Below are positions 1 to 64,000 of a stretch of 64,000 nt of DNA, in pieces (position 1 is the first letter of the stretch; every line of letters begins with the position of its first letter). Source of the stretch: Bacillus sp. BA3 (GTDB lineage: Bacteria; Bacillota; Bacilli; Bacillales; DSM-1321); contig PIZR01000012.1 in the NCBI GenBank assembly GCA_002835675.1, positions 1 through 64,000 on the forward strand. The letters run 5' to 3'. Below the pieces are notes generated by a model. It was not told where the DNA came from. It did no database searches and was given only the letters and a program-made list of their open reading frames with translations. Made by a program: the position numbers and the translations under genes.

Positions 1-252
1 ATAATAGGAGAAATCACCTCAAAAAAGATTAACAATACATATGACAGGAGATTTGTTACAAAAATTTTTGTATACGTACTAGCAGTACACTAAATGGTTC
101 TTCCATACTGTCACAACCAGTTTCTTATACAGGGTATCTTCCTTAAGATCCACCAAAAAAAGTTCAGCCTGGTTGTATTGTTATTTTCCATTATTGTCAA
201 GGGGTTAATGGGTTAGACTCTATTTTGAGTTTAGATTTTCGTAGTAGATGGT

Positions 253-271
253 GGCGGCGAGGAGCGCCGCC
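253..271. other. GC-rich hairpin in the 363-bp gene-free left end
   Basis: A perfect 7-bp stem (GGCGGCG / CGCCGCC) with a 5-nt loop stands out in AT-rich DNA. It is not followed directly by a T-run, but a partial copy of the interspersed hairpin element starts about 15 bp downstream, so it may replace the central hairpin of that copy. The rest of positions 1-363 shows no convincing gene. Confidence 0.5.
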
Positions 272-284
272 ATAGGAGTTTCTT

Positions 285-310
285 ATGGAACTAAAGGGGC
301 AGGTTAGTTG
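285..310 (+). repeat. Interspersed hairpin element, copy 1 (right half only)
   Basis: Only the right-hand module is present: CTTATG followed by AACTAAA, the GGGGCAG loop and GTTAGTT. The canonical left and central hairpins are missing. Confidence 0.6.
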
Positions 311-363
311 AAGAATTATGTTTAACTATATAAAAGAAAAACAAACAACTAAGAGGTGATTGT

Positions 364-624
364 ATGAAATATACTTGTCCTTGCTGTGGATATAAAACAT
401 TAGATGAGGAACCTCCAGGAACGTATGATATTTGTGAAATCTGTTTTTGGGAAGATGATGGTTACCAATATGAACATCCAGATGAGGATGGTGCAAATAA
501 AATTTCTTTTAGAGAGTCACAACAAAACTTTATAAAATTTGGCGTTAGCGATTTAGATTTTTCGGAAAACGTAAGAAAACCAAATAATTCCGATATAAAG
601 GATCCAAATTGGAAACCGATATGA
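364..624 (+). CDS. CPCC family cysteine-rich protein
   Basis: This 86-residue protein starts at ATG after an AGAGGTGAT ribosome site. It has the signature of the cysteine-rich CPCC family: CPCCGYKTL near the N-terminus (C5, C7, C8) and a second pair in DICEICFWEDD (C24, C27). These cysteines probably bind zinc. The acidic DDGYQYEHPDEDGAN stretch that follows is also typical of the family, and the length is normal. Some family members sit in polymorphic toxin loci as possible immunity proteins, but no toxin gene is next to this copy, so function is unknown. It is monocistronic between two copies of the interspersed hairpin element. Confidence 0.85.
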   Translation: MKYTCPCCGYKTLDEEPPGTYDICEICFWEDDGYQYEHPDEDGANKISFRESQQNFIKFGVSDLDFSENVRKPNNSDIKDPNWKPI

Positions 625-643
625 GTTTATATAGGGAATTATT

Positions 644-722
644 AAACTAACGAGTGCATTAACTTAAGATTAGAGCTGTCTTTAAGGCAGCCTTTTCTTT
701 ATGGAACTAAAGGGCCGGATTG
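644..722 (+). repeat. Interspersed hairpin element, copy 2
   Basis: Central stem AGCTGTC / GGCAGCC with loop TTTAA and TTTTCTTT tail, flanked by a degenerate left module (AACTAACGAGTGCATTAA) and a right module (AACTAAAGGGCCGGATTG) in which pairing is poor. It lies just downstream of the CPCC gene and could act as its terminator. Confidence 0.7.
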
Positions 723-878
723 TGGAGGATTGGAAAATTTTGATTCTACAAAAAAATTGGGGGATTGGAAGAAGGAAAGCTATGTATAATTAGTGATGTA
801 AGTTTATGCTTTTTATGTAATAATTATTTTGTAGAGATGTAAAGTTACAATTCATACATAGTGAAGGTGGGGATCATA

Positions 879-1319
879 ATGGCAACGGGAACGCATACTG
901 TAGTAGTTCCAGTAGATGTACAAGCAGTTTGGGATTATGTCAGTGATCTCGAAAAATGGGCAACGACAGTACCAGCCTATAAAGAACATGAAATCATAAA
1001 TGACAAGCAATCTATTTGGACGTTTGAAGGTAGTGTGAAAGGTATTAAAAAAACAATACAAGCACAGGTAGATATTACCGAATGGAATGAACCTTCAAAT
1101 ATTAAGTTTGAATTAAAAGGTTTATCAGATAATTTTACAGGAAGCGGTCACTTTACTGCAGAAGATGTTAATGGTGAAACAATAATGACTTGTACGGTGG
1201 AAATACATGCAGGCGGATTATCTGGTGCGGTGTTAACACCAATTATTAAATGGGCTGTTCCAAAAGTAGCATCTCGTTTAACAGAATCTATCGCACGTAA
1301 AATTGCAGTATTCTCATAG
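879..1319 (+). CDS. SRPBCC family protein, CoxG-like
   Basis: The product is about 146 residues and has the START/SRPBCC helix-grip layout: an N-terminal strand and helix (VPVDVQAVWDYVSDLEKWA), a central run of beta strands, and a C-terminal amphipathic helix. The sequence resembles the CoxG (carbon monoxide dehydrogenase subunit G) branch, which in Bacillus usually occurs without any CO dehydrogenase and has no assigned role; it may bind a hydrophobic ligand. A GTG at 861 is in frame, but the GGTGGGG site at 867-873 is well placed for the ATG at 879, so I chose the latter. A terminator follows at 1436-1465. Confidence 0.8.
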   Translation: MATGTHTVVVPVDVQAVWDYVSDLEKWATTVPAYKEHEIINDKQSIWTFEGSVKGIKKTIQAQVDITEWNEPSNIKFELKGLSDNFTGSGHFTAEDVNGETIMTCTVEIHAGGLSGAVLTPIIKWAVPKVASRLTESIARKIAVFS

Positions 1320-1435
1320 TTTTCAAAGATTGAAAGCCAATTCATTTTGGAGATACCTTCTCTGAAGTATAGATGGTAACATTCTGAAGTGACCAATATA
1401 ATTATATCGAGAAATTTTATAATTAGCGGAAGGGG

Positions 1436-1465
1436 GGCTGTCCAAAAAGGATGGCCTCTTTTTTT
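1436..1465 (+). terminator. Rho-independent terminator of the CoxG-like gene
   Basis: GGCTGTCC, an AAAAA loop and GGATGGCC form an 8-bp stem with two wobble pairs, followed by TCTTTTTTT. Confidence 0.7.
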
Positions 1466-1490
1466 CAATATTCCAGAATCGCTTTTCTTA

Positions 1491-1574
1491 ATGAACTAAC
1501 ATGAGCGTTAGCTGAAGATCGAGCTGTCTTTAAGGCAGCTTTTTCTTTATGGAACTAACGGGGCAGGTTAGTTG
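1491..1574 (+). repeat. Interspersed hairpin element, copy 3 (near-complete reference copy)
   Basis: All three modules are present. The left hairpin is CTAAC / GTTAG around ATGAGC (1496-1511). The central hairpin is AGCTGTC / GGCAGCT with TTTTTC tail. The right hairpin is a perfect AACTAAC / GTTAGTT around GGGGCAG (1553-1573). It lies between the CoxG-like gene and the convergent spore protein gene. Confidence 0.85.
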
Positions 1575-1652
1575 AATAAGCGTAGTGTATTCCTAATGCG
1601 ACATAGCAAAATATTGTTTCTGTTTCTTTTTAAAATTTGTAAAATTATAAAT

Positions 1653-1676
1653 AGGGATAGTCCAATCACTATCCCT
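1653..1676 (-). terminator. Hairpin at the 3' end of the spore protein gene
   Basis: AGGGATAGT / ACTATCCCT (9 bp, 6-nt loop) lies 20 bp past the stop codon of the minus-strand SASP gene. On that strand it is followed by an AT-rich stretch rather than a clean T-run. Confidence 0.55.
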
Positions 1677-1696
1677 AACATTACATATGATTTCGA

Positions 1697-1900
1697 TTAA
1701 CGAGTTCTTCCGCCTAATTGTTGTTCAGCCATTTGCACTAAACGTTTTGTAATTTCTCCACCAACAGATCCGTTCGCACGGGATGTTGTATCAGCGCCAA
1801 GTGTAACACCGAATTCACTAGCGATTTCGTATTTCATTTGTTCTAGAGCTTGCTCTGCACCATTAACTACTAATTGATTACTGTTGTTATTTCTAGCCAT
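1697..1900 (-). CDS. Alpha/beta-type small acid-soluble spore protein
   Basis: This 67-residue protein is a standard alpha/beta-type SASP, which coats and protects DNA in the dormant spore and is degraded at germination. The germination protease site is visible as [10 protein letters not shown], where GPR cuts after the first Glu. The conserved C-terminal DNA-binding helix is present as [18 protein letters not shown], and length is normal. The start follows GGAGCTGAC. The gene stands alone, as such genes usually do, and should be transcribed by sigma-G in the forespore; I did not find a convincing sigma-G promoter by eye. This gene is the best single indicator that the host forms endospores. 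Confidence 0.95.
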
Positions 1901-2000
1901 GTTGTCAGCTCCTATGAATGTAATGTGTTGCTAGTCATAGGTTTTGATATTGTTAAGAGTTATATGCATAGAATTTAAAATAAATCAAGGCAGTGATTAA

Positions 2001-2176
2001 GTGAAATTAAACTCATCTGTAGCTCTAGAAGGGAAGAGTTACAGGAAAACATTGAAGCCACCGGCAAGGTAAGGGTTTCAGAAGCTCCGAAAAGCAAATA
2101 ATCTGATGTAGAGGTTTTCTCCCCCTATTGCACAGTTTATGTCATAGCCGAAGTTAAGGTAAAGAAAAGGCGATAA
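2001..2176 (+). pseudogene. Decayed small ORF with an in-frame stop
   Basis: From about 2006 one frame reads protein-like text for 56 codons, including REELQENIEATGKVRVSEAP and, after a TAA at 2099-2101, SDVEVFSPYCTVYVIAEVKV, ending at TAA 2174-2176. A GTG at 2001 in another frame gives VKLNSSVALEGKS, which could be the displaced N-terminus. The text on both sides of the stop looks like real coding sequence, so I read it as a dead gene with a nonsense codon and a frameshift. I do not recognise the family. Confidence 0.4.
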
Positions 2177-2189
2177 TAAACGGGATATT

Positions 2190-2226
2190 AATTAATAATC
2201 AGAGCTGTTCTTAGACGGCTTTTTAT
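2190..2226 (+). terminator. Terminator-like hairpin, possible distant relative of the element
   Basis: AGCTGT / ACGGCT around a short TCTTAG loop is followed by TTTTTATTTTT. Its position after the decayed ORF and its AGCTGT start resemble the central hairpin of the interspersed element, but both flanking modules are absent. The remaining 2230-2500 has short GC-rich inverted stretches (GCCGGC twice, GGTGTT/AACACC) without a structure I can name. Confidence 0.4.
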
Positions 2227-2502
2227 TTTTGAATAGAAGGTACAGATTAGTGTGAGGAGGCACTGCCTTCTGTTAACAACGGAAGGCCTCCCTTATGCCG
2301 GCGGTCTCGGTTAGAATCAAAGGCTAAGAAGTTATAACATTAATTTGGAGCCGGTGTTTTAGCACTGATGATAACACCTGTAACGATTGAATAAATAGAC
2401 TATTGTCTTTTATAAATCTAAAACGGGCGCCGGCAATTTCGTATAAAAAATTCACCATGAAGTATTATATGAAGATAATATCTATTTCGAAGGAGGAAAA
2501 AA

Positions 2503-2763
2503 TTGAGCGATCATATTAAAAGCGAATTATCATTATTCACCGAGTACCTTGTATCATTATTATTCACAGCTTGCCTTGCGGTTTTTCTCACAAAGTTCAC
2601 TGATTCATTTCCATGGCTTTCCTTTATAGGTGTTTCAATAGGTCTTGCCCTCATGATCTCCTGTTGGGAACAAAAGAAAAACCAATGGTCTCTTTTTATT
2701 ACAAGCTTATTATTGAACACTGTTGTTTGGTCTATTGTTTTGAATTGGTCCTCATTTTTTTAA
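2503..2763 (+). CDS. Small hypothetical membrane protein
   Basis: An 86-residue protein begins with TTG directly after a strong AAGGAGGAAAAAA site. Hydropathy suggests three membrane helices: roughly residues 12-30, 38-52 and 62-84, with a short charged loop (CWEQKKNQWS). I do not recognise the family. It is the only gene on its transcript; a shared bidirectional terminator separates it from the convergent cytochrome gene. Confidence 0.65.
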   Translation: MSDHIKSELSLFTEYLVSLLFTACLAVFLTKFTDSFPWLSFIGVSIGLALMISCWEQKKNQWSLFITSLLLNTVVWSIVLNWSSFF

Positions 2764-2786
2764 ATATATTTATTCCTGAAAAATAC

Positions 2787-2825
2787 AAAACAGCCTGATC
2801 CATATTGATTGGATTTGGCTGTTTT
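2787..2825. terminator. Bidirectional terminator between convergent genes
   Basis: AAAACAGCC / GGCTGTTTT with an internal ATCC / GGAT pairing lies between the small membrane gene and the cytochrome c gene, with T-rich or A-rich flanks suited to both strands. Confidence 0.7.
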
Positions 2826-2872
2826 ATTTTAAGTTTAATTAAGGCCATCACTATTTTTGAAAAATTGCCTAC

Positions 2873-3223
2873 TCACTTTTTCTGTGATAACCACTCTGCC
2901 ACGATTGCAGCTTCTTCATTTGAAATAACGCCTGCTGGCATCCCATTTTTACCATTATTAATAATATCCTCTATATCACTTTGTGAATATTTTGAACCAA
3001 TTTTATTTAAAGCTGGACCAGCTCCTCCTTGTAAATTTTCTCCGTGACAAGATATACAACTATTACTCACAATTTCTTCAGGATTACCAGCTGAAGTATC
3101 CTGTGTTCCCCCATTTGAATCTGGGGAAGGTGAGGGTTGATGGCCTCTGTAAAAAAACAGTAAAAATATTAAACATCCTGCAAGAACAATACTGACTCCA
3201 GAAGTAAACCAAATTTTTTTCAT
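2873..3223 (-). CDS. Membrane-anchored small c-type cytochrome
   Basis: The start is the ATG at 3223 after GGAGGTATTT, giving 116 residues. The N-terminus is a membrane anchor (MKKIWFTSGVSIVLAGCLIF); LAGC also fits a lipobox, so it could be a lipoprotein like Bacillus cytochrome c551, or a helix-anchored protein like c550. A Ser/Pro/Gly-rich linker follows. The haem site is CISCH (C56, C59, H60) and the probable axial methionine is M95 in NGMPAG, giving one class I haem domain outside the membrane. It is divergent from tatA-tatC and a GMC dehydrogenase, and flavin dehydrogenases of that type often pass electrons to a cytochrome c, so a functional link is plausible. Confidence 0.9.
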   Translation of the reverse strand: MKKIWFTSGVSIVLAGCLIFLLFFYRGHQPSPSPDSNGGTQDTSAGNPEEIVSNSCISCHGENLQGGAGPALNKIGSKYSQSDIEDIINNGKNGMPAGVISNEEAAIVAEWLSQKK

Positions 3224-3577
3224 AAATACCTCCGTATTTAATGTAGATTGGAGTAAAAATCTTTTTTGATAAAAGAACAAAGAAAGTTTCTAATTTATCT
3301 TCTAATAGAATCCGTGGAAAATACATAAACCTCTAAGTTTTTATTTACTCTTCCAAAGTACTTAAGCATTATTATTTAATTCATATCTTTCCCCAAAGTT
3401 ATTTTTGCATGAATACATTTTTACAAAAAGGTGAGGTTCTTTTAATCTAATCTCGGGTACCAAAAATTCCTTTATAACATTTCCAACTTTCTGCATGGTA
3501 TTTAATAAAAGTTAATACATATGGTCGAATTACTGAAAAACTAATATGAACTATTAGAAAGATGAGAAATTTGAATA

Positions 3578-3606
3578 TTGAACTGTAAACAAAAGGCATG
3601 TATAAA
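3578..3606 (+). promoter_or_regulatory. Candidate sigma-A promoter for the tat operon
   Basis: TTGAAC (3578-3583) and TATAAA (3601-3606) are separated by 17 bp in the 540-bp intergenic region upstream of tatA. This is a motif match only. The rest of 3281-3760 is AT-rich and holds nothing else I can name. Confidence 0.4.
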
Positions 3607-3763
3607 TATAAGCTAGGTATAAAATTGAGCAGTTTTGTGAATATATTATAAGGAATAAAAAAGGCAACTTACCACCCTTTGGTGTAAATAATAACGTTTA
3701 CTGGAAAGGTTACAAACGGTTTTTAGTAAATGTAACTGATGTTTTTTATGGAGGATTGACGTG

Positions 3764-3982
3764 ATGTTTCAGAATATTGGGATTCCAGGCTTGGTCGTAA
3801 TTCTTATCATTGCACTTGTTATTTTCGGTCCGAAAAAACTACCTGAAATTGGTCGGGCATTTGGACGGACATTAACGGAATTCAAGGGTGCAACAAATGG
3901 ATTAATTTCTGATGAGGATAAACAGGAAGAGAAAAAACATGAGTTATCGACTGCTGAAAAGAAGATGCTGGATAAACAGTAG
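3764..3982 (+). CDS. tatA: Sec-independent protein translocase subunit TatA
   Basis: This 72-residue protein has the TatA layout: a short N-terminal transmembrane helix ([15 protein letters not shown]), the [14 protein letters not shown] hinge and amphipathic helix, then a charged tail. The FGPKKLP motif is diagnostic. TatA oligomers form the membrane passage for folded proteins carrying twin-arginine signals. GGAGG at 3750-3754 serves either GTG 3761 or ATG 3764; the usual family start ([10 protein letters not shown]) favours 3764. The gene is followed by tatC, and then by a probable Tat substrate, a pairing resembling the phoD-tatAd-tatCd locus of Bacillus subtilis. Confidence 0.95.
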
Positions 3983-4036
3983 AGTCCATAGTGGATATGA
4001 AGGTGGGCATTTTTCATATAACAGGAGGAGGCCACC

Positions 4037-4759
4037 ATGGAAAACAAAGATTCACATCTCATTGAACATCTTGATGAACTTCGGCAACGAATGATTAAAA
4101 CTTTGATAGCCTTCGTTATCTTTTTCGTTGGTGCGTTAGTTTTTGTTGAAGACATCTATAGTTGGGTAATTAGTGATCTTGGGAGGGATTTAGCTATCCT
4201 AGGACCAAGTGATATTTTATGGGTGTATATGATTATTTCGTGTGTTTTTGCCATTGCAGCTACGATTCCTGTAGTTGCCTATCAGACTTGGAAATTTATA
4301 GCACCTGCCCTGACAAAAGAAGAACGCAAAGTGACTCTAAGGTTTATCCCAGGATTATTCATTTTGTTTATTATCGGAATCTCTTTTGGATACTTTTTGT
4401 TATTTCCCATTGTGCTAGGATTTTTAACAAATATGTCAGCGGGGCAGTTTGAAATGATGTTTACAGCAGATAAATATTTTCGGTTCATGATTAATTTGAT
4501 TTTACCGTTTGGCATTCTATTTGAAATGCCATTGGTAGTGATGTTTTTAACAAGATTAGGAATTCTCAATCCAGAAAGGTTGGCAAAAACGAGGAAGGTA
4601 TCCTATTTTTTTCTGGTAGTCGTATCTATTATGATTACCCCTCCAGATTTCATATCGGATATGCTGGTCATTATTCCTTTACTGGTTCTTTACGAATTGA
4701 GTGTCACTATATCCAGGATTGTGTATAAGAAAAAGATAGTAAGCGATGCATTAATGTGA
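4037..4759 (+). CDS. tatC: Sec-independent protein translocase subunit TatC
   Basis: TatC is the polytopic receptor for twin-arginine signal peptides. This 240-residue protein has the conserved N-terminal HLIEHLDELRQRM motif, six membrane helices, and the late segment ITPPDFISDMLVIIPLLVLYELS that is highly conserved in TatC. Length is normal. The start follows AGGAGGAGGCCACC. It is 54 bp downstream of tatA and 43 bp upstream of the Tat-signal-bearing dehydrogenase subunit, so the three are probably cotranscribed. A TatA plus TatC pair without TatB is the normal Gram-positive system. Confidence 0.95.
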   Translation: MENKDSHLIEHLDELRQRMIKTLIAFVIFFVGALVFVEDIYSWVISDLGRDLAILGPSDILWVYMIISCVFAIAATIPVVAYQTWKFIAPALTKEERKVTLRFIPGLFILFIIGISFGYFLLFPIVLGFLTNMSAGQFEMMFTADKYFRFMINLILPFGILFEMPLVVMFLTRLGILNPERLAKTRKVSYFFLVVVSIMITPPDFISDMLVIIPLLVLYELSVTISRIVYKKKIVSDALM

Positions 4760-4802
4760 TAAGGGAATTCACACCTTTTTTTTAAAAATAGGAGGGTTTT
4801 TT

Positions 4803-5573
4803 TTGTCGGATAAAGAGAAAAGTCAAATTGAAAAACAAGGTAGTACGAGACGTACCTTTTTAAAGAACTCTGGATTAGCTGTTGGAGGCCTCATTTTAGG
4901 TGGAGCAGTTGGAAGCATGTTTGATAGAAATTCGGAAAGTGGTGTGACAACAGAACGGAAAGGTCAAACTCAAACTCAAGCTAATAATCCGAATGAAGCC
5001 CTGATGTTTTTTTATCCAGAAGAATATCAGACGACAGCGGCAGCGGCAGAACGTATTTTCCCAAAGGACGATCTTGGACCAGGGGCTATGGAATTAAATG
5101 CGGCGATTTATATTGACCATCAACTTAACAGTGGGTGGGGAGTAAATGAAAAGGATTATAAACTTGGACCCTATTATAAGCCAGAAATAACACAAGGTGA
5201 ACAGAATAAGCTTTACCGAAAAGATTTGTTTCGGCTAGGCTTAAAAGAATTGAATACATATAGTAACAAAAACTATAAAAAGAAATTTACAGAATTAGAG
5301 GCTAATGAACAGGATGAAGTTTTAGCTGCGTTTGAGAAAGGTAAAGCAAGTTCACTTTCTGGTGCATCTTCTTCGGCATTTTTCCAATTGTTAAGAACTT
5401 TGACCATTGAAGGTGTTTATGCCGACCCATTGTACGGAGGAAATAAGGAAATGCTAGGCTGGCAGATGCGAAAGTATCCTGGTTCTCGAATGAGTTATAC
5501 AAAAGAAATCCAAAGTAAAGAATTTTTAAAGCTAGATCCAAATAGCCTTCAAAGTCATATGAAACATTCATGA
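4803..5573 (+). CDS. Gluconate 2-dehydrogenase subunit 3 family protein with Tat signal
   Basis: A 256-residue protein starting with TTG after AGGAGGG. Residues 14-40 form a clear twin-arginine signal: STRRTFLKN (R16, R17) followed by a glycine-rich hydrophobic core (LAVGGLILGGAVGSMF). The mature part, with YQTTAAAAERIFPKDDLGPG and YADPLYGGNKEMLGW, matches the gluconate 2-dehydrogenase subunit 3 family, the small subunit of membrane flavin dehydrogenases. It overlaps no neighbour and ends 18 bp before the large subunit. Because the flavin subunit has no signal peptide, this subunit probably carries it through the Tat pore as a folded complex; that is inference from known family behaviour. Confidence 0.9.
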   Translation: MSDKEKSQIEKQGSTRRTFLKNSGLAVGGLILGGAVGSMFDRNSESGVTTERKGQTQTQANNPNEALMFFYPEEYQTTAAAAERIFPKDDLGPGAMELNAAIYIDHQLNSGWGVNEKDYKLGPYYKPEITQGEQNKLYRKDLFRLGLKELNTYSNKNYKKKFTELEANEQDEVLAAFEKGKASSLSGASSSAFFQLLRTLTIEGVYADPLYGGNKEMLGWQMRKYPGSRMSYTKEIQSKEFLKLDPNSLQSHMKHS

Positions 5574-5591
5574 TAGAAAGGGATGAAAAAC

Positions 5592-7307
5592 ATGGCAAAA
5601 AAACTACCTAAGGTACCCGTCGTTGTTGTCGGGATGGGCTGGGCTGGAGGTATTATTGCCTCGGAATTAACAAAGGCAGGAATCAAAGTCGTTGGACTAG
5701 AGCGCGGGAAAGAACGGGATATGAGTGATTATTTAATGGTGCATGACGAACTGCGTTTCCAACATCGTGAAGAGTTAATGCAAGATTTATCAAAAGAAAC
5801 TATTACTCATCGTAATAACCAAAAAATGAGAGCACTCCCTATGCGTAATTATGGAACTTTTATCGTAGGTGAAGGTCTTGGGGGAGCTGGTAGTCACTGG
5901 AATGGACAAACCTACCGTTTTCTTCCTTATGATTTTGAAATTAAATCTCTAACTGAAAAAAGGTATGGTAAAAATAAAATTAAATCAGACTATCCGATTC
6001 AAGACTGGGGCATTACATATGACCAAATAGAACCATATTATGATACATTTGAAAAAATGGCAGGAATATCTGGTGAAACTGTTAAGTTATATGGAAAACG
6101 CTCAAATCCTTATCCAACAGGACCGATGATAAAAACACCTGTTTTAGCGGAATTCGAACAAGCAGCGAAGAAGCTTGGCTACAAACCATATATGATCCCA
6201 TCTGCAAATCTATCAGAGAATTACGAAAACCCTGATGGTATTTCACGTTCAGCCTGTCAATATTGTGCGTTTTGTGAAAACTTCGGTTGTGAGTATGGTG
6301 CAAAAGCAGATCCAGTTGTTACGGTCATTCCTGTTGCAAAAAAAACTGGTAACCTTGACCTGCGCACATACTCAAATGTCACCCGTATTTTAAATGATGG
6401 TACGAAAGCGACAGGTGTTATTTATGTGGACACCTTCACGGGTGAAGAATTCGAACAACCGGCAGAAGTAGTGGTCTTAGCGAGTTATGTATTCAATAAT
6501 GTTAGACTTTTACTTAATTCAAATCTTGGAACACCCTATGATCCAAAAACCAGAAATGGGGTAATTGGTAAAAACTATTGTTACCAAGTGAGTTCAGGAT
6601 ATTCAAGCCTTTATTATAATGACCGTGAGTTCAATATATATGGAGGTGCAGGTGCATTAGGGATTGAGATTGCAGAATTCACAGGTGATAATTTTGACCA
6701 TTCGGATGTAAACTTCCTTCACGGAGCAGGAATTCGTACAACCCAATATGGGAATAGACCTATAGCAAATAATAACTCACCGATCGGGACACCTTCTTGG
6801 GGTGCAGAGTTCAAAAAGCAATCAATCAAATATGCCAATAGCATCCTGCAAGTCAAATCACAAGGTGCAAGCATGCCACACATACAAAACTACCTTGATC
6901 TGGATCCTACTTATAAAGATGTATATGGTATGCCTTTATTACGGATGACATATGATTATACTTCCCAAGACCGTGAGTTAGTAAAATACATGGCGAAGGT
7001 AACAAGATCGATTGCTAAAAAAATGAGTCCAGATCATATTGATACGGTCGCAGAACAAGCAGATTTTAACGTAAACACAGATACGAATACGCATAACACA
7101 GGAGGCGTCATCATGGGGGCTGATCCTAAAGATTCCGCAGTCAACACTTACCTGCAAATGTGGGATGCTGAAAATGTATTTGTTGCTGGTTCTTCGGCAT
7201 TTCCTCATAACAGTTCGTTTAACCCAACTGGTACATTAGGTGCTTTTTCATATAGAGCGGCAGAGGGAATTGTAAAATACCTTAAAAAAGGGGGTTCTCT
7301 CGTATAA
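5592..7307 (+). CDS. GMC family oxidoreductase, large flavin subunit
   Basis: This 571-residue flavoprotein begins with a dinucleotide-binding fold (VVVVGMGWAGG, residues 10-20) and has later GMC signatures: GEGLGGAGSHWNGQ in the FAD-contact region, NTHNTGGVIMG with the probable catalytic His, and the C-terminal HNSSFNPTGTLGAFSYRAAE. It is the sugar/polyol dehydrogenase type that pairs with subunit 3. The substrate (gluconate, another aldonate or a polyol) cannot be read from sequence. A cysteine cluster (CQYCAFCENFGC) near residue 220 is typical of this branch. I chose the ATG at 5592 because AAAGGG abuts the ATG at 5583 too closely. Confidence 0.9.
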   Translation: MAKKLPKVPVVVVGMGWAGGIIASELTKAGIKVVGLERGKERDMSDYLMVHDELRFQHREELMQDLSKETITHRNNQKMRALPMRNYGTFIVGEGLGGAGSHWNGQTYRFLPYDFEIKSLTEKRYGKNKIKSDYPIQDWGITYDQIEPYYDTFEKMAGISGETVKLYGKRSNPYPTGPMIKTPVLAEFEQAAKKLGYKPYMIPSANLSENYENPDGISRSACQYCAFCENFGCEYGAKADPVVTVIPVAKKTGNLDLRTYSNVTRILNDGTKATGVIYVDTFTGEEFEQPAEVVVLASYVFNNVRLLLNSNLGTPYDPKTRNGVIGKNYCYQVSSGYSSLYYNDREFNIYGGAGALGIEIAEFTGDNFDHSDVNFLHGAGIRTTQYGNRPIANNNSPIGTPSWGAEFKKQSIKYANSILQVKSQGASMPHIQNYLDLDPTYKDVYGMPLLRMTYDYTSQDRELVKYMAKVTRSIAKKMSPDHIDTVAEQADFNVNTDTNTHNTGGVIMGADPKDSAVNTYLQMWDAENVFVAGSSAFPHNSSFNPTGTLGAFSYRAAEGIVKYLKKGGSLV

Positions 7308-7341
7308 GACAGCCTTTTCTTTGACCTAAAAATAACATGAC

Positions 7342-7371
7342 CTGCTCCCACAATAATTGGGGGCAGTTTTT
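7342..7371 (+). terminator. Terminator of the tat / dehydrogenase operon
   Basis: CTGCTCCC / GGGGGCAG around ACAATAATT followed by TTTTTTAATTTT, 34 bp past the GMC stop codon. Confidence 0.85.
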
Positions 7372-7485
7372 TAATTTTAGGATGCTAAAAAAAACAAACA
7401 TGCATGCTCCATTTAAGACTAAGGGTATCGTTTAAGGTACATATTAAAATTAATACCAAAAACTTAAGATACGGGGGGTTATAAA

Positions 7486-7746
7486 ATGAAAGGCAAATGG
7501 AAAATCACTATTTTATTCGCATTACTTTCGGTAAGTATTCTGTCAGCATGTAACGCTGGTAATAACGACTTTAATGATCAAGAGGAAGTAGATTATCGTC
7601 CTGTTCGAAATGACACTGACACGAATCCAAATAATAATGATGATAATAATCGATCATTTAAGCATGATGAAAACCCTGAACAAACAGATAAACAAATGGA
7701 AAAAGGCGATAACCTTGAATTTAATAAAACGAGAGGCGATTTATAG
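7486..7746 (+). CDS. Small acidic lipoprotein of unknown function
   Basis: The 86-residue product has a lipoprotein signal peptide: a basic start (MKGKWK), a hydrophobic core and an LSAC lipobox with the acylated Cys near residue 22. The mature part is short, very rich in Asn and Asp (for example NNNDDNN), and probably disordered. It resembles the N-terminal part of YhcN/YlaJ-like spore lipoproteins only in style, so I do not assign it to a family. The start follows GGGGGG. It stands alone between two transcription units. Confidence 0.7.
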   Translation: MKGKWKITILFALLSVSILSACNAGNNDFNDQEEVDYRPVRNDTDTNPNNNDDNNRSFKHDENPEQTDKQMEKGDNLEFNKTRGDL

Positions 7747-7942
7747 AACCCTAATAACTAATATCCAAAGGCTTTTCGATTCGATTTCTGGTGGTTAGTC
7801 TAATGTTGTTGGAACTGTTTCATAAGAAGACAAAATTTTATTTGGGATACCATTGGAAAAACTCCCAAAACCCGCTTATCCTCCAGTTTGACTTTATTTC
7901 TCATTCTTGCACAAATGTATTCCATGGAGTTGACATGATAAA

Positions 7943-9343
7943 ATGAAATTTAACAAGAAAAAAATCAACGTTGTAGATATTAAAAAAGCGAAGAAAAGTG
8001 TGTTTGCTACTGGGGTAGGAAATGCTATGGAGTGGTTTGATTTTGGCTTATATTCCTATTTAGCTGTTATCATTAGTCAAAACTTTTTTAGTGCTGTTGA
8101 AAATGATGAGCTAAAATTAGTGTTCACCTTTGCAACATTTGCGATTGCCTTTTTAATGCGCCCAGTAGGCGGTATCATATTTGGTAAAATCGGAGATAAA
8201 TTAGGAAGAAAAGTCGTTTTAACAACCACGATTATTTTGATGGCTTTTTCAACATTACTAATTGGTTTATTACCTACCTATGATCAAATCGGTATATGGG
8301 CACCTATACTCTTATTAATAGCTAGAATTATTCAGGGTTTTTCAACTGGTGGCGAATACGCTGGTGCAATGGTCTATATTGCAGAGTCTTCTCCAGACAA
8401 TAAACGTAATATGCTTGGAAGTGGATTGGAAATTGGTACGCTCATTGGTTATATATTAGCTTCACTACTTGCCAGTACACTCTTTATCACTCTATCTGAT
8501 CAACAGATGGCCTCATGGGGTTGGAGAATACCGTTTCTACTTGGCTTACCTTTAGGGCTTATTGGGTTGTACTTAAGAAAAAGTTTAGAAGAATCACCGA
8601 TTTTTGAAAATGAACTTTCTGATGATGAAGCCCAAGAGGAAAGCTTTCTATCTATTTTTAAAAATCACAAAAAGGATATTCTTGTATGTTTTGTAGCTGT
8701 TGCATTCTTTAATATTACAAGCTATATGCTATTATCATACATGCCTTCTTATTTAGATGAGATTATTGGATTATCTAGTACAGTAGGAACCCTATTAATT
8801 ACGATTCTAATGATCATTATGGTGCCACTTACTTTAATGTTTGGAAAGCTCAGTGATAAAATTGGAAATAAGACTGTTTTCTTAATCGGTTTAGGCGGTT
8901 TAAGTCTATTATCTGCCTTTGCTTTTTATTTAATAAACTTGAATGCTTTAGTATTTATTTCGTTAGGTGTTCTAATTCTAGGTGTTCTGCTTTCAATTTA
9001 TGAAGGCACAATGCCTGGATCGTTACCAACCATGTTCTATACTGATATTCGATATCGAACATTATCAGTGACATTTAATGTTTCGGTTTCAATATTTGGT
9101 GGAACTACCCCTTTAGTTTCCACATGGTTAGTTCACCAAACTGGGAATAACTTAGCACCTGGTTTCTATCTAACAGCCGTGAATATTATCGGATTTTTAG
9201 TGATATTATTCTTGTTCAATAGTACTTCAGGAAAATCCCTAAAAGGTTCTTACCCAACAGTTGCTTCTAAATCTGAATATCAAGAAGCTGTTGAAAATCC
9301 AAAAGATTCCCTATGGTGGAAAACGGAAAAAAGAGAAAAATAA
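7943..9343 (+). CDS. MFS transporter, metabolite:H+ symporter (MHS/ProP-like) family
   Basis: This 466-residue protein has twelve predicted helices and the MHS hallmark near the N-terminus, [16 protein letters not shown]. The conserved MFS loop between helices 2 and 3 reads [10 protein letters not shown], and [11 protein letters not shown] after helix 4 is typical of ProP, citrate and shikimate carriers. The substrate is probably an osmolyte such as proline/betaine or an organic acid, imported with protons. The ribosome site is weak (GGAG with a long spacer). The gene is monocistronic with a strong terminator. Confidence 0.88.
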
Positions 9344-9381
9344 ATGGAATTAAAAAGCACCCATTCAATGGGATGACTACT

Positions 9382-9430
9382 CGAAATACAGACACTCAAA
9401 CATGAGTGTCTGTATTTCGGGTTTTTGTTT
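9382..9430 (+). terminator. Strong rho-independent terminator of the MHS transporter gene
   Basis: A perfect 16-bp stem (CGAAATACAGACACTC / GAGTGTCTGTATTTCG) with a 6-nt loop is followed by GGTTTTTGTTTT. Confidence 0.95.
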
Positions 9431-9488
9431 TACTTATTGAGGTCTCGCCAGCTATTTAACATTATCTATAAAAGGGTGGTGAGGAATT

Positions 9489-9653
9489 ATGAAAAAGAAT
9501 TATACGGTTTTCTTTTTACTTTTGTTTATTGAAGCTATTTCTAGTGGTATGCCACTTAAATATTATTTCGACTATTCTATGATTATTGGAATTGGTTTAG
9601 CGACAGTATATTCGCTTGGAAAAAAGATCAGGGTAAATAATTCTCATCATTAA
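9489..9653 (+). CDS. Small hypothetical membrane protein
   Basis: A 54-codon ORF starts at ATG after GGGTGGTGAGG and encodes two short hydrophobic segments, one at the N-terminus (YTVFFLLLFIEAI) and one in the middle (MIIGIGLATVYSLG), ending with NNSHH. The good ribosome site and hydrophobic pattern make it likely to be real. It lies just upstream of the broken DUF4181 gene and may share its transcript. No family recognised. Confidence 0.55.
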   Translation: MKKNYTVFFLLLFIEAISSGMPLKYYFDYSMIIGIGLATVYSLGKKIRVNNSHH

Positions 9654-9689
9654 ATGGTTTATAATTGGTAGTCAGGGCAGGTGAGTTTT

Positions 9690-10033
9690 TTGTTAAATTA
9701 CATCATTTTTATTATAACTTTTTTTATTATTGCAATAGTGTTTGAACGTTGGTTGAAGAAGAAATTGAAGATTGATAAAAGTAAGGGAGCATTTATAAAG
9801 GTGTCAATCCATTTCAGAGGTGGACTGAAATTGCTATGATAATAGCATTTCTTTTATTAATATGGTTTGTTGATAATCCTATTTCCTGGCTTATTGGCTA
9901 CTTTCTTATTGTATTAAGTTTTCGTGCTTTCATGGAATGGAAATATAAAAGGGAAGAAAAAGAATACATCTTAACTTTATACTCTATGTTTATTTACCTT
10001 TTTGTTTTGGTCATAGGCTTTTATTTAATTTAA
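9690..10033 (+). pseudogene. Frameshifted DUF4181 membrane protein
   Basis: Two overlapping frames together give one DUF4181-type protein. The first, from TTG 9690, reads MLNYIIFIITFFIIAIVFER and then KKKLKIDKSKG. The second frame carries the expected continuation IYKGVNPFQRWTEIAMII from about 9791, and ends with the family's typical RAFMEWKYKREEKEYILTLY before TAA at 10031-10033. The shift falls around 9788-9792 and is equivalent to a one-base loss. Read alone, frame 1 stops at 9837 and an ATG at 9836 overlaps it as ATGA, so two polypeptides could be made. DUF4181 proteins are small Bacillus membrane proteins of unknown function. A sequencing error is possible. Confidence 0.7.
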
Positions 10034-10084
10034 TATTATCTAAATAAAAACAGCCCCAATAAGGGACTTTTTTTACTGTGTCCT

Positions 10085-10172
10085 TAATGAACTAACGGGT
10101 GCTTTAGCTGAAGATCGGAGCTGTCTTTAAGGCAGCTCTTTCTTTATCCAATTAACGGTGCAGGTTAGTTTG
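10085..10172 (+). repeat. Interspersed hairpin element, copy 4
   Basis: Left module AACTAACGGGTGCTTTAGCTG, central hairpin AGCTGTC / GGCAGCT with TCTTTCTTT tail, right module AATTAACGGTGCAGGTTAGTT. It follows the broken DUF4181 gene. Confidence 0.8.
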
Positions 10173-10273
10173 TTTAATAAGCGTAGTATGTTCGTACTGT
10201 GTAAAAACAAACACGAGCATTTTATGGAAAAAATTACATTAATTAGTTAAAATGTTTACGAGGTGATTTTGTT

Positions 10274-10672
10274 TTGGGATACACAGGTTTGTTCGTAATG
10301 CTGGCAATTATCTTTTTAATAGTAATTTCCAATAGGCATTTATTTTGGTGGATAAAAGCCACAATAGCAGTCTATTATTTTGTAATTTCTTATATCTTTA
10401 TCACTACTAAAAACAAAATTGATAAACAATATGAGAATATACTTCCTGTACCAGATGCATATTGGGATATGAATTCAGGATGGGTTAATACAATGGTTGG
10501 TTATTATTTCTGGCCTTTGGCTGTAATTCTCCTTTTTATTTACTACAAATGGTATAGAAGTGTACAAAGCAGGATAGCAAAAGGATGGATTGTTGTTAGT
10601 TTCATTCCAGCAACTGCTATTTTTTTAATTATTACTTTTTTCTTTGGATTCGGATACGGGTACAGACCATAA
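10274..10672 (+). CDS. Hypothetical polytopic membrane protein
   Basis: A 132-residue protein begins at TTG after GAGGTGAT. Hydropathy gives four likely helices (about residues 4-21, 25-42, 76-92 and 107-126). The loop between helices 2 and 3 carries KQYENILPVPDAYWDMNSGW. Short basic segments on the other side (YKWYRSVQSRIAKG) suggest a defined topology. I do not recognise the family. It is flanked on both sides by hairpin elements. Confidence 0.7.
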   Translation: MGYTGLFVMLAIIFLIVISNRHLFWWIKATIAVYYFVISYIFITTKNKIDKQYENILPVPDAYWDMNSGWVNTMVGYYFWPLAVILLFIYYKWYRSVQSRIAKGWIVVSFIPATAIFLIITFFFGFGYGYRP

Positions 10673-10693
10673 GGTTTGTACTTTATTTTTATT

Positions 10694-10790
10694 GCATAGT
10701 TTGTGTCAACTCTACACTAAGCCTTTTAGAACTAATGGTGCTTTACTTCAATAAGGCAAGCCTTTTTCTTATAGAACTATCGGGGGAGAG
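10694..10790 (+). repeat. Interspersed hairpin element, copy 5 (divergent)
   Basis: Carries the longer left flank seen in other copies (AGTTTGTGTCAACTCTACAC), then AACTAATGGTGCTTTACTTC, a shortened central hairpin (AAGGC / GCCTT followed by TTTCTT) and a decayed right module (AACTATCGGGGGAGAGG). Confidence 0.6.
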
Positions 10791-11032
10791 GGCTGTTTGA
10801 TCTTTAATTGGGCCATATTCTGGAGTAACTGATTGTGCAAATGACTAAAATTAGAAAAGAAACTGGTGGATAAAAAAGGTAATATGAAGACTGCAAGTAA
10901 CTCCATAGTTCTTTCCCCCACTAATGGGTTCCTTTCCGGAGTATCCATGCTGCGTGAATATTCCAGGGCACGAGCGTTCCGCACACTACTAGTAAAAAAT
11001 TTAAAAAGAATTTATGGATTTGAATTTGTTGC

Positions 11033-11069
11033 CATACAATTTTATAATTGTATGATTAATGATTGTATG
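11033..11069 (+). promoter_or_regulatory. Palindrome plus direct repeat upstream of the MocR gene
   Basis: A perfect 9-bp inverted repeat, CATACAATT / AATTGTATG with a TTAT spacer (11033-11054), is followed by a second ATTGTATG at 11062-11069. It lies about 50 bp upstream of the start codon. MocR regulators usually bind paired repeats near their own promoters, so this is a reasonable autoregulatory operator. The upstream stretch 10800-11030 contains no gene that I trust. Confidence 0.5.
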
Positions 11070-11115
11070 AAAAAGGATGAGGAATGTGCCGATTAATTCG
11101 TTTGAGGATTATCCA

Positions 11116-12468
11116 ATGACATGGAAGCCGACAATAAATCGAGAAGACAGACCGATTTATCAGGCATTAGCTAAGCAGTTAGAATATGACATTATAGAGG
11201 GGCGCTTAGTGCCTGGCACGAAACTTCCACCACAAAGGGAGTTAGCGGATTACTTAGAGGTGAATCTAAGTACGATTTCGAAAGCTTTTAAAGTATCTGA
11301 GTTAAAAGGACTGGTCAGTGCGACCATAGGTAGCGGCACTTATGTTTCGTATGATGCGATTTCGAACGCTTATTTGCTTGCAGAAGAAAAGCCAAAGCAT
11401 TTAATTGAAATGGGAGCAATTTTACCAGATCGTGTGTCGTATGGGCCTTTATTTGACTTATTGCAATCGATGTTACAAGAATCAGATTGTGCGAGATGGT
11501 TTGGATACAGTCGACCAGGCGATTCGATTTGGCAAAAAGATGCAGGCGTCAAATTATTGAAATTTGCCGGTTTTGAAACGACCAGAGAACATATCTTACT
11601 TGCTAATGGCGGACAAAACGCCATCACAGCAACACTTGCAAGCCTTTGTCAGCATGGAGATCGAATTGGAGTAGATCACCATACATATCCAGGCTTAAAG
11701 ACAGCAGCCGCGATGCTGGGGATTCAGCTTGTACCGATTCGTTCAGAGTCTGATGAAATGAGTCCGGAAGCACTTCTTTATGCATGTAAAAATGAAAATA
11801 TTAAAGGATTATATATTATCCCAGATTATCAGAATCCGATGACATATACGATGAGCGTTGAAACTCGTAAGGCTATTGCTGAGATTGCTGTAAAGTATAA
11901 TTTATTTATTATTGAAGATGGAGCGTACCATTTAATCCAAGAAAAAGTCTTGCCGGCTGTAGCGACATATGCCCCTGAGCATACGATTTATATAGCGAGT
12001 TTATCGAAATCGATGGCACCTGGACTCCGTCTTGCTTATGTGGCAGTTCCTTTAAAATACCTGAATTCTACTCGAAAGGCTCTTTATAATTTAAATATTT
12101 CCGTATCGCCACTACTTGCAGAGTTAGCATCACGAGTAATTGTATCGAATCAGTTTGAAAACATTGTTGCATTTCATAAAGAGGAAACAAAAGCTCGCAA
12201 TCAGTTGGTTAATCAATATTTAGGTAAAGAGAACTGTTTAGGTGAAGAAACAGGGATTTTTCATTGGTTACATCTGCCGCATCAGTATACAGGTGACCAA
12301 TTTGAACAACTAGCTGCAGCACAAGGTGTACAGGTATATAGTGGACGGCGATTTGCGGTAGGTAATGTCGCTCCAGCAAATGCCGTACGTGTGGGGGTTT
12401 GTGCTCCAGAAACGAGAGAGGAACTTGAAAAAGCTCTTATTATACTTAGAAAAATAATTGAAATGTAA
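11116..12468 (+). CDS. MocR/GntR-type regulator with aminotransferase-like domain
   Basis: This protein of 450 residues fuses an N-terminal GntR winged helix (about residues 17-77, PPQRELADYLEVNLSTISKA) to a fold type I aminotransferase domain. The PLP-binding lysine is visible in IASLSKSMAPGLR (K298), with the PDYQNPMTYTM segment and EDGAYH aspartate also present. MocR proteins bind PLP or a PLP-amino acid adduct and control vitamin B6 or amino acid genes, often those adjacent. Upstream in-frame starts exist (ATG 11077), but GAGGA at 11104 is well placed for ATG 11116. The downstream aminotransferase and EamA exporter are plausible targets. Confidence 0.88.
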   Translation: MTWKPTINREDRPIYQALAKQLEYDIIEGRLVPGTKLPPQRELADYLEVNLSTISKAFKVSELKGLVSATIGSGTYVSYDAISNAYLLAEEKPKHLIEMGAILPDRVSYGPLFDLLQSMLQESDCARWFGYSRPGDSIWQKDAGVKLLKFAGFETTREHILLANGGQNAITATLASLCQHGDRIGVDHHTYPGLKTAAAMLGIQLVPIRSESDEMSPEALLYACKNENIKGLYIIPDYQNPMTYTMSVETRKAIAEIAVKYNLFIIEDGAYHLIQEKVLPAVATYAPEHTIYIASLSKSMAPGLRLAYVAVPLKYLNSTRKALYNLNISVSPLLAELASRVIVSNQFENIVAFHKEETKARNQLVNQYLGKENCLGEETGIFHWLHLPHQYTGDQFEQLAAAQGVQVYSGRRFAVGNVAPANAVRVGVCAPETREELEKALIILRKIIEM

Positions 12469-12482
12469 AATAAATATTGTTT

Positions 12483-12517
12483 GCCATACAATAATTATAT
12501 TGTATGGCTTTTTTTTT
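12483..12517 (+). terminator. Terminator of the MocR gene, same motif as its upstream palindrome
   Basis: A perfect 10-bp stem GCCATACAAT / ATTGTATGGC with AATTAT loop runs into nine T residues. The left arm with its preceding TT (TTGCCATACAAT) is identical to 11029-11040 upstream of the gene. Confidence 0.9.
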
Positions 12518-12587
12518 ACGTGTTATGATAATTCAAACTTAGTTGGGGGATGAAAGGCAATATTAATTTTGGTGTCATAAGCTTATC

Positions 12588-12627
12588 ATTGGAATATGTT
12601 TATTATAAAAAATCTGAATATTCCAAT
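12588..12627 (+). promoter_or_regulatory. Inverted repeat upstream of the aminotransferase gene
   Basis: ATTGGAATAT (12588-12597) and ATATTCCAAT (12618-12627) are perfect 10-bp inverse copies with a 20-bp AT-rich spacer, 60-100 bp upstream of the start codon. A candidate operator; the binding protein is unknown. Confidence 0.4.
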
Positions 12628-12685
12628 AAAATCGGAATTGGGTAGGTAAAAAAAATTGAAATGTTAAAGGAAGGAAGGTTTACAA

Positions 12686-13888
12686 ATGGATAATAAATTT
12701 GCTGAGAGGGCCCGTCTAGTTAATTCGTCTGAGACCCGTGAAATATTAAAAGTAACAGAAAGGCCAGAAGTCATTTCTTTTGCGGGAGGACTTCCAGCTC
12801 CGGAGCTGTTTCCTGTTGAAGCCCTTAAAGTTGCTTGCAATGTTGTATTGAATGAAGAGGGCGCGACTTCTCTTCAATATAGTACCACTGAAGGCTATGG
12901 TCCTTTGAGAGAAGCTATTTGTCAAAGGATGAAAGCCATTGGGATTAACTCTGCTATTAACAATGTTCTTATCACTTCAGGGTCCCAGCAAGCGATAGAT
13001 CTTACTGGAAGACTATTTATTAACGAAGGAGATACTATTATTTGTGAAAGCCCAACCTATCTTGCAGCAATTAATGCATTTAAATCATACAATGCAAACT
13101 TTGTGGAAGTTGCTATGGACAATGATGGGATGATAATGGAAGAGCTGGAGAGGAAACTGCAAGAGCATCCAAGCGCAAAATTCATCTATACTATTCCCGA
13201 TTTCCAGAACCCTACAGGTCGTACATTAACACTTCAAAGACGTAAAAGAATGATCGAACTTGCTAATCAATACGATGTACTGATTGTAGAAGATAATCCC
13301 TATGGAGCTATAAGGTTTGCTGGAGAGGGGATACCGCCGGTGAAACGTTTTGACACAGAGAACAGAGTAATTTATATGAGCACGTTCTCTAAAATTTTCA
13401 CTCCAGGCATGCGAATTGGATGGATTTGTGCAGATCAATCGTTTATTGATAAGTACGTGGCTTTCAAGCAAACAGCTGATTTACATACTGACAGCTTTGC
13501 TCAAAGGATAACAGCAAAGTATATGGAACTTTACGATATGGAAGAGCATATTAAAAAAATCAAAGCAGTTTATAAAGCAAGATGTACAATAATGTTAAAA
13601 TGCATAAAAGAATTCTTTCCGGAAGATTTGTCTTACAGTAAGCCAGAAGGTGGATTGTTTATTTGGATTGAGCTCCCAATGGGGGTTGATTCCAAACATA
13701 TATTTTCAGAGTGCTTGAAAAATAATGTTGCTTGTGTTCCTGGTGTTCCATTCTTTCCAAATGGCACACAGAAGAACACTTTACGTTTAAATTACTCGAA
13801 TATGCCTGAAGAGCAAATCATTGAAGGCATGAAGCGTATGGGTGATGTATTACATCGTGAACTAAATAAAGAGACAATATGTTTGTAA
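12686..13888 (+). CDS. PLP-dependent aminotransferase, class I/II (2-aminoadipate type)
   Basis: A 400-residue fold type I enzyme. The PLP lysine is K236 in STFSKIFTPGMRIGW, and D203 in VEDNPYG contacts the pyridine nitrogen. ISFAGGLPAPELFP near the N-terminus and PDFQNPTGRT are characteristic of the LysN / aromatic-aminoadipate aminotransferase subgroup, which transfers amino groups from several amino acids to 2-oxoglutarate. There is no HTH domain, unlike the neighbouring MocR protein. The start follows GGAAGGAAGG. The pairing with a MocR regulator upstream and an exporter downstream suggests an amino acid function. Confidence 0.88.
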   Translation: MDNKFAERARLVNSSETREILKVTERPEVISFAGGLPAPELFPVEALKVACNVVLNEEGATSLQYSTTEGYGPLREAICQRMKAIGINSAINNVLITSGSQQAIDLTGRLFINEGDTIICESPTYLAAINAFKSYNANFVEVAMDNDGMIMEELERKLQEHPSAKFIYTIPDFQNPTGRTLTLQRRKRMIELANQYDVLIVEDNPYGAIRFAGEGIPPVKRFDTENRVIYMSTFSKIFTPGMRIGWICADQSFIDKYVAFKQTADLHTDSFAQRITAKYMELYDMEEHIKKIKAVYKARCTIMLKCIKEFFPEDLSYSKPEGGLFIWIELPMGVDSKHIFSECLKNNVACVPGVPFFPNGTQKNTLRLNYSNMPEEQIIEGMKRMGDVLHRELNKETICL

Positions 13889-14050
13889 CTAAAGGAAACA
13901 AAATATAATTAAATCAAACACCAAAACCATTAATAAATACCTTCTAAATGTTTAATGAAAGCACTAATCTTAAAAATATCCAATTCAAAAAATAAGATTT
14001 TAATTATATTTTTTTATAAATCTTACATTTGAATAATCAGGAGGCTTATT

Positions 14051-14152
14051 ATGCCAATATCATTTATAAATCCATATATTACAAAGTCCGTTTCGACATC
14101 ACCACCACCACCGTTTACTCCTTTATATACGCTTATATATAAAACAGATTAA
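14051..14152 (+). CDS. Short proline-rich ORF ahead of the EamA gene
   Basis: A 33-codon ORF begins at ATG after a strong AGGAGGC site and encodes MPISFINPYI then a VSTSPPPPFTPLYTL stretch. It ends directly before a 12-bp inverted repeat that occludes the approach to the next gene's ribosome site. It may be a leader peptide controlling the exporter gene or simply a small protein. No family recognised; evidence is the ribosome site and the placement. Confidence 0.45.
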   Translation: MPISFINPYITKSVSTSPPPPFTPLYTLIYKTD

Positions 14153-14187
14153 GAATCTGCGAAATATATAAGCTGTTTCGCAGATTC
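14153..14187 (+). promoter_or_regulatory. Hairpin between short ORF and EamA gene
   Basis: GAATCTGCGAAA (14153-14164) and TTTCGCAGATTC (14176-14187) form a perfect 12-bp stem with an 11-nt loop. The right arm ends immediately before GAAGGAG, the ribosome site of the EamA gene. There is no T-run, so it looks more like a translational or attenuation control structure than a terminator. Confidence 0.55.
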
Positions 14188-14200
14188 GAAGGAGTAAACG

Positions 14201-15094
14201 ATGAAATCTAAAATTCAGTTTATATTATCAATGATTATTTTCGGTACAATGGGTTTAGTTGTGAAATACATCGATTTATCTTCGAGTGAAACAGCTTTTC
14301 TAAGCAGTTCAATTGGGTGTCTATTTTTAATGTTTGTATTTTTCATTATGAAGAAATCCATTCCATGGAATTTAGTGAAAGTTAATGCTTCTGCCCTTTT
14401 TCTTTCTGCGATTGCATTAGGAGGGAATTGGATTTTTCTTTATCAATCCTACGATCATACAACACTTGCTAATGCAACACTGGGGTATTATTTTGCGCCA
14501 GTGTTTGTCATGGTTCTCTCGCCATTTGTACTTAAGGAGCTTTTACCAATTAAAAAAATTGTTTGTATTGGTGTAGCGATATTAGGTATGTTATTGATTA
14601 TTGGAAACGGCATTAGCGCCTCTGGTAAAGATGATCTACTTGGAATCCTTTTCGGATTAGTTGCGGCTGCATTTTACGCAGCCTTAATGTTATTAAATAA
14701 ATTCATTCAAAACATGGGCATGTTAGAGATTACAATCATTCAACTTGGAACAACTGCTTTACTTCTCTTTCCCTATGTATTATTCACTGAGGGATTTGGT
14801 ATCTTGGAAGTCTCAAGATCTTCCATTCCTTTTATAATACTATTAGGCGTTGTTAACACTGGTATTGGCTTTTGGTTATTTTTTTCTGGTATGCTAAAGT
14901 TAAAGGGACAAAGCATTGCTATGCTAAGCTATGTAGATCCTTTTGTAGCTATACTGATTTCTGCTGTAATCTTACAAGAAAAAATGACAATTGTTCAAAT
15001 TATAGGTGGCACACTCCTTTTAGGTTCAACTTTTATTAGTGAAAATAATTCAATTAATTTTCGAAAACGACATACGAAGATTTTAACAAAATAA
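14201..15094 (+). CDS. EamA/DMT family transporter
   Basis: This 297-residue protein shows ten hydrophobic segments in two EamA repeats, typical of drug/metabolite transporters. Features include SSSETAFLSSSIG after helix 1, TLANATLGYYFAPVFVM in the first repeat and SIAMLSYVDPFVAILISAVI in the second. Such carriers usually export amino acids or related metabolites. ATG follows GAAGGAG. The gene is downstream of the MocR and aminotransferase genes but has its own leader region with a hairpin. Confidence 0.88.
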   Translation: MKSKIQFILSMIIFGTMGLVVKYIDLSSSETAFLSSSIGCLFLMFVFFIMKKSIPWNLVKVNASALFLSAIALGGNWIFLYQSYDHTTLANATLGYYFAPVFVMVLSPFVLKELLPIKKIVCIGVAILGMLLIIGNGISASGKDDLLGILFGLVAAAFYAALMLLNKFIQNMGMLEITIIQLGTTALLLFPYVLFTEGFGILEVSRSSIPFIILLGVVNTGIGFWLFFSGMLKLKGQSIAMLSYVDPFVAILISAVILQEKMTIVQIIGGTLLLGSTFISENNSINFRKRHTKILTK

Positions 15095-15102
15095 AGAAAT
15101 GG

Positions 15103-15135
15103 GGCAGTGAGGGGAAATCCCGCACTGCCTTTTAT
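15103..15135 (+). terminator. Terminator of the EamA gene
   Basis: GGCAGTG / CACTGCC with a nested GGG / CCC stem, then TTTTATT, just past the stop codon. Confidence 0.8.
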
Positions 15136-15207
15136 TATGTTCAAGTAAAAAGACTAAGCTTTATTAATCACCTTACTTCCACCAAACTACTTCTTTATTT
15201 AACTTAC

Positions 15208-15270
15208 GCAGAGTTTGTGTCACTCTACAATAAGTCTTAATGAGCAAACGGGGCAGGATAGTTCAATAAG
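15208..15270 (+). repeat. Interspersed hairpin element, copy 6 (central part deleted)
   Basis: The long left flank (CAGAGTTTGTGTCACTCTAC, AATAAGTCTTAATGA) joins directly to the right module (CAAACGGGGCAGGATAGTTC). The left and central hairpins are missing, consistent with an internal deletion. Confidence 0.6.
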
Positions 15271-15322
15271 ATGTCGCAGCACACACTAAAAGAATGGTAC
15301 AGCTTTCAAGAAAAATAGAAAG

Positions 15323-15355
15323 CGGAAACCAAAAATGGTTTCCGTTTGTTTATTT
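15323..15355 (+). terminator. Orphan terminator-like hairpin
   Basis: CGGAAACC / GGTTTCCG around AAAAAT is followed by TTTGTTTATTTT. It is 230 bp past the nearest plus-strand stop codon, so it may end a small untranslated RNA or a lost gene. Confidence 0.5.
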
Positions 15356-15464
15356 TGAACTTAGGATTTTAATTGCATGATATGCTTTTCTTGGAAAATA
15401 CTTAAACTTTTTGAAACTTTTCTTGTTTATAGATTCCACTAATTAGTAAAGGGGGTCAAATAAG

Positions 15465-16007
15465 ATGGAAATAGAAAGCCACCGGCTAGTTAAAAAAGCA
15501 ATCAAAGGTAATAAAAGCGCCTTTGAAAAGTTAGTTCAACAACATTATGAAAGAATCTACCGTACTGCCTATCTTTATGTACATAACGAAGAAGATGCGT
15601 TGGATGTTGTCCAAGAAGCAACCTATCAGGCCTTTACATCTATCCATTCGTTAAAAAATCCGGAGTACTTTATGACCTGGCTCACCAGGATTGTCATACG
15701 ATGTTCGGGACATGTCCTAAAGAGAAAAAGCAATGTCGTTCCTTTGAGTGATGAGATATTGTCAAACCTACCGGGTCAAGTAAATCCAAACATTGAAGAA
15801 TCATTACAGCTGATTGATGCAATTCAGCAGCTGAAAGAGAATTACCGTACTGTTATTATTCTATTTTACTATTACGACTACTCGATAAAAACGATTAGCA
15901 GTGTCATGGAAATTCCAGAGAATACCGTAAAAACTTATTTAAGCAGAGGGAAAGCGGAGTTAAAAAAGTCCTATAAAAATGAGGAGGAGGACAAATGCCA
16001 TGGATAA
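15465..16007 (+). CDS. ECF RNA polymerase sigma factor
   Basis: This 180-residue protein has the two ECF domains: region 2 ([20 protein letters not shown] through [13 protein letters not shown]) and region 4 ([20 protein letters not shown] followed by the helix-turn-helix around [20 protein letters not shown]). The WLTRIVIR segment fits the end of region 2.4. It directs RNA polymerase to stress promoters when released by its anti-sigma factor. It overlaps that gene by 8 bp. A TGAAAC motif at 15412-15417 could be part of an autoregulated promoter, but I do not see a clear -10. Similar to SigV/SigM-like factors; the exact group is uncertain. Confidence 0.9.
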
Positions 16008-17415
16008 GAAGGAACTCAAAGAAGCAATAGAACAAATAGCTGTACCGAAAGAAAAAGTATTTAGTGCCATTTCCAAAGGGATAAACAAGGAAGGTAATAG
16101 TGGAAAGGCAAAGAAAAAAAAGGTTCTTGCAGGTGTGGCGACTGCTGCTGCTCTTCTTGGAATCACCGTAGCCTCAGGATTTGTTAATCCTACAATGAAT
16201 AGAGTATTAGCTAATACCCCTTTAATAGGCGGGATTTTTCAAGAATTTAATGATTCAACAGGCGTGGAATTAGCTAACCAGGATGCAGTTACAGAATTAA
16301 ACCAATCAATTACAAAAAATGGGGTAACTGTAAGACTGACCAGCGCTTACTTTGATGGCAATGTAGTATCAATTACAGGATTTGTAGATGAAGATGTTGA
16401 AAAGGGGCATAACGAAAAAGGAGAAGTAAGCTTTGATGTAAACTTTGAACACAATAAAGGGGATCATGACCCTTGGTTAAATGGAAAGTCAAATGACATT
16501 AAGAAAGTGGAAAATGGATATAACTTTCAATGGAAAATGGTATATCCTTATAAATCATTTAAGGAGAATTCTACTCTTCCCATAACGATTCATAATATCA
16601 ACGGGATAAAAGGTGAATGGAATTTTGATATTCCAATTCAACAAGAAAAAAATCGTACATTAGCTATTAATCAAGAGCAAGGATACCCGGACGATGAGGT
16701 CAAAATTCGTATTAAAGAGATTCTTACCGCAAAAGCGTCATCTTCGCTTGTTTATGAGACCGTGGAGAAATACAAGGGTGATGACATTATTATATTAAAA
16801 GCTGTTGATGATAAAGGAAATGTGTATAGGTTTGGAAACCAAACAGTTCTCGAGGATTCTGAACAAAAAGATGGATATCATAGTACCGTTCGGACAGAGA
16901 TGACCAAGCTGAATTCTACTATTACTTCCCTTACTTTTAATCCGCAGATAAATATCGCAGATCCAAAAGTAAAACAGCTTTTGAATATTAAATCTTTCAC
17001 CTTAAAAAGCACACGGTTCAATTTAGGCCTGCAGGTAAATGATGTTACTCAAAAAGGTGAGAAATTGGTAATAGATTATCAACTTACAGGGCTTCCGAAG
17101 AATTTGAGTAAAGGTAAACTTGAAATAATTAACCATAATTTGAAATACCTTTTCTGGTTGGTTGATAAGGAATATTTAACTAAGATCGACCCGGAAAATC
17201 CATGGCCTCCTAAAAACCACGGTATTCCCTTTAATAAAGTAAAAATGATTGATAAGGAAACAGCACACTTCCAATCTACCTTTGACTTAAACGGAGAAGA
17301 AAGGATTGAGAATTTTAAGCTGGAAAATACAATGTTGCTATTTGATTTTTCAAGCTTGGTCCCAGCTAAGGAATTAAAACCATTTACTGTTGTACTTTCA
17401 GTGGGGAATGAATAA
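16000..17415 (+). CDS. DUF4179-type membrane anti-sigma factor
   Basis: The start at ATG 16000 follows a GAGGAGGAGG site and overlaps the sigma gene, indicating translational coupling. The product is about 471 residues. The N-terminal 40 residues should bind the sigma factor in the cytoplasm; a single membrane helix lies around residues 42-60 ([20 protein letters not shown]). The external part contains a DUF4179 domain ([35 protein letters not shown]) and a further beta-rich region. Proteins of this architecture next to ECF genes sequester the sigma factor until envelope stress triggers release. Confidence 0.88.
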
Positions 17416-17494
17416 ACAATTAAAGTAGCTCATTTTAGGGACCATATAGTTGACGAGTGGAATGCTACTAGTGCATTGAATAATTAGTAATATC

Positions 17495-17531
17495 GGGGCG
17501 ATGACTTATATAAGTCACCGTCTTTTTTTAT
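17495..17531 (+). terminator. Terminator of the sigma/anti-sigma operon
   Basis: The stem includes TGACTTA / TAAGTCA with outer GGCGA / CCGTC pairs, followed by TTTTTTTATT. Confidence 0.75.
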
Positions 17532-17540
17532 TAGTTAGAA

Positions 17541-17640
17541 GTCTGTGAAATATTGTACTTAAACTATAGGGTGCTTTAGTTCATTAACAGGGGTTGTTTC
17601 GGCAGCCTTTTTCTTATGGCACTAACGGGGCAGGTTAGTT
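17541..17640 (+). repeat. Interspersed hairpin element, copy 7 (second central-stem type)
   Basis: Left flank GTGAAATATTGTACTTAAAC, then a different central hairpin (GGTTG / CAGCC around TTTCGG, with TTTTTC tail) and an intact right hairpin ACTAAC / GTTAGT around GGGGCAG. Confidence 0.75.
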
Positions 17641-17730
17641 CTATAATATGTATAATATTGGATATAAATATTTAGAGGGGGATTATTATGTTAAAATTAG
17701 GTAACTAACAATATAAAAAGGAGTGATCTT

Positions 17731-18021
17731 ATGGAACGTAGGAAATACACTCGCTTATCTTTTTTCTGTTTAGTTCTTTGTATCATTGCATTCATCGCTT
17801 TATTAGTCATCGGTACATTAGGAAATGGCAGTGTTTTAGGTCCATTGTTCGCTTGGATTGCGATGTTATCCCCCATATTCGGAATAATCCTAGCGATCCT
17901 AGGAGAAAAAGGTAATATGAAGTTGGTAGCCATTACTGGAAATATAGCCGTTTTATGTACGATATCTTTGTTCGTTGGTGCTATGAGTTTTTATGATGTT
18001 TTAGATAGAATACTTGCTTAA
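17731..18021 (+). CDS. Small membrane protein of unknown function
   Basis: A 96-residue protein starting at ATG after AAAAGGAGTG. Three hydrophobic helices are predicted (about residues 9-28, 34-55 and 62-84) with a short basic start (MERRKYTR). No family recognised with confidence. A 6-codon ORF with a GAGGGGG site (17688-17708) lies just upstream and may be a leader or chance. A terminator follows. Confidence 0.7.
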   Translation: MERRKYTRLSFFCLVLCIIAFIALLVIGTLGNGSVLGPLFAWIAMLSPIFGIILAILGEKGNMKLVAITGNIAVLCTISLFVGAMSFYDVLDRILA

Positions 18022-18033
18022 AATAAAGAAAAG

Positions 18034-18060
18034 TACCCCATTTTAAGGGGTATTTTTCTT
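18034..18060 (+). terminator. Terminator of the small membrane protein gene
   Basis: TACCCC / GGGGTA around ATTTTAA followed by TTTTTCTTTTCTT. Confidence 0.8.
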
Positions 18061-18065
18061 TTCTT

Positions 18066-18181
18066 ACAGTTTGTGTCAACTCTGCGATAAGTCTTAAAGA
18101 ACTAACAGGTGCTTTAGCTGAAGATCGGAGCTGTCTTTAAGGCAGCTTTTCTTTATGGAACTATCGGGGCAGTTTAGTTGT
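18066..18181 (+). repeat. Interspersed hairpin element, copy 8 (with long left flank)
   Basis: AGTTTGTGTCAACTCTGCGA flank, left module AACTAACAGGTGCTTTAGCT, central AGCTGTC / GGCAGCT with TTTTC tail, right module AACTATCGGGGCAGTTTAGTT. It lies between convergent genes. Confidence 0.8.
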
Positions 18182-18224
18182 ATAAGAAATTTCTATAAGT
18201 CCTAATTTATCTATTTTTCCTGTT

Positions 18225-19697
18225 TTATTTTGGCAAGTCATTCACTTCATATGCAACCCGTATTCCAGATTCAATCGCCCCTTGCATCCAAGCGTGGGTA
18301 AGCGAAGTATGTTCACCGGCAAAGTGCACTCTTCCTTCAGGTATAGGGATATAAGGATACAACTCGGTTTCCTGGCTCGGTTCAAAAGCAGTGAAAGCTC
18401 CAGAAGAATATTCATTATCGACCCAACTAAAGGAAGTTCCTGACACAAACTCAGAATAGACTTGGTCTCCGTAAATTTCAGCTAAGTTCTTTAAAGCATA
18501 TTGAATGCGTTTTTCGTTGGATAGACCGTTCCATGATAAAGCCTCATCTGCCCATGTATAGCTTGCCAAAACCACAGCAGGTCCTTTTGTACCAATCCCC
18601 TGACTGGGGTAATAAGTGAATCGAATCGGAAGGTCAGTTATGGATTTACCACCATATTGATGGTGCCTTTCCCAAAACCTGCTTTTAAACTCGATTCCGA
18701 TCTTTGTTGCGCTCATATAGTTTAGTTCACGAATCGCTCGCCGTTTATAATAGGAAAAAGAATGGTATGGTTCAACTTTCACAAATCGTAACACTGAAAA
18801 GGGGATGGTTATGATGGCAAGATCACCAGTTATGGTGGAATCCTCTAAGGTGTGCTGATGGGTGGAATGGATGGTTACTCTGTTGTTATGTTGGAGAATT
18901 TTCATCATCCTTTGATTGAACATAATAACTTCTTTTAATTGCGGGAGAAATGCCCTTGGCAGCAGATCCATACCGCCGGTTATCTCATAGAAACGATTTG
19001 CTCCGAAGGACGCCTCTTCTCGCAAAACTTCAATAAATGACATCCCCATATATGCTTCTAAGTCAAGGAGTACACCAATCATATCAACCGCGCCATCTGA
19101 AAAAGTCGTTCCATATTGATAATGGTAATAGTTTAAGAAAGTACCTAGTGAGTAGTTTTTAAATTCTTTTTCTACGAGATACCAATTTTTCGTTGGGTCT
19201 TGTTTAATAAAATCGAGAATTGGCTGTGTAGCTAATTTCACCAGCTCCTGTGCGCTTTTACCTCTTTCATTTGGGGCAACGGGAAAGTTTAGAATACCAG
19301 GAGAACGTTCAAAAATGTTAAGACGTGTTTTGATTCCATTGAGATAAAGAATATCCATTGGAGTTCGGTTAATAAAAGGGTTTACGGTTAGCCCCCATTT
19401 TTTTATATACTCTAAGGTCAAAAAATGAACATCAGGAATACGCATTGGGCCTGGGTTAAAATAAAGCCCATTGCTAAAGGGGGAGCGTATGGTATAGGCA
19501 CGTCCGCCTACCCTGTTGTTTGCTTCAAGGATTGTGACGTTGTGCCCTGCCTCCTTCAATAGAGAAGCAGCAACCAGTCCTGCTAGTCCTGCGCCAACAA
19601 TAGTAATATGTTTGGGAACTTGTGACTTTTTAAGACCATTTCTAATAATGCTGATCATTTGTTGAGTCGTTAATTGATTATTTGTGTTATTAGGCAT
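18225..19697 (-). CDS. Flavin monoamine / L-amino acid oxidase family protein
   Basis: This 490-residue flavoprotein starts with a Rossmann motif ([18 protein letters not shown]) and the family's [12 protein letters not shown] doublet-glycine segment. The C-terminal FAD contact [20 protein letters not shown] is fully conserved. This set defines the amine oxidase superfamily, which oxidises amines or L-amino acids to imino products with release of hydrogen peroxide. The length and the [18 protein letters not shown] region resemble the Bacillus YobN-type L-amino acid oxidases. No signal peptide is seen, so it should be cytoplasmic. Its stop faces a hairpin element, not a dedicated terminator. 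Confidence 0.85.
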
Positions 19698-19854
19698 CTC
19701 TTTACCCCTAGTGAAATAGATTTATTACATTGTATTCCCTTGTATAGATGCCTATGTGTTCTTTTATGGATAAAAAAAGTATGTAGTTTAACAGATAAAG
19801 AGATAAAGTCTGCTTTTGTGAAAAACTCCTAACAAGGAACAAAGAGACAGGTAA

Positions 19855-19983
19855 CAGCTTATTCGGGCTATCTTTGTACAGTATTTTGATAATTTCCCTA
19901 AAGATTTACAAAGATATTTATCGAAGATTGGATTTGATCTTTTAGAGGAGAAAAAAGCAAGAGAATTATGTAGGTTAAAGTGA
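19855..19983 (+). pseudogene. C-terminal gene fragment without a start
   Basis: An open frame of 42 codons ends at TGA 19981-19983 and reads protein-like text such as FDNFPKDLQRYLSKIGFDLL and EEKKARELCRLK. No start codon or ribosome site precedes it. It appears to be the tail of a lost gene, 20 bp upstream of hairpin element copy 9. Family not recognised. Confidence 0.35.
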
Positions 19984-20003
19984 TGAACTTTTAACCCGTT
20001 CTT

Positions 20004-20094
20004 GTTGAACTAACAGGTGCGTTAGCTGAAGATCGGAGCTGTCTTTAAGGCAGCTTTTTCTTAATGAACTAAAGGGGCAGGATAGTTCAACAAG
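20004..20094 (+). repeat. Interspersed hairpin element, copy 9
   Basis: Left hairpin CTAAC / GTTAG around AGGTGC, central AGCTGTC / GGCAGCT with TTTTTC tail, right module AACTAAAGGGGCAGGATAGTT. Both neighbouring intact genes are on the minus strand, yet the element keeps the plus orientation. Confidence 0.82.
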
Positions 20095-20219
20095 AGATTC
20101 CATAAAACCTCATTAGGTTAAAGTAAACTAACATTCTGGAAACCCTTATAAATTAATATAAAGATTTTTTCTATCCATAAGATGTTTTGTTTTATATAAG
20201 TTACCTTCCTATATGAATA

Positions 20220-20254
20220 AAGGCAGCTTTCAATTTCTTGCTGAAAGCTGCCTT
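20220..20254 (-). terminator. Terminator downstream of the MFS gene
   Basis: A perfect 13-bp stem, AAGGCAGCTTTCA / TGAAAGCTGCCTT, lies about 90 bp past the MFS stop and is followed on the minus strand by TTATTC. Confidence 0.65.
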
Positions 20255-20345
20255 GTTAATTAGATTAATTGTAATTTACTTTATAGGGATATATCTACAT
20301 TAGTCTAACTATTCAAGAAATAAAGTATTAATAAAAACTTTTCTA

Positions 20346-21656
20346 TCATAGCTCTTTGTTTGGACTTTTCCGAGACCAAACAACTACAGGAATAAGCACT
20401 AGTGACAGAATGGCACCAGCAAGTGATAATGCTGCAAAACTAGAATGAGCGACTACCATTCCTGATACCCCACCACCAGCTGCTCCTGACAGTGCAAATA
20501 GGACATCGACTGATCCTTGTGTTTTTGCACGCACAGATGGGTGTGTTGAATCTATAATGAGAGCAGTCCCACTTATTAAACCAAAGTTCCAGCCCAAACC
20601 TAGTAGTACCAACGCCAGGGTAAGCAGTGGCATTGAACCTACCGGTGCAAAAGCTGCCACCAATCCAGAGGCTAGGAGTGTAGCACCAGAAGCAACAGCC
20701 ATAGTAATACGGCCAAGTTTATCTACCAGTATACCTGTCAATGGTGAAGGAAGGTACATAGCTGCTATATGGAAACCTATAACTAATCCTACTTCACCCA
20801 AACCATGACCATGATGTCCCATATGAATTGGTGTCATTGTCATAATGGCTGCCATGACAAATTGAGTCAAAATCATAATTACAGCCCCTACAACAACACC
20901 CTTTTTGTTTATGGTAGCATTCTTTAAATTTGTCCCTGTCTTTGCGGTATAGTCTTTTTTCTTAGCATTCGCAATAGCTGTAGACACAACCAAAGGGTCT
21001 GGACGAAGAAAAATTAAGATAAATAATCCGGCAATAATAAAAGCAGCTGCTGACAAGATAAAGGGGCCAGCCAAGGTTGGAAAACCAATTGAATCCGCAA
21101 ATTCTCCCATTCTATTGACCAAGTTAGGACCAACTACAGCACCCAAGGTAGTGGAAACCATGGCCATGCTTGCAGCAGTTGCCCTTTGTTTATCTGTTGC
21201 AAGGTCTGTCCCTGCATATCGCGCTTGTAGATTAGACGCCGTACCAGCTCCATAAATAAAAAGAGAAATAAATAAAAGTGGGATGCTGTTGGTTAAAGCT
21301 GCAATTATAACACCAATAGCACCTACCCCACCTGCAAGGAAACCACCTGCAAGTCCTGCTCTGCGGCCAAAACGTTGCGAAGACCGGCCTATAAACAGGG
21401 CAGCTCCTGCAGAACCTAAAGTAAATAGGGCAGTTGGAATTCCTGCCGCATTTTCAGTCCCTAGCATGTCTTGTGCAAGAAGCGCTCCTACTGTTATACC
21501 GGCTCCAAGTCCTGCTCCCCCAAAGATTTGTGAAAGAATCAAAATTCTTAATGTTTTTTTATAAAGCTGTATTTGTCTTTCTGGTGAATCAATATATTCT
21601 TGCAACCATATAGGCTGGTGTGTTGAGGCATTTGTATCTTTTGCTGACATTGTCAT
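20346..21656 (-). CDS. MFS transporter, probable drug/multi-substrate efflux
   Basis: This 436-residue protein has twelve predicted helices and the MFS loop 2-3 signature as GRSSQRFGRRAGLAGGF, repeated in weaker form as GILVDKLGRITMAV in the second half. The ALGAVVGPNLV segment resembles motif C of proton antiporters, which favours export. Substrate unknown. ATG at 21656 follows GGAGGTAAAGTTC. It is monocistronic between its own terminator and the terminator of the upstream metallo-hydrolase gene. Confidence 0.85.
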   Translation of the reverse strand: MTMSAKDTNASTHQPIWLQEYIDSPERQIQLYKKTLRILILSQIFGGAGLGAGITVGALLAQDMLGTENAAGIPTALFTLGSAGAALFIGRSSQRFGRRAGLAGGFLAGGVGAIGVIIAALTNSIPLLFISLFIYGAGTASNLQARYAGTDLATDKQRATAASMAMVSTTLGAVVGPNLVNRMGEFADSIGFPTLAGPFILSAAAFIIAGLFILIFLRPDPLVVSTAIANAKKKDYTAKTGTNLKNATINKKGVVVGAVIMILTQFVMAAIMTMTPIHMGHHGHGLGEVGLVIGFHIAAMYLPSPLTGILVDKLGRITMAVASGATLLASGLVAAFAPVGSMPLLTLALVLLGLGWNFGLISGTALIIDSTHPSVRAKTQGSVDVLFALSGAAGGGVSGMVVAHSSFAALSLAGAILSLVLIPVVVWSRKSPNKEL

Positions 21657-21739
21657 GAACTTTACCTCCTAACGAAATATCCTTGTAGCTTTTCATGTTT
21701 GGATGTCATCCTTGGAACATTTCATATCGTCATTAGAAA

Positions 21740-21775
21740 AAGCTCATAATTAAATTTCGATAATTATGAGCTTCT
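21740..21775 (-). terminator. Terminator of the metallo-hydrolase gene
   Basis: A perfect 13-bp stem AAGCTCATAATTA / TAATTATGAGCTT; on the minus strand it is followed by TTTCTAATG. Confidence 0.8.
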
Positions 21776-21826
21776 TTTATTTCTTATTTTTAAATAGGAA
21801 CGTGACACTATTTGTCGGTGTTCATA

Positions 21827-22591
21827 TTAAAATTTGTAGGATTCACCATCTTCTGGTACTAACATATTACTTGAGAATCCTTTTTCATTACTAAAGTTTT
21901 TTAATTCTTCTCTAGATAGTGTCCAATGGTTAACAGCTTCCATATGAACAGAAATAACCTTAGCATTAGGAGCCGCCTTGTGTACTTCATAGATGTCTTC
22001 TTTTCCCATAATGAGAGAACCATATTCTATCAATTGATTATCTCCGCCATTGACAACAATAATATCTGGTTTATGGGTATCCAATTCTTCCTGTACACCT
22101 TCATACCAGACTGTATCACCAGCTACGTACAATGTTTTTTCACTTGGATGTTTAAAGACAACGCCACATACTTCCCCCATACGCTTTAATAGTTCTTCTC
22201 CTCTTCCATGCTCGCCTCTTGTTTTAACTAATTGGATGCCTTCAAAGACAGTGTCCTTTGTTAATACCTCTACATTCTGGAACCCGGTATTTTGGACTTC
22301 CTTTGCATCTTCTTCATTTTGAACGAACATTTTAATATCTTTTGGTAATAGTCTTTGCGCTGCCTCGTCAAAATGGTCTAAATGTAAATGAGTCACAATG
22401 ACTGCATCAACTCCACTAATAATATCGTCAGCAGAGGTTGGTAAACTCACTGAAGGATTGTTTTGATCTTGCCTAATCGTACCAGGGAAAGACGGGTACG
22501 TACCTTTCTCTGCTAACATAGGATCAATTAAAAACTTTTTATTTGCATATTCTACAACTATCGTTGCATTTCGAATTTGTGTAATCTTCAT
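21827..22591 (-). CDS. MBL-fold metal-dependent hydrolase (UlaG/YtkL-like)
   Basis: ATG 22591, after GGGAGTTGTAAAG, gives 254 residues. The metallo-beta-lactamase metal motif is clear as VTHLHLDHFD, with an upstream strand-rich start (ITQIRNATIVVEYANKKFLI) and LYVAGDTVWY later, whose Asp bridges the metals. The compact form without extra domains is like the L-ascorbate-6-P lactonase / YtkL type. Substrate cannot be inferred. It is divergent from a Lrp-type regulator gene, 134 bp apart, which may control it. Confidence 0.85.
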   Translation of the reverse strand: MKITQIRNATIVVEYANKKFLIDPMLAEKGTYPSFPGTIRQDQNNPSVSLPTSADDIISGVDAVIVTHLHLDHFDEAAQRLLPKDIKMFVQNEEDAKEVQNTGFQNVEVLTKDTVFEGIQLVKTRGEHGRGEELLKRMGEVCGVVFKHPSEKTLYVAGDTVWYEGVQEELDTHKPDIIVVNGGDNQLIEYGSLIMGKEDIYEVHKAAPNAKVISVHMEAVNHWTLSREELKNFSNEKGFSSNMLVPEDGESYKF

Positions 22592-22725
22592 CTTTACAAC
22601 TCCCTTTCTTTTCATGTGTGTTTCCTAACAGTGTTAAGTGTATAATATGAGCAGCATTCAAATACACAGATAAAATAAAGTGTTTTAGGCGTTTGACTTT
22701 ATTATTGAAAGGAGTTGACGTTCAG

Positions 22726-23133
22726 ATGGATCAAACAGATAAGCGAATTATAGAGGAGTTATGTAGCAATAGCCGGATTACGATGAAAGAATTAGGGGAG
22801 AGAGTTCACTTAACAGGACCAGCAGCCGCAGCTAGAGTGGAGAAATTAGAGGACAATGGGGTTATTGAGGGTTATAGCATTAAAGTAAATCAAGCGAAAT
22901 TAGGGTGCTTTACGTATGCCTTTATCAATATCTATATAGAAGGTACACACCATCAACCTTATCTCTCTTTTATCCGAACAAAGGAGGGGTATGTCATCAA
23001 TAATTATAAAATCAGTGGAGATAGCTGTTATCTTTTGGAGTGCAGGTTTCCAAGTAATGAAGCGTTAAATCAATTTTTATTAGAGTTAAACAAGTATGCA
23101 AACTATAAATTATCGATCGTTATAAGTAAGTAG
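22726..23133 (+). CDS. Lrp/AsnC family transcriptional regulator
   Basis: The product of 135 residues begins with an AsnC-type helix-turn-helix: MDQTDKRIIEELCSNSRITM, then KELGERVHLTGPAAAARVEK. The C-terminal half has the alpha/beta RAM fold that senses amino acids (LGCFTYAFINIYIEG, then NYKISGDSCYLLECRFPS). I chose ATG 22726, preceded by AAAGGAGTTGACG, because the HTH begins right there. Divergent placement suggests control of the metallo-hydrolase gene. Confidence 0.9.
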   Translation: MDQTDKRIIEELCSNSRITMKELGERVHLTGPAAAARVEKLEDNGVIEGYSIKVNQAKLGCFTYAFINIYIEGTHHQPYLSFIRTKEGYVINNYKISGDSCYLLECRFPSNEALNQFLLELNKYANYKLSIVISK

Positions 23134-23170
23134 GGCATGAATAAAAATGGATATTTGTGAATAGTCACAT

Positions 23171-23240
23171 TTAAACTATAGGGGGCTTGAATTGAACAAC
23201 GAAGGTAGCTGCGGCACCTCTTTTTCTTATTCAAAAGTTA
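23171..23240 (+). repeat. Interspersed hairpin element, copy 10a (second type, divergent)
   Basis: AAACTATAGGGGGCTTGAATT followed by a GGTAGCTGCGGCACC central stem and TCTTTTTCTT. The right module is lost. It lies directly before copy 10b. Confidence 0.55.
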
Positions 23241-23345
23241 GTTTGTGAAGGATTGTACTTAAACTAACGGGTGCGTTAGCTGAAGATCGGAGCTGTCTTT
23301 AAGGCAGCTCTTTTCTTATGGAACTAAAGGGGCAGTTTAGTTGAA
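23241..23345 (+). repeat. Interspersed hairpin element, copy 10b (complete, covarying right stem)
   Basis: Left hairpin CTAAC / GTTAG around GGGTGC, central AGCTGTC / GGCAGCT with TCTTTTC tail, and a perfect right hairpin AACTAAA / TTTAGTT around GGGGCAG (23322-23342). Compared with copy 3 both sides of the closing pair changed (C-G to A-T). Confidence 0.88.
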
Positions 23346-23393
23346 AAAGGAATATTAATTCTATTGGGTTATGGAAAGAACAAAATATAATAA

Positions 23394-23421
23394 AAAACTC
23401 GCCAAAAACTGAACGAGTTTT
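23394..23421 (-). terminator. Terminator of the two-gene spore-surface-like operon
   Basis: AAAACTCG / CGAGTTTT with a 12-nt loop; on the minus strand it is followed by a T-rich TTATTATATTTTG stretch. Confidence 0.7.
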
Positions 23422-23460
23422 AAATACCTATTTTTATTGCTGGTTGAAATAATAATGCGC

Positions 23461-23952
23461 TCAACATAAAACGATTATACGATAGGGTGTGGTTTGAGCA
23501 GGGATACTTCTTGTGGCAGGTCCATAGAAAACAATTAAATCTCGGTTCGCTGGATATCTTGAAAAGAGTTGCCCATTTGTTAGTAATATTTGGGTATAGG
23601 GAGATAATTTTAATTGTAATTGTCCATCACTACTCACCAATTGGTTATTAAAATAATCAACTTTTACATTCTGATTTGGGTTATCTTTTACCATGACAAG
23701 CGCTTGATATTGTGGAGGATAAATAAGAATAGCAGGTAAATCTCCATCATAATATCCTGTCACGCGATCTCCTACTATGACCATTTCATGGTCAACGAAG
23801 TAAGTTGAGGGTGAAACCACGAAATTTACTATTGAACCCAACTCATTTTCTATTGTAAATAATTTATAACAACCTTCTCTTTCACCATTTTGACCTGTAA
23901 AAAAATCACTAATCACCGTGACAGTTCCATGAAATGAATAAAAAGTTGTCAT
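23461..23952 (-). CDS. Hypothetical protein, possible spore-surface protein
   Basis: A 163-residue protein starting after GGAGGTATTGT. It is beta-strand rich with no signal peptide or membrane helix. Motifs include YSFHGTVTVISDFFTG, FVVSPSTYFVDHEMVIVGDR and GYYDGDLPAILIYPPQYQAL. I have seen similar proteins in Bacillus next to the small aromatic protein encoded upstream, with no assigned function. It likely forms an operon with that gene (75-bp gap). Confidence 0.65.
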   Translation of the reverse strand: MTTFYSFHGTVTVISDFFTGQNGEREGCYKLFTIENELGSIVNFVVSPSTYFVDHEMVIVGDRVTGYYDGDLPAILIYPPQYQALVMVKDNPNQNVKVDYFNNQLVSSDGQLQLKLSPYTQILLTNGQLFSRYPANRDLIVFYGPATRSIPAQTTPYRIIVLC

Positions 23953-24027
23953 ACAATACCTCCAAAATTAAAAGATAGGGGCGATTTTTTATTTTGAGAC
24001 TATTCGAGATAAGGCTTTTTTAGGATT

Positions 24028-24303
24028 TTAGTATAATGTAGGGATAGGAGGACAGGTAACAGCATCTATAAGTCTTGGGTCAATACCGTAGAATTGCCAG
24101 AAAGCACCGTTCCATCTATATCCAGATACTTCTCCATATTCCACACGAGTAGGGTAAAACCAAAATTGTCTGCCATTTATAAGCCATACATAAGTGTTTT
24201 GATATAGACAGTCGACGATATAGGACACAGAAGGTTTTGGTGGAATGAATGTTGGAGGAGGGGATTGTGGACTCATTGTCCCCTGGCGTGGGAAATATCT
24301 CAT
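24028..24303 (-). CDS. Small aromatic-rich protein conserved in Bacillus
   Basis: A 91-residue protein beginning after AAAAGGAGTGAAATCAC. The N-terminus is proline-rich (PQSPPPTFIPPKPSVS). The rest has a recurrent Bacillus pattern: VDCLYQNTYVWLINGRQFWF, then EYGEVSGYRWNGAFW and GIDPRLIDAVTCPP. Such proteins are common in spore formers and sometimes carry meaningless names; a spore-surface role is my guess. It is the first gene of a minus-strand pair. Confidence 0.7.
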   Translation of the reverse strand: MRYFPRQGTMSPQSPPPTFIPPKPSVSYIVDCLYQNTYVWLINGRQFWFYPTRVEYGEVSGYRWNGAFWQFYGIDPRLIDAVTCPPIPTLY

Positions 24304-24327
24304 GTGATTTCACTCCTTTTAGTTAGG

Positions 24328-24350
24328 TTCTCAACATTATATGTTGAGAA
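24328..24350 (-). promoter_or_regulatory. Palindrome overlapping a TATAAT box upstream of the aromatic protein gene
   Basis: TTCTCAACAT / ATGTTGAGAA is a perfect 10-bp inverted repeat with a 3-bp centre, 25 bp upstream of the start codon. On the minus strand its centre reads CATATAATG, containing TATAAT, so a bound protein would block the promoter. The reading as an operator is inference. Confidence 0.45.
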
Positions 24351-24383
24351 GAAGTAAAAGGATTATTTAACGCGAAAACCAAA

Positions 24384-24488
24384 GATTGTGAAGTAATGTA
24401 CTTAAACTAACGGGTGCTTTAGTTCATTAACAGGGGTTGTTTCGGCTGCCTTTTTCTTATGGAACTAACGGGGCAGGTTAGTTCAAGA
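24384..24488 (+). repeat. Interspersed hairpin element, copy 11 (second type)
   Basis: Left flank TTGTGAAGTAATGTACTTAA, left module AACTAACGGGTGCTTTAG, central GGTTG-type stem with TTTTTC tail, and a perfect right hairpin AACTAAC / GTTAGTT around GGGGCAG (24463-24483). Confidence 0.8.
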
Positions 24489-24603
24489 AGGTATTAGTAA
24501 ATCTTTTGACGAAAATATAAAGAGCTTAGTAAGAAGCGCTTAAAATACCATTTAATAATAAACAGGAAAAAACTAACTGCTAAAAACTTTAGGGGGGGAA
24601 ATA

Positions 24604-25161
24604 TTGAAACAAACATTACTGATAATCGATGCTCAACAGGAATTAATAGAAGGTAATAAAGAAGAACAAGGAGTCTTTGAGAAAGAAAAAATCGTTAATA
24701 ACATTAATACTGTAATTGAAAAAGCGATAAATGAAAGTATCCCCGTTGTTTTTATAAGAGATTTAGATGTTTCAAATGGAGAAGGACCTGGATTCCAGAT
24801 ACACAGGGATATTAAAATACCATCAACTGCTATCATATTTGATAAAGCTGCCACAAATTCATTTTATGGAACTCCATTACACGAACATTTAAGTAAAAAC
24901 AATGTAGACCATATTGTAATAATGGGATGTAAGACGGAACATTGTATTGATTCAGCTGTTAGAACAGCAACAATCAATCATTTTGATGTAACATTAGTTG
25001 GTGATGGACATTCCACTTCTGACTCCAAAAACTTATCTGCAAAACAAATAATCCTTCATCACAATGAAACCCTTCACGGTCACTATAATGTAGACAATTT
25101 TTCACTTGTTAGAAATTCTAATGAAGAACTGTTTAAACCTATTCACAATAATTACCGATAA
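24604..25161 (+). CDS. Isochorismatase-family cysteine hydrolase
   Basis: A 185-residue enzyme starting at TTG after GGGGGG. The catalytic triad of the family is visible: D9 in LLIIDAQQEL, K81 in FDKAATNSFYG, and C114 in MGCKTEHCIDSAV. This fold covers nicotinamidases, isochorismatases and N-carbamoyl amidases; the length and GFQIHRDI stretch fit the small cysteine hydrolase branch, but the substrate is unknown. It is monocistronic and is followed directly by hairpin element copy 12, which may end its transcript. Confidence 0.85.
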   Translation: MKQTLLIIDAQQELIEGNKEEQGVFEKEKIVNNINTVIEKAINESIPVVFIRDLDVSNGEGPGFQIHRDIKIPSTAIIFDKAATNSFYGTPLHEHLSKNNVDHIVIMGCKTEHCIDSAVRTATINHFDVTLVGDGHSTSDSKNLSAKQIILHHNETLHGHYNVDNFSLVRNSNEELFKPIHNNYR

Positions 25162-25170
25162 TAATCATCT

Positions 25171-25249
25171 TCAATTAACGAATGCGTTAGCCGAAGATCG
25201 GAGCTGTCTTTAAGGCAGCTTTTTTTTATGCAACTAAAGGGGGAGGTAA
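25171..25249 (+). repeat. Interspersed hairpin element, copy 12
   Basis: AATTAACGAATGCGTTAGCC left module (AACG / CGTT pairing), central AGCTGTC / GGCAGCT with eight T residues, degenerate right module CAACTAAAGGGGGAGG. Confidence 0.75.
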
Positions 25250-25280
25250 TCACATATATAACGAGGTTTGGTAAAATTAA

Positions 25281-25445
25281 TTAGAGGCTTTAATCATCTT
25301 GGTTATTTGTTTCTTTTCTGGAAATATAACACAAGTGGTTGACCCTAGAGTAACAACTTTTCGTGTATTGATGATATGTGGAATCATTATATCTTTCTCT
25401 TTCTCTTTTCTCAGTGAGAAAGGACTTTGGAGAAAATTAGCTTAG
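25281..25445 (+). pseudogene. Fragment of a small membrane protein
   Basis: One frame is open for 54 codons to TAG 25443-25445 and reads a two-helix tail: LEALIILVICFFSGN, ITQVVDPRVTTFRVLMICGI, then FSFLSEKGLWRKLA. No ribosome site precedes the only candidate start (TTG 25299). It looks like the 3' part of a lost membrane gene. Confidence 0.4.
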
Positions 25446-25534
25446 GTCTTAGTAGATTTGTTGGTTTAGTTTACTTTATGGTTGTTGAATTAATGAGAAT
25501 AATATTCCAGGGTAATGGATTTTAAATTGTTTAT

Positions 25535-25600
25535 TCAACAAACAGGTGCTTACTTAAAATTACCAGGAGCTGATCAACAGCTCCTTTTCTTATGGGGGTA
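25535..25600 (+). repeat. Interspersed hairpin element, copy 13 (divergent central stem)
   Basis: CAACAAACAGGTGCTTACTT followed by a perfect GGAGCTG / CAGCTCC stem around ATCAA and TTTTC. The right module is lost. The stem sequence is unlike both main types but keeps full pairing. Confidence 0.55.
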
Positions 25601-25707
25601 CCCTAATAGTTCTCACATGTCACTGCAAAATTCTATATACTAAAATTAATTGAACTAGAATACACGAAGAATCTTTAAATAGAAGTGTAATACGAGGAGG
25701 AGATATC

Positions 25708-26460
25708 ATGCTTATTACGGAACGGCATCAATTAATATTAAAGCTATTAAAAGAAAAGGGGAATGTTAAGATTCATGAGCTAGTAGAATTAACAAATACT
25801 TCAGAATCTACTTTGCGTCGTGATCTAGATCAATTAGAAAAGCAGAACTACTTAAAACGTGTACATGGTGGAGCTTCACTTTTACATAGTAAACGAGACG
25901 AACCAAGTGTGTTTGAGAAAATAACGCAGAACCTTGAGGAAAAAGCTAAGATAGCAAAATATGCGGCAGAACTAATTTTGGACGGCGACTGTGTTTATCT
26001 TGATGCTGGAACAACAACGTATCAGATGATCAAACATTTAAGACAAAAAGATATCGTTGTCATTACAAACGGAATTGATCATTTAGATGCATTACTTGAA
26101 AATGAAATATGTACATACTTTATTGGTGGATTTGTTAAAAAGATTACCAAAGCAACAGTTGGACGTTATGCATACGAAAGTATAAAAAAATACAGATTTG
26201 ATAAGTGTTTCATGGGTGCGAACGCTATTCATTATAATTTTGGATTGACTACCCCAGATCCAGAAGAGGCGCAAATAAAAGAAAGAGCCATCTTTTTGTC
26301 ACGTGAGGCCTTTGTATTAGCAGATCATACAAAATTTGGAGAAGTATCATTTTCTAAGTTTGCAGATTTAAACCAAACAAAACTTATTACGAATGAAGAA
26401 GGTACAATAACGTTAGGAAAATATAAGGAGAAAACGGAGATAATTATTGTGAGGGACTAA
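25708..26460 (+). CDS. DeoR/GlpR family sugar-sensing transcriptional regulator
   Basis: A 250-residue protein with the DeoR layout: an N-terminal helix-turn-helix (LITERHQLILKLLKEKGNVK, then ELVELTNTSESTLRRDLDQL) followed by the sugar-phosphate sensor domain (VYLDAGTTTYQMIKHL, ITNGIDHLDALL). In Bacillus such proteins repress carbohydrate operons and are released by a phosphorylated sugar. It is just upstream of the fructan operon and separated from it by its own terminator, then a promoter with tandem operator repeats, so it is the likely repressor; the inducer could be fructose phosphate. ATG follows GAGGAGGAG. Confidence 0.9.
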   Translation: MLITERHQLILKLLKEKGNVKIHELVELTNTSESTLRRDLDQLEKQNYLKRVHGGASLLHSKRDEPSVFEKITQNLEEKAKIAKYAAELILDGDCVYLDAGTTTYQMIKHLRQKDIVVITNGIDHLDALLENEICTYFIGGFVKKITKATVGRYAYESIKKYRFDKCFMGANAIHYNFGLTTPDPEEAQIKERAIFLSREAFVLADHTKFGEVSFSKFADLNQTKLITNEEGTITLGKYKEKTEIIIVRD

Positions 26461-26485
26461 AAACTAAATTTGCTATCGTTGAAGG

Positions 26486-26540
26486 AAAGCTGGTATTCAA
26501 ACTGTCTGATTCAGACAGTTTGAATACCAGCTTTTTTGAA
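26486..26540 (+). terminator. Very strong terminator of the regulator gene
   Basis: A 24-bp perfect inverted repeat (arms 26486-26509 and 26511-26534, starting AAAGCTGGTATTCAAAC) followed by TTTTTT. It isolates the regulator transcript from the sugar operon. Confidence 0.92.
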
Positions 26541-26720
26541 AATTCTGAAATTATTTTATTGAAAATTTTCCCCTTTGTTTTATCAATATAATAAAGAATG
26601 CTTGATTTATTGTAATGTGCCAATTAACAATGAGGAAAATCTGCTCCATGTATTAAATATACCATTTGAAACGTTTAATATTTTATGTTATCAATATATT
26701 TTTTGTAATAATTGGAACCG

Positions 26721-26749
26721 TTGACAATTACAAACAGCTCTAATATAAT
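26721..26749 (+). promoter_or_regulatory. Consensus sigma-A promoter of the fructan operon
   Basis: TTGACA (26721-26726) and TATAAT (26744-26749) are both perfect consensus hexamers at the ideal 17-bp spacing, about 255 bp upstream of the binding-protein gene. Confidence 0.85.
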
Positions 26750-26781
26750 CAAAATCAATCAAAAACAACCAAAATCAATCA
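26749..26781 (+). promoter_or_regulatory. Tandem 10-bp operator repeats
   Basis: Three consecutive decamers, AAAATCAATC, AAAAACAACC and AAAATCAATC, start at 26751, 26761 and 26771, right after the -10 box and across the expected transcription start. A further CAAAATCAACCA occurs near 26868. One-turn spacing and ATCAA cores resemble the repeats bound by the DeoR-family regulator IolR. Probably the operator of the adjacent DeoR-type repressor. Confidence 0.65.
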
Positions 26782-26826
26782 ATTATAATTCTAATGTGTA
26801 AAGGGTAATTATATTGTTTACAAGGG

Positions 26827-26842
26827 ATGAAAGCGTTATCAA
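26827..26842 (+). promoter_or_regulatory. cre site (carbon catabolite repression)
   Basis: ATGAAAGCGTTATCAA matches the CcpA cre consensus WTGNAANCGNWNNCW at every defined position and lies downstream of the promoter, where CcpA acts as a roadblock. Confidence 0.75.
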
Positions 26843-26936
26843 TAAATAGTCAATGTGAAAAAACTATCAAAATCAACCATACTTCCATTTTTTCAACCAA
26901 AAATATTCATTTAAGGAGGTGATCTAGTTTAAGAGA

Positions 26937-26952
26937 TTGAGAGCGTTAACAA
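26937..26952 (+). promoter_or_regulatory. Second cre-like site
   Basis: TTGAGAGCGTTAACAA fits the cre consensus with one mismatch, 54 bp upstream of the binding-protein start codon. Confidence 0.6.
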
Positions 26953-27005
26953 TTTCTCGTTCAGTAGCTAATTATTTTCATCTTCAAAAACTAGGGGGGA
27001 CTAAT

Positions 27006-27986
27006 ATGGTGAAATATTTAAAAGTAATAGGAATGCTAGTTTTGGCGTTTGTAATTGCCGCGATGACGGCATGTAGTGGGGCTAGTGAATCATCAAATGG
27101 ATCAACAGACGGTAACGAAGGACAAAAAGGTAACAAACAATTAACGATCGGTGTAGCGGTGGGTAGTTTAGCAAACCCTTTCTTCGTCTCCATGGCTAAA
27201 GGTGCTGAAGAAGCAGGAAAAGAATTAGGTGCTGAAGTTCTAGTTGAAAGCGCTGAATATGATTTAGCCAAACAAGCAGCTCAAATTGAAAACTTTATTA
27301 CGAAAAAGGTAGATATCATTCTTTTAAATGCTGTTGATACAAAAGGAATTGCGGCAGCTGTTCAACAGGCCAAAGCTGCTGATATTCCAGTAGTTGCTGT
27401 AGATACCAATGCTGAAGGTGGTGTCGATGCCACTGTTACTTCAGACAACTATCAAGCTGGTAAACTGGCCGGAGAATATGTGATTGAAAAATTAGATGGA
27501 AAAGGAAAAATAGTTATTATTGATGGACCTCCTGTTTCGGCTGTATCTGATCGTATTCAAGGTTTTGAAGATGCAATAAAGGATTCCGAAATTAAAGTTA
27601 TTGCGAAGCAAAATGGAGAAGGGAATCGCGAAAAGGCATTAACGGTGATGGAAAGTATTTTACAAGCTAATTCATCAGGCTCTATTGACGCTGTATTTGC
27701 GATTAATGATCCAGAAGCAATTGGTGTTGAAATTGCTCAAGAGCAAGCGAATCGTAAAGATGAATTTTTCATTGTCGGAGTGGACGGTGCTCCTGAAGCT
27801 ACAGAAGCAATGGCAAAGGAAGGAAGTACAATTGCCGCAACTTCAGCTCAGTCACCTAGTAACATGATCAAAAAAGCTGTTGAAATCGGAATGAAAGTGA
27901 AAAATGATGAAGAGGTTGAGGACCTTATTAAAGTTCCAGTTGAGATTGTAACTCAAGATACATTAGATTCTTACCAAGGTTGGTAA
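27006..27986 (+). CDS. Sugar ABC transporter substrate-binding lipoprotein (RbsB-like)
   Basis: From ATG 27006, after AGGGGGGACTAAT, the product is 326 residues. It has a lipoprotein signal ending in MTAC, a Ser/Gly/Asn-rich linker, and a periplasmic-binding type 4 fold: LTIGVAVGSLANPFFVSMAK, VDIILLNAVDTKGIAAAVQQ, IPVVAVDTNAEGG, VGVDGAPEATEAM. It belongs with the ribose/fructose/galactose family. In this operon (GH32 enzyme, fructokinase) the ligand is more likely fructose or a short fructan than ribose; that is inference. An upstream in-frame TTG at 26937 is rejected because it lies in the second cre. Confidence 0.9.
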   Translation: MVKYLKVIGMLVLAFVIAAMTACSGASESSNGSTDGNEGQKGNKQLTIGVAVGSLANPFFVSMAKGAEEAGKELGAEVLVESAEYDLAKQAAQIENFITKKVDIILLNAVDTKGIAAAVQQAKAADIPVVAVDTNAEGGVDATVTSDNYQAGKLAGEYVIEKLDGKGKIVIIDGPPVSAVSDRIQGFEDAIKDSEIKVIAKQNGEGNREKALTVMESILQANSSGSIDAVFAINDPEAIGVEIAQEQANRKDEFFIVGVDGAPEATEAMAKEGSTIAATSAQSPSNMIKKAVEIGMKVKNDEEVEDLIKVPVEIVTQDTLDSYQGW

Positions 27987-28066
27987 GAATCTTTCAATAA
28001 ATAGGCTGATAAGGATTCCTCCTTTAATCAGCCTATTCAAATCAATATAAGGGGTGAGATAAAGGT

Positions 28067-29632
28067 ATGGCTGTGAATGAAATGTCCCTTAAAGGCCAAC
28101 AAAGTCTAAAAAAGCCAGTGTTGAATATGGAAGGTATTAGTAAGACGTTCTCGAGTGTAACCGTATTGAACAATGTGAGAATTGAACTTTATCCGGGTGA
28201 AGTACATGCATTAATGGGAGAGAATGGCGCTGGAAAGTCAACTTTCATGAAAATCCTCGCAGGCATTCATACACCTGATGACAATGGTGGGAAAATCTAC
28301 TTGAAAGGTCAACCAATTTTATGGAAGGACCCTACTGATGCAAGGAACAAAGGAATTAGTGTTATTCATCAGGAGTTAAACCTTTCTCCTAATTTAACAA
28401 TAAGTGAAAATATCTTAATGGGTTCCTCCTTTCCTAGAAATGGTTTAGGAATGGTGAAATGGGATGAGGTCCATGAACGTGCCCAAGAGGTGTTAGATTC
28501 AATGGGGTCGAATCTAAATCCACGCCAATTGGTTTCGACCTTAAGTGTTGCTCAACAACAAATGGTCGAGATCGCCCGAGCATTATCCTTTAATGCAGAG
28601 GTACTCATAATGGATGAACCAACCGCCTCTTTAACAGATAAAGAAATAAAAAAGCTGTTTGAAATTATTGATGATTTGAAAAAGCAGGGAGTTGCTATTG
28701 TATATATCTCTCACAGAATGGAAGAAATCTTTAAAATTTCTAATAGGTTCACTGTATTACGTGACGGCGAATGGATTGCAAGTGGGCCGATTGAAGAGAC
28801 AAATCCTGATCATCTCGTAAAGCTGATGGTAGGACGGGATTTAAAGGACTTGTTTAATCGGTCAAAAGCCTTTGGCACAAAAAATCCAAAGGAAGTTTCA
28901 CCTGTACTTGAATTGAAAAATGTTTCTGATAACACAATTGTAAAGAATGTATCTTTAAAAATTTACCCAGGTGAAATTGTTGGTTTAGCGGGGCTTGTTG
29001 GTGCTGGCAGAACAGAATTGGTTAGGGCCATTTTCGGTTTGTCCGAGTTGAAAAGTGGCGAAATATTGGTTGATGGTCAATCTGTTAAAATCAAATCCTC
29101 AATAGATGCTATTGCTAATAGGATTGCACATGTACCTGAAAGCAGGAAAGAACAAGGGTTATTTTTATCAATGTCCGTAAAAGAGAACATCATAATGGCT
29201 GAATTGAAAAAACACGCTAAAGCAGGAATTGTTAGTTGGAAGCAAGCAAATGAAAGCGCTAACCAATATATTGAAGACTTAAATATAAAAATAGCTTCCC
29301 CAGAACAGCAAGTATCAAACTTAAGTGGTGGGAATCAACAAAAGGTAGTGATCGCTAGGTGGCTATCAATTGCACCAAAGGTATTACTACTTGATGAGCC
29401 AACACGAGGGGTTGATATAGGTGCCAAGACTGAAATCCACAAGATTGTTTCAAAGCTCGCAGATGAAGGATTGGCCGTTTTAATGATATCATCTGAACTT
29501 CCTGAAGTATTGGGGGTAAGTGATCGAATACTTGTCATGAGTGAAGGAAGGTTAACAGGCGAGCTTTCGAAGGAAGAAGCTACACAGGAAACTATTATGC
29601 GTTTAGCTACCATAGGGGGGAGAGAGAAATGA
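28067..29632 (+). CDS. Sugar ABC transporter ATP-binding protein, double NBD (RbsA/MglA type)
   Basis: This 521-residue protein has two tandem ATPase domains. The first has a canonical Walker A (GENGAGKST, residues 51-59), signature LSVAQQQMVEIARAL and Walker B VLIMDEPTAS. The second has the degenerate Walker A (GLVGAGRTE) usual for this family, signature LSGGNQQKVVIARWL and VLLLDEPTRGVD. It energises import of the sugar delivered by the binding lipoprotein. Its stop overlaps the permease start as ATGA (29629-29632), so translation is coupled. Confidence 0.95.
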   Translation: MAVNEMSLKGQQSLKKPVLNMEGISKTFSSVTVLNNVRIELYPGEVHALMGENGAGKSTFMKILAGIHTPDDNGGKIYLKGQPILWKDPTDARNKGISVIHQELNLSPNLTISENILMGSSFPRNGLGMVKWDEVHERAQEVLDSMGSNLNPRQLVSTLSVAQQQMVEIARALSFNAEVLIMDEPTASLTDKEIKKLFEIIDDLKKQGVAIVYISHRMEEIFKISNRFTVLRDGEWIASGPIEETNPDHLVKLMVGRDLKDLFNRSKAFGTKNPKEVSPVLELKNVSDNTIVKNVSLKIYPGEIVGLAGLVGAGRTELVRAIFGLSELKSGEILVDGQSVKIKSSIDAIANRIAHVPESRKEQGLFLSMSVKENIIMAELKKHAKAGIVSWKQANESANQYIEDLNIKIASPEQQVSNLSGGNQQKVVIARWLSIAPKVLLLDEPTRGVDIGAKTEIHKIVSKLADEGLAVLMISSELPEVLGVSDRILVMSEGRLTGELSKEEATQETIMRLATIGGREK

Positions 29633-30615
29633 GAGGGAATACGCAAACTATTACACATTCACAACGCCTAAATATAGGAAATGTCCTTTATTCTTTATGG
29701 AATAGGCTTGGCATGATCATGATTTTATTATTATTGTGTGTAGTACTTTCATTTACAGCACCAAATTTTTTAGATACAGCCAATTTATTGAATGTATTAA
29801 AACAAGTTTCCATTATTGCTATTTTAGCTGCTGGGATGACAATCGTTATTTTAACTGGTGGTATTGATTTATCAGTTGGTGCAACAGTTGCTCTATCTGG
29901 CGTTATCTCAGTCATGGTCTCTTCTGCAGGAGTTAATCCTATAATTGCGATGTTATCAGGCGTACTAGTAGGGTATGCAGTAGGACTGATTAATGGGTTT
30001 CTTACAGCCAAAGCAAAGTTACCAGCATTTATTGTTACACTAGGCAGCTTCACATATGTTCGTGGACTCGCTTATGTCATTAGTGGCGGTTATCCAATTG
30101 TTTTACAAAACGAAACATTTAAATTCATCGGTGGTGGAAGTATTTTCGGAATCCCCACTCCTATTTATATCATGTCTTTAGTATATGTCGTGATGTTTTT
30201 TGTTCTTAAATATACGATGTTCGGTCGTCATATTTATGCGATTGGTGGCAATGAAGAGGCAGCTCGGTTAACTGGAATTAAGGTTGAAAAGTCTTTAATC
30301 AATGTGTATTCGATTAGTGGTTTACTAGCTGGTTTAGGAGGAGTCGTTTTAGCGGGAAGGTTGTTTTCTGGACAGCCAACTGCTGGTCAAATGTATGAGT
30401 TAGACGCAATTGCTGCTGTTATTCTAGGAGGAACAAGTTTAACAGGTGGAAAAGGGAAAATAATAGGAACAATTATTGGGGTTTTAATTATGGGGGTAAT
30501 CAGTAATGGGTTAACTCTAATGGATGTCAACTATTATTGGCAGTTAGTTGTAAAAGGTGGAGTCATTGTAGCAGCCGTTCTATTAGATCGATTGCGCGGA
30601 AATAGTCCAGCATAA
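29629..30615 (+). CDS. Sugar ABC transporter permease (RbsC type)
   Basis: The 328-residue permease has eight to ten membrane helices and family motifs such as ILTGGIDLSVGATVALSGV, NGFLTAKAKLPAFIVTLG and YAIGGNEEAARLTGIKV (the loop that docks the ATPase). The late AAVILGGTSLTGGKG segment is also typical. It overlaps the ATPase gene by 4 bp and is followed after 47 bp by the GH32 gene. Together with the binding protein and ATPase it makes a complete importer of the CUT2 (ribose/fructose) class. Confidence 0.95.
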   Translation: MRGNTQTITHSQRLNIGNVLYSLWNRLGMIMILLLLCVVLSFTAPNFLDTANLLNVLKQVSIIAILAAGMTIVILTGGIDLSVGATVALSGVISVMVSSAGVNPIIAMLSGVLVGYAVGLINGFLTAKAKLPAFIVTLGSFTYVRGLAYVISGGYPIVLQNETFKFIGGGSIFGIPTPIYIMSLVYVVMFFVLKYTMFGRHIYAIGGNEEAARLTGIKVEKSLINVYSISGLLAGLGGVVLAGRLFSGQPTAGQMYELDAIAAVILGGTSLTGGKGKIIGTIIGVLIMGVISNGLTLMDVNYYWQLVVKGGVIVAAVLLDRLRGNSPA

Positions 30616-30662
30616 CGATCACATATCATTTTAAATTTTAAAAAAAGGGATGTGAAATAAAA

Positions 30663-33600
30663 GTGAAGAGGATCATTAGTATTCTACTAATATGTTCAAC
30701 TGTCACTTGTTTACCATTTAATCGTGCATATGCAGAAGACCCTGGGTATTATAATGAACCATACCGTAATCAATTTCATTTTTCTCCTGAAGCTAACTGG
30801 ATGAATGATCCGAATGGTATGGTTTTTTATAAAGGTGAATATCATTTGTTTTATCAATATCATCCGTATGGAACGACATGGGGACCGATGCATTGGGGGC
30901 ATGCTGTCAGTAAAGATCTTGTTAATTGGGAGCATTTGCCGATTGCTTTATCGCCGGATGAAAACGGTCAGATTTTCTCGGGGAGTGCTGTTATTGATTG
31001 GAACAATACAGCTGGCTTTGGAAAAGAAGCAATGGTTGCCATCTTTACGCATGCAGGGGATAAGCAAGTCCAAAGTATAGCGTATAGCCTAGATAAAGGA
31101 AGAACTTGGGAAAAGTATAAAGGGAATCCCGTAATGCCAGACCCTCCTTCACAAGATTGGCGCGATCCTAAAGTATTTTGGCATGAAGAATCAAACCAAT
31201 GGGTTATGTCGTTAGCGGCTAAGGATAAGATTATGTTTTATACCTCACCTAATTTAAAAGAGTGGGAGTATGCAAGTGAATTCGGCGAAGATGGTGGAAT
31301 ACAAGCAAATAGCTTAGACAGAACTTCTTATAGCATGTCATCCCAGACAGGTGAATCATTTAGCTATGAGGGAGATATTACCCTTAATGAAAAGAATGGG
31401 AGAGAAGGGACAGGCGGTTTAGTTTTTCGGTCAGATAGGCGTGCAAAGAACGGCTATGTTGCGAGCTTAGATGCCAAAAACGATGTTATAACATTAAGTA
31501 AGAATGTAGATGGAACAAACGAGGAAATTGCGAGAAAACCTTTTACCCTCAAAACTTCAACTAACTACCATGTGAAGGTGGAAACAGATGGGGATCAAAT
31601 TCAAGTCTCTGTAAACGATCAATCCGTTATAAAAAAAACAGATATAGAATTCGATTATGGATACTATGGATTGTCAGCGTGGAATTCAACGGCTGCCTTT
31701 CGAAATGTGGAGTTCAAGAATACATCTAACTTTGAAACCAATTTATCAAAATGGACAAATGTAAATGGAAGCTGGGAGAACACGATGGATGGAAAAAGTG
31801 GAACCTCTACGGAGGATGCTTTTGTAATGAGTGGTCAAACAGGGGATAACTTTTTTTATGAAGCAAACATTGAGATATCTGGGGAAAAAGGTGGCAATGG
31901 AGCCGGCTCGCTCGTTTTTCGTGCAGATCCTCATGCAACAAACGGTTATATGGCAAATATCGATGCTTTAAACGATACAATAAAAATCATGAAAATCGAA
32001 AATGGAGACATATCCATTCTAGCTGAAAAAACAATAAATCTAGATACACATAAAAGGTACCATTTAAAAGCAAGCACTCATGGAAAAAATATTAAAATTT
32101 TTTTAGATGGTAATCTCATTCATGATGTAAATGATTCAACTTTTTCGTCAGGACATTTTGGCTTAAATGTTTGGAATTCATCCACGTTATTCCAAGATGT
32201 TCAAGTTGGTAAGAACATCATGACAAATGAGAAGGAAGTTACTAATCATGATTTTGAGACAGGTGATCTAACTGGGTGGAGTACAATCGAAGGTAATGCT
32301 TTCACAAAAGATCATGTGACAAATGTACCATCTTACTGGGGAGGGGATTTCGGCCACCAAGGAAACTACCACCTATGGGGGTTTACTGATCTTCAAAAGG
32401 GAGATGACGCAACAGGTGAACTGCACTCCTCATATTTTAAACTAGGTGGCTCTGGAGAAATCAACTTTCTGTTGGGCGGTGGTAATGATATCAACAACCG
32501 CTATGTTTCGTTAGTGAGAGCCTCTGATGATCAAGAATTAATTCGACAAGCCAATACCAAATTTAAAGAAGAAAAATATCAAAAATACGTCTGGGATGCT
32601 TCTAAATACATTGGAGAAGTGTTATATATTAAAGCTGTAGACCAAGCTACAGGTGGTTGGGGTCATTTAAACATGGATGATGTTAATGTTTATAATGAAG
32701 GGGCCATGCCAAATGAAGTAGACCAAGTTGCCAAAGAGCCTGAGGAAGACGATTCGAAAGAAAGCGGCATCCTTACAGACTGGTCTGCTGTTTCTGGAGA
32801 GTGGATACCTTCTACTCATGGTAGTAACGGAGGGATTTGGGAATGTCCTACTCTAATCGAATTACCAATTGATGGTGACCCTTCAAAAACAAAATGGGTA
32901 CTACAGGTAAGCATTAATGATGGCGCTCCTGCAGGCGGGTCAGGTATGCAATATTTTGTAGGTACCTTTGACGGGAAAACGTTTAAAAATGAAAATTCTT
33001 CCGATCAAGTGTTATGGACTGACTACGGGGCAGATTATTATGCCGCAGTAGATTGGAGCGGAATTGATGGTAAGAATGGCGAAAAATATTGGATTGGCTG
33101 GATGAGTAATTGGCTGTATGCAAATCATACACCAACTTCGACTTGGAGAAGTTCAACGACATTGCCAAGAAAGATGGAGCTAACTCAGACAGATGAAGGT
33201 TTACGTTTAAAACAAACACCAGTTTCTTTAAAAACCATTCGAGATAAGGGTGAAAAAATTTCATATAAAAATAAAGTCATATCTGGTGAAAGTAATCTCC
33301 TATCTAAACTATCAGAAGATACATTTGAAATGATAGCTGAGTTTGATGTAGATGATATAAAAGCAACTGAATTCGGCTTTCAAGTTCGTAAAGGAGCAAC
33401 TGAATATACGACTATTGGCTATGATGTTGCCACCAAACAATTATTCGTAGACCGTTCAAATTCAGGAAGCTTTGATTATGGGAACAATGTGGTCGGTAAG
33501 CATGACGGACCGTTAAATGCATTAAATGGGACTGTGAAAATGCATATTTTCATTGACCGATCTGCTGTAGAAGTGTTTGGAAACAAAGGTGAAACGGTTA

Positions 33601-33719
33601 TTTCTGATCAAATTTTCCCGGATCCATCAAGTAAAGGATTACAAATTTATAGCAAGGGTGGAGAAGTTACATTAAAGTCTTTGAAAATATACCCTTTAAA
33701 GAGTATATGGAAAAGATAA
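30663..33719 (+). CDS. Secreted GH32 beta-fructosidase (levanase/inulinase type) with inserted domains
   Basis: A 1018-residue exoenzyme starting at GTG, with a signal peptide (cleavage after AYA, about residue 24). Catalytic GH32 motifs are all present: nucleophile D49 in WMNDPNG, transition-state D168 in WRDPKVF, acid/base E727 in WECPTL. D168 and E727, normally tens of residues apart, are separated by about 560. The extra 500 residues (about 214-702) hold two tandem beta-sandwich repeats (SLVFRADPHATNGYM in the second, GLVFRSDRRAKNGYV in the first), a third module (NHDFETGDLTGWS to GGWGHLNMDDVNVY) and an acidic linker. The C-terminal GH32 sandwich ends with HIFIDRSAVEVFG. No wall anchor is seen. 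It should release fructose outside the cell. Confidence 0.93.
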   Translation: MKRIISILLICSTVTCLPFNRAYAEDPGYYNEPYRNQFHFSPEANWMNDPNGMVFYKGEYHLFYQYHPYGTTWGPMHWGHAVSKDLVNWEHLPIALSPDENGQIFSGSAVIDWNNTAGFGKEAMVAIFTHAGDKQVQSIAYSLDKGRTWEKYKGNPVMPDPPSQDWRDPKVFWHEESNQWVMSLAAKDKIMFYTSPNLKEWEYASEFGEDGGIQANSLDRTSYSMSSQTGESFSYEGDITLNEKNGREGTGGLVFRSDRRAKNGYVASLDAKNDVITLSKNVDGTNEEIARKPFTLKTSTNYHVKVETDGDQIQVSVNDQSVIKKTDIEFDYGYYGLSAWNSTAAFRNVEFKNTSNFETNLSKWTNVNGSWENTMDGKSGTSTEDAFVMSGQTGDNFFYEANIEISGEKGGNGAGSLVFRADPHATNGYMANIDALNDTIKIMKIENGDISILAEKTINLDTHKRYHLKASTHGKNIKIFLDGNLIHDVNDSTFSSGHFGLNVWNSSTLFQDVQVGKNIMTNEKEVTNHDFETGDLTGWSTIEGNAFTKDHVTNVPSYWGGDFGHQGNYHLWGFTDLQKGDDATGELHSSYFKLGGSGEINFLLGGGNDINNRYVSLVRASDDQELIRQANTKFKEEKYQKYVWDASKYIGEVLYIKAVDQATGGWGHLNMDDVNVYNEGAMPNEVDQVAKEPEEDDSKESGILTDWSAVSGEWIPSTHGSNGGIWECPTLIELPIDGDPSKTKWVLQVSINDGAPAGGSGMQYFVGTFDGKTFKNENSSDQVLWTDYGADYYAAVDWSGIDGKNGEKYWIGWMSNWLYANHTPTSTWRSSTTLPRKMELTQTDEGLRLKQTPVSLKTIRDKGEKISYKNKVISGESNLLSKLSEDTFEMIAEFDVDDIKATEFGFQVRKGATEYTTIGYDVATKQLFVDRSNSGSFDYGNNVVGKHDGPLNALNGTVKMHIFIDRSAVEVFGNKGETVISDQIFPDPSSKGLQIYSKGGEVTLKSLKIYPLKSIWKR

Positions 33720-33768
33720 AGACTAAATTTCAATCCTATTAAAGATGGGTTGATAGTAAGAGTTTATG

Positions 33769-33800
33769 AAGGCTGTCGAAAATGATCGATAGCCTTTCAT
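33769..33800 (+). terminator. Intra-operon hairpin between GH32 and fructokinase genes
   Basis: AAGGCT(G)TCG / CGA(T)AGCCTT around AAAATGAT, followed by TCATTTTA. A leaky terminator here would lower fructokinase expression relative to the transporter. Confidence 0.55.
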
Positions 33801-33835
33801 TTTACCTAAATCACAAGAATGGAGATGTAATGTAA

Positions 33836-34801
33836 ATGAATAAAACAAACCGCGCAGTCATATGCGTTGGGGAGCTTTTGATCGATTTTTATTGTACAGA
33901 TATTGATGTTAATTTAATGGAAGGTAATCATTTTCTAAAGAAAGCAGGGGGTGCACCAGCGAATGTCGCAGCTGCTATTTCAAGGCTAGGTGGGGAAGCA
34001 AGTCTTATTGGAAAAGTAGGAAATGACCCATTTGGATTATTTTTAATAGAAACGATAAAAGAGGTGGGGGTTGATACATCGATGATTGTTACTGATGATT
34101 TGGCACCAACTACTTTAGCATTTGTTTCTTTACAAGCAAATGGTGAAAGGGATTTTGTATTCAATAGAGGAGCGGATCGAAATTTAACAGAGGATAACTT
34201 ATACCCAGATAGATTAAGTGGTGCAAAGATCATTCACTTTGGATCTGCAACTGCATTTCTGGAAAACCCTTTTAAAACAACTTATTTAAAGGCAATGGAA
34301 TTTGCACAAAATAGGGGGATATTTCTATCGTTTGACCCTAACTTCCGACATGATTTATGGAAAAATAGAGTGGCTGAATTTATTAGTTTAGCTAGAAAGG
34401 GTATATCAATGGCTGACTTTGTAAAAGTAAGCGAAGTAGAGCTTGAACTAATCACGGGAAAAATGGATAAATATGATGGAATAGCAATGCTCCATCATTT
34501 AGGAGCAAAAATAGTGGCTGTTACCCTTGGATGTGAAGGCACTCTTCTTTCAAATGGAAATGGAATGAGTGTAATAAACAGCGTCGAAGTAAATTCAATT
34601 GACTCAACTGGTGCTGGTGATGCATTTGTCGGTGCTGCTTTATTTCAATTTGCAAATCTTGAGTCCTATGACACAATTCTTAGTGATTTTAGTAAACTTA
34701 AAGAAATCATTCTTTTTGCAAATAAAGTAGGTGCCGTCGTATGTACGAAGGTAGGAGCGATTTCTTCTCTACCAAACGAAGAGGATATATATAAGGTTTA
34801 G
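33836..34801 (+). CDS. PfkB-family carbohydrate kinase, probable fructokinase
   Basis: A 321-residue ribokinase-fold kinase. The substrate-binding start is visible as [10 protein letters not shown] and [18 protein letters not shown]; the ATP/catalytic end as [15 protein letters not shown] with catalytic D262. The sequence is of the bacterial fructokinase type (phosphorylates fructose at O6). Position after a GH32 fructosidase and an importer supports fructose as substrate: external fructan to fructose, import, then fructose-6-phosphate into glycolysis. ATG follows GGAGATGTAATGTAA. Confidence 0.9.
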
Positions 34802-34989
34802 TCTTCGTCGTATTGTTTCGAATTTTTAGTTTATATTGGTCCCTTAGCGGATAAATATTATATATATATAAATAAGAAGAACCATGAACTGAAGTGAATT
34901 AGATTTTATTTTGATTAACTAGTAAAAAAACAGATGAATAACAAAATCATGCCTTAATCGTTACTTAGAACAGTAATTAGGTAATTACT

Positions 34990-35025
34990 AATAGTGCCTC
35001 GCCCATTTGGATTGAAGGCACTATT
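34990..35025. other. Hairpin downstream of the fructan operon
   Basis: AATAGTGCC / GGCACTATT, a perfect 9-bp stem with an 18-nt loop, in the 425-bp gap after the fructokinase. It could be a weak terminator. An AT dinucleotide run lies at about 34858-34870. Confidence 0.4.
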
Positions 35026-35063
35026 TAGTGATTTAAGAAAAATGAGCCCACTTAATGTGAACT

Positions 35064-35170
35064 TTGTGAAATATTGTACATAAACTAACGGGTGCGTTAG
35101 CTGAAGATCGGAGCTGTCTTTAAGGCAGCTTTTCCTTATGGAACTATCGGGGGCAGGTTTGTTCAATAAG
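35064..35170 (+). repeat. Interspersed hairpin element, copy 14
   Basis: Left flank TTGTGAAATATTGTACATAA, left hairpin CTAAC / GTTAG around GGGTGC, central AGCTGTC / GGCAGCT with TTTTCC tail, right module AACTATCGGGGGCAGGTTTG. Confidence 0.82.
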
Positions 35171-35226
35171 GGACTTGAGTACAAGCTGCTAAAATAGTTA
35201 GAAATAGGCAGGGAAGGGTGAAGTAA

Positions 35227-35562
35227 ATGTGTGGAATCAATTTCATTTTAGCTAACACTTATAAAGAAACGTATAAGGAAGAAACATATGTAGAATTTGA
35301 AGAGGGAATACATTCATATCTTTTAAGCAAGGAAAAGGACTCTAATAACGAGTTATGTTTACTTCTAAATCTTAATATTTATGGTGAAACAATATTGTAT
35401 AGAGACGAGATTAATGAATTAATAGGTATATGTAATGGCGTAATTAATAAATACACAGGGGAGGACAAAGAACAAAAAGTTAGACGTTTTGCTAAAGAAT
35501 TAAAATTTTTTTGCATAGAAGCGTTAGAACGAAAAAAACATATATTTGCCATAGGTGATTAG
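35227..35562 (+). CDS. Hypothetical soluble protein
   Basis: A 111-residue protein starting at ATG after GGAAGGGTGAAGTAA. It is alpha/beta in appearance, mildly acidic, without signal peptide or membrane segment. Segments such as CLLLNLNIYGETILYRDEIN and FAKELKFFCIEALERKKHIF suggest a small folded domain. I do not recognise the family. It is isolated between two hairpin elements (copies 14 and 15), like several other orphan genes in this window. Confidence 0.65.
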   Translation: MCGINFILANTYKETYKEETYVEFEEGIHSYLLSKEKDSNNELCLLLNLNIYGETILYRDEINELIGICNGVINKYTGEDKEQKVRRFAKELKFFCIEALERKKHIFAIGD

Positions 35563-35570
35563 TTTTAAAA

Positions 35571-35650
35571 AGTCTTAAACTTGGTGCGTTAATTCAAGAT
35601 CGGAGCTGTCTTTAAGGCAGCTGTTTCTTATGGAACTAACGGTTTAATAA
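35571..35650 (+). repeat. Interspersed hairpin element, copy 15
   Basis: AAGTCTTAAACTTGGTGCGTTAA left part, central AGCTGTC / GGCAGCT, then GTTTCTTATGGAACTAACGG; the right hairpin is truncated after the first arm. Confidence 0.7.
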
Positions 35651-35703
35651 GGAATGCTATAATAGCCTTAATTTTCAAAACGATTTTAAGGAGTTAAACT
35701 CTT

Positions 35704-36003
35704 ATGATAATAAAAATTGACTTTGGTGACGATTTTATTCAATACCTTTCTTGTTCAACAAAAGTAGGTAGGAAGATGAATAGTATTCAGGAGGACTTTC
35801 TAAATTGGATTTTTGACGAGGAAAAGAATACAGAACATTGGGCTTTAGAAAATGGGGAAAGAATTCACCCTAATTATGATGCAAAAGCAATTGTTGAATG
35901 GTTAAACAATGTAAGATTTAAGCGAGGAATGGCGAAAGCTAAATTAATCACGAATCCTCAATTATGTGTTAAAAAAAATTATATTTTTAGAGTGTTTTTT
36001 TAA
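35704..36003 (+). CDS. Hypothetical protein, possibly 3'-truncated
   Basis: A 99-residue ORF starts at ATG after AAGGAGTTAAACTCTT. It encodes a soluble protein with IKIDFGDDFIQYLSCSTKVG at the start and AIVEWLNNVRFKRGMAKAKL in the middle. The last twelve residues (CVKKNYIFRVFF) are AT-driven and look like run-on from a damaged 3' end. Family not recognised. Confidence 0.55.
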   Translation: MIIKIDFGDDFIQYLSCSTKVGRKMNSIQEDFLNWIFDEEKNTEHWALENGERIHPNYDAKAIVEWLNNVRFKRGMAKAKLITNPQLCVKKNYIFRVFF

Positions 36004-36021
36004 TATTTACTGGTCAAACCA

Positions 36022-36071
36022 TAAGATTGTGGAAAAATGCACTTAAAATATCGGGGAAGGTTAGTTAAAGA
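36022..36071 (+). repeat. Interspersed hairpin element, copy 16 (left flank joined to right module)
   Basis: AGATTGTGGAAAAATGCACTTAAA followed at once by ATATCGGGGAAGGTTAGTT. Left and central hairpins are missing, as in copy 6. Confidence 0.5.
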
Positions 36072-36411
36072 AGGTATAATCAATTAATCAACAAGAATAT
36101 GAGGAACACGAGGTCAAAAGTGATGTATCAACCATAAAAGGCTGTCAATTGGCGGCCTTTTGAAAGTAAATCAAAGTCATTGTTTTTTATTAAATCCTTG
36201 AAAATGTAAGCGCTTTCCATTATAATGATAATGGGTTGGATGGCATGTGTGGCTGTCATAGTATCTGGCGTAGGCGGGGCCGATACTAGGAAGAGGGCTT
36301 AGGAAATGTCCTTTTTTATTTGTTAAAACTAGTTTTTTTATGCGGTCAGAAGTCAAAACATTAATGTCCAACGATGAATAAAAACATACATAAACAATAA
36401 AAACGAAAAAC

Positions 36412-36440
36412 AAAAACCCCTTGAGACCTAAGGGGTTTTT
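36412..36440. terminator. Symmetrical terminator-like hairpin
   Basis: AAAAACCCCTT / AAGGGGTTTTT with a 7-nt loop works in both directions. No confident gene ends here; a weak minus-strand frame (36177-36413) starts inside it. Confidence 0.6.
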
Positions 36441-36573
36441 AGCATGCTGCTTAATTACATATTGTTCGTTAAATTACACTATTATGGACCTACAGCATTC
36501 ATAATTAGATAAATTAATGATTGAAATAGAAAAATCTCTAGTGGTTAATCTAGTGGTTTTATTGATCATCTAG

Positions 36574-36662
36574 CAAACCCTTGCTACATCAAGGTTGTAT
36601 AAAATCCTGAATATACGATAAAAAATGACTAAGAACCAAACCCTTGATACACATGGGTTTGG
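36574..36662. repeat. Pair of imperfect palindromes, attachment-site-like
   Basis: CAAACCCTTGCTACATCAAGG (36574-36594) and CCAAACCCTTGATACACATGG (36636-36656) share CAAACCCTTG-TACA. The second continues into GGTTTGGCTCTTTT, forming a CCAAACCC / GGGTTTGG stem with a T-rich tail. They could be a terminator plus a chance relative, or remnants of an integrase core site. Confidence 0.4.
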
Positions 36663-36846
36663 CTCTTTTAGCTACTACCTAAAATAGAGTTGTATAACAT
36701 ATTCATTCGTTCCTTTGAGGTCTTCTTCAACAGGGCAGTTTATTTTCTTAATTTAATGGACAAATTATTATAAGTTGAATTGTGTAATGGTACGTTAGTA
36801 CAAATAGGTTTATGTTTGTCAAAAAACATATAGAAATTGGAGAGAA

Positions 36847-38199
36847 ATGAATAGTAAAATAGAGAACTTAACAAAACGACTATCTGCTGCTCAAATAATT
36901 GTTTTTTATTACCTAGTGGCTGTAGTGGTTTCAACCATTTTATTGCTGCTTCCTATTACTCAAACGCAGAATGCAGAGCTCTCATTTATTGATGGAGTAT
37001 TCATTTCTATTAGTGCGGTAACTGTAACAGGATTATCTCCGGTAGATGTAAGCCAGCTGCTTAGTGTTCCCGGTACGTTTATTTTTGCAATCATCCTCCA
37101 GTTTGGTGGAATTGGGATCATGGCTTTCGGAACAATACTATGGCTCGCATCAGGAAAGAAAATAGGACTCAGGGCAAGAATACTCATGACGACAGAACAA
37201 AACAGCCCCACTTTTTCCGGGATTGTTCGGTTCATACGAATGATTTTCTTTTTCTTTGTCATGATTGAGCTATTAGGGGCTATTGTCTTCGGTACATATT
37301 TTTTGAAGTATTTCCCAACATGGCAAGAGGCATATTTGCAGGGTTTCTTCGCCTCTGTGTCTGCTACGACAAATGCCGGTTTTGATATCACAGGAAAATC
37401 ACTGATTCCGTTTGCAGACGATTATTTTGTCCTGACCCTTAATATAGTACTCTTTATTATCGGATCCCTTGGGTTTCCTGTTCTAATGGAGGTAAGTCAG
37501 TGGCTGAGGCATAAGGGTAAGATGCCATTCCGGTTCACCTTGTTCACAAAAATTACAACCGTAACTTTTTTCATACTGATCGTAATCGGAGCCATTTTCA
37601 TCTATCTGTTTGAGTACAGTCATTTCTATTCAGAAACCTGGCATCAATCCTTTGTCCATTCTTTGTTTTATTCGATATCTTCAAGGACTGGCGGAATGGC
37701 GATCAGCGACGTCAACCAATTTTCAGTGCCTACCATTTTGTTACTGAGTATTTTTATGTTCATAGGGGCATCCCCCAGCAGTGCTGGGGGTGGGATAAGA
37801 ACCACCACGTTTGCTGTGATGCTGCTTACCATTTACAACTATGCGAAAGGGAACAGAACAATAAAAATATTCAAAAGGGAGATCGATGAGGAAGATATCA
37901 TCAAGTCATTCATCGTTTTCACAACAGGTATGATACTGTGCAGTTTGGCAGTTGTCATTCTTGCATGCATTGAATCTGCCTTTTCCCTAATGGAAATTTT
38001 ATTTGAAGTTTCCTCTGCTTTTGGCACTGTAGGCCTTTCGCTTGGCATTACACCGGAATTGAGTACTGCTGGGAAGGCCGTAATCATGATTTTAATGTTT
38101 ATAGGGAAAATCGGGATGTTTACCTTCTTATTCAGTATGGGAGGCAAACCAGTTAAACATCCGTATCACTATCCCAAAGAGCGCATCATTATAGGATAA
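36847..38199 (+). CDS. TrkH/KtrB-type potassium uptake channel subunit
   Basis: This 450-residue membrane protein has the four P-loop repeats of the Trk/Ktr/HKT family, each with its filter segment: TVTGLSPVDV, SATTNAGFDITG, SSRTGGMAISD and SAFGTVGLSLG. Length is that of KtrB/KtrD, the Na+-dependent K+ translocating subunits. It ends at a typical KPYHYPKERIIIG-like tail (PVKHPYHYPKERIIIG). No KtrA/C-type RCK subunit is adjacent, as is usual for KtrD. ATG follows TTGGAGAGAA. I looked for a c-di-AMP riboswitch in 36665-36846 and saw none. Confidence 0.92.
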   Translation: MNSKIENLTKRLSAAQIIVFYYLVAVVVSTILLLLPITQTQNAELSFIDGVFISISAVTVTGLSPVDVSQLLSVPGTFIFAIILQFGGIGIMAFGTILWLASGKKIGLRARILMTTEQNSPTFSGIVRFIRMIFFFFVMIELLGAIVFGTYFLKYFPTWQEAYLQGFFASVSATTNAGFDITGKSLIPFADDYFVLTLNIVLFIIGSLGFPVLMEVSQWLRHKGKMPFRFTLFTKITTVTFFILIVIGAIFIYLFEYSHFYSETWHQSFVHSLFYSISSRTGGMAISDVNQFSVPTILLLSIFMFIGASPSSAGGGIRTTTFAVMLLTIYNYAKGNRTIKIFKREIDEEDIIKSFIVFTTGMILCSLAVVILACIESAFSLMEILFEVSSAFGTVGLSLGITPELSTAGKAVIMILMFIGKIGMFTFLFSMGGKPVKHPYHYPKERIIIG

Positions 38200-38314
38200 A
38201 AAATGTACTACAGCAAAGGTAATCAATTAATAAAGATATACAAAAGTGCAATAGTTGTATTGAAAATCCTTTTCTTCTTCAACTATCTCCTCCACTTATA
38301 TTAAATAAGCAGTA

Positions 38315-38350
38315 AAAAGGATCCTTCAGTTTTGAAGATCCTTTTTTTTA
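38315..38350 (+). terminator. Terminator downstream of the potassium channel gene
   Basis: AAAAGGATC / GATCCTTTT with an inner TTCA / TGAA pairing, followed by seven T residues. Confidence 0.85.
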
Positions 38351-38514
38351 TACCGTCTCATGAGGATAAATACGTATAAGAGACATATATAAATCAGACT
38401 CTCGAATATACCCCGTTCTTCTTCTAATAATGCGTTCCAAAAAAATCGTGAAATCTTCATTATTTAAACATAATCAATTTTATTATGCATAACAATAAAC
38501 GTAATTAACTTTTG

Positions 38515-38551
38515 TTTGCAATATAACAAACATAATAATATAATGTTTGTT
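38515..38551 (+). promoter_or_regulatory. Promoter overlapped by an inverted repeat, upstream of the two-gene MoxR-VWA locus
   Basis: TTTGCA (38515-38520) and TATAAT (38539-38544) have an 18-bp spacing. A 9-bp inverted repeat AACAAACAT / ATGTTTGTT (38525-38533 and 38543-38551) straddles the -10, suitable for a repressor. The stretch from 38350 to 38510 is AT-rich with nothing I can name. Confidence 0.5.
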
Positions 38552-38715
38552 AATTAGCGAGAGTAGAATGTGGTGTTTAAAATATGAATTTCGCCTGTCC
38601 TATGTTTATCAGAAATCTTAAATAAGAAGATAATTAGGATTTCTAAGCAGAAATTTCTGACGGAACATCGTATTGGGGGAAGGAAAAAAACGAAAAAATA
38701 AAAAGGAGCAATGAT

Positions 38716-39186
38716 ATGAATAAAGGTGAATATAAGTATAAATCAATTATCACTGTTGAAAATTACGACAAAGTAGATGGTAAGGCTGCCTATGGTAAAG
38801 AAATCGAATCGTTAAGCACAGGAATGCTACAGGGGAAATCGCCCAGAACAGGAGATATCGTTGGAAAAATTGTAATGACTGATGATTCTGCTCAAGAAAT
38901 TGAGTTATCTGCCACTAGAATTTTAGATTTAGCCATCCTTATTTTATCGACCAACTTATATTTTAGAGATGCTTATAAATTTGAAAATCTGTATGATCCT
39001 GAAAATCAAATCGTTACTACTTTAGGGTTGCAGGGAAATAAGATGCAATTAGAAATTGACACAAAAAATGAGAATTTAGATAAAGATATTCAATATTTTT
39101 ATGATATGTTGCAATCGGATGGCGAAATTTTGGGAGAAAGATTTAGAATCATCAACGATATTATGAAGGAAATGGGATATCGGTAA
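38716..39186 (+). CDS. Uncharacterised partner of the MoxR-VWA protein
   Basis: A 156-residue soluble protein, start after AAAAGGAGCAATGAT. It has no signal peptide or membrane helix. Segments include TVENYDKVDGKAAYGKEIES, SATRILDLAILILSTNLYFR and DKDIQYFYDMLQSDGEILGE. I do not recognise a family. It ends 13 bp before the ATPase gene, which has its own AAGGAG site, so the two are surely one transcript. By analogy with other MoxR loci it may be an adaptor or the target of the ATPase, but that is inference. Confidence 0.7.
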   Translation: MNKGEYKYKSIITVENYDKVDGKAAYGKEIESLSTGMLQGKSPRTGDIVGKIVMTDDSAQEIELSATRILDLAILILSTNLYFRDAYKFENLYDPENQIVTTLGLQGNKMQLEIDTKNENLDKDIQYFYDMLQSDGEILGERFRIINDIMKEMGYR

Positions 39187-39199
39187 GGAGAATCATAAA

Positions 39200-41446
39200 A
39201 TGATAAGAGGATTTGTCGTTTCAGATGGCAGAAAATTTACAGAAGAAGAAAAACAAATGATTTGGAAAAAGTCTCCTAGCCATCAAGAAAGTGTGGAGGA
39301 ATTACGTGTTGCAGATACAATCAATAGGAATTGGCATAATGGAGAACTGCGAGTCATCAATGTACTGCTAGAGGGGGATGCTGGCTCAGGTAAAACACAA
39401 CTTGCCAAAGCTCTCTCTCATGATCTTCGATTGCCATATACGAAAATTACCTGTTTTGCCGACATGGATAAATCAGATGTTTTCGGCTCACTTTTGCCAG
39501 TAATGGAAGAAGCACAAGTGGAAGATAAAAAAATAATTCAGTTTTTTGAAAATAATAGCACGGCTCAGCAGCTTTTAGAAAATTTGTCTTCCTATCTACA
39601 GTTAAATAAGGCAGAAACGAAAGAATACTTGGCAAAACTTGAAAAGGAAATCAAAGACACCGGTAAGAATGTAACATATAAGTATTATCCATCAGAAATT
39701 GTTCGTGCACTACAAGAAGGCTACCTGTTAGAGATACAAGAACCTACTGTCATTAGAGATGCATCGGTTTTAGTTGCATTGAATTCTGCTCTTGAAATTG
39801 ATGGTATTTTAAATGCTCCAACTGGAATGATCAAACGGCACCATGATGCTGTAGTAGTTATTACAACCAATAGAAATTATCAGGGGAATAGACCTCTTAA
39901 TGAATCATTACGTGATCGAGTTCAACACACGGAACGAATGAATCTTCCTTCTAAGGAAGTGATGGTCAACCGGGCTCTCAGTAAAGTTGGTTTTGCAGAT
40001 GAAGAGCTATTAGCAATGATGGCTGAAATCATTATTTTATTAGATGCTATTTCAAAAGCTAATGGAATCAAGGGTGTAGCAGGAATGAGAAGTTATTTCT
40101 ATTGGGTGAATGCAGTGCAACAAGGAGAAAATATCTTTGATTCTATTTATCAAAAAGTCATCTATAAAATTACCACCGATGAAACTGAGATTAGAATACT
40201 AGAAAAAGAATTAGAAAGCAGTCAATTATTGGAGCGTATTCAATCTTATTTACTGAATCAAAAGAATCCAATGAACAAACCGCAAGCTCCTCCAGGGTCA
40301 CCAATGGTAGATAATTATGAGGAACAACAAGACGGTGAGGAGGAACTTCAAAAAGATACATCTTCCATTGATTTTACAAAAGAAGAGGAGAAAATTCAAA
40401 ATAGTGATTCCGCTCTGCCTCAACAAGAAAAAGGGAAACCGTTAGAGATTTTTTCTGAAAAGAGATCAAAGGACATTGAAATCGATAGTAATAAAGGAAA
40501 AGAGCATGAGGAATCTCAAACAGGTATTTCTCAGCAACAAGTAAAACAGTTGCCGGAAATACTAGAGAAGCAAGAAGCTGATAAGAAAAAAGAGTTGAAT
40601 AAAGAAGCTCGAACGCTTATGAAAAACACGATTCATCAAAAAGAAGGGATCATTATCCACCGCCCTCATGCAACGAAGGAAAGTATGAGTGAAGCAGAAC
40701 ATATTAAAAAGGAAATAACACCTCTTGTGGAGAGTATGGCAAGAAAAATTCTTGCTGTATTAGAAAAAGAAGAGTCAGTAACATACACTCCAGGGAAGTT
40801 ATACGGTACGCGATTTAATGCTTCTAAGGTTGTGATGGGAGACTATCGTTACTTTGATAAAAAAAATCCTCCAACTGATAATCCCTCTCTAGCTATAGCG
40901 ATACGTATAGATGAGTCTGGTTCCATGGTTCGGGCTCAACGAATGGAGAGTGCCAAAAAAGCAATAATCGCTTTAACAGAGTTTTGTAGAATGTTAAATG
41001 TTCCTTTGATGATTTATGGAGACACTGCAGATATTAGTAAAAGGGAAATGACTTCACTATACTCGTACAAAGAGTTTGATGATGGGTACGAAGGGGTTAT
41101 AGGAAAAATTGCGACAATGAAGCCTCGCCAAAATAATCGTGATGGTGTTAATTTACGAATATTGGCAGAAAAATTATCGAAACAAATCGCTTCTACCAAG
41201 TTATTGATAAATATTAGTGATGGGCAACCAAAAGCCATGCCTAATTATTCAGGGGATGCAGCGAGGGTGGATATCCGATCAGTTATTAGTGAATATGAAA
41301 GAAAAGACGTGCTATTCCTATCTGTTGCTATCGGAGAAGATAAAGAAAAGATTGCAGAATTACACGGAAGAGAGAGATTCCTCGATATGACTGACCTTAA
41401 ATCGTTTCCTCAAAAATTAGTGGAAACAATCAGTCGCTTTTTATAG
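39200..41446 (+). CDS. MoxR-type AAA+ ATPase fused to a von Willebrand factor A domain
   Basis: This 748-residue protein begins with an AAA+ domain: Walker A GDAGSGKT (59-66), a hydrophobic strand with VVVITTNRN near 218-225 and an arginine-containing RPLNESLRDRVQH segment (231-243) as in MoxR ATPases. Residues about 355-470 form a Gln/Glu/Lys-rich linker. A helical region precedes a C-terminal VWA domain with MIDAS residues DESGS (571-575) and ISDGQP (672-677); NRDG (646-649) resembles the cobaltochelatase CobT / NorD type of VWA. Usually MoxR and VWA are separate proteins that together insert metals or remodel complexes; here they are one chain. Substrate unknown. Confidence 0.85.
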   Translation: MIRGFVVSDGRKFTEEEKQMIWKKSPSHQESVEELRVADTINRNWHNGELRVINVLLEGDAGSGKTQLAKALSHDLRLPYTKITCFADMDKSDVFGSLLPVMEEAQVEDKKIIQFFENNSTAQQLLENLSSYLQLNKAETKEYLAKLEKEIKDTGKNVTYKYYPSEIVRALQEGYLLEIQEPTVIRDASVLVALNSALEIDGILNAPTGMIKRHHDAVVVITTNRNYQGNRPLNESLRDRVQHTERMNLPSKEVMVNRALSKVGFADEELLAMMAEIIILLDAISKANGIKGVAGMRSYFYWVNAVQQGENIFDSIYQKVIYKITTDETEIRILEKELESSQLLERIQSYLLNQKNPMNKPQAPPGSPMVDNYEEQQDGEEELQKDTSSIDFTKEEEKIQNSDSALPQQEKGKPLEIFSEKRSKDIEIDSNKGKEHEESQTGISQQQVKQLPEILEKQEADKKKELNKEARTLMKNTIHQKEGIIIHRPHATKESMSEAEHIKKEITPLVESMARKILAVLEKEESVTYTPGKLYGTRFNASKVVMGDYRYFDKKNPPTDNPSLAIAIRIDESGSMVRAQRMESAKKAIIALTEFCRMLNVPLMIYGDTADISKREMTSLYSYKEFDDGYEGVIGKIATMKPRQNNRDGVNLRILAEKLSKQIASTKLLINISDGQPKAMPNYSGDAARVDIRSVISEYERKDVLFLSVAIGEDKEKIAELHGRERFLDMTDLKSFPQKLVETISRFL

Positions 41447-41460
41447 GAGGGATTTGAAAA

Positions 41461-41502
41461 TGGTTGAAAAAAGCAAAAAGGCACTGGTACGGTATCAATA
41501 AA
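41461..41502 (+). other. 13-codon ORF with a strong ribosome site
   Basis: ATG 41461 follows AGGAGGGATTTGAAA right after the MoxR-VWA stop and encodes MVEKSKKALVRYQ before TAA. The strong site suggests the beginning of a third operon gene that has been truncated, or a mini-peptide. Confidence 0.3.
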
Positions 41503-41519
41503 GATTTTTCCGTTTTTTT

Positions 41520-41547
41520 AACCCCGTCCTATATTTAGAACGGGGTT
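41520..41547 (+). terminator. Hairpin at the end of the MoxR-VWA operon
   Basis: AACCCCGT / ACGGGGTT around a 12-nt loop; only a weak T-tract follows. Confidence 0.55.
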
Positions 41548-41673
41548 ATGCTTGTTTGAGGTTTAAAAATTAAATAACTTTATTGTCTTTTTACAATTTT
41601 CTCGGTATTGTAAGCGAAAAATTAGGCCTTTTCTTCAATATTCCAGTCAGTGGTCGGTGTATTCCATGATAAA

Positions 41674-41955
41674 TTATAGTCTAACCTTAACCTCAGTACC
41701 GTCCTTAGCTTTGACATCTACTAGCACGATCCCCCTATAATTTTTCAGTTCCTTGACGATAGGCTTTAGCGTTTTTTTGTCTATTAGTGGAAAGGTAAAG
41801 TCCAGTTTTTTTCTTTCGAAGTGCACTTTTGTCCATTTGTTTGCATTTTGCTGAATAAATTTTGAAGATAAAATTGAAATAACAATGTTTAAAATGGCAT
41901 ATGGAATTGGAAGGGTAAACCGAACGCCTTTCGCTTTCACTTTAACATGCATCAT
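41674..41955 (-). CDS. Hypothetical protein of the DUF2089/YvlB-like trio
   Basis: From ATG 41955 the product is 93 residues with MMHVKVKAKGVRFTLPIPYA at the start, one hydrophobic helix (AILNIVISILSS) and a C-terminal beta region (GIVLVDVKAKDGTEVKVRL). It repeats the fold style of the preceding gene (LPIP...AILN compared with LPIKLVKAVLVAG), so the two may be paralogues. A longer frame back to 42027 overlaps the upstream gene. Third gene of a minus-strand operon; function unknown. Confidence 0.6.
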   Translation of the reverse strand: MMHVKVKAKGVRFTLPIPYAILNIVISILSSKFIQQNANKWTKVHFERKKLDFTFPLIDKKTLKPIVKELKNYRGIVLVDVKAKDGTEVKVRL

Positions 41956-41965
41956 AAGCGAATCA

Positions 41966-42355
41966 CTAATCAATGATGACTGAAACGGTATCCCCGTTTG
42001 CCGATTTAATATCAACAATTTGGCCATCTAATTCGTTTTCGATTGCTTCAATAATAAGACTTATGTCTATATCTTTAACGTATTTTTCCGATTGAGGAAT
42101 ACTCGCTGCGATGCTGTGTCCAGCCACTAATACTGCCTTGACAAGTTTTATAGGCAAATTGACCGTGACATTATCATTTTCGGCGGATACAACACGAACT
42201 TTTAAGGTTTTATCTAAATATTTAGTCGGTTTTTCAAGAAGCTTGTTACCTGTTTCTTCTTTCTCTTTTAATATTTGAATCAGTTCTGATCCCTTATCTG
42301 CATCAATCTTCCCTTCTTGAACCATTGTTAACACTCTTGTAATTTCCTCTTTCAT
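41966..42355 (-). CDS. SHOCT-like domain protein, YvlB-like
   Basis: A 129-residue protein. The N-terminus is a SHOCT-like helix pair (ITRVLTMVQEGKIDADKGSE) found in YvlB-type proteins and repeated in spirit at the C-terminus of the neighbouring DUF2089 protein (LENGEITTEEAIKLL). The rest is a beta-rich domain (VRVVSAENDNVTVNLPIKLV, GQIVDIKSANGDTVSVIID). The start lies 13 bp after the DUF2089 stop, with GGAGG just before it. Role unknown; relatives are linked to envelope-stress operons. Confidence 0.75.
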   Translation of the reverse strand: MKEEITRVLTMVQEGKIDADKGSELIQILKEKEETGNKLLEKPTKYLDKTLKVRVVSAENDNVTVNLPIKLVKAVLVAGHSIAASIPQSEKYVKDIDISLIIEAIENELDGQIVDIKSANGDTVSVIID

Positions 42356-42368
42356 GATAAATTCCTCC

Positions 42369-42734
42369 CTATTCCTCTTTTAAGAGCTTAATGGCTTCTT
42401 CTGTTGTGATTTCGCCATTTTCCAACATGGTGACAACTTTTTTCTCGTCCACTTCATTTTTCTTCTTCTGTACATATCCAAGGGATGAAATGATGTCAGT
42501 TAGCTTGCCTCGAACCGTTGGATACGAAATCCCCAGTTCCTTTTCAACTTCTTTGATATTCCCTCTGCATGTTAAAAATACTTCCACAAAATGAAGCTGA
42601 TCCTTTGATAAGGATGCCAGTTTAGATATTTCAAACTCATTTTCAATCGTAGTGTGACAATGAGAGCACTGCAACTTTGTAATTTTCAATGTTTTACTGC
42701 AAACAGGGCAATTTGTGATTAATTTATAAGCCAT
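42369..42734 (-). CDS. DUF2089 domain protein (zinc ribbon plus helix-turn-helix)
   Basis: This 121-residue protein matches the DUF2089 family. It begins with a zinc ribbon (NCPVCSKTLKITKLQCSHCH, four Cys), continues with a helix-turn-helix-like region (GNIKEVEKELGISYPTVRGK) and ends in a SHOCT-like helix. The layout suggests a DNA-binding regulator of its own operon. First gene of the minus-strand trio; start after GGAAGGGATTTC. The 545-bp gap to the next gene (42735-43280) holds no feature I can support. Confidence 0.85.
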   Translation of the reverse strand: MAYKLITNCPVCSKTLKITKLQCSHCHTTIENEFEISKLASLSKDQLHFVEVFLTCRGNIKEVEKELGISYPTVRGKLTDIISSLGYVQKKKNEVDEKKVVTMLENGEITTEEAIKLLKEE

Positions 42735-43280
42735 AATGAAATCCCTTCCTTTTAGTTAATTCGATTATAAAACAAGGAATTGAAAATAAAATTTAAATTT
42801 TTAATAAAAAAATTCAATAATATTAATTTAAAGTTTAATATTATTGATTATTCGTTTTTATTATCCATTCAAGTATTATAATGGTTGAAATTGTAGACAT
42901 TTCTCTTGGGTAAAATAACCAGTTGCATAATGAGCACGATTACATAGTCTTTGAGATGCTGTTCAATAATCCATTTGATATTAATATTCCAATTATGATG
43001 ATTCAGCAGTCGGTGGCATTGATGTATTATTTATTGATTTAACTTGAAAATTTTAAGCTTACGGGTTGATTAATCTCCGATTATGCAGTGAGTTGAGGAC
43101 TTAATCTTTATTAATGAGTGGAATGCCGTTTTCAGCTAAGCTCCTCTAATGTACCAAAACAAGGGTGATTAAGAATTTGAGATTTTCCAGTATTGTACTA
43201 TGATAAATTTATATTATTTGAGTTTGGAAGGGTTTGGGACAGTGACCATACTCTTACAGATTTATTTAAGGAGTGGTAAA

Positions 43281-44483
43281 ATGGCACGTGTTTTATTTAT
43301 TAATGCTGGGTCAGAAGGACATATCAATCCAACTATTGGAGTTGTGCAAGAGCTTATTTCGCGTGGAGAAGAGGTAGTGTACTTTACGATAGAATCTTTT
43401 CGAGAACGTATCGAGAAGACGGGAGCTACTGTACGAACAATTGACGGTGAAAAATTTATAGAAGCTTTTCTCTCAGGCGGAAGAAATTATTTACTCGAAA
43501 GAATCAACGGTCTTTTAAATACGGTAGATATCGTCATCCCTAGCGTTCTTGAACAGATCAAAGGAGAGCATTTTGATTACATCATCCATGATTCCATGTT
43601 TGGCTGTGGACGTTTACTTGCCCAAATCCTTAAGCTTCCCGCAATCAATTCTTGTACTTCTTTTGCGCAGACAAAAGCATCATTCGATAAAATGCTGGAA
43701 CAGCTTTCTAAAGAAATTCCTCCAGAAATAGTTAAACCTATACACGATGAATTTCAAAGACTGACGGTAATGGTGAAGGAAAAATATGATGTGGAGATCC
43801 ATTCTACTTACGAAGTTTTTTGTAATCCTGCACCACTTTCAATCGTTTATACAACTAGGGAGTTTCAACCTTTTAAAGAAGCATTCGACCAAACTTACAA
43901 ATTTGTAGGTCCATCCATCTCTTCACGGTTAAAGCAGGATAACTTTGACCTTGCTGATATCAAAGGAAAAAGTCCCATTTACATTTCTCTTGGAACAGTT
44001 TTTAACCGGTCTCTTGATTTTTATAAGCTTTGTTTTGAAGCATTTGGAAATAGCAATCACACGGTTGTCATGTCGGTCGGTCAACAAACCCCACTAATTG
44101 AATTAGGAGAGATCCCCCAAAACTTCATTGTGAAAAAATATGTTCCACAAACGGAAGTGCTAAAATGCACTAAATTATTTATCACACATGGTGGAATGAA
44201 TAGTACCAATGAGGGTCTCTACTACGGGGTTCCGCTAATTGTAATCCCACAAAGCGCGGATCAGCCCATAATTGCAGGGCAAGTTGCCAATATCGGAGCC
44301 GGTATTAAATTACAAATGCAAAGCTTGACTGCAAATCAACTGCGTGAGGCAGCAGATCATGTTTTAAACGACCCATCTTACCATAAATCTGTTTCAAATA
44401 TAAGAGAATCCTTTCAAAAATCGGGTGGATATCACCAAGCTGTTGATGAGATTTTTGAATTTATAGGTCAATACGACATTTAA
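43281..44483 (+). CDS. UGT-type (MGT family) glycosyltransferase
   Basis: From ATG 43281, after AAGGAGTGGTAAA, the product is 400 residues. It has a GT1 GT-B fold: N-terminal VLFINAGSEGHINPTIGVVQ with the catalytic His in GHINP, and the sugar-nucleotide motif FITHGGMNSTNEGLYYGVPL followed by PQSADQPIIAGQ. It is close in form to the Bacillus YjiC/YdhE/YojK enzymes that attach glucose to small acceptors such as flavonoids or macrolides; the natural acceptor is unknown. An in-frame ATG at 43200 exists but lacks a ribosome site. Monocistronic. Confidence 0.9.
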   Translation: MARVLFINAGSEGHINPTIGVVQELISRGEEVVYFTIESFRERIEKTGATVRTIDGEKFIEAFLSGGRNYLLERINGLLNTVDIVIPSVLEQIKGEHFDYIIHDSMFGCGRLLAQILKLPAINSCTSFAQTKASFDKMLEQLSKEIPPEIVKPIHDEFQRLTVMVKEKYDVEIHSTYEVFCNPAPLSIVYTTREFQPFKEAFDQTYKFVGPSISSRLKQDNFDLADIKGKSPIYISLGTVFNRSLDFYKLCFEAFGNSNHTVVMSVGQQTPLIELGEIPQNFIVKKYVPQTEVLKCTKLFITHGGMNSTNEGLYYGVPLIVIPQSADQPIIAGQVANIGAGIKLQMQSLTANQLREAADHVLNDPSYHKSVSNIRESFQKSGGYHQAVDEIFEFIGQYDI

Positions 44484-44538
44484 AATAAATTATCGGTGGC
44501 ATTTTCTTGGTGGCAATTCTTTTTTTATAAATGAAGGA

Positions 44539-44670
44539 ATGAATCAATTTGTATTTTTGAAAGATGGAAAAGTGGTCTGCTATTTATATGGTTATCCTTA
44601 GAATAATGGATATGGTATATTTTTTGAATCTGAGGATGCTGGATATATGCTTAATATTAAGGATGATTGA
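44539..44670 (+). pseudogene. Small ORF broken by an in-frame stop
   Basis: ATG 44539, after a GAAGGA site, reads MNQFVFLKDGKVVCYLYGYP, then TAG at 44599-44601, then NNGYGIFFESEDAGYMLNIK up to TGA 44668-44670. Both halves are protein-like and in the same frame, so this is likely a dead gene. Family not recognised. Confidence 0.4.
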
Positions 44671-44714
44671 AAATTTCGAGTAGACAGAAACGACAGTGTC
44701 GTATATTTGAGAAA

Positions 44715-44775
44715 ATAGGCAAGGGTTTAAATGAGGATGCTGCGGCACCCTTTTTTTGTTGATCTAAAGGGTCAT
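44715..44775 (+). repeat. Interspersed hairpin element, copy 17 (divergent)
   Basis: GGATGCTGCGGCACCC central part with seven T residues, then GATCTAAAGGGTCATTAA as a decayed right module. Related to copies 10a and 18. Confidence 0.5.
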
Positions 44776-44785
44776 TAATATTAAA

Positions 44786-44820
44786 AAAGATCAACCAGCG
44801 ATTTTTACTGGTTGATCTTT
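44786..44820. terminator. Bidirectional terminator at the end of the MFS gene
   Basis: A perfect 13-bp stem AAAGATCAACCAG / CTGGTTGATCTTT with a 9-nt loop lies just past the minus-strand MFS stop. Confidence 0.85.
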
Positions 44821-44861
44821 GAAAAGAATGATGTAAACGGATACATTTTCAGATTAAATAG

Positions 44862-46223
44862 TCAAGATGTAGCTATTTCATGGTCATCTTTTTCTATCGC
44901 CAGTTTAGTCTTTTCCATTGGTTCAATGATCGTAAAGAGGAGGATAAAGGTCATTAAAGAGCTTACTGATAAAAACATGAATACCATATTCCAATTAAAA
45001 GAATCTAAGATCAAACCTACTACAAACGGAGCAAATGCACCACCTAACGATCCTCCAGTATTAACAATTGAAGCGGCAAGGGGCAATTTTTCTTTGGATG
45101 TAATCCCCATAGGATACGCTAAAAACGCTGAATATCCCAAATTCAACAAAATACCCGTAATAAGAAGAACGATACTTAAAAACATTGGGTCATTTGGGGC
45201 GTACAACAATGCATACATGCTGAAGATTGTCGATGCTGCAGTCACTATCATAAGAGGTTTTCGACGTTTGTTAAAGATGTTATCCGAAACCCAACCGCCA
45301 ATTAGATTACCTAACATGGCCCCTATCCATGGAGAGGAGGCAACAAATCCCATCTCCATAATGGAATACTTTTTGACGTTAACCAAATAAGTAGGTATCC
45401 ATGTCATAATGGCATAAACAATACCGACCATGAAAAAGTACCCCAACGTACATCCCCATATATTCCATGAAAGAAAAACCTTCCTATTTGTATCAAGGAA
45501 ATCTACTTTCTTGGTACGAATAATTTTGTCTACCCATTTCATCGAATATTTTTTCTTATTTCCTTTGATTTTCTCATCGATAGTCGAAGGCTTTTCTAAT
45601 TTGATATAATCTATTTCCTCTTTTGAGCAATGTGGACTTTCTTCCGGATTATCCTTTACTAGCAGGAGCCAAAATAAAGCGAAGATAAAGCCCGGAATGG
45701 CAAATATATAGAAAACTTCACGCCAGCCGAAAGCATAAATGATGTAAGCACACAGCGGAGGAACTATGGCAGGAGCGAACTTGATTGCCGACATATAAAT
45801 TCCTGTCGCAGTTCCCTTTTCCTTTCCAGGGAACCAACGGTTAATCGTGGAAATAATTCCGACTGGAAGTGGTCCCTCTGCAACACCTAGTAATATTCTG
45901 CCAATTTTAAGTTGAAGAGCAGAACTAGCCGTTCCGATAAATAATGTTGCAGCCGAAGTAACAATCATAGAGAAGGTGAATATTTTTCGTGTCCCAAACT
46001 TACTATAGATGAACCCAGCTGGAATCTGGATAATTGCATATCCGATGTAAAAAAGACTAGCCATTGCACCAATATCAGTGTTACTCAATTCAAATTCTTT
46101 TTGAAAATATGGAATGACTACACTGATATTTGCCCTGTCTGCACCAGCGATCATATAAGTTAGAAAAATTAATAACATGACTACCCAACGAAATCGAGTC
46201 TTTTTTTGTAATGAATTCTGCAT
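44862..46223 (-). CDS. MFS transporter, anion:cation symporter (ACS) family
   Basis: From ATG 46223 the protein is 453 residues with twelve helices. YMIAGADRANISVVIPYFQK after helix 1 and SKFGTRKIFTFSMIV in loop 2-3 identify the ACS family, which imports organic anions such as hexonates, tartrate, glucarate or phthalate. It is the third gene of a minus-strand group with an RraA-like aldolase and a 2-hydroxyacid dehydrogenase, so it probably brings in their substrate. An upstream in-frame ATG (46244) overlaps the GGAGGGG ribosome site. A 258-bp gap separates it from the RraA gene, so it may have its own promoter. Confidence 0.9.
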   Translation of the reverse strand: MQNSLQKKTRFRWVVMLLIFLTYMIAGADRANISVVIPYFQKEFELSNTDIGAMASLFYIGYAIIQIPAGFIYSKFGTRKIFTFSMIVTSAATLFIGTASSALQLKIGRILLGVAEGPLPVGIISTINRWFPGKEKGTATGIYMSAIKFAPAIVPPLCAYIIYAFGWREVFYIFAIPGFIFALFWLLLVKDNPEESPHCSKEEIDYIKLEKPSTIDEKIKGNKKKYSMKWVDKIIRTKKVDFLDTNRKVFLSWNIWGCTLGYFFMVGIVYAIMTWIPTYLVNVKKYSIMEMGFVASSPWIGAMLGNLIGGWVSDNIFNKRRKPLMIVTAASTIFSMYALLYAPNDPMFLSIVLLITGILLNLGYSAFLAYPMGITSKEKLPLAASIVNTGGSLGGAFAPFVVGLILDSFNWNMVFMFLSVSSLMTFILLFTIIEPMEKTKLAIEKDDHEIATS

Positions 46224-46481
46224 TAGATTTCTTCCCCTCCTCATAAATAATTTGGCACAGTAACGATTTCCTTCTTTTGTAATTTAAATTGTTAGTAAGT
46301 ATAGTGTATAAAGGAATGGAGAACTCCGGTCTAATTTCCAAACACCATTATAAATGTCTGGAAAATTCCAGAGTAATCCACAGAAGAGGGTTACCTCCGT
46401 ATCTACCTATATAACAACGCACAACTTAAAGAGGTACCGTGAGAACATGCTAAGTTACAAGAACTTTAACATACACCATAG

Positions 46482-47201
46482 TTAGTCTCGATTACCTATA
46501 ATAGATTTTTTTACTTTGGATGATTTATTTTTAATTTCACAGCCCCGGTCTTGAAGACTTTTATCAACCCAAGTTCGATCCCACGTCATATTCATGATAT
46601 CATCCATTTCCTGGTGTTCCCTGAGGAACTTAGCTTTCGATTTTTCTATTAACTCATCCGTATCTTGCGGGTTAATGACCACAATACCATCATCATCGCC
46701 GACTACAATGTCTCCAGGATGAACCACTACTCCGCCACAAGAAATAGGAACATTAATTTCTCCAGGTCCGTCTTTATATGGACCCCGTGGATTGACACCT
46801 GCTGCGTAGATTGGGATATCCATCTTTCTTAAGGCTCCGACATCACGAATGGCACCATCGATTATAAACCCGCCTAATCCTCTTTTTTGAGCCCACAATA
46901 CCATTAGTTCGCCCATGATTGCATTTGTTAAATCCCCCTGAGCATCAACAACTAATATATCGCCGGGTTGAGCAAGATCAAGTGCTTTATGAAGCATGAG
47001 GTTGTCACCGGGACGTGTTTTAATTGTAAAAGCAGCCCCAAGTAAGGGCTTATCATTAATTGGACGAATTTTAGGATTCATGCAAAACATACGGTTCATA
47101 TTATCAGCAATTACAGATACGGGTAACCCTTTAAACTCGTTTACTGCTTCTTTAGTTGGACGATTAATGTTTGAATACACACGCATTCCAATATTAGACA
47201 T
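46482..47201 (-). CDS. RraA family protein, probable 4-hydroxy-4-methyl-2-oxoglutarate aldolase type
   Basis: From ATG 47201, after GAGGACCTACATT, the product is 239 residues. It has the RraA/HMG-aldolase core: VSVIADNMNR, GAAFTIKTRPGDNLMLHKAL, GDILVVDAQGD and GGFIIDGAIRDVGAL with the metal/substrate residues (D in DGAIRD). This fold includes class II HMG/CHA aldolases that cleave 4-carboxy-4-hydroxy-2-oxoacids to pyruvate and a keto acid, as well as RNase E inhibitors; in a bacillus with catabolic neighbours the aldolase role is more likely. The C-terminal extension (MTWDRTWVDKSLQDRG) is longer than in RraA. Confidence 0.85.
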   Translation of the reverse strand: MSNIGMRVYSNINRPTKEAVNEFKGLPVSVIADNMNRMFCMNPKIRPINDKPLLGAAFTIKTRPGDNLMLHKALDLAQPGDILVVDAQGDLTNAIMGELMVLWAQKRGLGGFIIDGAIRDVGALRKMDIPIYAAGVNPRGPYKDGPGEINVPISCGGVVVHPGDIVVGDDDGIVVINPQDTDELIEKSKAKFLREHQEMDDIMNMTWDRTWVDKSLQDRGCEIKNKSSKVKKSIIGNRD

Positions 47202-47243
47202 AATGTAGGTCCTCTTTTCTATTTTTACATTCAATTTATAGAG

Positions 47244-48221
47244 TTAAACTGATGCTGAAGTCAATTTCACTAAATTATCAGGCATGTTCCCATCTTCTAC
47301 TTTTCTTATATTTTCAAAGGATAAGCGCAGTACAGTTTCCAACACATCCCTAGTCCCCCCTGCAATATGAGGAGTAGCAAGTATATTATCAAGTTTTAAT
47401 AATGGATTATCTGAATTTATGGGTTCAGATGACCAGGTATCAATGGCTGCGCCAAGTAAACGATTACATTTTAATGCTTCGGCAAGTGATTTTTCATCAA
47501 TGATATTACCTCGGGCTACATTAACTAAAATTGCTGAAGACTTCATGAGTTTCAATTCCTTTTCACCAATCAAGTTCCTTGTGGCTGGTATTAAAGGAAT
47601 ATGGAGGCTTATAATATCTGACTGTGATAATAAATCATTAAAAGTTACATAAGTTAACCCTAATTTTTTCTCCTCTTCAATTGATAATCTATTCACATCA
47701 TAATAAACAACGTTAGTTCCAAAAGCCTTCGATAATGCTGCAACTTTTTTTCCTATGTTTCCTATACCGATTATCCCGTGGATTTTACCGTTCACTTCGA
47801 ACATTGATGGGCGGTATTCCCACATTTTCCATTCACCACTTTTTGTTACTCGATCTAAGAAATGAAGTTTTCTGTACAGGCTTATAATCATGCCGATGGT
47901 CAATTCGACAACACTGTTTGAATTTGCTCCCGGTGTACTGGCTACATGGATTCCAAATTCACTAGCAGCATTTAAATCAATATTATCAACACCGCTTCCA
48001 GTTTTTTGAATCAATTTAACATTGGGTGCTTTTTCTAATAACTCTCTCGTAATAGGATAAGATGCTGTAATTAAATAGTTTGCTTCATGTAATGCTTGCT
48101 CTTTTTTTACATCATCCAAGTCAATCCAGTATTTAACCTCCATATCCAAACTTTTGAATGTATTTATTATTTCATGTGTTGCTGTGAATACTTTTTCAAA
48201 ATAAATAACTTTACAACTCAA
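47244..48221 (-). CDS. NAD-dependent D-2-hydroxyacid dehydrogenase
   Basis: The likely start is TTG 48221, six to seven bases after GGAGGAA, giving 325 residues. It has the D-isomer hydroxyacid dehydrogenase pattern: NAD-binding GIIGIGNIGKKVAAL, catalytic Arg region ILVNVARGNIIDEKSLAEAL, and the late catalytic His in ATPHIAGGT. Such enzymes interconvert 2-hydroxy acids and 2-oxo acids (phosphoglycerate, glyoxylate and others). It is first in the minus-strand catabolic operon and is divergent from a LysR regulator, 127 bp apart, the normal arrangement for LysR control. Confidence 0.9.
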   Translation of the reverse strand: MSCKVIYFEKVFTATHEIINTFKSLDMEVKYWIDLDDVKKEQALHEANYLITASYPITRELLEKAPNVKLIQKTGSGVDNIDLNAASEFGIHVASTPGANSNSVVELTIGMIISLYRKLHFLDRVTKSGEWKMWEYRPSMFEVNGKIHGIIGIGNIGKKVAALSKAFGTNVVYYDVNRLSIEEEKKLGLTYVTFNDLLSQSDIISLHIPLIPATRNLIGEKELKLMKSSAILVNVARGNIIDEKSLAEALKCNRLLGAAIDTWSSEPINSDNPLLKLDNILATPHIAGGTRDVLETVLRLSFENIRKVEDGNMPDNLVKLTSASV

Positions 48222-48348
48222 GATACATTCCTCCAATTCAATTAGACAAAATAATTAATTAACTTTATATTAAATATAGAAAATGAGATTGTAAAACGAA
48301 TTAATTAGCTATTTAATAACATAAATATTGCTATTTGGAGGCAGAATA

Positions 48349-49227
48349 ATGGATTTTCATTCTATTGATACCTTTCTCGCAGTCGTTCGAACAAAAACCA
48401 TTAGCGGTGCAGCAGAAGAATTACATTTAGCGCAAACTACCGTAAGTCAACGAATAAAGGTAATAGAAAAAGAAATTGGGGTTCAATTAATTGAACGCGG
48501 GAAAGGAATAAAACAAATCATTTTAACTCCTCTGGGTGAGGAATTTTATAAATTAGCGAAAGAATGGAGTCGTTTAGGACAAGAAGCGAAGCTATTAAAA
48601 ACGCAAGGCCCACAATTACCCTTGATTGTTGGTGGTGTTGATAGTGTTAATACATTTGTTTTACCAAAAGTCTTTAAAAAACTAAGTAACCATCATCCTC
48701 CAATTAAACTTCAAATCCGAACCTTACATTCCGATAATCTATACTCTGAAGTTGAAAATAGACATATTGATGTGGCCTATTCCCTTAGAAAAAGAGTCCA
48801 TCCAAATGTAAATGTTAAAAAGTGCTTTACATCACCTATGGTTGTTCTTCAAACTTCAGATATAAGTTGTTATATTTCGGAAAAGCTCCATCCTAAAGAA
48901 TTAGATTCTGATTACGAACTATTCATGCCGTGGGGAGTTGAATATCAATCTTGGCATTCTTATTGGTGGGATCCTTTATCGATTTCACGTATAAAACTAG
49001 ACAGTACTCATTTGCTTCTACATCTACTTCAAGATCCATTACAGTGGGCTATAGTTCCTAAATGGATAGCTGATGAAGCAATTAAACGTGGAAGTTACAA
49101 AATTTATGAACTTACAGATTCACCCCCGGATTATACAGTTTATGAACTTACTCATATAAAACAAACAACGCTTAAGCAAAAGGCTATAGAAACCATTGAT
49201 CACTACTTTCAGGAAGAGTTCTATTAA
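48349..49227 (+). CDS. LysR family transcriptional regulator
   Basis: ATG 48349, after TTGGAGGCAGAATA, starts a 292-residue LysR protein. The N-terminal winged HTH is clear (DTFLAVVRTKTISGAAEELH, then TTVSQRIKVIEKEIG) followed by the effector-binding domain (LPLIVGGVDSVNTFVLPKVF). It is divergent from the hydroxyacid dehydrogenase/RraA/MFS genes and probably activates them when the substrate is present. The AT-rich intergenic region contains repeated AATTAATTA stretches but no operator I can define. Confidence 0.92.
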   Translation: MDFHSIDTFLAVVRTKTISGAAEELHLAQTTVSQRIKVIEKEIGVQLIERGKGIKQIILTPLGEEFYKLAKEWSRLGQEAKLLKTQGPQLPLIVGGVDSVNTFVLPKVFKKLSNHHPPIKLQIRTLHSDNLYSEVENRHIDVAYSLRKRVHPNVNVKKCFTSPMVVLQTSDISCYISEKLHPKELDSDYELFMPWGVEYQSWHSYWWDPLSISRIKLDSTHLLLHLLQDPLQWAIVPKWIADEAIKRGSYKIYELTDSPPDYTVYELTHIKQTTLKQKAIETIDHYFQEEFY

Positions 49228-49249
49228 ACGTTCCTATCACTACTTGTGG

Positions 49250-49345
49250 TGGTGTCTACAAGTCTTAAAGGTGCTTTACTTCAATAAGGAAGGTTGCTGC
49301 GGCAGCCTTTTTTTGTGGAGCTAAAGGGGCAATTTAGCTGAAGAG
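49250..49345 (+). repeat. Interspersed hairpin element, copy 18 (second type, covarying stems)
   Basis: GTCTTAAAGGTGCTTTACTTC, then central GGTTGC / GCAGCC stem with seven T residues, and a perfect right hairpin AGCTAAA / TTTAGCT around GGGGCAA (49319-49339). Two base pairs differ from copy 3 with pairing kept. Confidence 0.85.
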
Positions 49346-49426
49346 TAGTGACATATAAAGGTATTGTCCTATTTACATAGAATATTTTAAGAGAATAGCA
49401 TGTAAAAAAAAAATTGGGGGACATAT

Positions 49427-50071
49427 ATGGACATTTGTTTTATTGGTGGCGGAAATCACACGGATAATGAATTAGGTGAAGTGTTCCTGGAACTTTCAAA
49501 AATGATTAAACGTGATGCTAAGATTTTAATTATCCCTTTTGCAACCGACAATTCCAGGTATGAAAGTTGGATGGCAAGTATAAAACAAGCCTTTTCAATC
49601 ATGGAGAATGTAAGTATTGAATTATTAAACGAAGACCTTTCAGACAAAGAAATGAAAAAGTCTATAAAAGAACATGATATTCTTTACTTTATTGGTGGAA
49701 AGCCAGAAAGGTTAATCCATGTTATAGAAGAAAAAGGACTTGTCCCAATTATCAAAGACTTTCAAGGTTTAATCATCGGATATAGTGCGGGTTCATTAGC
49801 CTTCTGTAATGATTGCATAATAACAAAAGATAAAGACTACCCAGTAACGGTAGTGATCAAGGGCTTAGGATTAGTTGGGTTTAGCGTTGAGGTCCATTAC
49901 GAGGATAATATAGATGGAGAATTAATTCCCCTTTCAAATGAACGAAAGATATATGCTATACCAAATGGAAGTGCGATTTTCTCCAAGAACGGGGAACTAT
50001 ATAAAGGTATAAATGATATCTATTCGTTTCAAAATATGAAAAAGGAAAAAGTGAATTCCAAAGTCTTATAG
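49427..50071 (+). CDS. Peptidase E / S51-type glutamine amidotransferase-like protein
   Basis: A 214-residue protein starting after TTGGGGGACATAT. It has the S51 fold: CFIGGGNHTDN at the start, ILYFIGGKPERLI in the middle, and the nucleophile elbow IGYSAGSLAFC with catalytic S120. Members are aspartyl dipeptidases (PepE) or related acyl-hydrolases; in Bacillus they are usually annotated as type 1 glutamine amidotransferase-like. Specificity unknown. Monocistronic, placed between two hairpin elements. Confidence 0.87.
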   Translation: MDICFIGGGNHTDNELGEVFLELSKMIKRDAKILIIPFATDNSRYESWMASIKQAFSIMENVSIELLNEDLSDKEMKKSIKEHDILYFIGGKPERLIHVIEEKGLVPIIKDFQGLIIGYSAGSLAFCNDCIITKDKDYPVTVVIKGLGLVGFSVEVHYEDNIDGELIPLSNERKIYAIPNGSAIFSKNGELYKGINDIYSFQNMKKEKVNSKVL

Positions 50072-50125
50072 AACTGGCAGGCGCTTTATCCCAATAAGCC
50101 GCGGCAGCATTTTTCATATGCGGGA
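50067..50125 (+). repeat. Interspersed hairpin element, copy 19 (degenerate, last in the window)
   Basis: TATAGAACTGGCAGGCGCTTTATC followed by AATAAGCCGCGGCAGC and ATTTTTC. The central stem no longer pairs well and the right module is lost. No further copy was seen to 64,000. Confidence 0.45.
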
Positions 50126-50167
50126 GCAAGGTCGCAGGAAGCTAAGGATAGAGAAAAGGAGACTGCA

Positions 50168-50479
50168 ATGAAAATAAATTTAATGATTTTCATTACATCA
50201 ATAAAAGAACAAGAAAATGGTATATCAATGATGAAAACAGTTGAATCTGATATTCGTCCTGTTAAAGGGGATATAATGGATGATCCAGGATTCGATTCAG
50301 GATTTCATAATGGATATGAAGTTGTAAAGGTTTCGATTAATTATGCCTCAAATGAATGTTTTGTTTCGCTGCACCCGCTTGCGATTGAGATTAAGGAAAT
50401 CAGGATGGAAACCTATATAGAGAAACTGGAAGCAAACGGTTGGCGTGCTGTCTCAAAAGAGGAATTGAAAAGTATGTAA
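50168..50479 (+). CDS. Hypothetical protein
   Basis: A 103-residue ORF starts at ATG after AAAAGGAGACTGCA. The core resembles a short alpha/beta domain: VESDIRPVKGDIMDDPGF, YEVVKVSINYASNECFVSLH and ANGWRAVSKEELKSM. The N-terminal 20 residues are hydrophobic (MKINLMIFITSIKEQ) but not a convincing signal; the ATG at residue 21 or 22 is an alternative start. It lies 38 bp upstream of the SRPBCC gene and may be cotranscribed. Family not recognised. Confidence 0.65.
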   Translation: MKINLMIFITSIKEQENGISMMKTVESDIRPVKGDIMDDPGFDSGFHNGYEVVKVSINYASNECFVSLHPLAIEIKEIRMETYIEKLEANGWRAVSKEELKSM

Positions 50480-50517
50480 AAAGGTAAACCCATAAAATTG
50501 ACGTAAGGAGCATGTAA

Positions 50518-51015
50518 ATGGAAAAATACTCAACAACCACTTTAAAGATGACAAGAAATTTTGATGTAGTGCCTGAAATGGTTTTTGATGCATGGTTGAA
50601 CCCTGAGATGATGAGAAAATGGTTTTTTACATTGGAAGGGACAAATAAGGTGGCACAAAATGATCCTCAAGTGGGAGGTACTTGGGAAATTATTGATCAT
50701 CGCGATGGAAAAGATTATCGGGCGATAGGGGAGTACTTTGAAATGGACCCTCCCAATAAATTAGTGTTCACTTTTAAAATGCCGCAATTCAGTGAAGCGG
50801 CAGATACAATTACAGTTGAACTGAAAGAACTTCAAAAGGGCTGTGAAATGGCATTTTCACAAAAAATCACCGTTCCTCATGAAGAAAATTGGACAGAATC
50901 CGATATCGAAAAAGCTCTTGGAGAGTATCACGATGGATCTGAACATGGCTGGAACTTAATGTTTATGGGACTGAAGGAACTGGTTGAAACTGGACAAGTT
51001 AGCTATAAAGGCTAA
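50518..51015 (+). CDS. SRPBCC domain protein, AHSA1 type
   Basis: A 165-residue protein with the Aha1 C-terminal / AHSA1-like START fold: ATG follows TAAGGAGCATGTAA; motifs are RNFDVVPEMVFDAWLNPEMM, KWFFTLEG, GEYFEMDPPNKLVFTFKMP and a C-terminal helix (HGWNLMFMGLKELVET). Such proteins are thought to bind lipophilic small molecules; no specific role is known. Intact, ordinary length. Confidence 0.88.
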   Translation: MEKYSTTTLKMTRNFDVVPEMVFDAWLNPEMMRKWFFTLEGTNKVAQNDPQVGGTWEIIDHRDGKDYRAIGEYFEMDPPNKLVFTFKMPQFSEAADTITVELKELQKGCEMAFSQKITVPHEENWTESDIEKALGEYHDGSEHGWNLMFMGLKELVETGQVSYKG

Positions 51016-51099
51016 TAGTCGTGGGCCACAGTTTTTAGACAAAAGGGAATCGGAATCGCATCCAGAACCCTGAAGGTCGGAATGGATCGAAGAAATTTG

Positions 51100-51200
51100 C
51101 GACACTCCTGCCGAATAACTGGCTAGTCAAGACCCCACAGACGCCTGCGTCGAGGAGGCTTGGCAGACAGTCGGCGGAAAGGGTGCGGATTTCTGAAATC
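51100..51200. repeat. Degraded GC-rich intergenic repeat of a Bacillus type
   Basis: The sequence CGACACTCCTGCCGAATAAC, then GACCCCACAGACGCCTGCGT, CGAGGAGGCTTGGCAGACAG and TCGGCGGAAAGGGTGCGGAT is much more GC-rich than its surroundings. It resembles a well-known intergenic repeat found in many copies in Bacillus species (CTCCTGCGGG... AGACCCCGCAGG... GAGGAGGCTC...). This copy has many substitutions. Recognition is from memory. Confidence 0.6.
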
Positions 51201-51257
51201 AGATGGAATGTTTTCGAAACTCAATTACAGAGTTTGTGCTAATAGTCGTTTGCCAAT

Positions 51258-51290
51258 GAAAAGCTCTCCAAATTAACTGGAGGGCTTTTC
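51258..51290 (+). terminator. Hairpin downstream of the SRPBCC gene
   Basis: GAAAAGCTCTCCA / TGGAGGGCTTTTC (13 bp with one wobble, 7-nt loop); weak T-tract downstream. Confidence 0.6.
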
Positions 51291-51383
51291 GGAATGTAGT
51301 TTTATATATTGACAATCCCCTTTGAATTGGTAATATTTACTTTATTATTACATATGTGATTTTTAATAGAAGGCGGTTTAATT

Positions 51384-51464
51384 ATGGATGGGAAAATCAG
51401 TTACGACGAGTTTCATAAACTGAAAGAAAGTGGGCAATATCGCAAATTGGTCATGTTATTATGA
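51384..51464 (+). CDS. 26-codon leader ORF coupled to the EamA gene
   Basis: ATG 51384 follows AAGGCGG and encodes MDGKISYDEFHKLKESGQYR, then KLVMLL. Its stop TGA overlaps the EamA start codon as ATGA (51461-51464), a classic translational coupling signal; the EamA gene has no ribosome site of its own. It may be a control peptide, or the remains of a truncated upstream gene. Confidence 0.5.
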   Translation: MDGKISYDEFHKLKESGQYRKLVMLL

Positions 51465-52360
51465 CTAACTTTATGTACATATTTTGTTTATTAGTATGGG
51501 GACTTAATTTTATTGCCGTTAAGATTCAAGGTACACCTGTGAGTTTAGAATTATCTTTAACATATCGTTTAGGTTTGACGGCAATCCTATTTTTCATTTT
51601 ATTGTGCATTCCTAGACCTAAAGGAAAACCCAAGAAAAAGGATGTTCCATTTATTATTGTGTTTGGAATTTTTAATTTTGCTTTAAGCTATTTATGCCTT
51701 TATTACGCCACTATCTTAAGTTCAGCGGCAATGGTTACGTTAATATTTTCATTGAAAGTCATTTTAACACCCATTGCCCTTCGTGTTTTTTTGAAGGAAC
51801 CATTACATTCACGTATCTTAATTGGCGGGATAATTGGTGTTCTGGCTGTTTGTATTGTTATTTACCCTAGTTTAAATAATATTCATGGATTCAATTATAT
51901 AAAGGGTATCATGATGGCTGTTCTTGGTACCATCCTTACTGCATTGGGCGATGCAAGCTCAGCTAGAAATGCCAGGAAGAAAGTAAACCCAATCTATGCT
52001 AATGTAATTGGATTTGCAGCAGGAGGAATTCTTTTAGCGGCAATTGTGTTCATTCAAGGACAAGCAGTCACTCTACCGACATCTATTACATATTTATCTG
52101 CTTTGTTGTATTTAACTATATTCGCTTCCTTTGGAGCTTGGCTATTCTACCTCAAGCTTGTAGAAAAAATAGGTGGGGCGAAAAGTGGATACATGGTTGC
52201 CCTTTTTCCGGCAATTGGAGGTATAGCATCAGTAATGATTGGTGAATCAGATCCATCCATTTTCTTGGGAGCTGGCTGTCTATTCAGTTGTTTAGGTGCA
52301 GCTATTGCATTAGGTTTTGGCACGAATATTGGTAAAAGTAATTTGAAAGAAGAAATTTAA
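51461..52360 (+). CDS. EamA/DMT family transporter
   Basis: A 299-residue membrane protein with ten helices in two EamA repeats: WGLNFIAVKIQGTPVSLELS in helix 1-2, IVFGIFNFALSYLCLYYATI and LSSAAMVTLIFSLKVILTPI in the first half; GGAKSGYMVALFPAIGGIAS in the second. Exporter of amino acids or other metabolites by family. The start overlaps the stop of a 26-codon ORF. A VOC gene follows 26 bp downstream and is probably cotranscribed. Confidence 0.9.
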   Translation: MTNFMYIFCLLVWGLNFIAVKIQGTPVSLELSLTYRLGLTAILFFILLCIPRPKGKPKKKDVPFIIVFGIFNFALSYLCLYYATILSSAAMVTLIFSLKVILTPIALRVFLKEPLHSRILIGGIIGVLAVCIVIYPSLNNIHGFNYIKGIMMAVLGTILTALGDASSARNARKKVNPIYANVIGFAAGGILLAAIVFIQGQAVTLPTSITYLSALLYLTIFASFGAWLFYLKLVEKIGGAKSGYMVALFPAIGGIASVMIGESDPSIFLGAGCLFSCLGAAIALGFGTNIGKSNLKEEI

Positions 52361-52386
52361 TTCGATTTTCAGAGAGGGATGGGACA

Positions 52387-52806
52387 ATGGAAAGTAAATG
52401 GCCAACTGAAATGAAAGTAGCACAGATCCGGGTTGCACGTCCTACTGATCAACTAAAAAAGGTTATAAAATTCTATTGTGAAGGATTAGGATTGAAAAAA
52501 ATCGGTTCTTTTGAAGGGCACGAGGGATATGACGGTATCATGATCGGGCTTCCTGATTCCAGCTTTCATCTGGAGTTTACACAACATAAGGATGGCAGTC
52601 CTTGTCCTGCCCCATCAGAAGATAATCTGCTTGTCTTTTATATTCCTGAACGTAAAACCATTGAGGAAATCACGAATAGGTTGAAAGGTATGGGCTATGA
52701 ACCGGTTTCTCCGGAAAATCCATATTGGGAAAAATCAGGTGTTACTTTTAAAGATCCGGATGGTTGGAGAATTGTATTGATGAATTCGCCCGGCATAGGA
52801 AATTAA
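52387..52806 (+). CDS. VOC (glyoxalase/bleomycin resistance) family protein
   Basis: A 139-residue protein built of the paired beta-alpha-beta-beta-beta modules of the vicinal oxygen chelate fold: RVARPTDQLKKVIKFYCEGL (module 1), HLEFTQHKDGSP, and VSPENPYWEKSGVTFKDPDG (module 2), with metal-ligand positions near HLEF and the late DPDGWRIVL. Could be a dioxygenase, isomerase or resistance protein; substrate unknown. Start after GAGAGGGATGGGACA. Confidence 0.87.
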   Translation: MESKWPTEMKVAQIRVARPTDQLKKVIKFYCEGLGLKKIGSFEGHEGYDGIMIGLPDSSFHLEFTQHKDGSPCPAPSEDNLLVFYIPERKTIEEITNRLKGMGYEPVSPENPYWEKSGVTFKDPDGWRIVLMNSPGIGN

Positions 52807-52817
52807 ATTTTGAAATG

Positions 52818-52854
52818 AAAACGACCGAAAAGCACCATGCTTTTCGGTCGTTTT
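52818..52854. terminator. Strong bidirectional terminator
   Basis: A perfect 17-bp stem AAAACGACCGAAAAGCA / TGCTTTTCGGTCGTTTT with a 3-nt loop separates the VOC gene from the convergent SDR gene. Confidence 0.95.
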
Positions 52855-52858
52855 GGGT

Positions 52859-53725
52859 TTATGAGGACATCGTAATCCCGCCATTGATGTGAATGCACTG
52901 TCCTGTTATATAGGCACCTTCATCAGATGCCAGCAGCACGTAGGCACCTGCATGATCTGCTGGCTGCCCGGGGCGGCCAAGCGGTGCCTCGGTACCAAAT
53001 TCGGCAACGGATCGTTCGTCGAATGTCGCAGGGATGAGCGGAGTCCAAATCGGTCCTGGTGCAACCATATTGACCCGGATCCCTTTTTTAGCCACATTCT
53101 GCGCAAGGCTGCGTGTGAATCCGACGATTGCTCCTTTTGTCGCTGTATAATCCATCAAAGTTGCATGGCCTCTGTAAGGATTGATCGATGTTGTGTTGAT
53201 GACCGAGTTGCCTTGTTTCATATGAGGAACCGCGTGCTTGCTCATGTAAAATACTGAATAAATATTGGTGCGGAACGTTTTGTCCCATTGCTCGTCCGTG
53301 ATATCTTCAATGTTTTCCGTCGGAAATTGCACCGCAGCATTATTGACGAGGATGTCCAGCTTTCCGAACTCGTCCAGCGTCTTAGTAATCAAATCTTTAC
53401 AATTCGCCTCCACGGAAACGTCACTTGGAAGTAGGAGGCAGCGAACGCCTTCCGCTTCAATCAGCTGCTTTGTTTCTTCGGCATCACCGTGCTCATCTAA
53501 ATAATTCACAACCACATGGGCGCCTTCCTTTGCATAAGCAATGGCAACCGCACGTCCGATGCCGCTATCTCCGCCTGTAATCAAGGCAACACGGTCCTTA
53601 AGCTTACCGCTTCCTATGTAATCCTTTGGCTGAATCGGAAGTGGATTCATCTCAGATTCAATACCAGGCTGTCTTTCCTGCGTTTGTCCGGGCTGTCCAT
53701 TCTTTTGCTGTTCATATATATTCAA
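52859..53725 (-). CDS. SDR family oxidoreductase, general-stress dehydrogenase type
   Basis: A 288-residue short-chain dehydrogenase with the long N-terminal extension (QPGIESEMNPLPIQPKDYIG) typical of Bacillus stress dehydrogenases such as YdaD/YhxC/YhdF. NAD(P)-binding ALITGGDSGIGRAVAIAYAK, structural NNAA, catalytic Ser and the YTATKGA motif (Tyr, Lys) are present. C-terminal DEGAYITGQCIHINGG is normal. GC content is visibly higher than in genes of the first 50 kb. Upstream lies a sigma-B-like promoter, fitting the stress role. Confidence 0.92.
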   Translation of the reverse strand: MNIYEQQKNGQPGQTQERQPGIESEMNPLPIQPKDYIGSGKLKDRVALITGGDSGIGRAVAIAYAKEGAHVVVNYLDEHGDAEETKQLIEAEGVRCLLLPSDVSVEANCKDLITKTLDEFGKLDILVNNAAVQFPTENIEDITDEQWDKTFRTNIYSVFYMSKHAVPHMKQGNSVINTTSINPYRGHATLMDYTATKGAIVGFTRSLAQNVAKKGIRVNMVAPGPIWTPLIPATFDERSVAEFGTEAPLGRPGQPADHAGAYVLLASDEGAYITGQCIHINGGITMSS

Positions 53726-53764
53726 TGAAATCTCCTCCTTTTAAACTATTGATCTAGTCATACT

Positions 53765-53790
53765 TTAGCCGTTAAAAAGTACGGTTAAAC
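53765..53790 (-). promoter_or_regulatory. Sigma-B-like promoter for the SDR gene
   Basis: On the minus strand GTTTAA, a 14-bp spacer and GGCTAA resemble the sigma-B consensus (GTTTAA-N12-14-GGGTAT), with the -35 perfect and two -10 mismatches, about 40 bp upstream of the start codon. Confidence 0.45.
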
Positions 53791-53901
53791 ATCGACATTC
53801 CCACCGATTCCATCTGCAAACGATTACAAAAATATAGTGAAGAAGGACTTACGGTGTTCAAAGTTGAATTACATTTAAATGAAAATTTCAGGGGTGTTAA
53901 T

Positions 53902-54336
53902 ATGAATTCGACAGGAACAATACAAGAATTGACCAAAAAAGAACAATGGTTAGAAGCCTTTCCAATCATGAATCAGTTGCGTACTGACTTAACTCAAAAA
54001 ACATATCTGGAGTTACTTGAAGAAATGAGGAAGGACGGATACTGTTTGTTTGCTTTATATATAGATAACCAGGTTGTATCCTTGGTTGGTTTAAGCTGGA
54101 GAGTGAACTTTTATAATAAACGTCACGTGTTTATTTATGACCTTGTAACAGATTCTGCACACCGCTCATTTGGATATGGAGAGAAGTTATTAAGTTATAT
54201 ACATAACTGGGCAAAAGAAAACGGAGCTGCATATGTGGCATTGGAATCTGGGATCCAACGAAACGAAGCCCACCGATTCTATGAAGAGAAATTAGATTAT
54301 GATAAATGGTGCTACTCATTTAGAAAAACGCTGTGA
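53902..54336 (+). CDS. GNAT family N-acetyltransferase
   Basis: ATG 53902, after AGGGGTGTTAAT, gives 144 residues. The GNAT fold is recognisable from VFIYDLVTDSAHRSFGYGEK, where HRSFGYGEKLL is the acetyl-CoA P-loop (Q/RxxGxG/A), and YVALESGIQRNEAHRFYEEK in the final helix. Transfers acetyl from CoA to an unknown amine. A start at 53854 is possible but unsupported. Confidence 0.85.
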   Translation: MNSTGTIQELTKKEQWLEAFPIMNQLRTDLTQKTYLELLEEMRKDGYCLFALYIDNQVVSLVGLSWRVNFYNKRHVFIYDLVTDSAHRSFGYGEKLLSYIHNWAKENGAAYVALESGIQRNEAHRFYEEKLDYDKWCYSFRKTL

Positions 54337-54357
54337 GTAAGAATAGCGACGTAAAAG

Positions 54358-54381
54358 AGCTGAGTATTCAGCTTTTTTTGT
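54358..54381 (+). terminator. Terminator of the GNAT gene
   Basis: AGCTGA / TCAGCT around GTAT, followed by seven T residues. Confidence 0.8.
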
Positions 54382-54478
54382 GCCATTTTATGGAGTAAAT
54401 GGAGTGAATGTAAGACACGTTGTCCACTATGTGTATTGGATTATTAACATTTTAAGTAAGAAGAGATCAATTTAAGAT

Positions 54479-54582
54479 AAATTCACGAGTAAACACGTGA
54501 AATTCACAAGTAAAAGTTCGAAATTCAAGAGTAAATCGCTGAAACTCACAAGAATAAGCCCCAAACTCACCGCAAATGCTCC
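54479..54582. repeat. 21-bp tandem repeat, about 4.5 imperfect copies
   Basis: Units start at 54479, 54500, 54521, 54542 and 54563, exactly 21 bp apart. Each begins AAATTCAC or AAACTCAC and continues with RAGTAAA in the first three. The period is seven codons, and on the minus strand one frame reads repeated FTCEF / FTREF / FTLEF heptads, but without a convincing start or ribosome site. Confidence 0.75.
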
Positions 54583-54771
54583 AATACCTAGAAATTGGAA
54601 CGTTTATTGCAAGTATAATAATGAATCCAATTCCTTTGAAAAAATATATTGAACTACTCATCTTACTAACGAGAATATCCTTCTGCTGCAGAGTTTGATC
54701 AAAAGTCCTTATTTTGATGTTTACGTCAAGATGAAAAGTGAGGAGTTCGATGAAGTGTTGGAAATGCTAGT

Positions 54772-54969
54772 TTGTTTTTTTGTTTTATAACGGGAGTCGT
54801 GTTTCTATATTTTGGTTTGTTTCAATACAATTGGCTGTATAAGGGTGTAAAGGAGATTGAAGAAGACAATGATTTTCCTTTCATAAGCAGTTATTGGTTC
54901 TGGCGGATTTTGTTCATCGGAATCAGTTTATTCATCATTTTTAGGACTGTAAATTCATTCTTTCGCTGA
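54772..54969 (+). CDS. Small two-helix membrane protein, start uncertain
   Basis: A 65-codon frame from TTG 54772 encodes two membrane helices (CFITGVVFLYFGLFQYNW and FWRILFIGISLFIIF) linked by an acidic loop (KEIEEDNDFPF). No ribosome site precedes that TTG. An ATG at 54731 with a short frame (MKSEEFDEVLEMLVCFF) runs into the same region but is one base out of phase across a run of seven T (54775-54781); adding one T would fuse the two. A frameshift or sequencing error is therefore likely. Family not recognised. Confidence 0.55.
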   Translation: MFFCFITGVVFLYFGLFQYNWLYKGVKEIEEDNDFPFISSYWFWRILFIGISLFIIFRTVNSFFR

Positions 54970-55058
54970 AAAACCCAAATTTTTGTAATGATTTATTTAG
55001 CCTTGGACATACTTAATTAAGATATCAAAATGTAACATTTAATTAAGGAGGAAACCAA

Positions 55059-55322
55059 ATGGCTAACGAAAATATACAAATGAAAATGGAACATATTTGG
55101 CAGGATACCTGTGGTTCTTGGGAAAATTGTACGGAAACCACAATTCAGTCATTCTTGGCAAAATCCGAAGAAGGCAATATAGATCCGCAGTATTGCATGA
55201 GCTGGGTGGAACAACATAAAGCTCAAATACCCGAGTGGGATGCCGTTTCAAAAGTGTCGCTCGACTGGGTTAATCAACATACATCAACGGGTTCACCCAT
55301 TTCAATCAAGGAAGATTATTAA
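55059..55322 (+). CDS. Hypothetical soluble protein
   Basis: An 87-residue protein, start after TTAAGGAGGAAACCAA. It has no signal or membrane helix and is rich in Trp, Glu and Gln (EHIWQDTCGSWENC, YCMSWVEQHKAQIPEW). The regularly spaced Trp residues suggest a small helical fold. Not recognised. A second small gene follows 49 bp later, so the two probably share a transcript and terminator. Confidence 0.65.
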   Translation: MANENIQMKMEHIWQDTCGSWENCTETTIQSFLAKSEEGNIDPQYCMSWVEQHKAQIPEWDAVSKVSLDWVNQHTSTGSPISIKEDY

Positions 55323-55371
55323 AAGGCTTATGAATGGTTCGAATTCCACTATATTTAAGAGGTGAAGATAG

Positions 55372-55563
55372 TTGTCAAATAATGAGGAAAACGGTAAATC
55401 AAATCGTCGGGATCCAGATTACAGAGTTAATGCTTGGGATGAAATGAATGGTGAAGATAAGTTTGTACAATCAGCCATCCAAGAGGAATTCAATAATCCA
55501 GTAATTGAAGAAACGATTTTGAAGTTCAATAAAATAGCAAATGAAGAAGAAAAGGAAACTTGA
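55372..55563 (+). CDS. Small charged hypothetical protein
   Basis: A 63-residue ORF starts at TTG after AAGAGGTGAAGATAG. It is strongly charged and rich in Asn and Glu, with NRRDPDYRVNAWDEMNGEDK in the middle, and probably mostly helical or disordered. The good ribosome site and terminator right after the stop support it as real. Not recognised. Confidence 0.6.
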   Translation: MSNNEENGKSNRRDPDYRVNAWDEMNGEDKFVQSAIQEEFNNPVIEETILKFNKIANEEEKET

Positions 55564-55573
55564 TTTTTGGACG

Positions 55574-55600
55574 CGCCCTATAGGGCGTTTTTTTTTTTTG
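55574..55600 (+). terminator. Terminator of the two small genes
   Basis: CGCCCTATAGGGCG, a 14-nt perfect palindrome, followed by a run of eleven or more T residues. Confidence 0.85.
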
Positions 55601-55771
55601 AAAAAAGGAAGAAGGAACTGCTAATAACTTATTATTCAAAAGCTTTATCTTTTAGTTTTATAAAAAACAATAATATACAAATAAAGGGAAAAGGCATCTT
55701 GGTATCGTATAAAGCATAGTATAAATCGTTTTTAATAATAAGTTAGCAATATCATTATGGGAGTGAAGATC

Positions 55772-56776
55772 ATGGAAGCTGCTGTAGAACGGATTTTTTC
55801 TAATGAATTGGTGAAATTGGCTGGAGATTTTTTTCAAGTGAATGCGGGGAATCCGGTTAAACTTGGAGATGCAGAGAACTACGTATTTGAGGTTTACAGG
55901 GATGGAACGCCATACATTTTAAGAATGACACATCAATCACATCGTACAAAAGCTCAAGTGCTTGCTGAGTTAAAGTGGATTGAGCATTTACAGAATAATG
56001 GTAGTGAAATTCCTAAGGTTCTCTTTTCGAAAAATAATAACTTAGTTGAAATTGTAAAGGGCTCGGATGGTTCAGAATTTTATTGTTGCCTGTTTGAAAA
56101 AGCTCCTGGTGTAAGAATGAAAGTCACCGATGAAAATTTCAATGAACCTTTATTTTTTGAATGGGGAAGAACCATTGGCCAAATGCACAAACAAACTAAA
56201 AGTTATAAGCCAAAAGCGGAATATAAAAGGCTGGATTGGCATGAAGAAGAATTATTGAATGCTCAGCTCTTTCAATCCGATGTACCGGAGCAATTGATGC
56301 GCCAACAAGAATTAGTCACGAAGAAGTTAAATGCCCTTCCGGTTCATCAAGATAATTTTGGATTGATTCATTCTGATATACATAACGGCAATTTCCATTT
56401 TCATGAGGGGAAGATTCATGTTTTTGACTTTGATGACTGTTCTTATCATTGGTTTGCCAGTGATTTGGCCATACCTCTGTACTATCTGATGTGGAGCTTG
56501 GAACGTGAAGGGACAAAAGGGCTCGATGAATATGCTGCCAAGTTCATGAGGGAATTCATAAAAGGCTATGAGACGGAAAATATTCTTGCGCCTATAGAAT
56601 ATGAAACGATTCCTCTATTTTTAAAGCTAAGGGATTTAACGTTATATAATTTTTTCCATAAAAAGTACGATTTGAAGAATGCGGATAGTCCATTATACAA
56701 AACCGTTCAAAAAATCGAACAAAGAATCATCGAAAGCCGTCCTATTGTTCACTTCGATCCGAACATGGTTCATTAA
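55772..56776 (+). CDS. Phosphotransferase (APH/choline kinase-like) family protein
   Basis: ATG 55772, after GGGAGTGAAGATC, gives 334 residues. It has a protein-kinase-like fold of the aminoglycoside phosphotransferase family: N-lobe YVFEVYRDGTPYILRMTHQS with the ATP-binding Arg/Lys, catalytic loop GLIHSDIHNGNFHF (Asp as base) and metal-binding VFDFDDCSYHWFASDLA. Bacillus homologues are often annotated as homoserine kinase type II or spore-coat kinases without proof. A GNAT gene follows 11 bp later, so they form an operon. Confidence 0.88.
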   Translation: MEAAVERIFSNELVKLAGDFFQVNAGNPVKLGDAENYVFEVYRDGTPYILRMTHQSHRTKAQVLAELKWIEHLQNNGSEIPKVLFSKNNNLVEIVKGSDGSEFYCCLFEKAPGVRMKVTDENFNEPLFFEWGRTIGQMHKQTKSYKPKAEYKRLDWHEEELLNAQLFQSDVPEQLMRQQELVTKKLNALPVHQDNFGLIHSDIHNGNFHFHEGKIHVFDFDDCSYHWFASDLAIPLYYLMWSLEREGTKGLDEYAAKFMREFIKGYETENILAPIEYETIPLFLKLRDLTLYNFFHKKYDLKNADSPLYKTVQKIEQRIIESRPIVHFDPNMVH

Positions 56777-56787
56777 GGGGGATTGGA

Positions 56788-57321
56788 ATGTCAGATATAA
56801 AAAATAATGGGCTTGCATATAGAATTCGGACTGGTGTATTGGAAGATGCGGAAGCGGTTTTGGATGTGCAAAATTCCGTTATTTCCGAAGGCGAGTATTT
56901 TATTGCCGTATCGGAGGAGTTCAATAAAACATATGAACAGCAACGAGATTGGATACGAAGGTTATTGGAAAATGAACGGGAAACCATCATCGTGGCCGAA
57001 ATAAATGATAAAGTGGTTGGATGGATAGCCTTTCAATCGGAGAATAGGAAGAGAATGTCCCACAAGGGCTCATTTGGGGTGATGATTAGAAAAAATTTCA
57101 GAGGGATGGGATTGGGAAAGGAGCTTATTGAAACGTTATTGGATTGGGCAGAAGCCAATCCGTTGATTGAGAAGGTGAGTTTAGGAGTTTTTTCCACAAA
57201 TCATCGGGCAATATCATTGTATAAAAGGCTGGGGTTTGTTGAAGAAGGCCGTAAAATAAAAGAATTCAAGATGAGCGAAAGTGAATACGTTGATGATATT
57301 ATCATGTACAAAATGGTTTGA
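56788..57321 (+). CDS. GNAT family N-acetyltransferase
   Basis: A 177-residue protein starting after AAGGGGGATTGGA. The GNAT pattern is full: RIRTGVLEDAEAVLDVQN at the start, GVMIRKNFRGMGLGKELIET with the acetyl-CoA loop RGMGLG, and VSLGVFSTNHRAISLYKRLG at the end. The order and length fit the RimI/phosphinothricin acetyltransferase branch. Downstream of the phosphotransferase gene in one operon, ended by a strong terminator. Confidence 0.9.
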   Translation: MSDIKNNGLAYRIRTGVLEDAEAVLDVQNSVISEGEYFIAVSEEFNKTYEQQRDWIRRLLENERETIIVAEINDKVVGWIAFQSENRKRMSHKGSFGVMIRKNFRGMGLGKELIETLLDWAEANPLIEKVSLGVFSTNHRAISLYKRLGFVEEGRKIKEFKMSESEYVDDIIMYKMV

Positions 57322-57325
57322 TCAG

Positions 57326-57366
57326 ACCGAAAGAGCATGAATGGATTCATTACATGCTCTTCCGGT
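57326..57366. terminator. Bidirectional terminator between convergent genes
   Basis: ACCGAAAGAGCATG / CATGCTCTTCCGGT (14 bp with one wobble) between the GNAT gene and the minus-strand 3D-domain gene. Confidence 0.85.
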
Positions 57367-57413
57367 TTGGTTATGTATCTATTTTTATAGTAAAACGATA
57401 TTTATGTCATGCA

Positions 57414-58211
57414 TTATTTAATTACTCTTACCTTCACTTGCTTTCTTCCCCACGTTAAAGCATCCGCTTCCTTCGCGATGAAGACATCGATTCTGTTTCC
57501 TTTGATCGCACCGCCCGTGTCTGCAGCGATAGCTTGTCCGTAGCCTTCGACTTCAACGATGGAGCCTAGCGGAATCACGTTCGGATCGACTGCTATCAGT
57601 TTGGCATCATCATATTTTTCTAAATCGACACCCATTCTTGTAGTGCCTGAGCATCCCTCGCAGCTTGCTGTATATGCTGTACTTGTAACCGTCAGTTCTT
57701 TAACGGCTGAGCTTGCCGAACTGGCTCTTTCTTCTAATTTACTGATGGTCCGTGCACCGGCTATACCGTCAGCGGATAAGCCCTTTTGCTTTTGAAAGTT
57801 GATAACGGCTTGCTTTGTACCTGATCCATAAATGCCATCGACCGTTGATGAGTAAACATCCCAGGCTTTCAATAGCCTTTGCAGTTCAGCTACAGGCCTT
57901 CCCATATCCCCGCTTTTCAGTACCTGTATTTTCTGATTTGTTTGTGTTCCTGCTATTCCATCGACTTTCAGCCCTGATTTTTCCTGGAACTTCTTTACGG
58001 ATTCCTTTGTAATCGGTCCGTAGTAACCTGTTGCTTCATGATAGGGAAAAACCCCTTTTGTCAGTAATAATTCTTGTAATTGTTTTACATCACTATTACT
58101 CATCCCAAATGAAAGTGTGCGATCCAAGGCAGCGGCTTCGCCTTTTGTTGGCATGCAAACTCCTAGAATGAATACAGAAGCCGTTAGGATCGTTAATAAA
58201 ATTTTCTTCAT
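57414..58211 (-). CDS. Secreted cell-wall protein: two peptidoglycan-binding domains plus 3D domain
   Basis: From ATG 58211, after GGAGGATAAAC, the protein is 265 residues. Signal peptide residues 1-27 (ends GEAAA). Two PG_binding_1 repeats follow at about 37-97 and 103-160, each with the GYYGP / DGIYG pattern and DGIAG ends. The C-terminal 3D domain (about 175-265) has the three conserved Asp (AVDPNVIPLGS, ADTGGAIKG, NRIDVF; D231 and D242), the catalytic site of lytic transglycosylases of the YocH/MltA-like type. It binds and probably trims the wall. Architecture is like Bacillus YocH/YorM relatives. Confidence 0.92.
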   Translation of the reverse strand: MKKILLTILTASVFILGVCMPTKGEAAALDRTLSFGMSNSDVKQLQELLLTKGVFPYHEATGYYGPITKESVKKFQEKSGLKVDGIAGTQTNQKIQVLKSGDMGRPVAELQRLLKAWDVYSSTVDGIYGSGTKQAVINFQKQKGLSADGIAGARTISKLEERASSASSAVKELTVTSTAYTASCEGCSGTTRMGVDLEKYDDAKLIAVDPNVIPLGSIVEVEGYGQAIAADTGGAIKGNRIDVFIAKEADALTWGRKQVKVRVIK

Positions 58212-58501
58212 GTTTATCCTCCTCGTTGTTTCCTGCAATTAAACCATTCGTTAAACTATCACTCTTTTAGGCGCAGTTAAGGAAAAACACCGCGAAGGCA
58301 CTAAGTAATTGTTAAAACATGTAACATATAAAAAAGAAATGAGGCGGACATCGGGTTACCATATCCTTAGTGATTAACTAATTATGGAAAAAATTACCTT
58401 CATATGTAAACGGACCGGAACCGTTTGGTTGAACAGGGGCATTCATTCATGTACGTTTAAGTTAATAGAAGTTCTATTTTAAGGTTAAAGGAGGAAATCA
58501 T

Positions 58502-59155
58502 TTGATTAAGGCAGTTATTTTCGACTTTGATGGTTTAATTTTAGACACGGAAACGGCTTGGTATGAGGCTTATAAAGAAACGATGGCTTTTTATGAATCT
58601 GATTTGCCCCTCGAACATTTTGTTACATGTATCGGAACGGATAATACTGAGCTTAATCAGTACTTTAAAGATCAGTTGGGGGAAAGGTGTAATATTGAAG
58701 AAATTGAATCCAGAGCAAAAAGTTTCCATGAAGTAAAGATGAAAACATCACAGGCACGTGAAGGTGTGAAGGATTATTTAGAAGAAGCAAAAAGAAATGG
58801 ATATAAAATCGCCCTCGCTTCAAGCTCGACAAAAGAGTGGGTCACTCATCATTTGGCGGAACTCGGACTGTTACACTATTTTGAAGTTATTATCACAGGG
58901 GATGAAGTCGAGAAAGTAAAACCAGCGCCTGATTTGTATGTAAAGGCAATTGATGTTCTGGCCATTCAGCCGACAGAAGCCGTAGCATTTGAAGATTCGT
59001 TAAATGGGCTTCAAGCGGCCCTGACTGCAGGTTTAAAATGTGTGATCGTTCCTAATCCCGTGACGGAAGCTTTAGCTTTTGAAAATCATCATTTACGCCT
59101 CCGTTCCATGATGGATAAGAGCTTGTCTGACGTCATAAAACATATTGAGCAATAA
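58502..59155 (+). CDS. HAD family hydrolase, beta-phosphoglucomutase-like (YhcW type)
   Basis: A 217-residue enzyme starting at TTG after AAAGGAGGAAATCA. All four HAD motifs are visible: nucleophile VIFDFDGLILDTE (D9, D11), LASSSTKEWV, the Lys in EKVKPAPDLY, and AFEDSLNGLQAAL. The cap is the small helical C1 type of beta-PGM-like phosphatases. Likely a sugar phosphatase or mutase. The gap 58239-58501 before it holds a short AAACGG / CCGTTT hairpin and otherwise nothing clear. Confidence 0.9.
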   Translation: MIKAVIFDFDGLILDTETAWYEAYKETMAFYESDLPLEHFVTCIGTDNTELNQYFKDQLGERCNIEEIESRAKSFHEVKMKTSQAREGVKDYLEEAKRNGYKIALASSSTKEWVTHHLAELGLLHYFEVIITGDEVEKVKPAPDLYVKAIDVLAIQPTEAVAFEDSLNGLQAALTAGLKCVIVPNPVTEALAFENHHLRLRSMMDKSLSDVIKHIEQ

Positions 59156-59198
59156 GCGTTCGAAGGAAAGTGTAGTATGATAAAGGGATGAAACCGAG

Positions 59199-59226
59199 CC
59201 GAAGATGGCAGAGTCTTCGGTTTTTC
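59199..59226 (+). terminator. Terminator of the HAD gene
   Basis: CCGAAGA / TCTTCGG around TGGCAGAG, followed by TTTTTC. Confidence 0.8.
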
Positions 59227-59268
59227 TGGTTTTAATGAAAGTTATATTTTGGTGGGGAGGGTGAGTTT

Positions 59269-59763
59269 ATGGGATTGCATATCAATGACGAAGGAGTCCG
59301 GCTGCGGGAGGTCAATGAGAGTGATCTTCCAGTCTTTTTCGAGCAACAATTGGATCCTGCCGCAAACTATATGGCTGCCTTCACATCTAAAGATCCATCA
59401 GACAAGGCGGTTTTTTTGACACACTGGAAGAACATCTTATCGAACCGGGATATTCAAAAAATGACCATAATCCACAACGGATGTGTTGCGGGCAGTATTC
59501 TCAAGTTTGAACAGTTTGGTAACCCGGAAGTGAGTTATTGGATCGGGAAGCAATATTGGGGGAAAGGGATCGCTACAGGGGCACTGCTCCATTTTTTGCC
59601 GAAAATAAAAGTCCGCCCTCTTTATGCCCGCGCAGCCAAGGATAATCTTGGTTCCATCAGGGTGCTGGAGAAATGCGGATTTGAAAGATTTGATGAAGAC
59701 AAAGGTTATTCCCATGCAAGAGGCAAAGAGGTTGAAGAATTCATTTTGAAACTTGAAAGTTAA
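59269..59763 (+). CDS. GNAT family N-acetyltransferase (RimJ/RimL-like)
   Basis: A 164-residue protein starting after GGGGAGGGTGAGTTT. LREVNESDLPVFFEQQLDP at the start, VSYWIGKQYWGKGIATGALL with the acetyl-CoA loop, and PLYARAAKDNLGSIRVLEKC at the end give a full GNAT_3 (RimJ/RimL) pattern. Acceptor unknown. A small membrane gene follows 49 bp later. Confidence 0.88.
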   Translation: MGLHINDEGVRLREVNESDLPVFFEQQLDPAANYMAAFTSKDPSDKAVFLTHWKNILSNRDIQKMTIIHNGCVAGSILKFEQFGNPEVSYWIGKQYWGKGIATGALLHFLPKIKVRPLYARAAKDNLGSIRVLEKCGFERFDEDKGYSHARGKEVEEFILKLES

Positions 59764-59812
59764 GATAATAATAACAATATCGTTTAGCCTATGAGGAAAC
59801 GGGTGACAGACA

Positions 59813-60046
59813 ATGGGATATAAGATTTTTTCCATCATTTTTATTTTATGCGGTCTTTTTGTAATGTGGTTCGCCATTTTTGGCAAAAAGAAAGAGATTA
59901 AAGAGATCGGCATACCAACGAATTTCATCGATGTAGTTTTAATGATGATATATAAGCTTTTACCTTCCATTATTAGAAAAATCCTTCTTTTTGCATTGGG
60001 TCTGTCCATTTCTATCGGATTTACCTATATATTGATTAAGTTATGA
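59813..60046 (+). CDS. Small two-helix membrane protein
   Basis: A 77-residue ORF from ATG 59813 with a GAGG site about 20 bp upstream. Two or three hydrophobic helices are predicted (YKIFSIIFILCGLFVMWF, then ILLFALGLSISIGFTYILI) linked by a basic loop (GKKKEIKEIGIPTNF). Not recognised. May be cotranscribed with the GNAT gene. Confidence 0.6.
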   Translation: MGYKIFSIIFILCGLFVMWFAIFGKKKEIKEIGIPTNFIDVVLMMIYKLLPSIIRKILLFALGLSISIGFTYILIKL

Positions 60047-60124
60047 AAAATTTTCCTTATTAGATTAAATAATCCTGAAACTTTATTCTTGCGGAATCGT
60101 ATTAAATGGTAACGATATATAGGA

Positions 60125-60367
60125 GTTGTTGCTATTTCGAGGAAAAAAAGTGATGGCAGTGTTTAGGATAATTGGGGCGGGAAGTTGACGCAGACGGAAG
60201 GCTTGATGTTATTTCACAATAAGGTCAAGAACGGGAAACCATAAAATTCAAATCTATTGATTGCAGCTGATTCAAGGGGTGTTTATATCCAAATGGAAGA
60301 ATATCAGTATAGTAATAATATGCATAATATGGTAATGTTGAATTTGTGCGATTTTGGAAATTTATAA
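60125..60367 (+). pseudogene. Decayed ORF with two in-frame stops
   Basis: One frame reads protein-like text across two stops: ISRKKSDGSV, stop, DNWGGKLTQTEGLMLFHNKV then KNGKP, stop, NSNLLIAADSRGVYIQMEEY continuing to LNLCDFGNL and TAA 60365-60367. The same frame and natural composition on all three pieces point to a dead gene. It ends just before the ribosome site of the ABC transporter. Family not recognised. Confidence 0.4.
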
Positions 60368-60384
60368 AAAAAGGAAGGTATTAT

Positions 60385-61317
60385 ATGTCTGAATCGGTTC
60401 TTAAGGTTCAATCCTTAACTAAAAAAATTGGAAAAGCAACCATCGTAGACAATGTTAGCTTTGAAATAAAAAGCAATGAAATATTCGGTTTGCTTGGTCC
60501 GAATGGAGCGGGTAAGACCACGATCATCCGTATGATCACAGGTCTCATCAATCGTACGGGCGGTACTGTCATGATCAATGGCAGTGACCTGGATAATGAT
60601 TTTGAAGGTGCGATGAATCAATTGGGGGCCATTGTTGAAAACCCGGAGTTCTATAAGTACATGACAGGCAGAAAGAATATCCTGCATTATGCCCGAATGT
60701 CATCCAATGACATATCCACTGAGAGAATAGAAGAGGTCATTAAGCTTGTCAAACTGGATCATGCCATCGATAAGAAGGTTAAAACCTATTCATTGGGAAT
60801 GCGCCAGCGCCTTGGAGTGGCACAGGCCATTTTACATAAACCGTCGTTATTGATTTTTGATGAACCGACGAATGGCTTGGATCCGCAAGGGATCCGCGAG
60901 TTTCGTGATTATTTGAAAGTACTGGCAAGTGAAGGCGTCGGGATATTGATTTCATCACATTTACTATCGGAAATGCAATTGATGTGTGATAGTTTTGCCG
61001 TTATCGAAAAGGGAAAACTGATCCATACGAAAGAACATATTGTTGATGAAAAAACCGAAACGATCAATGAAGTTTCATTCACTGTCAGTGATGGGAAGCT
61101 AGCTAAAAAAATCCTTCAAGAACAGTTTGCGGATATTACGATTCTAAAAAATGGTGCGAAGACAATCTCCGTATCGGCCACCCGAGAACAAACGGCCAAT
61201 ATAAACCGGAGTTTTAATGTAAATGAACTGGATGTCTTTGAAATTGGCATAACCAGAAAATCGCTGGAAGATAAATTCTTCGAAATCACTGAGCAGGAAA
61301 TGAGGGAGTCTGTATGA
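60385..61317 (+). CDS. ABC transporter ATP-binding protein (BcrA-type)
   Basis: From ATG 60385, after AAGGAAGGTATTAT, the ATPase is 310 residues. Walker A is GPNGAGKT (38-45), signature YSLGMRQRLGVAQAIL, Walker B LLIFDEPTNGLDPQG. The C-terminal 90 residues are the extra domain of bacitracin-type (BcrA) exporters. It pairs with the permease gene that overlaps it by four bases. Such systems expel peptide antibiotics or other hydrophobic compounds. No two-component system or BceB-type permease is adjacent. Confidence 0.93.
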   Translation: MSESVLKVQSLTKKIGKATIVDNVSFEIKSNEIFGLLGPNGAGKTTIIRMITGLINRTGGTVMINGSDLDNDFEGAMNQLGAIVENPEFYKYMTGRKNILHYARMSSNDISTERIEEVIKLVKLDHAIDKKVKTYSLGMRQRLGVAQAILHKPSLLIFDEPTNGLDPQGIREFRDYLKVLASEGVGILISSHLLSEMQLMCDSFAVIEKGKLIHTKEHIVDEKTETINEVSFTVSDGKLAKKILQEQFADITILKNGAKTISVSATREQTANINRSFNVNELDVFEIGITRKSLEDKFFEITEQEMRESV

Positions 61318-62270
61318 TGTCCTTAGTAAAAAATGAATGGATGAAAATCTTTTCAAAAGTATCAACTTATATATTCATCGCTTTTCTATTATTGGCAGCA
61401 TTAGGGGCTGCGGTCATCGATTATAAACTAAGTCCTGACGAAACGAATAAAGATTGGAAGCAAGAGTTAAACGCAGATATCCAAGAACAGCAAAAGGCTT
61501 TGGAAGCTAAGGAAATCAGTGAAGATGAAAAAGCCGCCATCATGGAAGACATTAATTACAACAAGCAACTGTTGGCTGATAATATAAACCCTGACTTAAA
61601 CACGAATTGGACCTATATGGCTGAATGGACTACATCATTAACATCATTTGTCACTTTATTCGTCGTTATAGTTTGCAGCTCGCTCGTTTCTTCGGAATTT
61701 TCCGATGGCACCATTAAACAACTGTTGATCAGGCCTTATAAACGTTGGAAGATCCTACTTTCCAAATATATTACTTCCCTGTTATTTGCAACGTTACTAC
61801 TTGCGAGCCTTCTTATATTCAGTTATCTAATCGGAATCATATTCTTTGGCAATGGTTCGTATTCAGACAAAATCATGGATCCTGCATCTTTCGAATTCAG
61901 TCTGGTGGTAGTCGGCGAATATTTCGTAGACATGATCGTTTACTGGATACCAGGATTCCTAGTCATCACGACCATCGCTTTCATGTTAAGCACATTATTT
62001 AAAAACCAAGCACTTGCAGTAGGGATATCCATTTTCATCCTATTTGCTTCTTCGACATTAAATATGGTCATTCAATCATTCATCGGAAAATACGAGTGGT
62101 TAAAATTCGTCTTATTCCCCCACCTTGATTTAAGGGGCTATATTTCCGGAACCATAGAAATGTTCGATGGAGCTACACTTGGATTCTCGATGGGTGTACT
62201 CGGCATCTATTATCTTATCTTTTTAGCGCTAACTTTCTTCTTCTTCCAGAAAAAAGATATCACTAATTAA
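61314..62270 (+). CDS. ABC transporter permease (ABC-2 type)
   Basis: A 318-residue permease that starts within the stop of the ATPase gene (ATGA overlap). One N-terminal helix (STYIFIAFLLLAALGAAVI), an external loop with acidic/lysine-rich coiled segment (residues about 45-90), then five further helices. Motif SSEFSDGTIKQLLIRPYKRW is diagnostic of the ABC-2 bacitracin-type permeases. Works with the upstream ATPase as an exporter. Confidence 0.9.
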   Translation: MMSLVKNEWMKIFSKVSTYIFIAFLLLAALGAAVIDYKLSPDETNKDWKQELNADIQEQQKALEAKEISEDEKAAIMEDINYNKQLLADNINPDLNTNWTYMAEWTTSLTSFVTLFVVIVCSSLVSSEFSDGTIKQLLIRPYKRWKILLSKYITSLLFATLLLASLLIFSYLIGIIFFGNGSYSDKIMDPASFEFSLVVVGEYFVDMIVYWIPGFLVITTIAFMLSTLFKNQALAVGISIFILFASSTLNMVIQSFIGKYEWLKFVLFPHLDLRGYISGTIEMFDGATLGFSMGVLGIYYLIFLALTFFFFQKKDITN

Positions 62271-62278
62271 ATAGAGTG

Positions 62279-62314
62279 AAAAACCGAAATCAGTGGCCGA
62301 TTTCGGTTTTTCTT
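62279..62314 (+). terminator. Terminator of the ABC exporter operon
   Basis: AAAAACCGAAATC / GATTTCGGTTTTT with a 7-nt loop, followed by CTTATG. Confidence 0.85.
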
Positions 62315-62420
62315 ATGCAAAAGGAATGTTGCTACTTAGAATCTGGCATAAAGTGAAACCTTTATCCAAAATTATCCGTATAAGATAATATGAGGATATT
62401 CATGGGTGTAGGGGTGAAAA

Positions 62421-62540
62421 ATGAATAAAAACAAGGTTCTATGAATTGGACTTATAGGATTTTCTTTATTTCTAATAGGCATGATGATTTCACAATGGAC
62501 AGTTGCTGGCGTAGTGATCGGGATAGGCGGAGGTTCGTAA
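62421..62540 (+). pseudogene. Small membrane ORF with an in-frame TGA
   Basis: ATG 62421 after TAGGGGTGAAAA reads MNKNKVL, TGA (62442-62444), then IGLIGFSLFLIGMMISQWTV and AGVVIGIGGGS to TAA 62538-62540. The frame is clearly a small hydrophobic protein with one nonsense codon. It may be dead or a sequencing error. Confidence 0.5.
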
Positions 62541-62655
62541 TGGGGATCAGTTCCTACCTGTTTGCAAGTCAGTAGCTCCATGTACATATGAACAATACAC
62601 TAGTTAATTGCGGACTTCGCGGAAATAATCTGATAGAGATGGAGCAGATTTAAAG

Positions 62656-63198
62656 ATGGGGAAAATGCATTATAAACGAAAGTTAGTCATTGTATTTATA
62701 ATTATTGGAACAGCATTAGGGCTCTACGTGTACTCGGCATTCTCTCAAAAATTGACAAAATCAACAGATTTGTCTGATGAATCTATCGGGGGATTTAAAG
62801 TGTTGGATAACATATCGAGTCCAGAATTCATTAGGGAATATGGTGAACCCATCGATCAAGATAATAATAATGCTTATGATTATTATTATTGGAAGGGCGG
62901 GTTGAAAACGGCCTCTATCAATACAGACGAGGATAAAGGGAAAATCATGCGGTTGATCATTTCAAGTACGGACGACGCCCAATTTGAAAACTCCCTTCAA
63001 ACAAGCAAAGGTATTAAATTAGGAAGTAAGAAAGCGGACGTCCTTTCGAAGTACGGGGATCATTATTATAAAAGTTATGAACAGGGAGCGGATATTATCG
63101 GATACATTGACCATAAACGAAATATTACTTTAGAATTTTGGTGTGTACCAGGTGGAAGGGTCGCAGAAATACGATTGGATGATGCAGAGGTCATTTAA
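62656..63198 (+). CDS. Membrane-anchored hypothetical protein
   Basis: A 180-residue protein with an N-terminal anchor (KLVIVFIIIGTALGLYVYSA, about residues 9-28) and an external domain of about 150 residues: YYYWKGGLKTASINTDEDKG, TSKGIKLGSKKADVLSKYGD and ITLEFWCVPGGRVAEIRLDD. The domain has two related halves, both containing a short G-[SD]-K pattern, and resembles small outer-surface beta proteins. No family recognised. The ribosome site is weak; ATG 62665 is an alternative start. Confidence 0.7.
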   Translation: MGKMHYKRKLVIVFIIIGTALGLYVYSAFSQKLTKSTDLSDESIGGFKVLDNISSPEFIREYGEPIDQDNNNAYDYYYWKGGLKTASINTDEDKGKIMRLIISSTDDAQFENSLQTSKGIKLGSKKADVLSKYGDHYYKSYEQGADIIGYIDHKRNITLEFWCVPGGRVAEIRLDDAEVI

Positions 63199-63271
63199 TG
63201 TTTTTTCACCAGCGTCCCCGATTAAGGGTTTTGGCTGTTTAAGTGAATAAGAAAGCGATGCGATAAATAAT

Positions 63272-63595
63272 ATGTTCATAAAAAATTTCATCTATCATTA
63301 CATCATTTATCCACTCATATTTGTTGGGGTATATGCAGCATTTACCATTTTCAAACTTGATGATACCCCGGTTCCTATAAATGATGCTCTGCATATGGTT
63401 TTACTCTATTATTTTGCAATAAGTGTGTATCATGCTTTTCCTACTATAAATTCTAAGGGGAAACAGAAAAAATTTCCATTTTTTTCAGAAACCATTTATT
63501 ACTTTATCCGTATATCTAAGTATGTACGGTGCTTAGGAGCACCGGTATTTATCGGCATTTATCATTTTAATAAATTGGGAGATGAAGGATCATGA
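63272..63595 (+). CDS. Hypothetical membrane protein
   Basis: A 107-residue protein with two to three hydrophobic segments (YHYIIYPLIFVGVYAAFTI, ALHMVLLYYFAISVYHAF) and a soluble C-terminus (FIRISKYVRCLGAPVFIGIY). No clear ribosome site. Its stop codon overlaps the next start as ATGA, which supports translation of both. Not recognised. Confidence 0.6.
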   Translation: MFIKNFIYHYIIYPLIFVGVYAAFTIFKLDDTPVPINDALHMVLLYYFAISVYHAFPTINSKGKQKKFPFFSETIYYFIRISKYVRCLGAPVFIGIYHFNKLGDEGS

Positions 63596-63894
63596 GCGAA
63601 AAGGGTTGTATGAAATGCGGAAGCAATGATGCGGCTAAGAAGGATGTAGCCATGACAGGAACAGGCTTGTCAAAAATGTTCGATGTCCAGAATAATCAAT
63701 TTACGGTTGTGTATTGCAAGCAGTGCGGTTATTCGGAGTTTTATAATAAGCAATCATCTGCAGGCAGTAATCTGCTGGATCTATTCTTGTTTTTTCTTCA
63801 TTTTAGGAAGAGAATTACTGATGGAACCGGACTGGGCCGCCAAAATAAAGGAAGGCAGGGAAGACGAGATCATGACAATCTTGCCGCGAGATAG
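63592..63894 (+). CDS. Zinc-ribbon protein (YpzJ-like) with an abnormal C-terminus
   Basis: A 100-residue ORF overlapping the preceding gene by 4 bp. The first 70 residues form the small zinc-ribbon family: [20 protein letters not shown], then [20 protein letters not shown] and [14 protein letters not shown], with two CxxC pairs (CMKC, CKQC). Such proteins normally end soon after [11 protein letters not shown]. Here the frame runs on for about 30 basic residues ([20 protein letters not shown] and beyond) that look like out-of-frame sequence. A one-base shift in the T-run near 63790-63796 would give [20 protein letters not shown] instead. Probably a frameshift, error or altered stop. Confidence 0.75.
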
Positions 63895-63922
63895 CAGGTG
63901 TAAATTAAGTATTCCGGATTAA
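63821..63922 (+). CDS. Short ORF overlapping the zinc-ribbon tail
   Basis: ATG 63821, preceded by AGGAAG, reads 33 codons in the other frame: [20 protein letters not shown], then [13 protein letters not shown] to TAA 63922. Its composition is more natural than the overlapping tail of the zinc-ribbon frame, so it may be the true coding frame here, either as its own small gene or as the continuation after a frameshift. Confidence 0.35.
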
Positions 63923-64000
63923 ATGTGGGCGAATATCATTACTCGTGACGGCATGCCCGAGAAATGATAGTATTAATGTAAAAAATGGAAATTCAATGAG

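Follow-up and report, generated by a model that had tools for sequence, protein, structure and literature searches.

The integron attC site carries boxes of the form RYYYAAC/GTTRRRY and travels with the upstream gene, through a single crossover in the 1R box. Reports of integrons in Firmicutes are very rare: the IntegronFinder 2.0 paper (PMC9024848) gives one complete integron and a few CALINs. No arrays of the kind presented below are described for Bacillales in the titles and opening lines of abstracts listed by one open-access library. A second related arrangement is formed by the pdif modules of Acinetobacter plasmids, for which one account (PMC13141974) gives alternating kinds of module and recombination of the Xer family between short core sites whose 6-bp spacers are identical or nearly so.

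We identified a family of intergenic elements that very likely form the joints in a sedentary array of gene cassettes, a two-site system working like integrons and dif modules. As in integrons, sedentary chromosomal integrons and CALINs, the arrays are uniform, the cassettes mostly hold a single gene, the putative recombination sites are palindromic and a tyrosine recombinase is associated with them. Insertions of the IS110/IS1111 type in the sites are a further likeness, since IS1111 relatives target attC sites, according to PMC11187229. Unlike in integrons, the candidate enzyme is Xer-like rather than IntI, its gene lies within the array, between the two sites L and R, and each joint has two crossover zones, with a terminator unit that appears to reassort separately from the genes. 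On our reading of the putative sites, the dif (pdif) modules would resemble the present system in their short Xer-type core sites with short spacers and in their alternating kinds of unit. They differ in that host XerC/XerD act there, whereas a separate, linked recombinase family is found here, and in that module ends are inversely oriented there, whereas all sites within a region are direct here; in addition, the present system has two spacer types, carries a terminator and reaches 93 elements in one chromosomal stretch. REP/BIME, bcr and other MITE-like repeats are likewise short, palindromic, intergenic and numerous, but genes are exchanged at the copies described here, and neither a Y1 transposase in the genome nor empty sites were found.

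The window, a 64-kb stretch of a genome of the genus Peribacillus, contains 19 plus-strand matches (E 0.05 or better) to a profile made from this genome's copies, a count that is partly circular because the window's own copies helped to train the profile (Table 1). The same profile gave no matches in 20 mononucleotide-shuffled windows or in the reversed window. An earlier note had listed about 20 intergenic copies here; the profile recovered 18 of the 20 positions and one that had been missed, while those at 36.0 and 50.1 kb fell below its detection, with partial copies visible by eye. Four weak minus-strand matches (E 0.003-0.012) all overlap plus-strand copies and are palindrome echoes of them. 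An Rfam search returned no family at gathering score for the element, in line with the earlier note, which knew of no named element of this design. At 0.3 kb, what is present is the right half of a copy interrupted by an IS110-type insertion. Segment 708-1579 recurs twice elsewhere in the array of genome G024 (95%), segment 24450-25247 also recurs in that array (96%), and beyond about 51 kb the window and the G024 chromosome are colinear over the G024 stretch compared.

Table 1. Elements, sites and gene units in the 64-kb window.
Feature	Position	Strand	Basis
IS110-type insertion sequence end, splitting an element	1..278	+	bases 1-278 filled
Right half (R site) of IS110-split element	279..314	+	profile, E 2e-8
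Element: L site, terminator, degenerate R site	644..725	+	profile
Full element	1493..1579	+	profile
Degenerate element, absent from earlier list	2187..2251	+	profile, E 8e-5
Full element	10089..10170	+	profile
Element, shortened centre	10731..10788	+	profile
R site only	15235..15268	+	profile, E 9e-4
Full element, central class C	17561..17646	+	profile
Single-gene unit, 96 aa, between two elements	17731..18021	+	ORF + profile
Full element, central class A, used as search query	18100..18185	+	profile
Full element	20007..20093	+	profile
Left part of element: L site, terminator	23173..23234	+	profile
Full element	23261..23347	+	profile
Full element, central class C	24404..24489	+	profile
Single-gene unit, 185 aa	24604..25161	+	ORF
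Element, R right arm decayed	25172..25247	+	profile
Partial element: L site, terminator	25536..25595	+	profile
Full element	35082..35169	+	profile
Single-gene unit, 111 aa	35227..35562	+	ORF + profile
Partial element	35582..35642	+	profile
Weak remnant	44739..44774	+	profile, E 0.005
Element near array end	49268..49343	+	profile

The three-part design proposed in the earlier note was confirmed: each element consists of an L site (inverted arms around GGGTGC), a terminator-like hairpin and an R site (inverted arms around GGGGCAG). Its claims that the central stem keeps pairing despite sequence change, and that this intrinsic-terminator-like hairpin is under selection, also held up. In the central hairpin, 95% of cells pair, falling to 23% and 48% once slid by one column, and A-T/G-C exchanges occur. 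Of 170 distinct middle segments, 162 fold more stably than their own mononucleotide shuffles do on average. The compensatory change claimed for the right stem did not appear, as pairing and mutual information between the arms of the left and right stems, measured over 222 copies, stay at shuffle level for most of 25 column pairs. Mutual information is raised in few column pairs, most of which pair less than shuffles; the exception is pair 88-108, with pairing slightly above shuffles (0.81 vs 0.79). The outer-stem arms vary almost independently, without helix-like covariation, and combinations of the AACTAAA/TTTAGTT type are independently varying arms combined. This near-independence fits a crossover in the spacer, and the central hairpin is the sole selected stem of the element.

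At E 1e-4 or better, 413 matches (193 plus, 220 minus) were found in 21 regions of six genomes, and within each region they occupy a single strand without exception (413 of 413). Neighbouring elements lie about 0.9 kb apart, mostly with one gene between them. None of the 413 midpoints falls inside an ORF of at least 150 aa, though such ORFs cover 51% of the sequence. Among 285 gaps of 250-2500 bp, counted without regions of fewer than five matches, the main ORF runs in the direction of the element in 244 and against it in 31, and 10 have no ORF; 200 of the 275 ORF-containing gaps hold one ORF only.

Comparison with relatives revealed that genes are shuffled at the elements. Blocks shared with relatives have 68 of 204 ends inside an element (random 3%) and 106 of 204 no more than 100 bp from one (random 14%), and about half of the ends are not near any recognised element. 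Dropping elements that lack the model ends reduced the 413 to 222 near-full elements, of which 40 pairs share the upstream flank, 37 without downstream homology, and 25 pairs share the downstream flank, 24 without upstream homology; both flanks are common to one pair. Upstream-gene homology fades at the L site and downstream-gene homology begins at the R site; the segment in between tracks neither gene. A flank identity of at least 90% was set for the zone test, cutting the pairs from 37 to 27 upstream and from 24 to 16 downstream. In the 27 upstream-linked pairs the L left arm is alike (0.92 vs 0.65 random), with the middle and the R right arm at background, whereas in the 16 downstream-linked pairs the R right arm is alike (0.93 vs 0.67), with the R left arm and everything leftward at background. 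This pattern persisted after removal of an IS110 family, which left 21 of the 27 upstream and 14 of the 16 downstream pairs. The L right arm of these remaining upstream-linked pairs is still slightly more alike than background (0.74 vs 0.64, P 0.03), and before that removal the 11 upstream-linked pairs with both centres of class A had an R left arm excess too (0.85 vs 0.75, P 0.03). When breakpoints were mapped by likelihood for each pair singly, the outcome was too poor to use: among the 27 upstream pairs the support interval met a spacer in 11, and among the 16 downstream pairs in 10, which we attribute to flank indels and to a model that treats columns as independent. Segments about 98% identical among Gracilibacillus, Virgibacillus and Paucisalibacillus start at the R site, preceded by unrelated sequence. 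A set of 92 R-site pairs with alike upstream flanks was set aside; judged from 12 of them, most look like the surroundings of the recombinase gene and are non-independent.

The arrays, their strand uniformity, the shuffling at elements, the pooled breakpoints at two sites and the recombinase-site association are read from sequence, and from them we infer a mechanism. L and R would be directly oriented core sites for a tyrosine recombinase, separated by an intrinsic terminator, GGGTGC and GGGGCAG being the putative spacers of these two DNA recombination sites. L would recombine with L, and R with R. A gene unit would begin with the right arm of an R site and end with the left arm of the L site that follows, whereas a terminator unit would begin with the L right arm and end with the R left arm; with units bounded within L and R in this way, gene units and terminator units would both be reassorted. 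Circles may serve as intermediates, and the terminators may insulate each gene.

An Xer-like recombinase probably acts on the L and R sites. The candidate is a 279-aa, two-domain tyrosine recombinase, a design it shares with XerA, XerC and XerD, among which its nearest NCBIfam and PDB matches lie; it is nearer XerA/XerD. Unlike these proteins, it falls below the XerD and XerC cut-offs and narrowly below that of XerA (219.5 vs 220 at best), and it shares 29-33% identity with the genome's own Xer proteins. Residues that we take to be catalytic are invariant across ten copies. The product name 'site-specific tyrosine recombinase/integron integrase' on distant homologues was discounted as a sign of IntI, being the name of the XerA model at NCBI. 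The recombinase ORF lies between the left half and the right half of an element at five loci with differing flanks (L160, L162-L165), the copy at L165 being broken, and several Peribacillus carry it between L and R. Sampling across the order Bacillales turned it up in 54 of 299 genomes. It is absent from the window's genome (G000), G024 and G019, all element-rich; to such genomes, the enzyme may have been brought in on plasmids, or they may since have lost it.

In other Bacillales genera, the recombinase occurs among like sites and is usually reversed relative to them. At 75 loci outside the clade of the Peribacillus enzyme (a count without L185-L188, which belong to that clade), 163 sites are antisense to the recombinase and 17 share its strand, compared with eight sites in reversed sequence and none in 26 XerC/XerD loci; at 41 of the 75, neither strand carries as many as two recognisable sites. 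A test at fixed positions found both expected sites in only 3 of 79 loci. Integrons have an attI site next to the integrase; here, 20 of the 79 loci have an R site 62-83 bp upstream of the recombinase, and 22 have any R within 400 bp of it (random placements 7%).

Could the elements instead be dispersed MITE-like mobile repeats, with genes shuffled by RecA-dependent homologous recombination between copies? Copies in the hundreds with inverted-repeat ends, some element-rich genomes without recombinase, and the slight residual linkage past the L spacer are compatible with this. However, spread crossovers predict linkage decaying through the middle, whereas linkage is largely gone past the two sites, and recombinase and sites co-occur across genera. 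Moreover, no true empty site was found for any of the 222 elements within the regions compared, where an occupied orthologous site exists for five; a lone empty-site candidate proved to be the element's own neighbourhood. We consider this explanation unlikely. A genuine integron array that has lost its IntI or in which IntI escaped detection (a CALIN), with single-strand attC, one crossover and attC moving with the upstream gene, seems quite unlikely, even though the layout is shared (two inverted-box pairs, uniform orientation, mostly one gene per cassette), AACTAAC and GTTAGTT each match the attC boxes at six of seven positions by eye, and, once IS copies are left out of the list, 157 of 165 distinct elements point with the replication fork. 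None of 36 genomes of the genus has an integrase over the TIGR02249 (IntI) cut-off; the associated enzyme scores 88-95 bits against 265 and, judged by sequence, is not an integron integrase. In addition, the middle segment does not track the upstream gene in the pooled test, and the arms lack the covariation of a helix.

The earlier note had favoured conserved terminator RNAs or regulatory RNA elements, with a G-rich loop for RNA or protein binding. The central hairpin with its T-run, conserved and covarying, agrees with such RNAs, but the outer stems do not covary, the strand is uniform even beside minus-strand genes, and the shuffling of genes at the copies would be left unexplained. GGGTGC and GGGGCAG instead mark where gene homology starts and stops, recur across Bacillales genera beside one recombinase family, and point the same way in an array. 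This interpretation is mostly wrong, and as an account of the family we regard it as highly improbable. Hardly any probability attaches to mobilisation by a Y1 (REP/RAYT or IS200/IS605) or IS110 transposase. Single-strand transposition gives strand polarity relative to replication, which the polarity seen here resembles, and many copies contain IS110-type elements; yet the PF01797 search of the genome gave no match, and the IS110-type element sits inside the repeat at one insertion point and is flanked by its two halves, in the manner of a parasite.

If the hairpin repeats are cassette joints, probably cut and rejoined by the Xer-like recombinase, an integron version of their own seems present in these bacteria. 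We think it rather likely that Bacillales possess an IntI-independent cassette system with a dedicated Xer-like recombinase and double core sites that sort gene and terminator units separately, in arrays on chromosomes and plasmids that reach about 90 cassettes or more, with genes passed between genera and with their own terminators instead of a common promoter. If so, another phylum has developed, or rebuilt, the storage and trading of genes in cassettes out of Xer recombination, and the mechanism proposed is testable as to which sites and which enzyme are involved. Integron finders based on IntI/attC would probably miss this reservoir of accessory genes. On this cassette interpretation, the system would be widespread in soil Bacillales.

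Insertions of the IS110 type also explain two features that had suggested other origins. Half-copies at contig ends had pointed to a long autonomous parent transposon, which was ruled out, the ends being an IS110-type insertion at one point. A 1.6-kb repeat common to G000 and G019 (97-100%), considered as a recent cassette transfer, encodes an IS110-type protein, as read by eye from the translation, and was dropped from the breakpoint test. Ends were read for 12 contigs bearing elements; 11 of these have, at one or both ends, an IS110-type insertion that splits an element, and IS110 Pfam domains are present in a copy from another genome.

The window covers the first 64 kb of contig C4 (74 kb) in a 5.59-Mb genome. 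A profile built from copies in this genome gave 19 plus-strand matches in the window, whereas 20 shuffled windows gave no match. The earlier note had described about 20 three-hairpin intergenic elements here, interpreting them as RNA whose stems show compensatory change, and the copies themselves are real. No Rfam family reached its gathering score for the elements. The element is present in 31 of the 36 genomes of its genus, Peribacillus, which also accounts for 10 of the 17 plasmid records that match a window stretch containing an element.

The elements form arrays. At E 1e-4 or better, a complete genome of the same species (G024) has 93 matches within 220 kb, all plus, and another relative (G019) has 74 within 140 kb, all minus. 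At this threshold, 413 matches fell in 21 of the 23 regions read in six genomes, with both strands in no region; weaker opposite-strand matches overlap the main ones and are palindrome echoes. The median gap between neighbours is 906 bp (386 neighbours). In the 285 gaps of 250–2500 bp, the main ORF points the same way as the element in 244 and the opposite way in 31, and 10 have no ORF; of the 275 gaps with an ORF, 200 hold just one. With DnaA taken as the origin in six complete genomes, 157 of the 165 distinct listed elements are oriented with the replication fork; of the eight exceptions, five sit at 0.48 of the chromosome, close to where the terminus is expected, and the other three are single matches. 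Main ORFs from the G024 array (70 of them) matched 66 Pfam families, mostly once per family among the matches listed (the first 25 families). These listed matches include GNAT acetyltransferases, isochorismatases, hydrolases, phosphotransferase-fold proteins and several DUFs. One of the 70 ORFs is an IS110 transposase.

Comparison with relatives shows that the elements are the places where genes are shuffled. Blocks common to our contigs and to parts of G024, G019 and a third relative, G022, have 204 ends, of which 68 fall inside an element (random, 3%) and 106 within 100 bp of one (random, 14%). Segments 708–1579 and 1615–2144 are adjacent in the window and separated in the G024 stretch, where the former has counterparts at about 96 kb and again at 104 kb, and the latter at 140 kb. 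Among 222 near-full elements, the upstream 300 bp are common to 40 pairs, 37 of them without downstream homology, and the downstream 300 bp to 25 pairs, 24 without upstream homology; a single pair shares both flanks. Within the compared regions, an occupied orthologous site was found for 5 of the 222 elements and a true empty site for none.

The position of the joins was examined in pairs sharing flanking homology on one side. In 27 upstream-linked pairs, the left arm of the left hairpin is alike (0.92 vs 0.65 in random pairs), while the middle (0.70 vs 0.70) and the right arm of the right hairpin (0.67 vs 0.67) are at background. In 16 downstream-linked pairs, the right arm of the right hairpin is alike (0.93 vs 0.67), with background levels everywhere left of the R spacer. 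The sequence class of the central hairpin agrees in linked pairs at chance level (0.56 vs 0.56). Removal of an IS110 family, which left 21 upstream-linked and 14 downstream-linked pairs, did not change the pattern; the L right arm was then slightly raised in upstream-linked pairs (0.74 vs 0.64, P 0.03). Among upstream-linked pairs, the 11 whose centres both belong to class A also show a raised R left arm (0.85 vs 0.75, P 0.03), as a few R-site crossovers would give. Pair-by-pair likelihood mapping proved too noisy, its support interval reaching a spacer for 11 of the 27 upstream and 10 of the 16 downstream pairs, so the case for core sites is built on the pooled test together with single clear cases. 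From this pattern, each outer hairpin acts like a core site for recombination, with inverted arms around a spacer (GGGTGC in L, GGGGCAG in R), and the middle of about 62 nt, with its terminator, appears to be exchanged separately from the genes. The stems bear out the earlier RNA reading only in part: the central terminator hairpin pairs and covaries as proposed, whereas the compensatory change claimed for the right stem did not hold, the arms of L and R pairing about as often as shuffled arms across 222 copies, which is expected if crossovers fall between the arms.

A 279-aa tyrosine recombinase lies within or adjoining arrays of relatives. At five loci (L160, L162, L163, L164 and L165) its ORF is flanked by the two halves of an element, left and right, all on one strand, and, by eye, the sequences past GGGTGC and past GGGGCAG are unrelated between loci. 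The copy at L165 is broken and that at L164 has one stop. Across L160–L165, several copies also have, after the terminator and ahead of the pre-recombinase region, a third sequence resembling a site (AACTAACAGGTGTTATTG or close to it). Read from the match list, the recombinase, intact or as a fragment, occurs in 21 of 36 genus genomes; the same 36-genome search found no recombinase gene in the element-rich genomes G000 (that of the window), G024 and G019. The protein combines a Phage_integrase domain with an N-terminal SAM-like domain. Its nearest models are XerA, XerD and XerC, every score being below cut-off; among solved structures, XerD, a XerC-like protein and XerA come closest.

Beyond the genus, the recombinase was found (E 1e-70 or better) in at least 54 of 299 sampled genomes and at least 32 of 116 genera of the order, both lower bounds as few candidates were scored per genome. 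At 45% identity or more it occurs on plasmids of Peribacillus, Niallia, Sporosarcina, Cytobacillus, Metabacillus and a record labelled Arthrobacter citreus, some copies being broken. A scan of named genomes gave at least 484 relatives, of which 79 loci were kept. In the 75 listed loci outside the closest clade, 163 spacer-specific sites lie opposite the recombinase strand vs 17 on the same strand, with 8 in reversed sequences and none in 26 XerC/XerD loci (91 kb vs 826 kb). Three or more sites on one strand occur opposite the gene in 24 of these loci and on its own strand in one; 41 have fewer than two on either strand. Among the 79 listed loci, an R site lies 62–83 bp upstream of the gene in 20 and an L site 43–51 bp downstream in 10, the two being found together by pattern in only three. 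At L181 the gene is surrounded by sites that differ in letters and share the design, about 22 of them left-type and 13 right-type. This locus is CP053689, the Arthrobacter citreus NEB 577 plasmid, whose actinobacterial label may be mistaken: the recombinase and sites that it carries are of Bacillales type. Contigs of Gracilibacillus, Virgibacillus and Paucisalibacillus have segments in common that are about 98% identical and 418 to 2859 bp long, in which homology begins at the R site and the upstream sequence is unrelated; the longest includes the recombinase gene itself.

Most likely, each site recombines with its own type, L with L or R with R, since tyrosine recombinases require matching spacers, as described for pdif sites (PMC13141974). 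LxL or RxR exchange between adjacent joints would release a circle of one gene and one terminator unit, and if the circle re-entered via the other site, the terminator would be reassorted, in keeping with its independence from the genes on either side. For arrays without a recombinase gene, the enzyme would be supplied in trans. The layout is like that of integrons and the predicted chemistry like that of dif modules, but the system falls outside both by their defining tests; the recombinase scores 88–95 bits against the integron integrase model TIGR02249 (cut-off 265), and no integrase exceeded that cut-off in the 36 genus genomes. On sequence grounds, we place it among the tyrosine-recombinase cassette systems as a new variant.

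An IS110-type element sits at one fixed point, the T-run, in many copies of the element, and the assembly breaks there; its guide RNA probably recognises the element. A second IS110-type element, with an ORF of about 400 aa, ends next to the L site of several elements.

Locations of the two IS110-type insertions
Feature	Location	Identity between species
IS110-type insertion ends	window 1–278; ends of contigs C1, C2, C5, C10, C11, C15, C17, C18, C21, C40	
Second IS110-type element	G019, ~4.22 and 4.31 Mb; G000 contigs C40 and C5	97–100%

Left arms with a long conserved extension, TTTGTGAA...TGTACTTAAAC, occur across genera, at about 17539, 23240, 24382 and 35075 in the window and at recombinase loci L182 and L218, and a second extension, GTTTGTGTCAACTCT...ATAAGTCTTA, precedes the window copies at 10683, 15180 and 18053; these are possibly alternative gene-unit ends or accessory sites. 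Right-arm variants GGGCCGGATTGTGGAG and GCAGCATTCCTGTAAT replace GTTAGTT at about 715 in the window, at L182 and at about 24590 in contig C5 of G000, suggesting further site types.
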